Below are positions 1 through 36,275 of a stretch of DNA of 36,275 nucleotides, one piece after another (within the stretch, counting starts at the first letter, position 1; each line of letters opens with the position of its first letter). The position numbers and the translations under genes are program-made. The notes beneath the pieces were generated by a model, which had not been told where the DNA came from, ran no database searches, and saw only the letters and a program-made list of their open reading frames with translations. Origin of the DNA: an uncultured Anaerolineae bacterium (GTDB taxonomy: Bacteria > Chloroflexota > Anaerolineae > Anaerolineales > Villigracilaceae); contig CAIWAX010000361.1 in assembly GCA_903910795.1 (NCBI GenBank), forward strand, positions 1-36,275, written 5' to 3'.

Positions 1-14
1 AAAACGATAAAAAT

Positions 15-36
15 CACCGGAAGAAATCCCCCGGTG
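15..36. terminator. Short hairpin before the first gene
   Basis: CACCGG and CCGGTG pair across a 10-nt loop, followed only by TTT. It may be the end of an upstream transcription unit or part of the leader of the next gene. No recognised riboswitch class could be assigned to the 72-nt leader. Confidence 0.3.
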
Positions 37-72
37 TTTACATGGGCAAGATATCAACTGTAGGAGGTAACT

Positions 73-1329
73 ATGGCATTCTTAAGCGAAATCCTGGGCC
101 GCACGATCACTGATCTTGACGGTAATTATGTTGGAAAACTTGATGATTTAATCGCACGTGAACGTGCAGAATTTCCGCATCCGGTCGTGGATGCATTGGT
201 GATCGATCATGGCGGTAAAAAGCACCTTGTGCCTGTCACAACAGTCATGTCATTGTTTGCGCCAGCCATCCCATTGAAATGCCATGTGGAAGATGTACCG
301 TCTTATGAAATGAACGAAGATGATGTCTATCTTGCCCGGGATGTTCTCGATAAGCAAATCATCGATACAGATGGCGCGCGGGTTGTCAGGGTAAACGACC
401 TCGAACTTGTGCGTGTAAATGAAACTTTATTTATAAGCAATGTGGATGTGGGTGTGATGGGGATTTTACGCCGGGTTGGGTTGGAGCATGCCACGCATGC
501 CCTGGCCTCAGGGTTACATCTTCATCTTCCAGAAAATTTCATATCATGGGATAACGTAGAATTGATCCATCACGATCAGTTTATGCGTTTACGGGTTCCG
601 GCTGAAAGCCTGGCTGATTTGCACCCAGCGGATCTGGCGGAAATTTTAAGTGATTTGAATAAATTGGAAACCGGTCAATTCCTGGAATCCATGAATGTCG
701 AACAGGTGGCTGATGCCCTGGAACAGGTTGAGACCGAATTTCAGGCCAGTTTGATCGAAGATATCGATGATGAGCGTGCGGCGGATATTTTGGAAGAAAT
801 GGAACCGGATGAAGCTGCCGATCTTCTGGCTGAAATACCGGCCGAGCGCAGCCAACGACTCGTTTCGATGATGGAAAAAGAGGAAGCAGATGAAGTTCGC
901 CACTTGCTGACCTTCCCGGAGGATTCGGCCGGCGGCATCATGACAACCGATTATGCTGTGGTTCCGCCCGATGTGACTGCGGAGCAGGCCATTAAATTAT
1001 TGCGCGAAACGGCCGCCGGGATTGAAACCGTTCTGTATGTTTATGTCACAGACACGGAATTGCATTTGATCGGTGTTTGCTCACTTACAAATCTGGTTTT
1101 TGCTGAACCTGGCATGCTGGTTAGAGATTTTATGGATGATCGCGTCAAAAAGGTCAACGCCCTTGATGACCAGGAAGATGTTGCCCAGATCATTACAAAA
1201 TATGATTTGCTTGCAGTTCCTGTGGTGGATGATCAGAATATTATTCAGGGGATCGTCACGGCTGATGATGCGCTCGATAAAATCATTCCGACTGCCTGGA
1301 AGAAGCGCCTTCCACGTTTTTATCGCTAA
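73..1329 (+). CDS. Cytosolic PRC-barrel / MgtE-N / CBS-pair protein
   Basis: A soluble 418-residue protein with no membrane segments. Two PRC-barrel-like stretches occupy about residues 1-150 (starting ITDLDGNYVGKLDDL and again IIDTDGARVVRVNDL). They are followed by an MgtE-N-like helical superhelix with LHPADLAEIL, DERAADILEEMEPDEAADLL and ending EDSAGGIMTTDY, then a CBS pair to the C-terminus (the second half shows LLAVPVVDDQNIIQGIVTAD). In MgtE these cytosolic parts sense Mg2+ and gate an attached channel; here the channel domain is absent. The next gene, 18 bases on, encodes an Nramp-type transporter, so this is probably its detached sensor or regulator (inference). A strong Shine-Dalgarno (GGAGG, 63-67) supports the ATG. 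Domain assignment is confident; the sensing role is inferred. Confidence 0.9.
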   Translation: MAFLSEILGRTITDLDGNYVGKLDDLIARERAEFPHPVVDALVIDHGGKKHLVPVTTVMSLFAPAIPLKCHVEDVPSYEMNEDDVYLARDVLDKQIIDTDGARVVRVNDLELVRVNETLFISNVDVGVMGILRRVGLEHATHALASGLHLHLPENFISWDNVELIHHDQFMRLRVPAESLADLHPADLAEILSDLNKLETGQFLESMNVEQVADALEQVETEFQASLIEDIDDERAADILEEMEPDEAADLLAEIPAERSQRLVSMMEKEEADEVRHLLTFPEDSAGGIMTTDYAVVPPDVTAEQAIKLLRETAAGIETVLYVYVTDTELHLIGVCSLTNLVFAEPGMLVRDFMDDRVKKVNALDDQEDVAQIITKYDLLAVPVVDDQNIIQGIVTADDALDKIIPTAWKKRLPRFYR

Positions 1330-1347
1330 TTTTCGGGGAGACACTTG

Positions 1348-2628
1348 ATGAATCCTGACTTGATCATTAAGAATCAACGTCCTTTCTTTTCCAGTTTCTG
1401 GAGAAAGGTCCTGTTATTTTTATCTGTGTTTGGCCCGGCAACGATTACAGCTATGGCTGATAATGACGCGGGCGGTGTGGCGACTTATTCGATTGCCGGG
1501 GCGAAACTTGGTTATCCAATTCTCTTCCTGTTGCCAGTGATCACTCTCCTGCTCGCGGTTACCCAGGAAATGGGGATGCGGCTGACGATTATTACCCGCA
1601 GAGGTCTGGCGGATTTGATCCGTGAAAAGTTCGGCGTCAAATCGGCCTTATTCATGTTCGGCGCTCTACTGGTTGCAAATATTGGCACCCTGGTGACCGA
1701 GTTGTCGGCTGTGAAAACCACCAGCGCCATGTTCAATATTTCACCTATTCCGGCTGTTATAGCGATCGTTTTGGTATCTTTCGTGGTAATCACACGCGGA
1801 AACTACAAATTTACTCAAAATATCATGCTGGTGGCCTGCCTGTTTTTCCTGGCATATATTTTCTCGGCCTTTATGGCCAAACCTGATTGGAGCATGGCAA
1901 CCACCAACCTGATCTGGCCGCATGGGGTTGATTTTACGCAAAGTTATCTGCGTGATTTTTTAATTATCGGGATGGGCGTGCTTGGTACAACCATCACCCC
2001 CTGGGGCCAATTTTTTATCAGCAGTTTTGCCTCAGATAAAAAAATTGAAAAAGGAAAGGTTGGCCTTTCCCAGCTTGAAACTTACTGGGGTGCCTTCCTA
2101 ACCGATTTTTTCTCCTTCTTTATGATTGTTGCGACTGCCGCCACTTTGTATGTAAATAGGATCACGCTGGTATCGGGGGAGCAGGCCGCCCTGGCTATTC
2201 AACCTTTTGCCGGGAAAATGGCTGGAATGTTGTTCGCATTCGGGATCCTGAATGCGGGTTTCATGGGGCTGGTGGTTGTCTCGCTTTCTACAGCCTATGC
2301 TTTTGCCGAATTTTTTGGTGTATCTGGCAGTTTGGATGATACATTCAAAAAAAGCAAGACTTTTTATATCCTGTATGGGATTCAACTTCTGGTTGCCATG
2401 TTCATCGCTGTGTTTTCCAACGTGTCGCTTTTCCAGATAGCCGTTGTGACGCAAATTATCAATGCCATCGCTTTGCCACTCGTTTTCTATTATTTGATCA
2501 AATTGACAAGTGATCGTAACTTGATGGGGAGCTATGTGAATAATGGATTCCAAAAATGGTTTTCGATTATCTGTTCAGTTTTTATTGTGATCGCTTCCAT
2601 ATTCACTGTCGCATCGATCTTTTTCTAA
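1348..2628 (+). CDS. Nramp-family divalent metal transporter, atypical site
   Basis: A polytopic protein of 426 residues with about 11 hydrophobic helices, matching the Nramp/SLC11 fold. The ATG at 1348 is preferred over the TTG at 1345 because GGGGAG (1335-1340) lies 7 bases away. In helix 1 the canonical DPGN metal motif is replaced by ADNDAGG (D38-N39-D40), and in helix 6 the usual M-P-H is replaced by GTTITPWG (around T217-P218-W219). The methionine that favours Mn/Fe over Mg/Ca is therefore missing. Known Nramp-related Mg2+ transporters (NRMTs) also lack this methionine, and pairing with an MgtE-like sensor fits Mg2+ as substrate, but substrate is inference. The two genes probably form one operon. 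Confidence 0.9.
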   Translation: MNPDLIIKNQRPFFSSFWRKVLLFLSVFGPATITAMADNDAGGVATYSIAGAKLGYPILFLLPVITLLLAVTQEMGMRLTIITRRGLADLIREKFGVKSALFMFGALLVANIGTLVTELSAVKTTSAMFNISPIPAVIAIVLVSFVVITRGNYKFTQNIMLVACLFFLAYIFSAFMAKPDWSMATTNLIWPHGVDFTQSYLRDFLIIGMGVLGTTITPWGQFFISSFASDKKIEKGKVGLSQLETYWGAFLTDFFSFFMIVATAATLYVNRITLVSGEQAALAIQPFAGKMAGMLFAFGILNAGFMGLVVVSLSTAYAFAEFFGVSGSLDDTFKKSKTFYILYGIQLLVAMFIAVFSNVSLFQIAVVTQIINAIALPLVFYYLIKLTSDRNLMGSYVNNGFQKWFSIICSVFIVIASIFTVASIFF

Positions 2629-2788
2629 AGATTTTACATAGCTACCTATTTTCCGCCCCCTATTTTTTGGTTTAAACTGACGATTTTTGAGCCATTTTTT
2701 CGCTTGTGTAGGAATTTTGCTGGTTCTGATTTATTTTGTGGTTTGGGAAAAATGGCAACACCACAAACTCCATTAAAACCAGGGATTT

Positions 2789-5224
2789 TTAGCGTGTATA
2801 TTCTGCAGATTTATTGTTCAGTTGAATAACAATTTTTTGCGCGTTCAAGACCCCATCCACCAGGCTGCCAGTGATAGTTACGTCAGCGGCATTGGGGAAA
2901 TATTTGGGCGCCGGGCTGATGGGCAGGATCACAAGCGCATTCCTCTGGCCCGTGAGAAAAAATACCAGGTGGTCTTGATCTGATTTTCCATAACCGAGCT
3001 TGGCAGAACCGGGTTCGCCGTCTCCCGCAGCATACCAGCGAGGATAGAGAGCCCGGCCACTGACTGTAATCAACTGGGGTTGCGTCGTATCTGCGGGCAT
3101 GCGCCCTGCGGGTATGCGCCCTGTGGGCATGCGCCCTGTGGGTTGGATATATTTTTGTGGGAATACCAATTCCGTGATCGGAAGGCTGGCGCCGCATAAC
3201 ACAATAAACAAGGCGGTCAATCCGATGTTCTTCCAGGAAACCGGGAAGGCTATTCCGCAGGAAACAGAAGCTCCGGCTGGTTTTTGGAAAAGCGTTTCCA
3301 CTGAAATGTTGAATATCAGACTGATGAGGCTCAATAACCCCAGAAAAAGATAGAGGTAAATTGCCCAATCTACTGGAACTAGAAAGCGGTCGCCGGAGCT
3401 GAGGAAAAGGGCTGTCCAGGCGTTATAAACGAGATTGAGCGCCAAAGGCAGCAGGCCGATTACCCCGTTCCTCTGGAAGGCGAAGGCCAAACCGGCGCTA
3501 AGTAGAATAAGGCACAGCCCAATCAGAGGGATTTGTCCGGCGGCCGGCTGTCCGGCCCAGCTTTGCCAGAAGGCGCGCGTAGGCCAGATCAGATCGCCGG
3601 GGCTGTCAAGCTGGTCGCGCAGCGGAAAGACGAATAAGGTTGAAATTACATTGTTAAAAAAGTGGTTTACAGCCGAGCCAAGTATTCGCCCGGGGTCTGT
3701 GCGCAGGCTGGTAATTGCCAGTCCGGCCATCCGGCTGGAATACTGCGATTCGCTCTCACCGGGTAAATGCGGGAAAAGTGTGTTGCCATTATCTCCGCTC
3801 CAACGCCTGGCAAGCACCATGGTTTGTGAAATTGGGTTATCCAAAACCAGGCCGCCTGTGGCTTTATAATTTCGCACCAACCAGGGTGCGAGCGCCAGGA
3901 TCAACCCGGTAACGATGAGAAAAGTCCCCGAAAAGAACTTTTTTTTATTTTTGATGGCAAAAAAGGCAATTGGGATCGCCGCCAGAAGTAAAATTGCGCT
4001 TTGCAAGCGGATCAGGGAGCATAACCCCAGGATTCCGCCCGCCAGCAAGGGGAACCAGGCTGGTTTGGGCTGCTTCACCCAGCGTATGATCAGCAAGGTG
4101 AAAAGACTTATCAGTAAAGCGGCTGGGATTTCAGAGAAGAATAACTTCGTATAGGTGTAGTTATTTGCAAATGGGGCCGCGATATTGGCTGTCAAATCAC
4201 GTAAAATTGCCAGAAGAGCAATTCCATAGCCAACTTCCTGCCCGGCAATTTCTTTCCCTAATAAATACAGGATGGCTGGGAAAACTGCCAGCACAATGGT
4301 TTGCAAGGCAATCACATGGTTATAATCCTGCCCGGCGATGGCATGCAGCCAGGTTAGAAAGGTAATGTAAAGTGGACGGGTGGGCACATCCGGCCACATA
4401 AAGCCATTCCCAACCAGTGCCGATTGCGCATATTGTGCATAGATAAGACCATCAGAAAATGGATAGATTTCAAAATTGGGTGCGCGCGGCGGCGTGGCAA
4501 AATAACCGGGATTGACGGGTTGAGACAGCCAGATTAGACAGGTAATTATGTATATTAGAAGAAAATTGTAACGGTCTTTTTGCAGCCAGTGCCATTGTTT
4601 TCTGAGAGCCATGACTGCCACGCTCAGGCAAAGTGCCAGCAGGATTTGCCATTCCAGCAGGGGAGTGGTTGGAACACCCCACGAACCATCGTTGTAAGGT
4701 GTGATTCCGATTTTTGTGATCGCAACAAAAACAACAATCACAACCAGAATGGCCAGAATCCAGAGTGCATAAATCAAGATGGTTTTGGCCTGTTGATTTT
4801 TCCAGGAACTATCGGGAAAGTCATAGGCCAGCATGATTGCCAGTTCAAGCGCTGAAACCCCGAACCAAAATGCCAGAGGAGCCAGGCGGCCGGCGTAAGC
4901 GGTATAAATATAGCCTGTGGTCATTCCGAGCGCCCGCAGGATGATCATGGACAGCAAGCTAATAGCACATATCAAAATGGAAAGTCTGTAGACTGACTTA
5001 GTCAGGCTATCTTTGATGAATTTTCCCGTTAATTTCCGCTGATACCAGAAAAAGAAGATCGAAATCCCGGTCAGACTTGCCGAAATCCCCAATAAAGCCA
5101 GGCGTGAAAGCGAAAAACCAAAAAGCATCCCTTTTTCAGCGGTGGTTGGCAGGATGGCCAGCCAGATAAATGCAGCCAACCCTTGTACAATCCGTAGGAT
5201 TAACACAATTGAACGTCGAGTCAT
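2789..5224 (-). CDS. Polytopic GT39/ArnT-like glycosyltransferase
   Basis: An 811-residue membrane protein with about a dozen hydrophobic helices through residue 690, then a soluble C-terminal tail. The first large loop carries YPFSDGLIYAQ, and later come WPDVPTRPLYITFLTWLHA and NNYTYTKLFFSEIPAALL, the arrangement of lipid-phosphate-sugar-dependent GT39/PMT-type transferases in which an acidic residue of loop 1 is catalytic. The gene stands alone between converging and diverging neighbours, so acceptor and sugar are unknown. The tail at residues 696-710 contains three tandem five-residue units (R-M/I-P-T/A-G) encoded by a 15-bp DNA repeat. No clear Shine-Dalgarno precedes the ATG. Family-level call is likely; O-antigen ligase-type or mannosyltransferase-type proteins are alternatives. 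Confidence 0.75.
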   Translation of the reverse strand: MTRRSIVLILRIVQGLAAFIWLAILPTTAEKGMLFGFSLSRLALLGISASLTGISIFFFWYQRKLTGKFIKDSLTKSVYRLSILICAISLLSMIILRALGMTTGYIYTAYAGRLAPLAFWFGVSALELAIMLAYDFPDSSWKNQQAKTILIYALWILAILVVIVVFVAITKIGITPYNDGSWGVPTTPLLEWQILLALCLSVAVMALRKQWHWLQKDRYNFLLIYIITCLIWLSQPVNPGYFATPPRAPNFEIYPFSDGLIYAQYAQSALVGNGFMWPDVPTRPLYITFLTWLHAIAGQDYNHVIALQTIVLAVFPAILYLLGKEIAGQEVGYGIALLAILRDLTANIAAPFANNYTYTKLFFSEIPAALLISLFTLLIIRWVKQPKPAWFPLLAGGILGLCSLIRLQSAILLLAAIPIAFFAIKNKKKFFSGTFLIVTGLILALAPWLVRNYKATGGLVLDNPISQTMVLARRWSGDNGNTLFPHLPGESESQYSSRMAGLAITSLRTDPGRILGSAVNHFFNNVISTLFVFPLRDQLDSPGDLIWPTRAFWQSWAGQPAAGQIPLIGLCLILLSAGLAFAFQRNGVIGLLPLALNLVYNAWTALFLSSGDRFLVPVDWAIYLYLFLGLLSLISLIFNISVETLFQKPAGASVSCGIAFPVSWKNIGLTALFIVLCGASLPITELVFPQKYIQPTGRMPTGRIPAGRMPADTTQPQLITVSGRALYPRWYAAGDGEPGSAKLGYGKSDQDHLVFFLTGQRNALVILPISPAPKYFPNAADVTITGSLVDGVLNAQKIVIQLNNKSAEYTR
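3095..3139. repeat. 15-bp tandem repeat inside glycosyltransferase gene
   Basis: Three 15-bp units of the form GGGYATGCGCCCTGY (3095-3109, 3110-3124, 3125-3139) followed by a partial GGGTTGG. They code in frame for R-M/I-P-T/A-G units in the soluble tail of the membrane protein. The CCCTGYGGG junction resembles the long middle module of the dispersed element found elsewhere in the window. Confidence 0.85.
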
Positions 5225-5271
5225 CGTATATTATTTGAGAAGGGTGAAATTTCTGCGCGGCTTTTTGATCT

Positions 5272-5310
5272 ATACTGAACTTACATTTGCCCTGTGGGTG
5301 GGTACTTTCC
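5272..5310 (+). repeat. Dispersed element copy, CCCTGTGGG form
   Basis: Begins ATACTGAAC and ends GGTACTTTCC, with a middle module containing TTGCCCTGTGGGTGGG. It lies in the spacer between the divergent glycosyltransferase gene and ffh, in the direction of ffh, about 130 bases before its start. It is the only plus-strand copy seen; the other copies lie on the minus strand with minus-strand genes. Confidence 0.8.
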
Positions 5311-5403
5311 AAGAGGTATTTTTCACTACTTTTGCATATAATCATATCATACCGCCTGTTAGACCAAAAATTCATTGTGGTAATTTTTCGACGCTGTAAT
5401 CCA

Positions 5404-5432
5404 TTGACCCTGAAAGCCAAACACGCTACAAT
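5404..5432 (+). promoter_or_regulatory. ffh promoter, apparently leaderless
   Basis: TTGACC (5404-5409), a 17-bp spacer and TACAAT (5427-5432) make a near-consensus housekeeping promoter. Only 9 bases separate the -10 from the ATG at 5442 and there is no Shine-Dalgarno, so the start site should fall within a few bases of the start codon. Confidence 0.7.
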
Positions 5433-5441
5433 CTTCTCGCC

Positions 5442-6764
5442 ATGTTTGAAAACCTGACTAATCGACTTAACCAAGTATTTGATAACCTTCGCCGGCGCGG
5501 AAAATTATCCGAAGCAGATGTTGATGCTGCCATGCGCGAAGTCCGCCTGGCCTTGCTCGAAGCTGATGTTCATTACAGCGTGGTCAAGAGCTTTATTGCT
5601 CGTATCCGCGAACGAGCCGTTGGGGCAGAAGTGTCCCGGGCTTTGAACCCAGGCCAGCAAGTGATCAAGATCGTTCACGAAGAACTTATTGCCACGCTCG
5701 GTGAAGCTGCCCCGCTCAATCTAACCGGCCCAAAACCGCGTGTAATTTTGATGGTTGGCTTGCAGGGTTCCGGGAAAACCACTCAGACTGGCAAACTGGC
5801 CAGGCTTCTGCGTGCCAAAGGTGAGCGCGTCATGCTTGTGGCTGGCGATCCGTACCGCCCGGCAGCCATTCAGCAGCTTCAGCAGTTGGGCGAGCGTGTA
5901 AGTGTTCCTGTGATCGTGGATACCAGCAAGAAACCGCCGGAACTGGCAGCCTATGCGCTTGACCAGGCCCAAAAAGGCGGTTACTCCGTTATGATCGTAG
6001 ACACGGCTGGCCGTTCCCAGCTTGACGAAGCCCTGATGACAGAATTGAGGGCGATCGAGAAAAAAATCCAACCGGTTGAGGTTCTGCTGGTTGTGGATGC
6101 CATGATCGGGCAGGAAGCCCTGCATGTTGCCGAGGGTTTTCGGGATACAGTCGCCATCACCGGGTTGGTGCTGACCAAAATGGATGGCGATGCGCGCGGC
6201 GGTGCCGCCATTTCTGTCCGTTCTGTCACAGGTGTGCCCATTAAATACCTGGGTACGGGTGAAAAACTCGATGCGCTTGAAGCCTATGACCCCGGCCGGA
6301 TGGCATCGCGCATCCTGGGTATGGGAGATATGATCGGCCTGATTGAGAAGGCCGAGGCTGCTTTTGATTCCCAGACGGCGCAAAAGCAGGCCGAGAAAAT
6401 GATGAAAGGCCAGATGGATCTGGAAGACTGGCTGGATCAGATGCGGCAGATGCGCAAAATGGGTCCCCTCAGCCAGATCATGGAAATGTTACCCGGTCAA
6501 CTCGGGCAGGCTGCCAAATCCGTTGATCCTCGTGATATTGAAAATAACTTCAAGCTAATGGAATCGATTATTAACTCCATGACTCGTAAGGAGAGGCGCG
6601 ATCCTGAAATTCTGAATGCATCCCGCCGCCGGCGCATCGCCAGTGGGTCGGGGCATGAAGTCCAGGATGTTAATCGTTTGATTAAGCAGTTCCGGGAAAC
6701 TCAAAAATTGATGAAGACCCTGCAAAAAACAGGCATGAAGGGTCTCCCAAAACTCTTCGGTTAA
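5442..6764 (+). CDS. ffh: Signal recognition particle GTPase Ffh
   Basis: The 440-residue SRP54-type GTPase binds SRP RNA and signal peptides and delivers ribosome-nascent chain complexes to FtsY at the membrane. The N domain (residues 1-90) is followed by the G domain with P-loop GLQGSGKT (106-113), DTAGRSQLDE (about 187) and TKMDGDARGG (about 246). The Met-rich M domain (about 325-440) includes GQMDLEDWLDQMRQMRKMG and the RNA-binding region around SRRRRIASGSG. Length is typical. It heads the cluster ffh-rpsP-khpA-rimM. The closely spaced promoter suggests a leaderless mRNA. No SRP RNA gene was recognised nearby. Confidence 0.98.
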   Translation: MFENLTNRLNQVFDNLRRRGKLSEADVDAAMREVRLALLEADVHYSVVKSFIARIRERAVGAEVSRALNPGQQVIKIVHEELIATLGEAAPLNLTGPKPRVILMVGLQGSGKTTQTGKLARLLRAKGERVMLVAGDPYRPAAIQQLQQLGERVSVPVIVDTSKKPPELAAYALDQAQKGGYSVMIVDTAGRSQLDEALMTELRAIEKKIQPVEVLLVVDAMIGQEALHVAEGFRDTVAITGLVLTKMDGDARGGAAISVRSVTGVPIKYLGTGEKLDALEAYDPGRMASRILGMGDMIGLIEKAEAAFDSQTAQKQAEKMMKGQMDLEDWLDQMRQMRKMGPLSQIMEMLPGQLGQAAKSVDPRDIENNFKLMESIINSMTRKERRDPEILNASRRRRIASGSGHEVQDVNRLIKQFRETQKLMKTLQKTGMKGLPKLFG

Positions 6765-6773
6765 TTCCCTTCA

Positions 6774-6779
6774 TATAAT
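6774..6779 (+). promoter_or_regulatory. Candidate -10 box for the rpsP leader
   Basis: A perfect TATAAT ten bases after the ffh stop codon. A matching -35 box is not convincing. It would place a start near 6786 and give rpsP a structured leader of about 170 nt. Confidence 0.35.
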
Positions 6780-6821
6780 GTGATTTTTCAGGTAAAATAA
6801 CTGTTCGGGCATATCAGCCTT

Positions 6822-6921
6822 GTGGGAGGCACTCCTTTCGTGCTCACCTTGCTCACAGTGGTTGTCGCCAACCAATGGAGGGTATGTACCTCGGCCACAA
6901 AATGGGGCCTCAGTCATACTC
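6822..6921 (+). ncRNA. Structured 5' leader of rpsP, three stem-loops
   Basis: Three consecutive stem-loops can be drawn: 6822-6847 (GTGGGAGGCAC against GTGCTCAC), 6859-6874 (perfect TGGTTG/CAACCA around a TCGC tetraloop), and 6878-6921 (GAGGGTATG against CATACTC). They occupy the untranslated stretch before rpsP. No poly-U follows, so this looks like a leader rather than a terminator. No known leader family was recognised; an autoregulatory S16-binding site is possible but unproven. It lacks the conserved SRP RNA domain IV signature. Confidence 0.4.
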
Positions 6922-6957
6922 ATCAAATTAATCTAAGTTAAGGAGTAAGTAAATTCC

Positions 6958-7299
6958 ATGGTTCGCATTCGTTTACGCCGTGTCGGTCTCAAGAACCAAC
7001 CTGCCTACCGTATTGTTGTTCAAGACTCAGAAAAACCCCGTGATGGGCGTTTCCTTGAGATCGTCGGTTTCTACAACCCCCGCACTGAACCCGGCACCCT
7101 GACCATTGACGAAGCTCGTGTCTTTGAATGGATGCACAAAGGTGCGAAGCCTACTGAATCGGTTGCCCAGCTTTTCAGGACAACCGGTACTTCTGATCGT
7201 TTTGCCCGTCTTCGCAAGGGCGAGGCATTGGAAGCTCTGTTGGAAGAAGGTAAAGCCGCAGAAGTTAAGCGCGCTGCACCGCTCACAACCAATAGATAA
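6958..7299 (+). CDS. rpsP: 30S ribosomal protein S16
   Basis: S16 binds 16S rRNA during assembly of the small subunit. The 113-residue sequence opens MVRIRLRRVGLKNQPAYRI and contains VVQDSEKPRDGRFLEIVGFYNP, unmistakable for the family (the motif is interrupted here only for brevity). A typical S16 has 80-90 residues; this one has an extra basic C-terminal tail of about 25 residues, as seen in several phyla. AGGAG at 6941-6945 is 12 bases from the ATG, slightly long. It sits between ffh and khpA, with a structured leader ahead and a MITE-like element behind. Confidence 0.98.
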   Translation: MVRIRLRRVGLKNQPAYRIVVQDSEKPRDGRFLEIVGFYNPRTEPGTLTIDEARVFEWMHKGAKPTESVAQLFRTTGTSDRFARLRKGEALEALLEEGKAAEVKRAAPLTTNR

Positions 7300-7306
7300 T
7301 TATTTT

Positions 7307-7473
7307 GTAACTACTCAGCCATGTCATTGCGAGTGAGCGCTCTCCAGCGAGCGTGGCAATCTCCTCACCGGGAGCAGGGATTGCCACGCCGCCACACCTG
7401 TCCCGGTGTCCTTCGGGAAAGAACAAAAGCGGCGGCTCGCAATGACAATTTCGGAATATGGCTGAATAGTAAC
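7307..7473. mobile_element. MITE-like element with nested inverted repeats
   Basis: The outer ends GTAACTACTCAGCCAT (7307-7322) and ATGGCTGAATAGTAAC (7458-7473) are inverted copies with two mismatches. Inside them, TGTCATTGCGAG (7322-7333) and CTCGCAATGACA (7436-7447) are perfect inverted repeats, and GTGGCAATC / GATTGCCAC form an inner pair. There is no coding capacity. The TCATTGCGAG ends match a dispersed intergenic family common in many environmental bacteria. It separates rpsP from khpA, which normally follow closely. Confidence 0.7.
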
Positions 7474-7621
7474 ATTATTTTTTTTCCATATAATCCGGTT
7501 TCCAGCGTGGAATGAGGTGGTGAGGAAAAAGGCGATTTTTTTCGCTCTTTCCTGAGTACCCATAAAACCTGGTTACCGGTATATTTTTGGATTTGGGCGA
7601 GGTACAGGCCCAGAGGAGCAA

Positions 7622-7855
7622 ATGAAAGTCCTCACTGAATACATTGCCAAAGCACTTGTTGAAAACACTGAACAGGTGGAAGTTATGGAATCCCGCCAGG
7701 GAAATCGCGTTCGATTAGAACTTAAGGTGTCAAGAGATGACATGGGACGCGTAATCGGGAAGAGTGGTCGTGTGGCGAATGCAATCCGTGTGTTGTTGCG
7801 GGTTGCCGCAGAACGCGAAGGACAACAGGTAACGCTTGATGTGTTGGAGCCTTAA
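7622..7855 (+). CDS. khpA: KH-domain RNA-binding protein KhpA
   Basis: A 77-residue single KH domain protein that binds RNA, usually with KhpB, and affects translation and cell shape in Gram-positive bacteria. The GXXG loop is GKSG (residues 46-49) in VIGKSGRVANAIRVLLR. The length is typical. GAGGAG (7613-7618) immediately precedes the ATG. Its TAA overlaps the rimM ATG by one base (TAATG), so the pair is probably translationally coupled. The position between rpsP and rimM is the classical one. Confidence 0.95.
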   Translation: MKVLTEYIAKALVENTEQVEVMESRQGNRVRLELKVSRDDMGRVIGKSGRVANAIRVLLRVAAEREGQQVTLDVLEP

Positions 7856-8460
7856 TGTCGGCCTCCAATGTGACCGAGTTTACTGATCTTCCAGGCTCGC
7901 CAGCAGTCGGCGAGCCTGTTGTCTATTTGGCAGTCGGCACTCTGCGACGATCTCATGGGATTCACGGAGATTTACTGGTTGATGTGATAACGGATTTTCC
8001 AGAGCGTTTGAAACCGGGAACTTTTGTTTTTCTTGGTGAGAAAAAACAACCTTTAAAAATTACCCGTCGAAGATTTCATAACGATGGGTTGATTCTTGGG
8101 TTTGAGGGCATTAATAATGCCGAGCAAACCGCGAAATATCGCACCCAGATGATTTATGTTAAAGCTGTGGATCGACCGGCCTTACCCGCTGGCGAGTATT
8201 ATCATCACCAGGTTCTGGGATTGAGCGTGGTTGATGAAAATAATGTGGCGCTCGGAACCATCAGCGAGATTATTATCACTGGCGCGAATGATGTTTATGT
8301 TGTTACTCCCGCCGGGGAAACTCCAGCGCGTGAAATTCTAATTCCGGCAATTCAACAAGTTATTCTGGATGTAAACCTGGAGGCCAGGACGATGCGGGTT
8401 CACCTGTTGCCCGGGCTGATTGCCAATAACGAGAACACTGAAGAAACAACAGAAGATTGA
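7855..8460 (+). CDS. rimM: 16S rRNA processing protein RimM
   Basis: RimM assists maturation of the 30S head and binds S19. The N-terminal RimM domain shows VGTLRRSHGIHGDLLVDV (about residues 27-45). The C-terminal PRC-barrel begins GEYYHHQVLGLSVVDE and includes NDVYVV and EILIPAI. At 201 residues it is a little longer than usual, with extra residues at both ends. In most bacteria trmD and rplS come next; here dprA follows instead. Confidence 0.95.
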   Translation: MSASNVTEFTDLPGSPAVGEPVVYLAVGTLRRSHGIHGDLLVDVITDFPERLKPGTFVFLGEKKQPLKITRRRFHNDGLILGFEGINNAEQTAKYRTQMIYVKAVDRPALPAGEYYHHQVLGLSVVDENNVALGTISEIIITGANDVYVVTPAGETPAREILIPAIQQVILDVNLEARTMRVHLLPGLIANNENTEETTED

Positions 8461-8482
8461 TTGTCGATCCGCATTGGAAAAA

Positions 8483-9601
8483 ATGGACGATAAACGTTAT
8501 TGGGTTGGTTTCTCATTGGTCAAAGGAATCGGGGCAGTCCGTTTGCAGACTTTGCTCGATTACTTTGGCGATACAAAAACCGCCTGGAGCGCTTCTGGTA
8601 TTGACCTTGTTAGAGCGGGTCTGAGTGCCAGACTGGCAGAGCGGGTCCTTCTGGCCAGGTCGAGTGTGAATCTCGATGAATACATGATCCAGATGGGGAA
8701 AAACAACATCCAGGTACTTACCTGGGAAGATGTTGATTATCCTGCCCACCTGAAAGAGATTGATCAACCGCCACCAGTGCTTTATACGCGGGGCGAATTA
8801 ACCGCCGAAGATGCCTGGGCGGTTGCAATTGTGGGCACGCGTTCGGTCAGCCCATACGGCCGCCAGGTAACTGAAGAACTCGCAACGGTGCTTGCCCAAA
8901 ACGGCGTGACTGTTGTGAGTGGTTTGGCGCGCGGCGTGGATGCGGTTGCACATCAGGCGGCCCTGAAGGCTGGCGGCAGAACGCTGGCCGTGCTGGGTTC
9001 TGGTGTGGACAAAATATATCCTCCTGAACATCGCCAATTGGCAGAAAAACTTGCGCTGCATGGCGCCATTCTCAGCGATTATGCCCCTGGAACACCACCG
9101 GACAGCGCAAATTTCCCGCCACGCAACCGCATCATCAGCGGATTGTCGATGGCTGTGGTAGTTGTAGAGGCCGGGGATGTCAGCGGTGCGCTGATTACTG
9201 CAGGGTTTGCCGCAGATCAGGGGCGTGAAGTATTTGCAGTACCGGGTTCTGTGTATGCACCTCAATCCAGGGGCACCAATCGTTTAATTTCCAATGGCGC
9301 CAGAATATTACTGCAGCCCACTGACGTGCTCACGGCGCTGGACCTAACCCGTAATGTTGAACGCCGTGAAATCAGGCGAGCCTTGCCTGCCAATGACACC
9401 GAGGCAGCCGTTCTGAATTCCCTTGGCGCGGAACCAATCCATGTTGATGAAATCCGCGCCCGCCTGGGTTTGCCGATTGAAAAAATATCTGCAGCGCTTA
9501 CGATGATGGAGTTGAAGGGAATGGTAAGGCAAATGGGCGGCATGAATTATGTAGCCATCCGGGAAGAGCAGGCAGAGTATAAACTTTCTGGAGGAGAGTA
9601 G
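8483..9601 (+). CDS. dprA: DNA-processing protein DprA
   Basis: DprA (Smf) loads RecA onto incoming single-stranded DNA during natural transformation. The start at 8483 (MDDKRYWVG) is chosen because the family begins with this W-containing segment; an upstream in-frame start at 8420 would overlap rimM. The 372 residues show an N-terminal helix-hairpin-helix region (1-60), then the extended Rossmann fold with VAIVGTRSVSPYG (115-126), VSGLARGVDAVAH (145-157), GSGVDKIYPPEH and FPPRNRIISGLS, and a C-terminal winged-helix of about 60 residues. It precedes topA, a widespread pairing. Presence suggests, but does not prove, competence. Confidence 0.95.
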   Translation: MDDKRYWVGFSLVKGIGAVRLQTLLDYFGDTKTAWSASGIDLVRAGLSARLAERVLLARSSVNLDEYMIQMGKNNIQVLTWEDVDYPAHLKEIDQPPPVLYTRGELTAEDAWAVAIVGTRSVSPYGRQVTEELATVLAQNGVTVVSGLARGVDAVAHQAALKAGGRTLAVLGSGVDKIYPPEHRQLAEKLALHGAILSDYAPGTPPDSANFPPRNRIISGLSMAVVVVEAGDVSGALITAGFAADQGREVFAVPGSVYAPQSRGTNRLISNGARILLQPTDVLTALDLTRNVERREIRRALPANDTEAAVLNSLGAEPIHVDEIRARLGLPIEKISAALTMMELKGMVRQMGGMNYVAIREEQAEYKLSGGE

Positions 9602-9826
9602 GTTATCTTTCCAAAATGAATAGGCAGTTTGGAATTTCATGGTCAGGGGACGGTTCATCCTTTCATACGCCTGAGGAAACATCACCTCAAAGTACCAAAT
9701 TCCCCACGTTGATGATGTGGTTGTGTTATCCTGTGTTTTACTTATATTTTGATTGTTTTTGGAAGTTGAAGAACTTTACGGAGCAACTGGTAATGTATTC
9801 CAGTGTTCGCTAATTTAAACAATTTT

Positions 9827-9874
9827 GTTAAGCAATCTGCTGCAGGCAAGCTTTGCCCTGGAGGCGGGCTTAAC
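9827..9874 (+). promoter_or_regulatory. Nested stem-loop just upstream of topA
   Basis: GTTAAGC (9827-9833) pairs with GCTTAAC (9868-9874), enclosing the smaller hairpin GGCAA-GCT-TTGCC. It ends four bases before the likely Shine-Dalgarno (GGAGG) of topA. No U-run follows, so a leader structure affecting translation or a supercoiling-sensitive site is more likely than a terminator. The rest of 9602-9826 shows no gene or clear signal. Confidence 0.4.
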
Positions 9875-9888
9875 AAGATGGAGGTTAG

Positions 9889-12201
9889 ATGGAAGCTTAT
9901 TGCATGAAATGTAAATCCAAACGGGAAATTACGAGTCCTGAGGCTATGTTTAATAAATTAGGCGCACCTGTGACGCGCGGGATTTGCCCGATTTGTGGTA
10001 CATCCTTATATCGGACAGGAAGAACTGAAGCACATACTGGGATGACCGCTCCTGTTATCGAAAAACCCGAACCGAAACGCACAGGTAAACTTGTTATTGT
10101 CGAATCGCCAGCCAAAGCCAAAACTGTCGGACGCTTTTTGGGAAAAGGATATACCGTAAAAGCTTCGATTGGTCATGTGCGCGACCTTCTGCGCTCCCAG
10201 CTATCTGTGGATGTAGATCATGAATTCTTGCCCAAGTATCGGGTACCCAACGAAAAAAAACCGGTTGTTAAAGAGCTTAAGCAACTGGCAAAATCTCATG
10301 CGGAAATTTTTCTCGCAACCGACCCTGACCGCGAAGGTGAAGCGATCTCCTGGCACTTATTCGAAGCACTTGAAATCGATCCTGCTCGAACGCATCGCGT
10401 CACTTTCCATGAAATTACTGCGCCCGCGATCAAGGAAGCCTTCAGCCATTCCCGCGCCATCGATATGGATCTGGTTAATGCGCAGCAAGCCAGGCGCGTT
10501 TTAGACCGCCTGGTGGGTTATTCGATTAGCCCAATTCTCTGGGAAAAGGTACGCGGGCGGCTTTCCGCAGGCCGCGTACAATCCGTGGCCTTGCGTATAA
10601 TTGTGGAACGTGAAGCGGAAATAAATGATTTTACCGCTCAGGAATACTGGACAATTTCAGCAGAGTTTAAGCCAGTTGGCGCCAGGGCTAAATCTGCATT
10701 TGTTGCCAGGCTTTCCCGGATTGACGATAAAGAATTTGAACTGAGCGCCGAAACGGATGTCAAGCCAATTCTTTTGGATATCGAAAAAATTGATTACAGT
10801 GTTTCAAAGGTAAAACGGGGCGAACGCCGGCGTAAACCTGCTGCCCCTTTTATCACATCCACCTTGCAGCAAGAGGCTTCCCGCCGATTGAGTTTCACCG
10901 CCAAGCGTACCATGGGATTGGCGCAGGGATTGTATGAAGGGATCGATGTTGGTGATGGCGGGACAACCGGTCTGATCACTTACATGCGTACAGATTCTAC
11001 CAATGTTTCAGATACCGCCAGGGATGAAGCGCGCAAGTATATAGCCGGGCGTTACGGAAATGACTTTTTGCCTGCCCAGGCGCCAGAATATAAAACCCGT
11101 GCTGTTGCAGCTCAGGAAGCTCATGAAGCCATCCGGCCAACCTCTGTATTGCGTGACCCAGAGTCTGTGAAGACCTATCTGGAACCGGCTATGTTTAAAC
11201 TTTATCAGCTTATCTGGCAAAGGTTTGTTGCTTCACAAATGGAATCGGCGGTCTACGACACTCTTTCGGTGGAAGTGACTGGAAAATCACAGCACGAGTA
11301 TGTTTTCCGTGCGGCCGGATCGGCTGTCAAATTTCCTGGATTCCTGGTTGTTTATGAAGAAAGCCGTGATGAAGATGCCAAACCCGTGGAAGGCGAGGGC
11401 GACGACAATGTCCGGATACCAGTGGATATTGCTGAAGGGCAAAAACAAACCCTTATTCGCCTGATCCCTGAACAGCATTTTACCCAGCCGCCGCCGCGTT
11501 ATTCCGAAGCCTCGTTGGTTCAGTCCCTCGAAGCTTTTGGGATTGGCCGTCCTTCCACCTATGCGCCGATCATGTCTACAATCCAGGAACGTGGCTATGT
11601 CGTTCGTGTGGACAAGCGTCTGGAGCCAACAGAAACGGGTGTTCTTGTTAATGAAATGATGGTTCAATATTTCCCCGAAATTGTGGATATGAATTTCACA
11701 GCTTCCATGGAAGACAATCTTGATAAAATTGCAGGCGGCCAGGCCGATTGGGTACAGGTGATGGATAGCTTTTACCGGCCATTTGCCGAAAAAGTTTTGA
11801 CTGCCCAGGCAGAAATGCCCGTGGCGAAATCTGGCCCGGAGCCGATTGGGAGGGCCTGCCCGGAGTGTGGTAAGAACCTGGTGATACGATTTGGCAGATT
11901 TGGTAAATTCATCTCTTGCGCTGGTTTTCCTGAATGCCGGCATACTGAGCCCTGGTTGGAGAAGATTGGCGTGGGCTGTCCCCGGGATCAAGGTGAACTT
12001 GTCGAACGCAAAACTCGCAAAGGACGCGTATTTTACGGTTGTGCCAACTATCCGAATTGCGAATTTACCTCCTGGAAGCGGCCAATTTCAAGCCCATGCC
12101 CAAATTGTCAGGGCATGCTGATGATTTCTAATAAACGTGAAGTAACCTGCCTTAATTGTTCGGAAACCTTCTTACTGGAAAAAATCCTTCCTGATTCCTG
12201 A
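9889..12201 (+). CDS. topA: DNA topoisomerase I with N-terminal Zn-ribbon
   Basis: A type IA topoisomerase of 770 residues that relaxes negative supercoils. Residues 1-45 form an extra domain, CMKCKSKREI followed by CPICGTSLYR, a four-cysteine ribbon resembling DUF5679 and not part of E. coli TopA. The TOPRIM domain starts at residue 66 (KLVIVESPAKAKTVG) with DPDREGEAISWH. The catalytic tyrosine is Y365 in GLITYMRTDSTN. Three C-terminal Zn fingers follow: CPECGKNL...CAGFPEC, GCPRDQGEL...CANYPNC, and CPNCQG...CLNC. ATG is preceded by GGAGG. The N-terminal ribbon may bind DNA or a partner (inference). Confidence 0.97.
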   Translation: MEAYCMKCKSKREITSPEAMFNKLGAPVTRGICPICGTSLYRTGRTEAHTGMTAPVIEKPEPKRTGKLVIVESPAKAKTVGRFLGKGYTVKASIGHVRDLLRSQLSVDVDHEFLPKYRVPNEKKPVVKELKQLAKSHAEIFLATDPDREGEAISWHLFEALEIDPARTHRVTFHEITAPAIKEAFSHSRAIDMDLVNAQQARRVLDRLVGYSISPILWEKVRGRLSAGRVQSVALRIIVEREAEINDFTAQEYWTISAEFKPVGARAKSAFVARLSRIDDKEFELSAETDVKPILLDIEKIDYSVSKVKRGERRRKPAAPFITSTLQQEASRRLSFTAKRTMGLAQGLYEGIDVGDGGTTGLITYMRTDSTNVSDTARDEARKYIAGRYGNDFLPAQAPEYKTRAVAAQEAHEAIRPTSVLRDPESVKTYLEPAMFKLYQLIWQRFVASQMESAVYDTLSVEVTGKSQHEYVFRAAGSAVKFPGFLVVYEESRDEDAKPVEGEGDDNVRIPVDIAEGQKQTLIRLIPEQHFTQPPPRYSEASLVQSLEAFGIGRPSTYAPIMSTIQERGYVVRVDKRLEPTETGVLVNEMMVQYFPEIVDMNFTASMEDNLDKIAGGQADWVQVMDSFYRPFAEKVLTAQAEMPVAKSGPEPIGRACPECGKNLVIRFGRFGKFISCAGFPECRHTEPWLEKIGVGCPRDQGELVERKTRKGRVFYGCANYPNCEFTSWKRPISSPCPNCQGMLMISNKREVTCLNCSETFLLEKILPDS

Positions 12202-12257
12202 CGGATCAGAATGATCTATTGATCGTGTATACATGTTCGCGAGCTGTAAATTTCTTG

Positions 12258-12263
12258 TATAAT
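12258..12263 (+). promoter_or_regulatory. Candidate -10 box for unknown gene
   Basis: A perfect TATAAT about 35 bases before the ATG at 12298, which also has a good AGGAG ribosome site at 12286-12290. No good -35 match is seen at 16-18 bases. Confidence 0.45.
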
Positions 12264-12297
12264 AGGTAAAACGTACGTTCTGGGATAGGAGCGCAAC

Positions 12298-13302
12298 ATG
12301 AATTTTTCAAACATATTGAAGCGGCCTGTTGTAATCGGAATTCTGGCTCTTGTGGTAGGCCTGATTCTGGGTTTGTTTGTTGGTTGGCAAGTGATGCCAG
12401 TGGAGTGGTACGATGCTCCAGTGAACCTGCTGCGACAGGATTTGCAGGATCAATACCTGCGAATGTCGATTGATTCGTACCGCGTAAATGCAGACGAGGA
12501 TCTTGCCATCCAGCGGTTCAAAGATCTGGGGACTAACGGGCCGGTACTGTTGGATTCCGTCAAGTCCAGCCCCGGCAAGATCGATCCCAATTTCCTGGTC
12601 CAATATACCCAAATGCTAACCCGCAAAAAGGTTCTGAATACGGCAGGAGGAAAGGCTGCGACACCTACGCCAACATCCTCGGGTTCCTCGAGTATGGTTG
12701 TCAGTGTGGCAATCATTGTGGGCGCATTATTAGCCATTAGCGGTGTTTTGGCGGCTGCTTTTTGGCTGTTGCGGGGGGGAGGGCGGCGCACAACGCAAGG
12801 TACTCCTGCCCAGCAAGCCGCGGATATCGTACGTTCAACAGAAAAGACCAATTATGAGGCTCAGGGTGGGCCCCCACCCGTTGCCCAGTATGTGACCACC
12901 TATGTCATTGGTGATGATTTGTATGATGACTCATTCAGCATCGACTCGCCAACCAGCGAATTCCTGGGTGAGTGTGGTGTTGGCATATCTGAAACCATTG
13001 GTGTGGGCGATCCCAAGAAAGTGACAGCCTTTGAGGTCTGGATGTTTGATAAGAATGACATTCAGACAGTCACAAAGGTTTTGATGAGCCCCCATGCTTT
13101 TAGTGATGCTGGTTTCAGGGCAAAGCTGGAAGCCAAGGGAGAGCTTGTGGCAATCGCGCCCCTGAAGAAGGTTGTTCTGGAAACCCAGACTTTGCAAATG
13201 ATCGCTACTGTTTCAGATTTGCAATATGGCGCTGGCAGCCTGCCGAATGAAAGTTATTTTGACAGGGTTGTGATCGAATTGGCGATCTGGGCTAAAAAAT
13301 AA
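12298..13302 (+). CDS. Unknown two-TM protein
   Basis: Not recognised. The 334 residues start with a membrane helix (about 10-30, ILALVVGLILGLFVGW) and a predicted extracytoplasmic region of about 90 residues (WYDAPVNLLRQDLQDQYLR onward). A second helix follows at about 138-160, then a Pro/Gln-rich linker and a C-terminal domain of about 140 residues (YVTTYVIGDDLYDDSFSI... ending VVIELAIWAKK) that would lie in the cytoplasm. Similar architectures are common in Anaerolineae, but no function is known to me. Its own promoter, a good ribosome site and a strong terminator make it a stand-alone unit. Confidence 0.8.
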   Translation: MNFSNILKRPVVIGILALVVGLILGLFVGWQVMPVEWYDAPVNLLRQDLQDQYLRMSIDSYRVNADEDLAIQRFKDLGTNGPVLLDSVKSSPGKIDPNFLVQYTQMLTRKKVLNTAGGKAATPTPTSSGSSSMVVSVAIIVGALLAISGVLAAAFWLLRGGGRRTTQGTPAQQAADIVRSTEKTNYEAQGGPPPVAQYVTTYVIGDDLYDDSFSIDSPTSEFLGECGVGISETIGVGDPKKVTAFEVWMFDKNDIQTVTKVLMSPHAFSDAGFRAKLEAKGELVAIAPLKKVVLETQTLQMIATVSDLQYGAGSLPNESYFDRVVIELAIWAKK

Positions 13303-13309
13303 AGATTAC

Positions 13310-13349
13310 AAAAACAGCAGAGAGTGGATAACCATCCTCTGCTGTTTTT
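13310..13349 (+). terminator. Strong intrinsic terminator
   Basis: A 13-bp perfect stem, AAAAACAGCAGAG (13310-13322) with CTCTGCTGTTTTT (13337-13349), 14-nt loop, and a T-run in the distal arm. It ends the unknown two-TM gene seven bases after the stop codon. Confidence 0.9.
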
Positions 13350-13412
13350 CTATATTTTAAAAAGCCCCGCAGGAAAAATATCAGCATGTTTTCCCTGGCC
13401 TACAGGGTATTA

Positions 13413-13418
13413 TATAAT
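13413..13418 (+). promoter_or_regulatory. Candidate -10 box of ybaK, leaderless
   Basis: TATAAT ends seven bases before the ATG at 13426, so the transcript would begin at or next to the start codon. No Shine-Dalgarno is present. The -35 is poor (TTTTCC, 18-bp spacing). Confidence 0.5.
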
Positions 13419-13425
13419 CAATCCC

Positions 13426-13923
13426 ATGACTTTGGTGAATAATGTAACCCGTTTCCTGGATGCCAGGAAGATCAGGTACACCGCTTTTGAAACAGTGGCT
13501 GAAAAACTTGGCGCTCTGGAAACAGCCCGGATTTTAAATATTGATCCTGCCATCGTTTACAAGACAATTGTGATTACCCGTCAAAAACCGGGGAAACCGA
13601 TTTTGGCGGTGATCCCCGGTACTGGTCAGGCAGATTTGAAATTGATCGCGGCCGCGGTTGGGGAGAAAAAAGTAAATTTACCCACAGAGAAAGAAGCCGA
13701 AACATTGACAGGTCTGCAAGCGGGAGGTATTTCTCCTCTGGCCTTGATTAATAAGGGTTTTCAGGTTGTGATCGATGGCTCTGCAAAAAATCTTCCGGAA
13801 CTGCACGTTTCTGGCGGTCAGCGCGGTTTGAATCTGGCGCTGTCTCCTGATGACCTGGCAGCGCTTACAAATGCGCGTTTCGCACTTATTTCCACGCCGC
13901 TGGATGCGGCTGGCGAAAAATAA
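13426..13923 (+). CDS. ybaK: Cys-tRNA(Pro) deacylase, YbaK/EbsC type
   Basis: YbaK hydrolyses Cys mischarged onto tRNA(Pro). The start MTLVNNVTRFLDARKIRY is chosen because it matches the family N-terminus and sits just after a TATAAT; an ORF extension to 13324 would run back into the preceding terminator. In the resulting 165-residue protein the family's catalytic lysine falls exactly at K46 (PAIVYKTIVI). Other family signatures are VIPGTGQADLKLIAAA, GGISPLAL and VIDGSAKNLPELHVSGGQR. It is monocistronic as far as can be seen. Confidence 0.93.
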   Translation: MTLVNNVTRFLDARKIRYTAFETVAEKLGALETARILNIDPAIVYKTIVITRQKPGKPILAVIPGTGQADLKLIAAAVGEKKVNLPTEKEAETLTGLQAGGISPLALINKGFQVVIDGSAKNLPELHVSGGQRGLNLALSPDDLAALTNARFALISTPLDAAGEK

Positions 13924-14137
13924 TTGAAATGGGCTTAGAACGCTTGAAAATATATGCGTCTCTCGTTTTTTGAGGAAAAGTCCCTAAACACAATGGACAC
14001 AGGGGGCTCAAAGGAAAAAAAGGCCAAAATGAAAGGCTGATCTCCATTGTGTACCTGGTGTACGTCATGTTTTGATTTTTTCCTTTTACGGGAAAACCAA
14101 ATACATCCATGTGGGGATGGAAACGAAGTTTGACTCC

Positions 14138-14563
14138 TTATCCAAAACTTGAGTCTTTGAATAAATGCGGGGCATGTACGTAAATGCCTTTTCCGGTGAC
14201 AGCGATGCTGCCATCTGGAAGCCGCATCTCACTTGTGGCGTAAATCTTGCGGGGATGTACTTCAGTGACCCGGGCTTCAATGATGATGTTTTGCCCAAGC
14301 GGTACAGGTTTTTTGTAATTGATCTCAAGATTAACTGCTGCCACGCTGTGACCGGCTCGCCAGACCGCTGCCCCCATGGCTTCATCCAGCACCGCGGCGG
14401 AGGCCCCGCCATGCACGTGGCCGGGCGGGCCCTGGTGCGATAATGTGAAAACCATATCGGTGTGGATGGTATTATTTTCAGCAAGATACCAGGTGAGTCC
14501 CATGCTTTGTAGGTTTTGGGTGCCGCATACGAAGCAGGCGCCATGTTCAGGTAGTTTTTCCAT
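14138..14563 (-). CDS. PaaI-family hotdog thioesterase
   Basis: A 141-residue single hotdog-fold protein that should hydrolyse acyl-CoA thioesters. The family motif HGGASAAVLDEAMG begins at H51, with the acidic helix residue D60/E61, and the strand EINYKKPVPLGQNIIIEARV is typical. The N-terminus carries a Cys pair (GACFVCGTQN, C10 and C13) seen in one subgroup and possibly binding metal. It lies 54 bases downstream of recJ in the same direction. Substrate cannot be read from the sequence. Confidence 0.9.
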   Translation of the reverse strand: MEKLPEHGACFVCGTQNLQSMGLTWYLAENNTIHTDMVFTLSHQGPPGHVHGGASAAVLDEAMGAAVWRAGHSVAAVNLEINYKKPVPLGQNIIIEARVTEVHPRKIYATSEMRLPDGSIAVTGKGIYVHAPHLFKDSSFG

Positions 14564-14617
14564 GTTTTTTTCGCTTTCTCTTTATATTATTTTTTCCAGA
14601 GCTTTTGGTGAGATGTT

Positions 14618-17029
14618 TTATGTCAGGTTGATTTCGGTTTGTTCTCGAAAGTGTTTCCGATAGGATCGACCCTCATTCAGACAATTTTTGAGCTCAGTAG
14701 AAATTGATTCAGTGTGAATCAAGCTCGATTTTCCGTCATCAGTCAGAAGTACATCCCCATTCGCCTTTATATCCAGTGTCAGACTGCCATTTTGGGATAA
14801 ACACTCGAGACCCAGGCGTACTGCTATCTCTCTCTGCGCCAGGGCCGCGGCCAATTGCGAAAGGCTGGTTTTTCCAGATTTTTTATTCAGTACAAACTTG
14901 ACCAATCCAGCCAGACGATCGAGCATGGCTTGAGGTTCATCGAAACCGGGATCAATTGCAAACACGATCACTTTTTCTGGATTTACCTTTGCCATCGCGG
15001 ATAGAAGTTCCTGGCGGGAGGGGGGTGTTGTCCAAATAATCAGCGTTTGCGCGGGGATCAGTTCACTGCGATCCTGCCCACCAACCCGTTTTTTCTCTTC
15101 GGCTTCAGCCCAGCAAACAAGATTGCCTGCGTTTTTCTCAATAGTATGGAAAGTACCCATAAGTTCGGTATGGAAAGTACCCATAAGTTCGGTATGGAAA
15201 GTACCCATAAGTTCGGTATGGAAAGTACCCATAAGTTCAATAAGGGTACCTTGCGGGTTTGGTCTTGTCCGGTAATCGATGATCTCTAGTTTTTTCCTGG
15301 CAAGGGCAACTTCTTTCACTTCCAGCGCGCGGAAATCGACAAACTCCAGTTGCGCCTGCCTGGAACCGTGCCAATCGCTGGCGCGTAAAGAATAGGCCAG
15401 ATCGAAGCGGGAGGGCAGGTTTTCTTCACTTCCGCCATCCCACCATAGCACCTGGCCGGTGCTGCCGTTTTCATCGACAACAGTCACTTTTAGATGCTCT
15501 TTTGTCTTGCCCAGTTTTGTGCTTGATTTCAAGCCCAGGTTGTGGCTTGCCAGGATTAATTTGGCATTCCCGGGGCCAAAAGGCGCGAGGCTTTCCAGTT
15601 GTTCTGCCAGCTCAAGGTTGGCATCTTCCAGACCGATCCAGCTATTTATTTGCAACGAGCCTTCCTGTTGTAATTTGCCGCCGAGCATCCTTTCCACAGT
15701 CTGCGCTATTTTTCTGCGAAATTCTGGCAGTTTCTCGGCTTCAAGAGATAATCCAGCCGCCATGGGGTGCCCACCAAAACCAATCAATAGTTCTTTTTGG
15801 GCCGCGATTGCTGCGGTGATGTTGACACCTTCAATTGAGCGGGCCGAACCGCGCACAGGCTGTCCGGGCGGGGCAGTTAATAAGATGGCGGGTTTGTGAT
15901 ACCGCTCAACAATGTTGCTGGCCACAATTCCAACAATTCCACCCGGCCAGAGTGGATGGGCCAGGATAATCACCGGCTGCGCAAGCAGCTCGGGATTGGC
16001 GCGCAACTGTGCTTCCGCGGCCTGAAGCACCTGGTCGCATTCCAATTTGCGCTGCGCATTCAGGCTCTCAAGTTGGACTGCCAGCACACGCGCCCGGCTG
16101 GCATCGTTTGTGGTTAAAAGTTCCACCATGGAGTTGGCATCACCCAGCCGTCCGATGGCATTTAATCTGGGCCCAAGCGCAAAACCGATATGTTCTTCGG
16201 TCAGGTTGGCGGCTGAGACTTCGGCCAGCTCCATGATTATTTTTAAACCGAGCCTTTTTGTTTGACGGAGTTCAGCCAGCCCTTTTTGTACCAGGTAACG
16301 GGCATCGCCACGCAGGATAGCCAGATCGGCGACCAGGCCCAGCGCCACCAGATCAAGCAAATGGAAAGTACCTATAAGTTCAGTATTGTCTGGAAGGAAA
16401 TTCTTGGGCTGGAGTCGGGCGATTAATTCTTCGGCTAATTTATAGGCCACTCCCACCCCTGCCAGGGTTGCCAGGGGATGATCTTCTGGCAGCATTTTGG
16501 GATTTACCACCGCGCAGGCATCCGGCAGTTTATCCGGCAAATCATGGTGATCTGTGATGATCATATCCACGCCGCGGGAACGGGCATAACTGACTTCGGC
16601 ATGGGAACTGATGCCGGTATCACAGGTAACGACCAGTTTTGCGCCTTGATCTATTACTTTTTCCAGATTTTCGAGGTTCACGCCGTGCGATTCGGTTTGC
16701 CGTATGGGGATATGGTAATTGACAAGCGCGCCCAACTCTCGAAAACTTTGCACAAGCACGGTTGTGGAAGTTTGCCCATCTACGTCAAAATCACCCCAAA
16801 CGCAGATGGGTTCTCCGGTTTGTATGGCGCGGATGATTCTCTCTACCGCGGCAGAAAGGCCGGGTAAATCGGATGCGGGCGCGGGAATGTATATTTCTGG
16901 ATTTAGGAAGGCCAGGGCGGCGGCTTCATCCGTAATACCCCGGGCGATGAGCGTCTGCCCAATCAAAGGATGAAAATTGGGAAGGAAGGGTTGTCCTTCA
17001 TGAATGACAGGTTCAAGCCAGCGTGTCAT
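14618..17029 (-). CDS. recJ: Single-strand exonuclease RecJ with repeat inserts
   Basis: RecJ degrades single-stranded DNA 5' to 3' in recombination and mismatch repair. The 803-residue protein has the DHH phosphoesterase core with GDFDVDG (D80, D82, D84) and TDHHD (DHH at 160-162), GPRLNAIGRLGD, a DHHA1 domain with GGHPMAAGLSL, an OB-like domain and a C-terminal extension. Two places encode the dispersed element in frame: residues about 215-223 (TELIGTFH) and four tandem copies at about 597-628 (eight-residue unit ELMGTFHT). Both lie outside the catalytic motifs, the second in the linker before the C-terminal extension. The reading frame is intact, so the protein is probably functional. Confidence 0.96.
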   Translation of the reverse strand: MTRWLEPVIHEGQPFLPNFHPLIGQTLIARGITDEAAALAFLNPEIYIPAPASDLPGLSAAVERIIRAIQTGEPICVWGDFDVDGQTSTTVLVQSFRELGALVNYHIPIRQTESHGVNLENLEKVIDQGAKLVVTCDTGISSHAEVSYARSRGVDMIITDHHDLPDKLPDACAVVNPKMLPEDHPLATLAGVGVAYKLAEELIARLQPKNFLPDNTELIGTFHLLDLVALGLVADLAILRGDARYLVQKGLAELRQTKRLGLKIIMELAEVSAANLTEEHIGFALGPRLNAIGRLGDANSMVELLTTNDASRARVLAVQLESLNAQRKLECDQVLQAAEAQLRANPELLAQPVIILAHPLWPGGIVGIVASNIVERYHKPAILLTAPPGQPVRGSARSIEGVNITAAIAAQKELLIGFGGHPMAAGLSLEAEKLPEFRRKIAQTVERMLGGKLQQEGSLQINSWIGLEDANLELAEQLESLAPFGPGNAKLILASHNLGLKSSTKLGKTKEHLKVTVVDENGSTGQVLWWDGGSEENLPSRFDLAYSLRASDWHGSRQAQLEFVDFRALEVKEVALARKKLEIIDYRTRPNPQGTLIELMGTFHTELMGTFHTELMGTFHTELMGTFHTIEKNAGNLVCWAEAEEKKRVGGQDRSELIPAQTLIIWTTPPSRQELLSAMAKVNPEKVIVFAIDPGFDEPQAMLDRLAGLVKFVLNKKSGKTSLSQLAAALAQREIAVRLGLECLSQNGSLTLDIKANGDVLLTDDGKSSLIHTESISTELKNCLNEGRSYRKHFREQTEINLT
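15146..15241 (-). repeat. Four tandem copies of the dispersed element in recJ
   Basis: Four 24-bp units (starts 15146, 15170, 15194, 15218), near identical, each reading on the minus strand ACCGAAC then TTATGGGTACTTTCCAT. The unit length is a multiple of three, so the array adds 32 residues to RecJ without a frameshift. There are no spacers between units, which rules out a CRISPR array. Confidence 0.95.
16361..16387 (-). repeat. Dispersed element, single short copy inside recJ
   Basis: On the minus strand it reads AATACTGAAC then TTATAGGTACTTTCCAT, one mismatch from the short consensus. It encodes TELIGTFH in a loop after the DHH domain, in the same frame as the tandem array. Confidence 0.85.
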
Positions 17030-17048
17030 GGATGCCTGTTATCCGTCT

Positions 17049-17909
17049 CTAAAACTCAATTTCCTGGATCTGTTCCAGGTTTAGTTCCCAATCAGAATCG
17101 GCACCGGTTTCGCTTTCTTCGCCAGCTTCTGCGCGGATGCCGCGTTCACAATAGGAGCGAAATGGGCAGAAACCGCATTTCTTTTCATCCTCTGTCAGCG
17201 GAAAACTTTGTTTGGCAGATATCTCGCGTAAAAGGTTGGATAATCCAGCCCAGTCTTGGTCATGATGTTGTTTATCGTAGGGAAAACGGGATGGCTCGGA
17301 GGGAAATTCAGCATACCAGTAGACCATCTCAACATTTTCAGGCGCGAAGGGCTGGCCCCCGTTTAAGTGTGCGCCTGCCGCGATCAAGAGGCTTAGATAA
17401 ACGCGGGTTTGTAACCGGATTGCCATCCATTCATCCCTGGGGCGTTTGTGGTAAGTTTTCCAGTCATATATGGTGGCCCGCCCATCCTTTATAGCGATCA
17501 AGTCGTACTTGGCGGTAATGCGCTGGCCGCCAAGCGGCGCTGAAAGTGTTTGCTCTGGGAAGGTTGTCCGTTCGTCATGGAAAGTACCCACGATTTGATT
17601 AGCAAATCGTTCGGTTTGGAAATGATCCCACCAACGTGCCAGGTTTTGGCTGTTTGAATTTTTTGCCATGGCATTGATTTTATCAATTGGCAATCCAAGA
17701 AAATATTGGTGCAGCATGCGGTGAAATTGCTGGCCTTCGATTTGGCGGCGTTCATTTTCCAATACCGGAGCGGTTTCCACCGCTGGCCACTGCAAATGTT
17801 CAATATACCTTAATTGGAATCGCCGGTTGCAATCGACATAGTCTTGCAAGGATGATTGTGAAAAGATAAAAGGCGCGGGGAGCTGGGAGTGCAGGATTTT
17901 TTCTGGCAT
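17049..17909 (-). CDS. RecB/AddB-like Fe-S nuclease (PD-(D/E)XK)
   Basis: A 286-residue stand-alone PD-(D/E)XK nuclease of the RecB/Cas4/AddB superfamily. The core shows YDLIAI (D136), YDWKTY (D149, K151) and QTRVYLSLL (Q167, Y171). Four cysteines, C27 (YVDCNRRFQLRYI) and C245, C248, C254 (CGFCPFRSYC), match the split 4Fe-4S site of AddB and Cas4. No helicase or cas genes are near; it is followed 19 bases on by recJ, suggesting a joint role in DNA end processing (inference). Residues about 99-111 (RFANQIVGTFHDE) are encoded by a palindrome-type copy of the dispersed element. Confidence 0.88.
   Translation of the reverse strand: MPEKILHSQLPAPFIFSQSSLQDYVDCNRRFQLRYIEHLQWPAVETAPVLENERRQIEGQQFHRMLHQYFLGLPIDKINAMAKNSNSQNLARWWDHFQTERFANQIVGTFHDERTTFPEQTLSAPLGGQRITAKYDLIAIKDGRATIYDWKTYHKRPRDEWMAIRLQTRVYLSLLIAAGAHLNGGQPFAPENVEMVYWYAEFPSEPSRFPYDKQHHDQDWAGLSNLLREISAKQSFPLTEDEKKCGFCPFRSYCERGIRAEAGEESETGADSDWELNLEQIQEIEF
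17577..17615 (-). repeat. Dispersed element, palindrome form, inside nuclease gene
   Basis: The 5' and 3' flanks of the element surround the imperfect palindrome CGATTTGATTAGCAAATCG (17591-17609) in place of the usual TTA. The 39 bp keep the reading frame. Confidence 0.85.
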
Positions 17910-18282
17910 TGGATGGGTAAAGGTTTGGTCAAATTTTCGTGGGGTTGGATGCCGAAATGGAAAGTACCCATAAGTTCAGTATTGTAACACCTGCCGGGAG
18001 GGGATGATTGGAGGCCGGGGGGTGATCAAAAATATGTTTTTGGGCAGTTAATTTTGCCCAGTTTGTTCCAGAAGCAGTATTTTGGGCTTTGTGAAGGCAA
18101 TACAGGGCTCTGGCAGCCTCTCAGGTAGATTTCTCTAGCAGATAATATATTTGAGCGTGTAGAGCGTTCAGAAGTCGATTCTGGCAATCTGAAAGCGTAA
18201 ATTTCGATGCAGAAAGAATTGCCTTCCAAAAACATGACCTCCATCACTACCGCAAGAGCGACAAAAGACCTACACTATCGGC
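17910..18282. other. Divergent spacer between nuclease and molybdoenzyme genes
   Basis: The 373-bp spacer holds one dispersed-element copy (17957-17983) on the nuclease side and a possible -10 box TACACT (18271-18276) just before the molybdoenzyme start. No gene, RNA or clear operator was seen in the remaining 18000-18260. Confidence 0.5.
17957..17983 (-). repeat. Dispersed element, short form, upstream of nuclease gene
   Basis: Exact short consensus on the minus strand (AATACTGAAC, TTA, TGGGTACTTTCCAT), 48 bases upstream of the nuclease start and in its orientation. Confidence 0.9.
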
Positions 18283-20592
18283 ATGGAAATTTCCACGAAA
18301 GGCTTGCCTAAAGAATCTCGGGTGCGGGTTGGCTGCCCGGCCCATAATTGCGGCGGTCGCTGCCTGCTGATTGCCCACATTCGGGATGGCCGGATTGTGC
18401 GCCTGGAGACGGACGACCGCCCGGATACGTTGCCGGCTCCGCAGCTGCGAGCCTGTGTGCGCGGACGTTCCTATTTACGCCGCCAATATCACCCTGACCG
18501 TCTCCTCAAACCATTAAAGCGGGTCGGGCAGCGCGGCGAAGGTCAATTTGTACCCATTTCCTGGGATGAAGCCCTGGATACCGTCGCGTTCAATTTTCAG
18601 AATATCAAACAACGTTATGGCTCGTCGGCTATGTTTGTGCCTTACGGTACTGGCAGCTATAACCAGCTTAATGGCTCGGATGTGGCACGGCGCCTGATGA
18701 ACCTGTGGGGCGGCTGTCTGGGAACCTATAATTCTTATTCGTGGGGAGCGACAAACCTGGCAACACCCACTGTTTATGGCACGCTGATCACAGGCAACCA
18801 GCGTCAGGATTGGCTGAATGCAAAATTAATCATTATGTGGGGCTGGAATCCGGCTGAGATGCGCGATGGCACAAACAGCGATTATTTTATCAAGCTGGCT
18901 CGCCAGGCCGGAGCCCGGGTGGTGTGTATCGATCCGCGTCACACATTAAGCGCGGCAGGTCTGGCGGATGAGTGGATACCCATCCGGCCGGGTACGGATG
19001 CCGCTATGATGAGCGCTATGGCGTATGTGATACTGACCGAAGATCTTCATGATGCTGAATTCGTGAACGCGCATTGTGTCGGATTTGACGCTGGTCAAAT
19101 GCCCATTGAAGGCGCCGAGAGTTACAGTGATTACATTCTGGGCAGGCGGGACGGCCAGCCAAAGACAGCTGCATGGGCCGAGGCGATCACGGCTGTGCCT
19201 GCCGCAACCATCACGCGGTTGGCGCGTGAATATGCCACCCGTAAACCCGCTGTGCTTTATCAGGGCTATGGCATGCAGCGCCGCGCTTATGGGGAACAGG
19301 TGGTGCGGGCTGGTTGCACGCTGGCAGCCATGACTGGTAATCTTGGTATTCCTGGTGGATGGGCCAGCGGCCTGGGGCTGCAGGCAGAGGATGGCGGCGG
19401 GTTATGGTCGGTTTTCCCGACCGGTGAAAACCCGGTTACAGCCCGCATACCGGTTTTCCTGTGGACTGAAGCCTGCCTGCGCGGCAGAAGCATGACTGCC
19501 GCAGCAGATGGTGTGCTTGGCGTGGAACGGCTGGATAACGACATCAAGTTGATCTATGCTGTGGCAACCAACTGTCTGATTAATCAACACGCGGATGTGA
19601 ACCGTACAACCCAAATTCTGCGCGAACCTTCAAAGGTGAAATTCCTCGTTGTTCAGGATAATTTCCTGACACCCACTGCCCGGTTCGCGGATATTATCCT
19701 GCCGGCCTGTACTCAGTTTGAAACCTGGGGGGTGGAAGACGGCTGGAAATATGGTGATGAAGTTATTCTGCAGCCAAAATTGGTTGAACCGCCCGGGGAA
19801 TGTAAATCCGATTTCCGTATTTGCGCCGAATTGGCGGAACGTCTGGGAATCGGCGAGATTTACACCGAAGGACGTGACGAACGCGGCTGGACAGATTTCT
19901 GTCTTGGCGAATTCCGGCGTTTGCGCTTTCCCGAACTGCCTACGCTGGAAGAGTTCGTCGAGCAAAACCTGGGCGCCTGGACGCGCCCGGTCAGCAAGCC
20001 CGCGATTGCCTTTGAAGATTTTCGCCGTGACCCTGAAAACTTCCCGCTCAATACGCCGAGTGGCAAAATTGAGATTTTTTCAACCCAACTATTTGAGCTT
20101 GGCCGCCCTGATGAAATTCCTGCGGTTCCGAAATATATTCAGGAGTGGGAAAGTCCGGGCAGGGGTGAAGATGCCGGGCAGCCATACCCGCTGCAATTGA
20201 TTGGTCACCATACCCTGCATCGGGTTCACTCCACGCATGACAATAATGATTGGTTGGAAGAAGCCTTTCCGCAACGGGTTTTCATGAACCCTGTGGATGC
20301 TGCCGAACGCAGCATAAAAGATGGTGACATGGTGCGGGTATATAACCAGCGCGGCGAGCTGGTGCTGCCGTGCCGCGTTACGCCCCGGATCATTCCGGGA
20401 CTTGTCGATATTCCCCAGGGGGCCTGGTACGAACCGGACGAAACCGGCCTTGATCACGGAGGCTGTGTGAATGTGCTGACTTCAGCGCGCTGGACGCCCT
20501 TTGCCTTTGGATCGGCGCAGCACACCAGCATGGTCAATGCGGTCAAGCATACCGGCTCATCACCGCATCCAAAAAAAGGTGCGGCAGCATGA
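18283..20592 (+). CDS. DMSO-reductase-family molybdopterin catalytic subunit
   Basis: A 769-residue Mo-bis-PGD oxidoreductase. The N-terminal 4Fe-4S site is C18-x4-C23-x3-C27...C58 (GCPAHNCGGRC, RACVRG). S153 in NSYSWGA aligns with the serine Mo ligand of DMSO reductases. Pterin-binding segments include IIMWGWNPAEMRDG, CIDPRHT and, near the end, NAVKHTGSSPHP. No twin-arginine signal is present, and the in-frame upstream stop at 18235-18237 leaves no room for one. The enzyme would therefore stay in the cytoplasm, unlike E. coli DmsA. The last codons overlap the next gene (ATGA). Substrate is unknown: DMSO, TMAO, selenate-like oxyanions or others. Confidence 0.9.
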   Translation: MEISTKGLPKESRVRVGCPAHNCGGRCLLIAHIRDGRIVRLETDDRPDTLPAPQLRACVRGRSYLRRQYHPDRLLKPLKRVGQRGEGQFVPISWDEALDTVAFNFQNIKQRYGSSAMFVPYGTGSYNQLNGSDVARRLMNLWGGCLGTYNSYSWGATNLATPTVYGTLITGNQRQDWLNAKLIIMWGWNPAEMRDGTNSDYFIKLARQAGARVVCIDPRHTLSAAGLADEWIPIRPGTDAAMMSAMAYVILTEDLHDAEFVNAHCVGFDAGQMPIEGAESYSDYILGRRDGQPKTAAWAEAITAVPAATITRLAREYATRKPAVLYQGYGMQRRAYGEQVVRAGCTLAAMTGNLGIPGGWASGLGLQAEDGGGLWSVFPTGENPVTARIPVFLWTEACLRGRSMTAAADGVLGVERLDNDIKLIYAVATNCLINQHADVNRTTQILREPSKVKFLVVQDNFLTPTARFADIILPACTQFETWGVEDGWKYGDEVILQPKLVEPPGECKSDFRICAELAERLGIGEIYTEGRDERGWTDFCLGEFRRLRFPELPTLEEFVEQNLGAWTRPVSKPAIAFEDFRRDPENFPLNTPSGKIEIFSTQLFELGRPDEIPAVPKYIQEWESPGRGEDAGQPYPLQLIGHHTLHRVHSTHDNNDWLEEAFPQRVFMNPVDAAERSIKDGDMVRVYNQRGELVLPCRVTPRIIPGLVDIPQGAWYEPDETGLDHGGCVNVLTSARWTPFAFGSAQHTSMVNAVKHTGSSPHPKKGAAA

Positions 20593-21998
20593 GCTACGCC
20601 TTTACTTTTGATGCCAGCGCCTGCACAGGTTGCAAAGCCTGCCAGGCCGCTTGCAAGGATAAGAATGATCTACCCGTGGGGGTTTTATGGCGGCGTGTGA
20701 TCGAGGTTTCCGGGGGGGCATGGCAACAAATTGGTGCAGCCTGGTGTCATGATGTCTTTTCGTATAACCTATCTATGGCTTGTAATCATTGTGTGCATCC
20801 CAAGTGCGCGGGTGTTTGCCCTGTCAATGCTTACAATGTGCGGGAGGATGGCATTGTCATTCTTGATTCTTCCCGGTGCATTGGTTGTGGATATTGCAAC
20901 TGGGCCTGTCCTTACGCTGTACCTCAATTCAACTCTTCAGACGGTGTCATGAGCAAATGCAACTTCTGTTTTGATGCGCTGGAGGCTGGCGGGGAACCGG
21001 CCTGCGTTTCTGCCTGTCCGATGCGGGTATTGAATTTTGAAAAAATCGGATCATCGGAAAATGACAGTCAGGGCCGGGCTTTATGGGAGATACCAAGCAC
21101 ACAACATCCTTTCCCATTGCCTCCATATTCCCGCACTCAGCCGCATATCAGGATTAATTCCCATCCCGCCATGTCGAATAGTTTGCAGAAAAATGTGGCG
21201 AACCGGGAGGAAATCAAACCCAAACATGCAAAAAGTGAACTGCCGCTGGTCGCTTTTACGCTTTTGGCCCAGATGGCGGTTGGCATGTTCTGGGCCAGCC
21301 AGTTGATATTTTCCTTTGTCCAGCCGGGCTCGCCTATGGTGCGCCTGGTTTCTGCCCTACTGGTGGGTGTTATGCTTGCAATTGGCATGTTCATCTCCTT
21401 CGCTCATCTCGGCAGAAAACGAAATGCCTGGCGGGTCTTGGGCAATCTTGGAAAATCATCCTTGAGCCGGGAAATTCTTTATTTGGGTTTATTCGGAACC
21501 GGCTGGCTGTTCTCGGTTTTATTTCCTCTCCCGCCTCTACAGTTTCTAACCTCTTGCCTGGGCCTGATATTGATTTACACGATGGCGAATGTCTACGGAC
21601 TGCGCAGCATGGCGGTCTGGAACACCTGGCGCACATTGGCCGGGTTTTTATCATCCGCCATGCTCCTGGGATTTTATTTATCGCTGATTGTGATACAGGT
21701 TGCAGCCGGTTCGATGGGGTTTGCTTATTCATACTCAACGATAGGTTGGGTAAATCCTGCAGCTTTCCTGTTCTTGTTGGCTGAGTACTTTATTTCCACC
21801 TGGGGAAAGTCCTGCCTGCCGGTCATGCGGCTGCGGAATGGGATGATTTTGGCTGCCTTAATAGCTTTGTTGTGTTCCTTTGCTTTTCCATTTCTGGCTG
21901 GTTTGAATTTTCGAATCTGCTTATTTATCTGGATTCTGGTTGAGGAAATTCTGGGACGCTGGTTGTTTTACGGTGAATTGGAACAGCGCGTTTTGTGA
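20589..21998 (+). CDS. Fused FeS / membrane-anchor subunit (DmsB-DmsC)
   Basis: A 469-residue fusion. Residues 1-185 are a DmsB-type four-cluster ferredoxin with sixteen ligand cysteines (CTGCKACQAAC, CNHCVHPKCAGVC, CIGCGYCNWAC, CNFCFD...CVSAC). From about residue 210 it continues as a DmsC-type anchor with about eight membrane helices (for example LVAFTLLAQMAVGMFWASQL), which oxidises quinol and passes electrons to the FeS domain. The ATG overlaps the stop of the catalytic subunit gene, so the two are translationally coupled. In E. coli these are two proteins. A strong terminator follows the stop codon. Confidence 0.92.
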   Translation: MSYAFTFDASACTGCKACQAACKDKNDLPVGVLWRRVIEVSGGAWQQIGAAWCHDVFSYNLSMACNHCVHPKCAGVCPVNAYNVREDGIVILDSSRCIGCGYCNWACPYAVPQFNSSDGVMSKCNFCFDALEAGGEPACVSACPMRVLNFEKIGSSENDSQGRALWEIPSTQHPFPLPPYSRTQPHIRINSHPAMSNSLQKNVANREEIKPKHAKSELPLVAFTLLAQMAVGMFWASQLIFSFVQPGSPMVRLVSALLVGVMLAIGMFISFAHLGRKRNAWRVLGNLGKSSLSREILYLGLFGTGWLFSVLFPLPPLQFLTSCLGLILIYTMANVYGLRSMAVWNTWRTLAGFLSSAMLLGFYLSLIVIQVAAGSMGFAYSYSTIGWVNPAAFLFLLAEYFISTWGKSCLPVMRLRNGMILAALIALLCSFAFPFLAGLNFRICLFIWILVEEILGRWLFYGELEQRVL

Positions 21999-22008
21999 CA
22001 GGTAAACA

Positions 22009-22041
22009 AAAAAGCGCGGGGTGTGTTACCCCGCGCTTTTT
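22009..22041 (+). terminator. Strong terminator after the dmsBC-like gene
   Basis: A 14-bp stem, AAAAAGCGCGGGGT (22009-22022) with ACCCCGCGCTTTTT (22028-22041), and a 5-nt loop. With A-run and T-run in the arms it could act in both directions. Confidence 0.92.
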
Positions 22042-22042
22042 G

Positions 22043-22422
22043 GAAGAATATTCGTAACTGCTCACGGGGTAGGTGCTTTTTGGCAGGAACCCATCCTCGC
22101 GAAGAACGCGCGAGGTGAAAGAACCCCCGGCCCCCGCCAAGAACACACGATTTGCGATTTGCTTAGCAAATCGGCAAATCGCACCAGAACGCAAGTGCAG
22201 ATGTGCGGGGTGAAAGAACCCTTCCCAAAATCGGGAATGGGGAGACGGTACTTTTCGGGGTGTTTTCGCGCAGCGGCCAAATTCAGGCCGCGTCACGAAA
22301 ACACCACTTGCTGAGAACCCACAGGGCGCTTTGCGAACCAGTGATTTTCGTTTCACTTGGGCATTAAAATTTGCTGATTATGCCTAAACCAAGACATGGG
22401 TGAGCAGTTACGAATATTCTTC
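22043..22422. mobile_element. 380-bp TIR-bounded, hairpin-rich element
   Basis: Perfect 23-bp terminal inverted repeats (22043-22065 and 22400-22422, beginning GAAGAATATTCGTAACTGC) bound a non-coding 380-bp block. Inside are hairpins 22095-22115 (CCTCGCG/CGCGAGG), 22154-22182 (around CGATTTGCTTAGCAAATCG), 22222-22237 (TTCCC/GGGAA) and the two-tier 22259-22305 (GGTGTTTTCG/CGAAAACACC enclosing GCGGCC/GGCCGC). GGTGAAAGAACCC occurs twice (22114-22126, 22209-22221). Short ORFs in it have no family resemblance. It lies between convergent genes, directly after the terminator. A MITE or a structured RNA are both possible. Confidence 0.75.
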
Positions 22423-22423
22423 G

Positions 22424-23779
22424 CTAACCTTTTTGTGGAGCGGCATCCGAATTTGCACCGGCCAGGCGCACATTTACCACGTTTTTCAGGATGTCGAACC
22501 AGAACGGTGCGCCCTGCGCCGCAGCAATCCCTGAGATGAGCAAACCGAATAATTTCATCAGCCAGCCGGTCAGATCGTTGAACCCGGGGGTATTGATCAT
22601 CGGATAACATTCACTTCCCAAATAAAGACCAAAAAGATCCGTAGCAGATTGGGCCAGTGGTGTGCAAAGCTTTTCCACGCCATCCCCTGTTACTACTGTA
22701 CCGTTGGGCGAGGCCGGAAGGGCCGTGCCGATCCATCCTACCGGCACGTTTAATTGGGTAATCTGTGTATTTAGCGCTAAGAGCTGACTGGGGGTCGGAG
22801 TACCAACACCGTTAGGGTTCTGGCTTACGAGCGCATCTGCCTGAGCCGCCAGGGCCTGTCGCATGATTGGATCACGCCATAATTGTGTTGCGAGCTGTAG
22901 AGAGTCCACATTCAGAATAAGCGCAAGCGAAAGCCCGATGAAAAAAGCCAGTGTCTGGGCCCGGCGCTTATACCATCCGCTTAAACGATCCATGCTGTTG
23001 TTAAACCAGTCTTCAATATTGGCGCCTACTGTCTCGAGCGTATTGATCGTCTTGTCGCTGAAATCTTTTATATCAATAGTCAGGGCTTCAAGTGCCTGTT
23101 TCAGATCAGGGTGGGTAATTCCCATCACCGCCAACCCGGCTTTGAACTGGTAGATGGGGGAATCCTGCGGTGTGCCACTATTTGCTGTCTGGAATTCCGA
23201 TAAAATATTGTCGATTTGTTTTTTCTGTACGGCGAAGGCCGTGAATTTCGCCTCAATCACCGGCTGCAGTTCGGGGTAATCTGTACTTAATTTACGGATG
23301 ATCTTTTTGACGTCATCCAATATTCCATTTGCGACGTCCGGGCTTGAGTCGTTCGTAATGGCTTTGCGAGTCAAATCAATTGCCTGGTCAAGCTGTTGCT
23401 GCGCCTGCTTTCGTTTGGTGTTATTTAGTTTTCCCAGATCGTTTTCCAGTTCGTAGAGGGTTTGCTGGATGAAAGCGGCTTCTTTTGGCGAGTTCCGAAT
23501 GATATCAATCAACGCCAGCGAAAATTGTCCTGATGGTATATAGGAAGGTTTGGTCTGTCCATCAAAACCGTTGTAAAGGCTTTTGACTAACTGGTGGTCA
23601 TAAACTTGCCTGGCTAATGTCCGGTTTGCCAGCAGGTTCCCAATTGAATTTTCCAGCATGTGCGAACGCCAGTTAAGTTTGCTGACGATCAATTCTTGAA
23701 TGTACATGCCTGCCAGGCTAATTACAAGCCAGGCAAAAATCATGCCGGTTGCAACTTCCAGAATTCCTACAATGGACAT
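22424..23779 (-). CDS. Unknown membrane-anchored protein
   Basis: Not recognised. The start at 23779 (MSIVGILEVATG) is chosen because AAGGAG lies seven bases upstream; an extension to 23818 would overrun the probable promoter. The 451 residues have an N-terminal membrane helix (about 5-28), a long, charged helical region with KPSYIPSGQFSLALIDII, two more hydrophobic segments around residues 275-295 and 415-440, and a soluble loop between them rich in Thr/Pro/Asn. Homologues of this architecture exist in other phyla without known function. It is the last gene of the leftward series. Its stop lies two bases from the TIR element. Confidence 0.8.
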   Translation of the reverse strand: MSIVGILEVATGMIFAWLVISLAGMYIQELIVSKLNWRSHMLENSIGNLLANRTLARQVYDHQLVKSLYNGFDGQTKPSYIPSGQFSLALIDIIRNSPKEAAFIQQTLYELENDLGKLNNTKRKQAQQQLDQAIDLTRKAITNDSSPDVANGILDDVKKIIRKLSTDYPELQPVIEAKFTAFAVQKKQIDNILSEFQTANSGTPQDSPIYQFKAGLAVMGITHPDLKQALEALTIDIKDFSDKTINTLETVGANIEDWFNNSMDRLSGWYKRRAQTLAFFIGLSLALILNVDSLQLATQLWRDPIMRQALAAQADALVSQNPNGVGTPTPSQLLALNTQITQLNVPVGWIGTALPASPNGTVVTGDGVEKLCTPLAQSATDLFGLYLGSECYPMINTPGFNDLTGWLMKLFGLLISGIAAAQGAPFWFDILKNVVNVRLAGANSDAAPQKG

Positions 23780-23797
23780 TTTTTTCTCCTTTTTGTA

Positions 23798-23803
23798 ATT
23801 ATA
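23798..23803 (-). promoter_or_regulatory. Candidate -10 box for the unknown membrane protein
   Basis: TATAAT on the minus strand, about 20 bases before the chosen ATG at 23779 and with AAGGAG between them. No clear -35. Confidence 0.45.
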
Positions 23804-23859
23804 CTGCGTATAGCTCATGTAAAAAGTATGGCAGGATCAGAGCCTGGCTGATTCTCAGC

Positions 23860-23886
23860 ATGGAAAATACCCATAAGTTCAGTATT
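23860..23886 (-). repeat. Dispersed element, short form, upstream of unknown membrane gene
   Basis: Short form with one change (TATTTTCC for TACTTTCC), located between the HAD gene stop and the next gene on the same strand, in that gene's orientation. Confidence 0.88.
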
Positions 23887-23897
23887 GTCAGGCTGTT

Positions 23898-24641
23898 TTA
23901 GTCAATGAAAGGCAGATTAATGATCAAAGAGGGGATATCTCCCAGGTTTTCCACGACCGCATCGGGTATCACCGAAATAGGAGATAATTTTTTTGCGCGG
24001 CGCTTTATCCAGATCGTGTAAATTCCCAATGGCCGGGCTCCTCTTATATCCGCATCCAGACGATCGCCAACCATGGCAACTTCATCGGGCAAGTATCCCC
24101 ATTGTTCCAGTGCCAATCCGAAAATATAAGGGTGCGGTTTTCGGTAGCCGCAAGCTGCGGAGGTTAAAATGAAATCGAAATAGGGTTCAATTCCGAAATT
24201 TTTAACCTGTTGGCGCACATCCCGGTCATCACCGGCGTTTGAGATTATTCCCAGGTGAAAACCTGAATGATGCAGTCTTTCAAGGGCCGGGATGGCATCC
24301 AGTTCAAGATGCCAATTTTGCTGGGTAACTGCATAGAACTCATCCAGGGCTTCGCGCAGCACGCCGGTGGGGATATTATGCTGACCTTTTTCCAACAAAA
24401 GATTCCGCAGAATTGTCAGCGTATTGGTTTCCCGCAAGTTGCGATCCCGTTCAGTGTAATATTCATCCAGTGCTTTGAGAAATGTCTTGTAAAAATCATC
24501 CTGATTCAACCTGGCGCCATGGGAGACCAGCACATTGGCAAGCGTTTGACCGGCGCGCTCAAAAACAGGCGGCCAGGGGTCAGGCGAATACATCAATGTA
24601 TCGCCCAGGTCAAATAAAACGGCTTGAATGACTCGATTCAT
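23898..24641 (-). CDS. HAD-superfamily hydrolase
   Basis: A 247-residue haloacid-dehalogenase-fold phosphatase-like protein. Motif I is FDLGDTL, the variant in which the second Asp shifts by one; motif II is IISNAGD, motif III K in CGYRKPHPYIF, and motif IV MVGDRLDADIRGA. The helical cap lies between motifs I and II, subtype IA. The start at 24641 (MNRVIQ) is chosen; the ATG is formed by the last bases of a dispersed-element copy, and an in-frame extension to 24665 would be made only of element sequence. The spacer to the upstream dehydrogenase gene consists entirely of two element copies. Substrate unknown. Confidence 0.9.
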   Translation of the reverse strand: MNRVIQAVLFDLGDTLMYSPDPWPPVFERAGQTLANVLVSHGARLNQDDFYKTFLKALDEYYTERDRNLRETNTLTILRNLLLEKGQHNIPTGVLREALDEFYAVTQQNWHLELDAIPALERLHHSGFHLGIISNAGDDRDVRQQVKNFGIEPYFDFILTSAACGYRKPHPYIFGLALEQWGYLPDEVAMVGDRLDADIRGARPLGIYTIWIKRRAKKLSPISVIPDAVVENLGDIPSLIINLPFID

Positions 24642-24720
24642 GGAAAGTACCCACCCGCAGGGCAAGCGTAAGTTCAGTATGGAAAGTACCCACCCACAAG
24701 GGTAAGTGTAAGTTCAGTAT
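24640..24720 (-). repeat. Two tandem dispersed-element copies, CCCTGYGGG form
   Basis: Units at 24640-24678 and 24679-24720, both with a long middle module (GCTTGCCCTGCGGGTGGG and ACTTACCCTTGTGGGTGGG on the minus strand). They fill the whole gap between the dehydrogenase stop (24720-24722) and the HAD start codon, touching both. Confidence 0.92.
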
Positions 24721-25733
24721 CAGTAACCGCGATTTGGATCGAAAAGGTTGTAAAGCGGTAAATCTGCCAGGTAACGGTTGAGATTTTCGCTGAATAATTG
24801 TGCAGCCCGCTCGTTATACAATGCACTTCCACCCGAGATGTGGGGACTGATGATCAGACCGGGTGTTTGCCAGAGCGGGCTGCTTTGCGGCAAGGGTTCT
24901 TCGGGAAAAACATCCAGGGCTGCTCCGGCCAGTTGGCCGCTTTTGAGCGCATCGATCACATCGTTAATTTTTACAATACTACCGCGCGATACATCCACCA
25001 GATATGCGCCTGGTATGAGGGCTGCCAGCGCGCTGGCATTGATCAGGCCGACAGTTTCTTTCGTGAGCGGTGCCGTCACAATCACAAAATTACATTCCTT
25101 GAGCATTGTTTTTAATGCCTGAGGCGGATACAGGCGCAGGATAAGATCGCCCTGCGGGTCGCCCTGGCCTTCAGGGATAAAGCCCTCATCCAGGGGATTC
25201 ATGGCATTGTGTTTGATTGCCAGCACTTTCATGCCGAACGGTTGCAGCAGCCTGGCAACCTGCCTCCCCACGCTTCCATAGCCAACGATCCCACAAGTTT
25301 TCCCGTTCAGTTCAAACGGAACATAACGATCAAAACGATCTTTGGGCCATTCTGATTTTTTCTGATGAGTGATGATCGCGGGCAGTTTGCGGGTTAGCGC
25401 CAGCAGCATGCCCAGTACATGCTCAGCCATTTGCGGCGCGGCGGCGCCGCTTAGTGTTGTCACTTGCAGGTCTGGTTTTTTTATAATCGGTTCTTCCAGA
25501 TACCGGTCAATTCCCGCGAAGTGAAACTGGATCCAACGCAGGGCTGGCACTTGTTCAGGAACGGGAAGGATGTTACCGGTATAAAGGATTTCCGTGCGCG
25601 CCCATAGCTCTGCCGGAATTTCGCTCGCTTTTTGAACTGAAACCGCTGTGACATTGATTTTCGGCGAAACGTTGGAGAGCCGGGTGATCAAAGGCTCAGG
25701 GAATGGGATGGTAATAAGAACTTCAACTGACAT
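24720..25733 (-). CDS. D-2-hydroxyacid dehydrogenase
   Basis: A 337-residue NAD(P)-dependent D-isomer-specific 2-hydroxyacid dehydrogenase. The nucleotide-binding motif is GIVGYGSVGRQVARLL; the catalytic Arg is in VDVSRGSIVKI, the Glu in LDVFPEEPLP and the His in ISPHISGG. The segment FIPEGQGDPQG between strand and helix of the NAD domain is typical of a subgroup frequent in Chloroflexota. It starts nine bases after the CPBP gene stop, so the two are cotranscribed; its stop codon touches the tandem element. Substrate (glyoxylate, hydroxypyruvate or other) cannot be told. Confidence 0.92.
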   Translation of the reverse strand: MSVEVLITIPFPEPLITRLSNVSPKINVTAVSVQKASEIPAELWARTEILYTGNILPVPEQVPALRWIQFHFAGIDRYLEEPIIKKPDLQVTTLSGAAAPQMAEHVLGMLLALTRKLPAIITHQKKSEWPKDRFDRYVPFELNGKTCGIVGYGSVGRQVARLLQPFGMKVLAIKHNAMNPLDEGFIPEGQGDPQGDLILRLYPPQALKTMLKECNFVIVTAPLTKETVGLINASALAALIPGAYLVDVSRGSIVKINDVIDALKSGQLAGAALDVFPEEPLPQSSPLWQTPGLIISPHISGGSALYNERAAQLFSENLNRYLADLPLYNLFDPNRGY

Positions 25734-25742
25734 GAGATGTAT

Positions 25743-26681
25743 TTATCCAGAATGATTATTTCGGAAATCAGACCCGCGGGGCACATGACGTGCGTAAGCA
25801 AAAATCAACGCGGAACCTAATAATAAGGCCGGTATTACCAATAACCCGGCTTCGGGGCCAAAGATACCCCCAGTCCACAATTCGGGCCCACTGACAGTGT
25901 GGCGCAGCAGGTGGAATGTATCCGATCCGCTTACTGGGAATCCAAACACCACACCTTCAAAGAAGTTCCAACCAATATGTATACCGATGGAAAGCCACAG
26001 TTGGCGGGTCAGAATAAACGGCAGGGCCAGGAATAGCCCGGCCAGAAATATACCCAGGGTTGAAATCCAGGTTGCTCCGTTATTGAAGATGTGCAGGAAA
26101 CCGAATATGCTGGAAGAGATCAAAACTGCCCAGAATAAATTAAGGCCACTTTCGAGATTCTGCAACTGGTAACCGCGCGAAAGCAGTTCTTCCTGCCATC
26201 CGACAATCAGGAATATCACCAGCCACAGGCCAAGTCTCGCCAGGATGGTTGGCGCAGGCTCTGTTTGCCAGGCGAACCCATCAAATTTTGTCCATCCCAA
26301 TCCAATCTCGATGCCAAAGATCAATCCAATCTGAAAAAGAGGGATCAGCATCCCAACGAAAACATCTTTTGCCGCCAGAAAATCTGGTTTTAGCCCCAGG
26401 CTGATCACGGATCGTTTGTCCAGGAAACGTCTTGCGATGAAGGTTGAGGCTGTGATCCCAACCAGCATGCTTAATTCATTGGCGGCCAGGGCCAGCGGCG
26501 AATCGAAACCGATTTTAAATAGCCCGATTGGGATGAAAAAAACAATTCCCGCCAATGGGGTGATGACGATCAACAGGATTGTGTGTAACGCCAAGCGCCA
26601 TCCAGCTCGCAGACGGGGTTCGTTGGTTGACAGAAAAATTTTCTGGAGCCAGTTATGTTTTTGCGGTTCTGTGTTATTCAT
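25743..26681 (-). CDS. CPBP-family intramembrane metalloprotease
   Basis: A 312-residue polytopic protein with CPBP/Rce1 motifs: EELLSRGY (EExxxR), FGFLHIFNNG (conserved His) and IGWNFFEGVVFG. The family includes prenyl-protein-type endopeptidases and bacteriocin self-immunity proteins. The start at 26681 (MNNTEPQ) is preferred, since the 21 codons upstream are dispersed-element sequence (encoding NDLLSKSWVLSS) opened by a TTG. No Shine-Dalgarno is visible. It is followed by the hydroxyacid dehydrogenase gene. Confidence 0.88.
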   Translation of the reverse strand: MNNTEPQKHNWLQKIFLSTNEPRLRAGWRLALHTILLIVITPLAGIVFFIPIGLFKIGFDSPLALAANELSMLVGITASTFIARRFLDKRSVISLGLKPDFLAAKDVFVGMLIPLFQIGLIFGIEIGLGWTKFDGFAWQTEPAPTILARLGLWLVIFLIVGWQEELLSRGYQLQNLESGLNLFWAVLISSSIFGFLHIFNNGATWISTLGIFLAGLFLALPFILTRQLWLSIGIHIGWNFFEGVVFGFPVSGSDTFHLLRHTVSGPELWTGGIFGPEAGLLVIPALLLGSALIFAYARHVPRGSDFRNNHSG

Positions 26682-26683
26682 GC

Positions 26684-26724
26684 TGGAAAGTACCCACGAT
26701 TTGCTTAGCAAATCGTTCAGTATT
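26684..26724 (-). repeat. Dispersed element, palindrome form, at CPBP gene start
   Basis: The flanks surround the palindrome CGATTTGCTTAGCAAATCG (26697-26715), an 8-bp stem with a 3-nt loop. The identical 19-mer occurs inside the TIR element (22155-22173). The copy ends two bases before the chosen CPBP start. Confidence 0.9.
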
Positions 26725-26765
26725 ACCTGTTGAGGGGATGTCAAATTGTCCGATCTTGACCTGGA

Positions 26766-27542
26766 CTAGCCACCTTTGAGATAAATGCCGGTCGGATCGA
26801 GTTCTTCTCTTAAGATACGAATTTCCTGGGCAGAAAGTGGCAAGGTTGTTTGCAAAGTTGGCGCGACTTTCAAATCCCAGCCGGTGTTTTCTCTGGCCTG
26901 TTCGGCGGTTTTACCGGGGTGCAGGGCAGTCAGAATCAGTTCACCGTTTTCGTCCGGCTCCAAAAAACCAAGATCGGTGACCACACAGATTGGGCCTTTT
27001 CCACGCAAACCGGCTTTTTCGCGGCCGCCTTTCCCATCCAGGTAACCCGCGGAGGTTAAGAAATCGACCCGGGCTGGAAAGCGTCTTTTTTGGTGTGGCG
27101 TCATGACATAACAGCGATTGGCCCAGGCGGCGATTTCCTGGGCTCCGCCTGAACCTGGCAGGCGTACCTTGGGATGTTCATAATCCTGGCCGACAATGGT
27201 GGCATTAATATTGCCAAAGCGGTCGATCTGTGCCCCACCCAGGAAACCGACATCCACATTGCCGCGCTGCAGGTAAAGTGTAAAAATATCATACATGCTG
27301 ACGACCGACAGCGCTCCACTTACCAGGGTTGGGTCCCCGATTGAAAGTGGCAGGCGCGCGGGTTCTGCGCCGATCACGCCGGCTTCGTAGATCATAGTGA
27401 GGTTGGGGGCATGCGTGCGTTTTGCCAAATTGCAAGCCAGGTTGGGCTGTCCGACCCCCACAAACACAACATCCCCGTCCTTGAGCAGTCGCGCGGCGTT
27501 TACGATCATCAGTTCAGCCGAAGAATAGGATTGTTCGGTCAT
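26766..27542 (-). CDS. CoA-transferase family subunit B
   Basis: A 258-residue beta subunit of a type I CoA-transferase, closest by motif to glutaconate CoA-transferase. E53 in MIYEAGVIGAE is in the position of the catalytic Glu that carries the CoA thioester, followed by LGGAQIDRFGNINAT and LPGSGGAQEIAAWANR. Its ATG overlaps the stop of the upstream alpha/beta hydrolase by four bases (ATGA), so they are coupled. The alpha subunit lies beyond that hydrolase. The acyl substrate is unknown; an IpdAB-like ring-opening hydrolase is an alternative for such pairs, but the retained Glu favours a transferase. Confidence 0.9.
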   Translation of the reverse strand: MTEQSYSSAELMIVNAARLLKDGDVVFVGVGQPNLACNLAKRTHAPNLTMIYEAGVIGAEPARLPLSIGDPTLVSGALSVVSMYDIFTLYLQRGNVDVGFLGGAQIDRFGNINATIVGQDYEHPKVRLPGSGGAQEIAAWANRCYVMTPHQKRRFPARVDFLTSAGYLDGKGGREKAGLRGKGPICVVTDLGFLEPDENGELILTALHPGKTAEQARENTGWDLKVAPTLQTTLPLSAQEIRILREELDPTGIYLKGG

Positions 27543-28378
27543 AGGTTCTCCTTCAAAAAATCGTGAATTGTCTCAAAGGTTTCTACTGGCTTTTCCAATG
27601 GTACCAGGTGGGTGGACTTTTCGATGGTCATAATGGTTGTGGAAGGACGGGTGCGTTTTACGCGATGCACGATCTGCGGCAGGAAAGTGTCGGTTTCTGC
27701 TCCGCGTATGATCAGGGTTGGAATTTTCAGCGAAGGCAGACCCCACCATAGATCCATATCCCGCCACACGCCGGTGTAATAAATACGCGCTTCCCATTCG
27801 GGGGAATACGCCAGTTCATAACCGCCGCCTGGGGCAGGGCGCGTAATTCCAGCTACGTACGCTCGCAGTGCGCTGTCACTAAAATAGCGAAAAACCCCTT
27901 TTTTTCTGTAGCTGCGGAACAATTTTTCCAGATCATCAAACTGGCGCCGGCGTTTAAGCGCGCCGTTAATCAAAGGGGATAGCTTGTAAGCCAACCCCAG
28001 GGTTTTCAAAAGCCGGTATGTGGCGATGAAGCGCGGCGGAAATAGAACCGGATCAATTAACACCAGCGCCCGAAAGAGGTTGGGCTGTCGCAAGGCCGTT
28101 CTCAGTGTGATGATCCCGCCCATGGAATGACCGACCCCGATGACGGGGCTGATCTGCTGTTCATCCAGGAATAGTTGAAAATCTTCAGTGAGCGGATGCC
28201 AGTCGCCAATTCCCCGGGGTTGAGAGCGCGGCCAGAGCGGCCGCAAATCCATGGCGCTGATATGATACTGGTTTTTTAGAAGGTCAATCAGCGGCAGGTA
28301 ACAAGCCGGTGGATAGCCATTGGCATGCATGAAGTGCAGGTTCAAACCCTGGCCGCCAAAATCAGTGAAGGGAATCAT
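27539..28378 (-). CDS. Alpha/beta-hydrolase
   Basis: A 279-residue alpha/beta-hydrolase. The nucleophile elbow is GHSMGG (S85), the oxyanion region FMHANGYPP, the acid probably D in GAETDTFLP and the histidine in STHLVPLEKP. The start at 28378 (MIPFTDFGG) is preferred over an extension to 28465, whose extra residues derive from an inverted-repeat spacer. It lies between the two CoA-transferase subunit genes on the same strand, so it may act on the same acyl-CoA or ester pathway (inference). Confidence 0.9.
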   Translation of the reverse strand: MIPFTDFGGQGLNLHFMHANGYPPACYLPLIDLLKNQYHISAMDLRPLWPRSQPRGIGDWHPLTEDFQLFLDEQQISPVIGVGHSMGGIITLRTALRQPNLFRALVLIDPVLFPPRFIATYRLLKTLGLAYKLSPLINGALKRRRQFDDLEKLFRSYRKKGVFRYFSDSALRAYVAGITRPAPGGGYELAYSPEWEARIYYTGVWRDMDLWWGLPSLKIPTLIIRGAETDTFLPQIVHRVKRTRPSTTIMTIEKSTHLVPLEKPVETFETIHDFLKENL

Positions 28379-28434
28379 GCCGGGTACTGGCCTGAACCTG
28401 GTTGAATTTGAAACATAGCAGCCTGATAAGAGGT

Positions 28435-28520
28435 GCAACGCACTTTCCAATTGCGCCAGCGCCACGCCAGGTCAGGCGCCTTGAAGAGGAGCAGCCTTTG
28501 CCCGCGTGAAAGTGCGTTGC
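28435..28520. repeat. Inverted-repeat spacer between CoA-transferase A and hydrolase
   Basis: GCAACGCACTTTC (28435-28447) and GAAAGTGCGTTGC (28508-28520) are perfect 13-bp inverted repeats around a GC-rich 60-bp centre with GCGCC/GGCGC pairing. It sits in the 189-bp gap inside the operon and does not look coding. A small MITE or mRNA-processing hairpin are possible. Confidence 0.6.
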
Positions 28521-28567
28521 GCCCAATTCTGGGTTCTGTTTGTACTGCTGTCTCAAAAATCGGCAAA

Positions 28568-29470
28568 TTAATACTTTCCATAATCAACAGTGGCGCTTTG
28601 CCTTGATTCAATGCGTAGTTGGGCGTGCTTCTCCGGCCCCAGTTTTTGCCAGTAGGCCTCACGATCTTCCACGCCATAGACCCATTCATCCAGATATTGC
28701 CGGACAAGTTCAGGTTTCTCACTGATCTTATCCCATCCCAGGTAAAACTCGTTATCGCGGTCGTAGTATCCCTGGGCATAGCTGGGGTGTGCCGCGTGTG
28801 GTACATGGCAGACTGCGCTGACAATGAAACCAGGGATCAGGGTGCGGTTTGGGTCGGAGCGGATCACGGCTTCATCCACGATCTCTTCAGCGGTCAAAAT
28901 CACCTTTTTTGCAGCAAACGCAACTTCCTTTTGTTCACCAACGATGCCCCATAAATGGGCGTTTCCGTTTTTGTCACAGCGTTGAACATGCACAATCGCC
29001 ACATCCGGGTTGAGCGCCGGGACGGTGATCACTTCCCGGCCGGAATAAGGATCGACCACCCGTTTGATAAGCGGGTTGACCCGTTCAAGATCAGTCGCCG
29101 CGGTCTGGTTCATCGGTAGAAATGGCAGGCCGGAGGCCCCGGCTTGCAGGCGTGTGATCATCCCAAAATGGGAATATTCCTCCCATTCCAATTCGCCCTT
29201 TTCAATCGCCGCCCGCACGATTCTTAATGAGCCTACGCCAGGATTGCCCATATATGAAAAAATCACTTTTTTGGCGCATCCCGCCGCGACCATCTGGTCA
29301 TAAATCAAATCGGGCGTGGCGCGGGCCAGGGTCAGGTTTTTCTTTCCTTGCCGGATGATTTCGTGACCAGCCGCGAACGGGATCAGATGGGTAAATCCGG
29401 CTGCATAAATTACATCGCCGTCATTGACGTATTCTGAAATTGCATCGTGGAGTGAAAGAAGATTGGACAT
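28568..29470 (-). CDS. CoA-transferase family subunit A
   Basis: A 300-residue alpha subunit of the glutaconate-type CoA-transferase family, with DGDVIYAAGFTHLIPFAAGHE at the N-terminus, ATPDLIYDQMVAAG, FSYMGNPGVGSL, LNPDVAIVHVQRCDKNGNAHL and LTAEEIVDEAVIRSDP. AAGGAA precedes the ATG. Partner of the B subunit encoded 1 kb further along the same strand. No catalytic Glu is expected in this subunit. The C-terminal region (YYDRDNEFYLGWDKIS) is typical. Substrate unresolved. Confidence 0.92.
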   Translation of the reverse strand: MSNLLSLHDAISEYVNDGDVIYAAGFTHLIPFAAGHEIIRQGKKNLTLARATPDLIYDQMVAAGCAKKVIFSYMGNPGVGSLRIVRAAIEKGELEWEEYSHFGMITRLQAGASGLPFLPMNQTAATDLERVNPLIKRVVDPYSGREVITVPALNPDVAIVHVQRCDKNGNAHLWGIVGEQKEVAFAAKKVILTAEEIVDEAVIRSDPNRTLIPGFIVSAVCHVPHAAHPSYAQGYYDRDNEFYLGWDKISEKPELVRQYLDEWVYGVEDREAYWQKLGPEKHAQLRIESRQSATVDYGKY

Positions 29471-29518
29471 TTATTTTCCTTTATGGGAAAGGCATAAAAT
29501 TCAGGTGCCATCCCACAT

Positions 29519-29806
29519 TCATTTTTTCTTTTTTTCAGCCTGCTTCTTTGATTTGGCTTCAATGCGTTGTTTTTGTATTTTTCGAATTCCTTCGAAGCGT
29601 TTCGAGGATGGCGGTGGCTCGGCGCTCATGCGCTTGAAGATAATCCCAATGACAAGCAGGATCGCAGCGATGAAGAAAAAACCAAAATAGGTTTCCTGTC
29701 CAACATCCGAAGCGATGAAGATCACCAGTGCCAGTACGCCCAGCAGGATGAAGAAAGTTCCAATCCGGGAAATAAAACTGTTCCGCTCACTGCCATTCTC
29801 AGCCAT
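29519..29806 (-). CDS. Small membrane protein with basic tail
   Basis: Not recognised. A 95-residue protein with two membrane helices (about 15-33 and 40-58) and a strongly basic, Lys-rich C-terminal tail that would face the cytoplasm. It begins five bases after the methyltransferase stop codon and precedes the CoA-transferase A gene by about 50 bases, hence within the operon. Tail composition suggests contact with nucleic acid or acidic lipid, but this is a guess. Confidence 0.75.
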   Translation of the reverse strand: MAENGSERNSFISRIGTFFILLGVLALVIFIASDVGQETYFGFFFIAAILLVIGIIFKRMSAEPPPSSKRFEGIRKIQKQRIEAKSKKQAEKKKK

Positions 29807-29811
29807 AATTC

Positions 29812-30570
29812 TCAGTCTGGTTTTTGCGCAGAGAAGAATGTTCTTTTAAAGGGGTAAAGAACGGGCTGATTTGGCATGACACTTTGAAGTTTTTTGCGCA
29901 GGATTGCCAGAAAATGCTCTTTTTCCCCGCCTAACCGTTCAAAATAGGGCACAAGCGCAGTGCCGGAAACCCATTCCAGCACTGCGTCTGAATTTTCCAG
30001 AATGTGGACAAATACCTTTTCAAATACAACGATCTTTTCGGCGCCCAGGTCGAAGAGCAGTTGGGCGTAATCTTCAATTGCCAGCACCGGGCTGACCCGT
30101 ACAAACCCTTGCAGTACGGAGTGGAAAGGTTCTTCCCGGGCAGTTTCCTGGATCAAGAGATGGGAAATGTGAGTGTGATTGGACGGGACCTGCACTGTGA
30201 TTTGCCCGCCCGGAGCAAGCTGGGAATATAACCTGCCAACCAACTTCGGATGATCTTCGCTCCACTGCAAGGCGGCATTACTGAAGATCAAATCCCAAGT
30301 GCCCTGTAAATGGGCCTGATCCCCCATTTCAAAGCTCAACCCTGGCCGCTGGTAGAGTTTGGCCTTCTCCAGCATTTGCGGCGAATTGTCCAGCCCAACC
30401 ACTGTGCTGCCCGGCAGCGCATCCGCCAGACGGCTGGTTAATTCACCTGTTCCACAGCCCAGATCGACAACTTTTAAGCCCTGCCTGAGCATGACCATTT
30501 TTAGAAGATCATCAAAGGGGGCAGATCGTTCGGATTGAAATTTATGGTATTGTTCGGGATTCCAGGGCAT
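29812..30570 (-). CDS. Tam-like SAM-dependent methyltransferase
   Basis: A 252-residue class I methyltransferase. SAM motif I is VVDLGCGTGELTSRLA, with VVGLDNSPQMLEKA and DLIFSNAALQWSEDH following. The opening MPWNPEQYHKFQSER is the signature of trans-aconitate 2-methyltransferase, which esterifies the citric-acid-cycle by-product trans-aconitate. Related ubiquinone/malonyl-ACP methyltransferases are possible. It follows the aldehyde dehydrogenase gene with a 62-bp spacer containing a strong hairpin. Confidence 0.85.
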   Translation of the reverse strand: MPWNPEQYHKFQSERSAPFDDLLKMVMLRQGLKVVDLGCGTGELTSRLADALPGSTVVGLDNSPQMLEKAKLYQRPGLSFEMGDQAHLQGTWDLIFSNAALQWSEDHPKLVGRLYSQLAPGGQITVQVPSNHTHISHLLIQETAREEPFHSVLQGFVRVSPVLAIEDYAQLLFDLGAEKIVVFEKVFVHILENSDAVLEWVSGTALVPYFERLGGEKEHFLAILRKKLQSVMPNQPVLYPFKRTFFSAQKPD

Positions 30571-30582
30571 GGTTTATTTTTA

Positions 30583-30618
30583 CGGCCTCCTTCCCGGTTT
30601 TGATTGGGAAGGAGGCCG
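30583..30618. terminator. Strong hairpin between dehydrogenase and methyltransferase
   Basis: A perfect 13-bp stem (CGGCCTCCTTCCC, 30583-30595, with GGGAAGGAGGCCG, 30606-30618). On the minus strand it is followed by an A-rich tract, not T, so it is more likely a processing or attenuation hairpin than a full intrinsic terminator. Confidence 0.5.
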
Positions 30619-30632
30619 AGGTTTGAATTTAT

Positions 30633-32213
30633 TTATTTTTTATTGCGGATCAGAGTGCGAATCTGTTCGTGCATGTACAGTTGAACGTAGTGGTAACCAC
30701 CGGCATTCTTGCCGCTGGAGCCTGAGCCTTTCCATCCGCCAAACGGTTGGAAACCCGGCCAGGCGCCGGTGGTGGCGCCTTGCGGGCGGTTGGCGTAGGT
30801 AACACCGGCTTCAATCTTGTCGAAGAAATATTCAGCTTCTTCCTCCGAGCCGTACATGCCGGCGGTCAGACCGTAATCGACGTCATTGGCCATCGGCATG
30901 GCTTCTTCCAGTGTATTGAACTTGCCAATCGTGGTAATCGGCAGGAACATTTCATGCTTCCACAGGCGGTGGCTGTAAGGCAGGTCAATTGCCAGGGTGG
31001 GGGCGCAGTAGTAACCGTTGCCCAGCGCGCCTTCGGTCAGGATGTTGCCGCCGGTCAGGAATTTACCGGCCTTGCTCAACTCGCCGCAGAAATCCTGAAA
31101 ATCCTGATAGGCTGATTTGTTGATGACTGGGCCGAGGAAAACCTTCTTGTCGGTCGGGTCGCCGATGCTCAGTTTTTCGGTCAATTCCTTCAACCGGGCA
31201 AGCATATCATCGTAGACTTCATTCTGAATGTAGACACGGCTGGCCGCGGAACATTTTTGACCCTGCAAGCCAAAGGCTGAGCGCACGATGCCCTGCGCCG
31301 CATCTTCCAAATTCGCGTTTTTGGTGACAATGGCCGGATTTTTGCCGCCCAACTCCAGGACCATCGGGCGCACAAATCTGCCATTGGCATAATCGCGGAA
31401 CATTTTCATGCCGACATCATAGGAGCCGGTAAAGGTCACGCCGTCGACTTCCGGGCTGTTGACCAGCGCGGCGCCAATTGTGCGGCCAGGGCCGGTCACA
31501 AAGTTCACCACGCCGTCCGGTAAACCGGCATCACGGAAGCAGTCAGCCAGCAGGCGCACGATAAAGGGCGTGTCTGTGGCGGGTTTCATGACAATGGTGT
31601 TGCCCGCGGCCAGGGCGGCGCCGGCCGGCCCGCCGGTCAGCGCAAACGGGAAGTTGAACGGGCTGACGACCAGCCAGACGCCGTAAGGCCGCAGCACCGA
31701 GGTATTGGTGGCATCATGGTAGGGCAGCGGATCCTTTCCCATGGGTTTGACGAAGCCGTCATTTTGCTCGATCATGTCGCACGAGTAGCGGATCAGGTCA
31801 GCGGTTTCAGCCACATCGCCCATCGATTCCATGCGGTTTTTGCCAACTTCCATCGACATGACCGCACCCAGATCGGTCAGACGCTCATCGATCAAATCCG
31901 CGGCTTTGCGCAGCAGTTTGATGCGTTCCTGCCAGGGTGTGTGACTCCAACCGGGGAAGGCTTTGCGCGCGGCCGCCATGGCCTGTTCGGCATGTTTTTC
32001 ACTGCCTTTTTGCATCACAGCCAGCACCACGCCCGCATCGATTGGCGTGCGATCTTCGAATTTCTCATCGGCAAAAACATCTTTGCCATTGATGAGCATG
32101 GCTTGTTCTTTTCCCAGGCTGGACTTTAATTTCGCCAGAGAAGCATCAAAGTTGGCATGTAATTCGTCTGGTGGGTTATACATGGTTGCGTAGGTGAGTT
32201 TAAAACCGGCCAT
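30633..32213 (-). CDS. Aldehyde dehydrogenase, P5C-dehydrogenase-like
   Basis: A 526-residue NAD(P)-dependent aldehyde dehydrogenase resembling 1-pyrroline-5-carboxylate dehydrogenase (glutamate semialdehyde to glutamate in proline breakdown). Catalytic residues: C321 in GLQGQKCSAASR, E287 in VLELGGKN, N187 in SPFNFP; the C-terminal PFGGWKGSGSSGKNAGG is near the P5CDH type. The start at 32213 (MAGFKLTYAT) is fixed by AGGAGG at 32220-32225; ORF extension to 32339 would run through the promoter. No proline dehydrogenase is next to it, so other semialdehydes remain possible. It heads a leftward operon or is separated from it by the hairpin. Confidence 0.9.
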   Translation of the reverse strand: MAGFKLTYATMYNPPDELHANFDASLAKLKSSLGKEQAMLINGKDVFADEKFEDRTPIDAGVVLAVMQKGSEKHAEQAMAAARKAFPGWSHTPWQERIKLLRKAADLIDERLTDLGAVMSMEVGKNRMESMGDVAETADLIRYSCDMIEQNDGFVKPMGKDPLPYHDATNTSVLRPYGVWLVVSPFNFPFALTGGPAGAALAAGNTIVMKPATDTPFIVRLLADCFRDAGLPDGVVNFVTGPGRTIGAALVNSPEVDGVTFTGSYDVGMKMFRDYANGRFVRPMVLELGGKNPAIVTKNANLEDAAQGIVRSAFGLQGQKCSAASRVYIQNEVYDDMLARLKELTEKLSIGDPTDKKVFLGPVINKSAYQDFQDFCGELSKAGKFLTGGNILTEGALGNGYYCAPTLAIDLPYSHRLWKHEMFLPITTIGKFNTLEEAMPMANDVDYGLTAGMYGSEEEAEYFFDKIEAGVTYANRPQGATTGAWPGFQPFGGWKGSGSSGKNAGGYHYVQLYMHEQIRTLIRNKK

Positions 32214-32273
32214 TCTAGCGCCTCCTGAAAACAGATGGGTTGAAAATAATTTTGGTCTGCATGGGGAATATAT

Positions 32274-32290
32274 TTGTCCAACTGGACCAA
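32274..32290. promoter_or_regulatory. Palindromic operator candidate
   Basis: TTGTCCA-ACT-GGACCAA is an imperfect inverted repeat (one inserted base) located about 15-30 bases downstream of the predicted transcription start, a position that would allow repression of the dehydrogenase gene. No regulator gene is in the window. Confidence 0.4.
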
Positions 32291-32310
32291 GTGACATATT
32301 GAACAAATAT

Positions 32311-32339
32311 AGTATAGCGTAGGAAGGGTAAGCAGTCAA
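32311..32339 (-). promoter_or_regulatory. Sigma70-type promoter of the aldehyde dehydrogenase
   Basis: On the minus strand TTGACT (32339-32334), a 17-bp spacer and TATACT (32316-32311). The expected start near 32304 leaves a leader of about 90 nt that contains the palindrome and the AGGAGG ribosome site. Confidence 0.7.
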
Positions 32340-32473
32340 AGCAGTTGGGCCGCTCTAGGCGGCGGTATTGGAAAGAGGGGATGAAAATCAGTACTTTCAC
32401 CTTATATTCATCATAAAAAATTTGCTGGAATTCAGTGAAATCCCGCCTGGCGTTCAGGAATTTTTTGGCGATT

Positions 32474-32520
32474 AAACAAATACACCGCCCGGATAATTTT
32501 ATCGGGCGGCGTATTTGTTT
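32474..32520. terminator. Bidirectional intrinsic terminator after PIG-L gene
   Basis: AAACAAATAC-A-CCGCCCG pairs with CGGGCGG-C-GTATTTGTTT, extended by ATAA/TTAT near the loop. T-runs flank it on both strands. It ends the PIG-L transcript, 58 bases after the stop; the remaining 32340-32473 shows nothing else clear. Confidence 0.85.
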
Positions 32521-32577
32521 TTGCTGCGTTATAAACTATTTTTCTGGTCAGGAATATTCAGAATCTTTTGAGTTCTC

Positions 32578-33420
32578 TTATTCCGCCAGATCATTTTTGA
32601 CTTTCCAGTCGGGCTGAACCGGGGGGTAAGCCTGCATATACTCTTCATGTTCACCAAAAAGCCTGATGAACAGGCCCATGACCCCGGTGCGCATCCCAAC
32701 TCCACCCTGGGAGGCGTGGCAGGCGCTGGCGGCGGCCTTGAGTCCCTGCGCCGGGCTGATGTCAATTTTGGCATGGGTCGGGAAATTTACTTCGGCGATG
32801 GACTGCATATCAATATCACCGTTGCGCCCAAACTTGCGCGGGTTTTTGCCGACCAATGGCATTAACCTGACGACCAGTTTCAGGAATCCGCGCGGGAAGG
32901 TGTGAAAATAGAGCTTGCCGGGTTGGAACGGCGACCCGGCTTCCGGGTGGAAGGTTGGGTCGGCCGCTTTTTCGAAGGCCAGCACGGTGGCGTTATGGAT
33001 CTGGATATGATCCGGATGGCGGTAGCCACCGATCGGATCAAAGGTCAGGACAATATCCGGTTTGAGTTCGCGGATGTATTTGACCACTTTCCCGGCGACT
33101 TCATCCACGGGATGAGCCACCTGGGCATTTGGATGCTTGTTGTCTGGCGAGCCGGGCATACCCGAATCGCGGTAATCCAGGAAGAAGACATCTTTTAATC
33201 CAAGATGCCCGGCGGCGCAGCGCAGTTCGCCTTCGCGCAGTTCGGCGATCGAGGAGAAGCCTTCCAGCAGTTTTGGATCCACATCGCCGACTTCGCCGCG
33301 CGTGGCGCATATTAAGTAAACATTGCTCCCTTTTTGCGCGTAGAGCGCCAGGGTGCCGCCCATGCCAAATGACTCGTCATCGGGGTGGGCCAGTACAGAA
33401 AGAATAACAGGACGGTTCAC
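32578..33420 (-). CDS. PIG-L family Zn-dependent N-deacetylase
   Basis: A 280-residue LmbE/PIG-L-fold hydrolase that removes acetyl from N-acetylglucosamine-type conjugates or cleaves related amides. Zn ligands are H12 and D15 in AHPDDE and H138 in YRHPDH, with the catalytic D14. Length and the central FDPIGGYRHPDHIQIH fit the MshB/Mca-like group, but mycothiol is not implied. GTG is the start codon, with AGGAG five bases upstream. It stands alone, with its own terminator. Substrate unknown. Confidence 0.9.
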   Translation of the reverse strand: MNRPVILSVLAHPDDESFGMGGTLALYAQKGSNVYLICATRGEVGDVDPKLLEGFSSIAELREGELRCAAGHLGLKDVFFLDYRDSGMPGSPDNKHPNAQVAHPVDEVAGKVVKYIRELKPDIVLTFDPIGGYRHPDHIQIHNATVLAFEKAADPTFHPEAGSPFQPGKLYFHTFPRGFLKLVVRLMPLVGKNPRKFGRNGDIDMQSIAEVNFPTHAKIDISPAQGLKAAASACHASQGGVGMRTGVMGLFIRLFGEHEEYMQAYPPVQPDWKVKNDLAE

Positions 33421-33703
33421 ACGAGCTCCTAATTCAGATGAATATTATCGGGAAATTGTAACACAGACATAAATTTCAAAACCACCCCGGCTTGCTGGAT
33501 AAAAGATTTCGGCCTATAAAAGTGGGCACAAAATCAAGGTAAGCCCAGTATTGCTGTTTTGTAAAACACTTTAGTTCAAGAGTTCTCATCTTCAACCAGA
33601 GTATCTAAAATAGATTAGCCAATCCATGAATATATGTCAAGGGTGTAGATTTATTATGATAAATTATCCTAATTTGAGCCAAAAAAGTAGTAAACTTTTA
33701 GTT

Positions 33704-34747
33704 ATGAACATAAAATATTTTTCTTATTTGATCCGATTTTTTCTAGTAATGTCATTATTTGGTTGTTCAAACCAGCTACCACAAAGTCCTTCAGGGATAG
33801 TTCCTGATGCAACATCATCTGTAAATGAGTCACCAACCGTTAGACCTTCGGAGACACCAAAGCCAACTTTAGAGGCGGTTTTAGCCACTCCAACAATAAC
33901 TGCATCACCAACGGCGGAAATAAAAGCATCACCAACCTTAGCTGCTACCAAAACTCCCGAGGTGACGCCAACTCAAGATATTTCTAAATTACCGGCCGAC
34001 ATTCAAAGCATTGGCCCGGATGCGAAGTATTTTCAAATTCAACCTGATAAAAGCGTTATCGACACCCGCGACGGGTCGACAGCGTATGATAAGGATGGAA
34101 AATTGGTCGGATTCAAGTATGGAAATTGGGATAACGTAGCTAACCCAGAAAAAGTGTCGATGGCGGCGACGAGATGCGAAACCACTAAAACACCTTGCAT
34201 CGCACCAGCTGTCTCAAGTTTTTTTAAAGGGAAGCAAGTTTCTAGAGTGGATGCTGTATCTACTGGAGCAATGGAAAGGAGACCCTTTGTTGATCCATTA
34301 ACAGGGTTGGTTTTTGGATCAGAGGATGTTGTTGTAATGAAAACTAAATCAAAAAGTGGTGAAATACTTCTTTTTGACTTAGTGATGCAATTATTGGAGC
34401 GTCAACATGGTACTTCGAATTTTGCTCCGACGGGATATTTAATTGACTACTTAACAAACGGAAAGGCTGACACTGACATCTCCTATGAAATATCAACTGG
34501 TGGGTTACTGAAGATTCTTAGGCAAGGTGTTGAAATTGACTTGAGTGTAATGCCAACTTTTCCTGAGGAAAAATACTTGAAATATCTTCCAACGAATCCA
34601 CCTCCATTGTTTGTTATTGAGGAAACTGAATTCTATAAGGATCCTAATTATCTTAGAAGCATTTCAACATTTTTAGATGGAAAAAACCAAAATGTTAGAC
34701 CAAAGCTTTTCTTTTGGTCATCGTGGGATAAAACCGGACCGGGATAA
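33704..34747 (+). CDS. Putative lipoprotein with Thr/Pro linker
   Basis: The start at 33704 (MNIKYFSYLIRFF) is preferred because it gives a normal lipoprotein signal ending in the lipobox LFGC (Cys at about residue 21); an extension to 33626 would bury it. The mature protein has a Ser/Thr/Pro-rich linker (ETPKPT, ITASPTAE, ASPTLAATKTPEVTPT), then a domain of about 230 residues I do not recognise, containing PFVDPLTGLVFGSEDVVVMK and YKDPNYLRSISTFLDG. Both base composition and codons are more AT-rich than the surrounding genes, suggesting transfer. 347 residues; function unknown. Confidence 0.7.
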   Translation: MNIKYFSYLIRFFLVMSLFGCSNQLPQSPSGIVPDATSSVNESPTVRPSETPKPTLEAVLATPTITASPTAEIKASPTLAATKTPEVTPTQDISKLPADIQSIGPDAKYFQIQPDKSVIDTRDGSTAYDKDGKLVGFKYGNWDNVANPEKVSMAATRCETTKTPCIAPAVSSFFKGKQVSRVDAVSTGAMERRPFVDPLTGLVFGSEDVVVMKTKSKSGEILLFDLVMQLLERQHGTSNFAPTGYLIDYLTNGKADTDISYEISTGGLLKILRQGVEIDLSVMPTFPEEKYLKYLPTNPPPLFVIEETEFYKDPNYLRSISTFLDGKNQNVRPKLFFWSSWDKTGPG

Positions 34748-34751
34748 TGCC

Positions 34752-34780
34752 TTGACCTGTAGAAAAAAAATGTGTAGACT
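34752..34780 (+). promoter_or_regulatory. Promoter placed for a leaderless start
   Basis: TTGACC (34752-34757), a 17-bp spacer and TAGACT (34775-34780), the same -35 and spacing as the ffh promoter. The next ATG begins six bases after the -10. Confidence 0.55.
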
Positions 34781-34786
34781 GATTTA

Positions 34787-34900
34787 ATGAATTGGCAGAA
34801 GTATCTGAAGATTAGTTTGCTGGTGATAATACTAATCTTGATTGGCGGCTTTATACCATTTAACCTTATTTTGTTAAGGGGTCAATTCTTTTTGCAGTAA
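34787..34900 (+). CDS. 37-residue single-TM protein or gene remnant
   Basis: A short ORF placed exactly where a leaderless transcript of the preceding promoter would start. It encodes MNWQKYLK, then a strongly hydrophobic helix (residues 9-30) and RGQFFLQ. It could be a genuine small membrane protein or the 5' remnant of a larger membrane protein lost by deletion; the sequence after the stop gives no continuation in any frame that I can see. Its end overlaps the 3' end of the next, opposite ORF. Confidence 0.4.
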   Translation: MNWQKYLKISLLVIILILIGGFIPFNLILLRGQFFLQ

Positions 34901-35080
34901 TCTTATTCTGGGTAAACAGACCTTGTCAAAGTGACAGGGTTTATATTCAGTCAGTTCATCAAACTCCTGTAAAGAAGTTCCATTTGATCCTCTGGCAAAC
35001 ATTCCCTGATTATCTTTCACGATTAATCCAAGGATGGCTTCACAGTCATTACAGGCAACGTTATCAGGTTTTTCTTCCAT
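34874..35080 (-). CDS. Small Cys-containing protein, uncertain
   Basis: A 68-residue ORF with two cysteine pairs, VACNDCEAI near the N-terminus and CHFDKVCLP near the C-terminus, spacing that could hold a metal. It opens MEEKPDN and has mixed, protein-like composition with GMFARGSNGTSLQEFDEL. Upstream there is no strong ribosome site. The AT-rich surroundings resemble the lipoprotein gene. I do not recognise it; it may be a real accessory gene or chance. Confidence 0.4.
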   Translation of the reverse strand: MEEKPDNVACNDCEAILGLIVKDNQGMFARGSNGTSLQEFDELTEYKPCHFDKVCLPRIRLLQKELTP

Positions 35081-35148
35081 AATTAACTTACTTTACTGTA
35101 GTGGGCATATAAAGGTTGGAAAATTTATTTCTGTGCATGTTCCTTTGC

Positions 35149-35264
35149 CTGACCCCCTCCTTAATAATTCTCGATCGCATAGGCACCGCACACCTCCCCC
35201 AAATCATTATGTTTCTCATTAAGTCAGGCCTTTTTGATTTGGGGGAGGCCGGGGAGGGGGTCAG
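35149..35264. mobile_element. MITE-like CTGACCCCCTCC inverted-repeat element
   Basis: CTGACCCCCTCC (35149-35160) and GGAGGGGGTCAG (35253-35264) are perfect 12-bp terminal inverted repeats. Inside them CCTCCCCCAAATC (35193-35205) pairs perfectly with GATTTGGGGGAGG (35236-35248). The 116-bp unit has no coding capacity. Confidence 0.65.
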
Positions 35265-35369
35265 ATAACACACTGCGCAAGCAGCTCACACCTGACTTCG
35301 GGGATCGTCAAAATTTGATCGTTCATCGTCCCTCCTGGAGGACACGGACAATCGAGTCCATATAAATCC

Positions 35370-35515
35370 CAATGACAACACATGGGGGGGGCCCGGCGGC
35401 GCGGTAACACCTTACCCACTTTTGGGTATCTCCAAACAGCGCGGGAGATCGCTGCGTCGGGCTTATTCGCCCCGCATGTTCTGGCGGGGAAAGCACCCTC
35501 CTCACGATGACAATG
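35370..35515. mobile_element. Decayed relative of the TCATTGCGAG element
   Basis: CAATGACAA at about 35371, then GGGAGATCGCTGCGTCGGG, and CTCACGATGACAATGG at about 35501-35516 resemble the ends and interior of the element at 7322-7447, with substitutions. A run of eight G near 35388 marks the disturbed part. Confidence 0.4.
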
Positions 35516-35665
35516 GTTTGGATTTTGAGAAACTCCGGCAGGTATTGACAAATCAAGTGCCTGTGTATAAACTTGCGACCAATGTCCACCCTTGAAGTTG
35601 TCTAGTCTATTTCCCTTTGGCAAGAAACCTGCTGAAGGGTTTTTTTATAAGTTAGGAGCAAGACT

Positions 35666-36275
35666 TTGCCGGAAACGATGAACGCTACCCTGGTTCTTGA
35701 AAATGGTCAGGTTTACACTGGCCAGGCTTTTGGCGCGCAGACCGATGTGGTTTTTGAGCTGGTTTTTAACACCAGCATGACGGGCTACCAGGAAATTATT
35801 TCCGACCCTTCCTATCGCGGACAGGGCGTGCTGCTCACGGTTCCGCAGGTCGGCAATGTCGGCATCAATGACGATGATAACGAAGCGGATGTGCCGCAGG
35901 TCAGCGCACTGGTCATCCGCGCGCTGAGCCCGAATGTCTCGAACTGGCGTTCAAGCACGGATTTGTCCGGCTGGTTGAAAATGCACGGTGTGCCCGGAAT
36001 TTCAGGGGTGGATACGCGCGCCATCACGCGCAGCTTGCGCGATATTGGCACGCTCAAGGCAGCCCTCTCCACCACGGGCACTTCCGCCGAGGTCTTGTTA
36101 CAGATGGCGCGCGAATGGCCGGGATTGGATGGGCGCGATATGGTCAAGGAAGTCAGCTCCACCAAAGCCTATCACTGGAGCGGCGACGGCGGCGACAAGT
36201 GGGTACAGAAGGCGGCTGACATTCCGGCGGGTGAGCGGAAGAGCGTGGTGCTGATCGATTACGGCGCCAAGCGCA
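35666..36275 (+). CDS. carA: Carbamoyl-phosphate synthase small subunit, 5' part
   Basis: CarA supplies ammonia from glutamine to carbamoyl-phosphate synthase for pyrimidine and arginine synthesis. The visible 200 residues are the N-terminal CPSase_sm domain: LVLENGQVYTGQAFGA, VFNTSMTGYQEIISDPSYRGQ, LTVPQVGNVGIN and GVPGISGVDTRAITR, with VVLIDYGAKR beginning the amidotransferase domain where the window ends (motifs are shortened here). TTG at 35666 is the likelier start because AGGAG (35654-35658) is seven bases away; the ATG at 35678 is in the same frame but 19 bases from it. The frame is open to the window end. Confidence 0.95.
   Translation, partial: MPETMNATLVLENGQVYTGQAFGAQTDVVFELVFNTSMTGYQEIISDPSYRGQGVLLTVPQVGNVGINDDDNEADVPQVSALVIRALSPNVSNWRSSTDLSGWLKMHGVPGISGVDTRAITRSLRDIGTLKAALSTTGTSAEVLLQMAREWPGLDGRDMVKEVSSTKAYHWSGDGGDKWVQKAADIPAGERKSVVLIDYGAKR

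Follow-up and report, generated by a model that had tools for sequence, protein, structure and literature searches.

Within the window, a 36,275-nt stretch of DNA from an uncultured Anaerolineae bacterium, a short modular repeat raises the question why each of its copies reads in the same direction as the gene it precedes or interrupts. According to a first-pass annotation, this points either to a function in mRNA or to a strand-biased mode of insertion. We consider it rather likely that the 24-nt repeat represents a mobile DNA element of very small size, which is moved in trans into single-stranded DNA at the replication fork.

The repeat unit and its copies

All eight loci of the first-pass annotation were recovered when the window was re-scanned, and TGGGTACTTTCC with at most two mismatches has 14 matches where 2.5 are expected, a number reached by none of 100 shuffles; two of the 14 (at 23112 and 35488) lack the 5' half and resemble chance matches. 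Upstream of ffh (gene 5442–6764, SRP54 domains) lies a 39-nt unit with the 15-nt module CCCTGTGGG (5272..5310, +). The gene recJ contains four tandem 24-nt units in frame (15146..15241, −), which encode ELMGTFHT four times and are missing from the aligned RecJ loci of the same genus, and a single in-frame 24-nt unit encoding TELIGTFH (16361..16387, −; same-genus RecJ loci aligned). A PD-(D/E)XK nuclease gene harbors an in-frame 39-nt unit with a palindromic middle (17577..17615, −), at which the ortholog alignment is ambiguous, and is preceded by a single 24-nt unit (17957..17983, −). Another single 24-nt unit, reading TGGGTATTTTCC, is located upstream of gene 22424–23818 (23860..23886, −); a tandem pair of units containing the CCCTGYGGG module, 39 and 40 nt long (24640..24720, −), borders with its right end on the start codon (ATG) of a gene for a HAD hydrolase; and a 39-nt unit with a palindromic middle stands directly 5' of the gene for an Rce1-like protease (26684..26724, −). 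Apart from the 24-nt unit, the window holds three tandem copies of a second, unrelated 15-nt family (CATGCGCCCTGYGGG; 3098..3146, +), whose local polarity is that of the + copy at 5272, and an empty copy of a miniature-transposon-like repeat with the ends GTAACTGCTCAC and GTGAGCAGTTAC (22040..22425, no strand). Other genomic copies of the latter carry a 24-, 39-, or 63-nt unit.

The basic insert measures 24 nt and can be written as ACTGAACTTATGGGTACTTTCCAT or, one base shifted, as TACTGAACTTATGGGTACTTTCCA; with a middle module it extends to 39 or 63 nt. The end sequences proposed from the window hold in general, but the copy at 16361 reads TAGGTACTTTCC, the one at 23860 deviates as given above, and some units have ACCGAAC or ATTGAAC as their 5' end instead. 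That the ends are kept while the middle is exchangeable was borne out: the middle comprises 3 nt in 214 of 309 units and 18 nt in 67, and takes the form of TTA, of a palindrome (18-nt palindromic middles in 35 of the 309 units), or of TTA plus the 15-nt CCCTGYGGG module. Conservation of the ends also extends beyond the window, a point that the first-pass annotation had singled out for checking, with 331 exact occurrences of the 3' core in the source genome (92% complete) versus one for the reversed control.

None of 120 relatives, including 10 from the same genus, contains the exact 19-mer. The core turns up in 26 of these 120 genomes, with 35 occurrences in total compared to 39 for the reversed control, and all 16 occurrences read in context (from 7 relatives) are without the 5' half and resemble chance matches. 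Relatives were therefore rejected as the origin of degenerate copies. A plasmid collection contained no near match to a 4-kb query from L151, the exact 21-mer was not found in viral contigs, and a text search of the paper library returned no match to the unit. The best explanation is that the 24-nt element multiplied within one species.

Orientation along the chromosome

In the window, all eight loci are indeed co-oriented with the adjacent or containing gene, but this regularity fails genome-wide. In tests covering 1.5 Mb of the genome, among them the one that the first-pass annotation had itself named, intragenic copies are 25 sense versus 27 antisense (P = 0.89), copies in co-directional intergenic gaps are 37 same versus 40 opposite (P = 0.82), and the suggested enrichment near starts is not clear (40 nearer the start, 37 nearer the stop). 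Tandem, divergent, and convergent gaps hold 77, 33, and 11 loci versus 72.8, 29.2, and 19.1 expected (P = 0.13). The orientation counts exclude 42 loci overlapping called gene ends; in an all-gene version, loci of this kind are 25 antisense and 9 sense, which also speaks against co-orientation. Gene-directed orientation is thus ruled out by the random sense/antisense counts over 1.5 Mb and, since orientation is random relative to genes, a function in mRNA is not supported. A cis-acting RNA element, i.e., a translation or mRNA-stability signal kept in sense before starts and within genes, would suit the uniform orientation in the window, where five of the eight loci lie at most about 130 nt upstream of starts. 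It is nevertheless highly improbable in view of the genome-wide counts; furthermore, the window has no match in Rfam 15 at the gathering score, and the folding of the 24-nt unit together with its target flank does not surpass that of shuffles (z = 0.02). Among four folded oligos the palindromic form alone beats shuffles (z = −4.3); the main 24-nt form has no stable hairpin, and the 39-nt palindromic class folds.

The alternative offered by the first-pass annotation, strand-biased insertion, fared better insofar as a bias exists, but it follows the local chromosome strand and not the gene. Pairs of loci at least 1 kb apart agree in orientation in 175 of 232 cases (116 expected; 0 of 2000 shuffles), and agreement is 88/103 with the nearest genes co-directional and 61/72 when they are not. 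Within 35 fetched stretches with at least three loci, 118 of 136 are in the majority orientation (0 of 5000 simulations). Orientation is hence coherent along the local chromosome strand, independent of gene strand. The unrelated 15-nt family is coherent as well (59/67), agrees with the 24-nt element in 130 of 168 cases, and, where nested in the latter, is found 34 times forward and twice in reverse.

Such local coherence could also stem from old large blocks or inversions, or from regional DNA import, instead of a strand-specific mechanism. We regard this as unlikely: the coherence does decay within approximately 15 kb (7 of 18 pairs agree at 15–30 kb and none of 3 beyond), and the window switches from + at 3–5 kb to − from 15 kb onward, but the agreement of two unrelated families and the irrelevance of gene strand argue against it. 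A link to replication receives weak support from GC skew: the negative-skew strand carries 126 of the 213 loci (P = 0.009, the loci not being independent; not significant contig-wise). With gene-strand bias as the gauge, the co-oriented fraction is 0.455 (95%, 0.38–0.53), and the tRNAs, 9 in total across the window and 119 of 120 fetched stretches, were too few to indicate replication direction. If the polarity is replicative, the field of mechanisms narrows to those reading only one strand of the chromosome.

Insertion sites and possible mobilization

Comparison with unoccupied copies of other repeats within the genome reveals clean inserts of 24, 39, and 63 nt. Insertion occurs without target duplication at Y-N-W-T^N-N-N-G: of 166 non-redundant singletons, 142 have Y at −4, 158 have W at −2, 152 have T at −1, and 91 have G at +4 (P < 1e−13 for each). 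A target-site duplication was ruled out by comparison of the flanking dinucleotides, because sites with TT on the left never have TT on the right (0/44); where the left dinucleotide is not AT, both sides are identical in 1 of 64. Flank preferences of the 24- and 39-nt classes are alike, and since 39-nt forms with swapped middles occupy equivalent targets, it is the two ends that matter. The end-to-end joint of the element, CCAT^ACTG, itself matches the target; tandem arrays are therefore expected.

The left flank YNWT resembles the right end of the element, CCAT. This likeness, the arrays of up to six units, and the common local strand would also fit template switching or microhomology-mediated copying at the fork without a dedicated enzyme, in which a CCAT-like nascent end anneals in an array, copies at least one unit, and returns. 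This route appears unlikely, however, as the fetched stretches exhibit no spatial clustering (99 pairs within 3 kb versus 90.8 expected), neighbors do not clearly share variants, and the inserted piece is nearly always a whole unit. Local hopping was rejected on the same two grounds of clustering and variant sharing.

Most classified copies reside outside genes. In intragenic copies one codon register dominates, which is explained by target phase and selection, and 8-residue peptides are added to core enzymes such as RecJ, alanyl-tRNA synthetase, and glutamate synthase. Genic insertions would be retained only if their register yields a harmless hydrophilic octapeptide. Programmed translational bypassing elements, a further category of intragenic inserts, were dropped from consideration because the length of the insert is in most cases divisible by three, its reading frame remains open, and antisense and intergenic copies exist as well.

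As a mobile element, the repeat would be mobilized in trans, in the form of a tandem or circular joint (CCATACTG) that would enter one template strand where it is single-stranded at the replication fork, either by IS200/IS605-REP-like transposition or by lagging-strand-primed reverse transcription. No mobilizing enzyme was identified in the 92% complete source genome. The Y1 transposase domain (PF01797) has a single match, in a fusion protein without copies of the repeat on its flanks, and this protein is present in 17 of 20 relatives that lack the repeat, which counts against it as the mobilizer. Two reverse transcriptases have no repeat copies nearby, and neither they nor RAYT could be linked to the repeat; the genome also has eight matches to tyrosine recombinase. 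REP/REPIN-type elements proper, moved by a RAYT (Y1) transposase, would be short and dispersed, the palindromic 18-nt middles of 35 units recall them, and single-strand transposition would suit the clean, strand-polar insertion. This identity is distinctly improbable, as no palindrome is evident in the 24-nt form, to which 214 of 309 units belong, and no stand-alone RAYT gene with a flanking repeat was found.

One base within the unit covaries with the target: A at index 9 accompanies T in the left flank (198 T, 2 C) and G accompanies C (8 C, 1 T; Fisher, 5e−12), also in singletons (A-type 113 T, 1 C; G-type 4 C, 1 T). Across the genome, C is present at 17 of the 18 G-type sites that could be read, corresponding to 8 of 9 loci. 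Covariation is weaker for the right-end base (P = 3e−5 for all units; P = 0.057 for singletons). Each listed 18-nt middle of the 39-nt class ends in G, yet the left flank is T in 45 of 49, which argues against a strict pairing requirement, and the covariation, much of it in arrays, may reflect a single inherited subfamily. A bolder scheme, in which a host-encoded machine would insert both the 24- and 15-nt units into single-stranded DNA at the fork and the internal ATGG would pair with YNWT, so that the unit would carry its own target guide, would make these the smallest known mobile elements, with orientation recording fork direction; we hold it to be a minor possibility.

Comparison with known systems

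In contrast to a MITE, the repeat shows no inverted ends and no target duplication. The literature on IS200/IS605 describes target recognition by base pairing (PMC5934647, PMC6006769). Similar to these elements, the repeat inserts cleanly 3' of a short left-flank motif, may form a circular joint, and has an internal base covarying with a flank base, but its 24-nt form, 24 nt in total, has neither hairpin ends nor a linked tnpA. REP/REPIN elements with RAYT are short non-autonomous dispersed repeats (PMC3116915, PMC6006769). The present repeat shares these properties and possibly a single-strand mechanism, but its main form lacks a palindrome and no linked RAYT was found. Rickettsia palindromic elements are palindromic, approximately 150 bp long, and occur in frame in unrelated protein-coding genes (PMC10969869). 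In-frame copies are found here too, but the units of 24, 39, or 63 nt are mostly extragenic and the main form has no evident palindrome.

For the small dispersed repeats (SDRs) of Nostoc and relatives, the literature reports about 21–27 nt, many dispersed copies, and precise insertion seen via empty sites (PMC3116915, PMC2884548, PMC4390886). The 24-nt unit in 214 of 309 units, the 331 exact cores, and the precise insertion at empty sites agree with this. SDRs, which Elhai et al. reportedly described in 2008, also form nested insertions and are found inside minitransposons, and some families have a conserved secondary structure with compensatory changes. Nested and minitransposon-borne copies have their counterparts here in the middle modules and the copies in the 22043–22422-type repeat. 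As to structure, one pair covaries, possibly within one subfamily, and the 24-nt unit folds like its shuffles. The repeat is probably a micro mobile element akin to these cyanobacterial SDRs, inserted via a single-stranded, fork-polar intermediate. To our knowledge, the mobility of repeats of about 24 nt has been unsolved since their cyanobacterial description; this repeat offers a precisely defined target, empty sites, a rule for tandem joints, copies in frame within genes, and a polarity common to two unrelated micro-families, and what looks like selfish DNA adds 8-residue peptides to core enzymes. It differs from SDRs in its organism and sequence context, and may also differ in the large number of copies that lie in frame within genes in either orientation, in the exchangeable middle between kept ends, and in sharing its local strand polarity with a second family.

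Anatomy and distribution of the unit

The eight loci of the first-pass annotation were present as described when the window sequence was re-read. In the source genome (G000; 496 contigs, 5,010,433 bases, 92% complete) the conserved 3' end of the unit, the core TGGGTACTTTCC, occurs 331 times exactly and its reversed control once. AACTTATGGGTACTTTCC has 189 occurrences in G000, and ATACTGAAC plus the core, with 1–30 nt between them, 103. For analysis in context, 120 stretches were fetched (110 from contigs with listed matches and 10 from contigs without), which together with the window amount to 1,496,237 bases and contain 264 of the 331 exact cores. There, 371 core matches with at most one mismatch were found, and 363, in 268 loci, were retained; a recognisable 5' half was required of the one-mismatch matches, eight of which were discarded, but not of exact cores.

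The description of conserved ends around a swapped middle was borne out by the 309 units with both ends, whose middle measures 3 nt in 214 (TTA in 192), 18 nt in 67 and 42 nt in 8, and is a multiple of three in 298. Most middles of 18 nt belong to one of two types. The first is TTA with a CATTTGCCCTGYGGG-type module of 15 nt (forward in 34, counting any length near 18, and reversed in 2); the second, a palindrome of the GATTTGCTTAGCAAATCG type, accounts for 35. The 42-nt middle may have arisen by another insertion within the palindrome. Both modules are also found alone elsewhere in G000.

Among 121 genomes, an exact 19-mer was found in G000 alone and was absent from its 120 relatives, ten of them of the same genus. 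The core occurs in the relatives at control level (35 matches in 26 of the 120; control 39), and all 16 of these 35 matches that were examined in context, from seven relatives, lack the 5' half. An exact 21-mer was absent from viral contigs and present in one stretch (L151) among public genome contigs, in a scan that may omit G000's own record. L151, deposited under a Rhodospirillaceae MAG, is 99.9% identical to G000 contig C386 over 8 kb with the copies in place, a separate assembly showing the same copies; it probably comes from the same species and was binned wrongly, an error in the public record. Copies, often arrayed, lie at the ends of contigs C130, C201, C254, C262, C336 and others. 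They probably break short-read assembly there, and the copy number may therefore be underestimated.

Insertion of the whole unit

The unit inserts as a whole, and its insertion is clean, targeted, end-determined and strand-coherent. Several longer repeats in G000 occur both with and without it: one miniature-transposon-like repeat has the empty form CAT^CACG and filled forms longer by exactly 24, 39 or 63 bases, and other repeats and one paralogue (L094/L057) give the same picture. The empty-site comparison yielded gap-free matches for 24 queries, one of which, L102, matched itself within an array; the L068 junction fits poorly. Of 166 non-redundant singletons, 142 carry Y at -4, 158 W at -2, 152 T at -1 and 91 G at +4. 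The unit's own end-to-end junction, CCAT^ACTG, matches this motif. No target duplication was seen, a left pair TT being matched by a right pair AT in 37 of 44 cases and by TT in none. The boundary can be placed on either side of one T; a unit starting with this T is favoured because the right T is more variable and because one empty site has C at the boundary (L105/L141, 84% identity).

The miniature-transposon-like repeat, at 22043–22422 in the window, has 23-bp matching ends; its left end gave 26 merged matches in the fetched DNA, and it often hosts the 24-nt unit.

One internal base covaries with the flank. Where G replaces A before TGGG, C instead of T stands left of ACTG (8/9 vs. 2/200, P = 5e-12; singletons, 4/5 vs. 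1/114); covariation with the right-end base is weaker (P = 3e-5 for all, 0.057 for singletons). Across G000 there are 19 such G-type sites, one of them cut by a contig end, with C in 17 of the 18 readable and a single T, on contig C339; they group into nine loci, many arrayed, with C at eight. The rule fails in the 39-nt class, whose middle ends in G and yet has T on the left in 45 of 49. The covariation points, short of proof, to base pairing; it is only suggestive because many G-type sites are arrayed and, if the varying base belongs to the unit, may represent one inherited subfamily.

Orientation relative to genes and along the chromosome

According to the first-pass annotation every copy reads with its gene, which did not hold in the larger sample. 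Against confident genes (score 50 or more) from a simple purpose-written hexamer caller with approximate starts, 25 of the 268 loci are intragenic sense, 27 intragenic antisense and 121 intergenic, with 42 overlapping gene ends, 30 at contig edges and 23 without flanking genes set aside; in co-directional gaps, 37 copies run along the genes and 40 against. Start-proximal counts are uncertain, because in many end-overlapping loci the copy is antisense and the caller took its CAT end for the gene's ATG.

Within genes the codon register is nearly constant (first copy per locus), with TELMGTFH in 23 of 25 sense and MESTHKFS in 22 of 27 antisense copies. The target motif alone predicts preferred, other open and stop phases at 0.47, 0.43 and 0.10 for sense and 0.57, 0.12 and 0.31 for antisense copies. 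Target phase and stop avoidance thus account for the antisense register; explaining the sense register also takes selection against ILNLWVLS, an open, hydrophobic frame. Sense hosts include recJ, alaS and glutamate synthase; antisense hosts include genes for an AddA/UvrD-like helicase (under curated cut-offs) and a LysW-lysine hydrolase. The alaS product matches solved alanyl-tRNA synthetases in a displayed alignment that stops short of the insertion. In RecJ, the insertion sites are loops of variable length, and the octapeptide is absent from every same-genus genome aligned, seven at the single copy and seven at the array; at the single copy, G010 and G007 (L154, L156) have an exact 8-residue gap, and G008 (L153) has a loop near-equal in length with different residues.

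Orientation is coherent along the chromosome. The test used 231 of the 268 loci, leaving out poor matches and copies in the miniature-transposon-like repeat. Same-contig pairs at least 1 kb apart share orientation in 175 of 232 cases (shuffles: mean 116, maximum 149, 0/2000), and agreement falls from 59/66 at 1–3 kb through 59/73 (3–7 kb), 50/72 (7–15 kb) and 7/18 (15–30 kb) to 0/3 (30–70 kb). At 1–10 kb, 88 of 103 pairs agree when the nearest genes share a strand and 61 of 72 when they do not. With one vote per stretch, 118 of 136 loci in 35 stretches follow the majority (0/5000 simulations), and 19 stretches are unanimous (6.1 expected). A second, unrelated 15-nt family is likewise coherent outside the unit (59/67), and of the 168 pairs that join it with the 24-nt family 130 share orientation (0/1000 contig flips); two further repeats, with at most one pair each, were unusable as controls. 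Polarity switches within the window, from the plus strand at 3098 (15-nt array) and 5272 (unit) to the minus strand for copies from 15 kb on.

The 15-nt family has its own strand polarity, and the fetched DNA holds 83 merged loci of it that lie outside the unit; in the window, CATGCGCCCTGYGGG is repeated three times in tandem at 3098–3146, within ORF 2789–5224.

Local duplication could produce such coherence, and is disfavoured because copies do not cluster within the fetched stretches and variant sharing between neighbours is not clear. The remaining explanation is a chromosomal polarity, most simply fork direction. GC skew gave no confirmation of this link, and rearrangement, or something else, would have to account for the loss of coherence beyond 15 kb.

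Candidate enzymes and known systems

The unit would be mobilised in trans, via a single-stranded or RNA intermediate, at replication forks. No mobilising enzyme was found among the G000 matches to the Y1 transposase (PF01797) and reverse transcriptase (PF00078) domains. The single PF01797 match lies in a fused protein of 561 aa (L162, 1474–3159), also present in 17 of 20 relatives and possibly a domesticated transposase domain. The three matches to PF00078 fall in two genes. One gene (L179, contig C178) adjoins a formylglycine-enzyme-like protein that we take to resemble the target of a diversity-generating element, so that the locus presumably resembles a diversity-generating retroelement; in the other (L180, contig C292) a long stretch separates two matches, and the neighbour is presumably Cas1-like. 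The tyrosine recombinase domain (PF00589) has eight matches.

Published text containing the unit's letters was not found with three strings, nor was a pertinent report on such repeats in Anaerolineae or Chloroflexota among titles and abstracts, or on strand-oriented short repeats among titles. As far as these searches reach, the unit is not in print. The nearest known kind is the small dispersed repeats of Nostoc, reportedly described by Elhai et al. in 2008.
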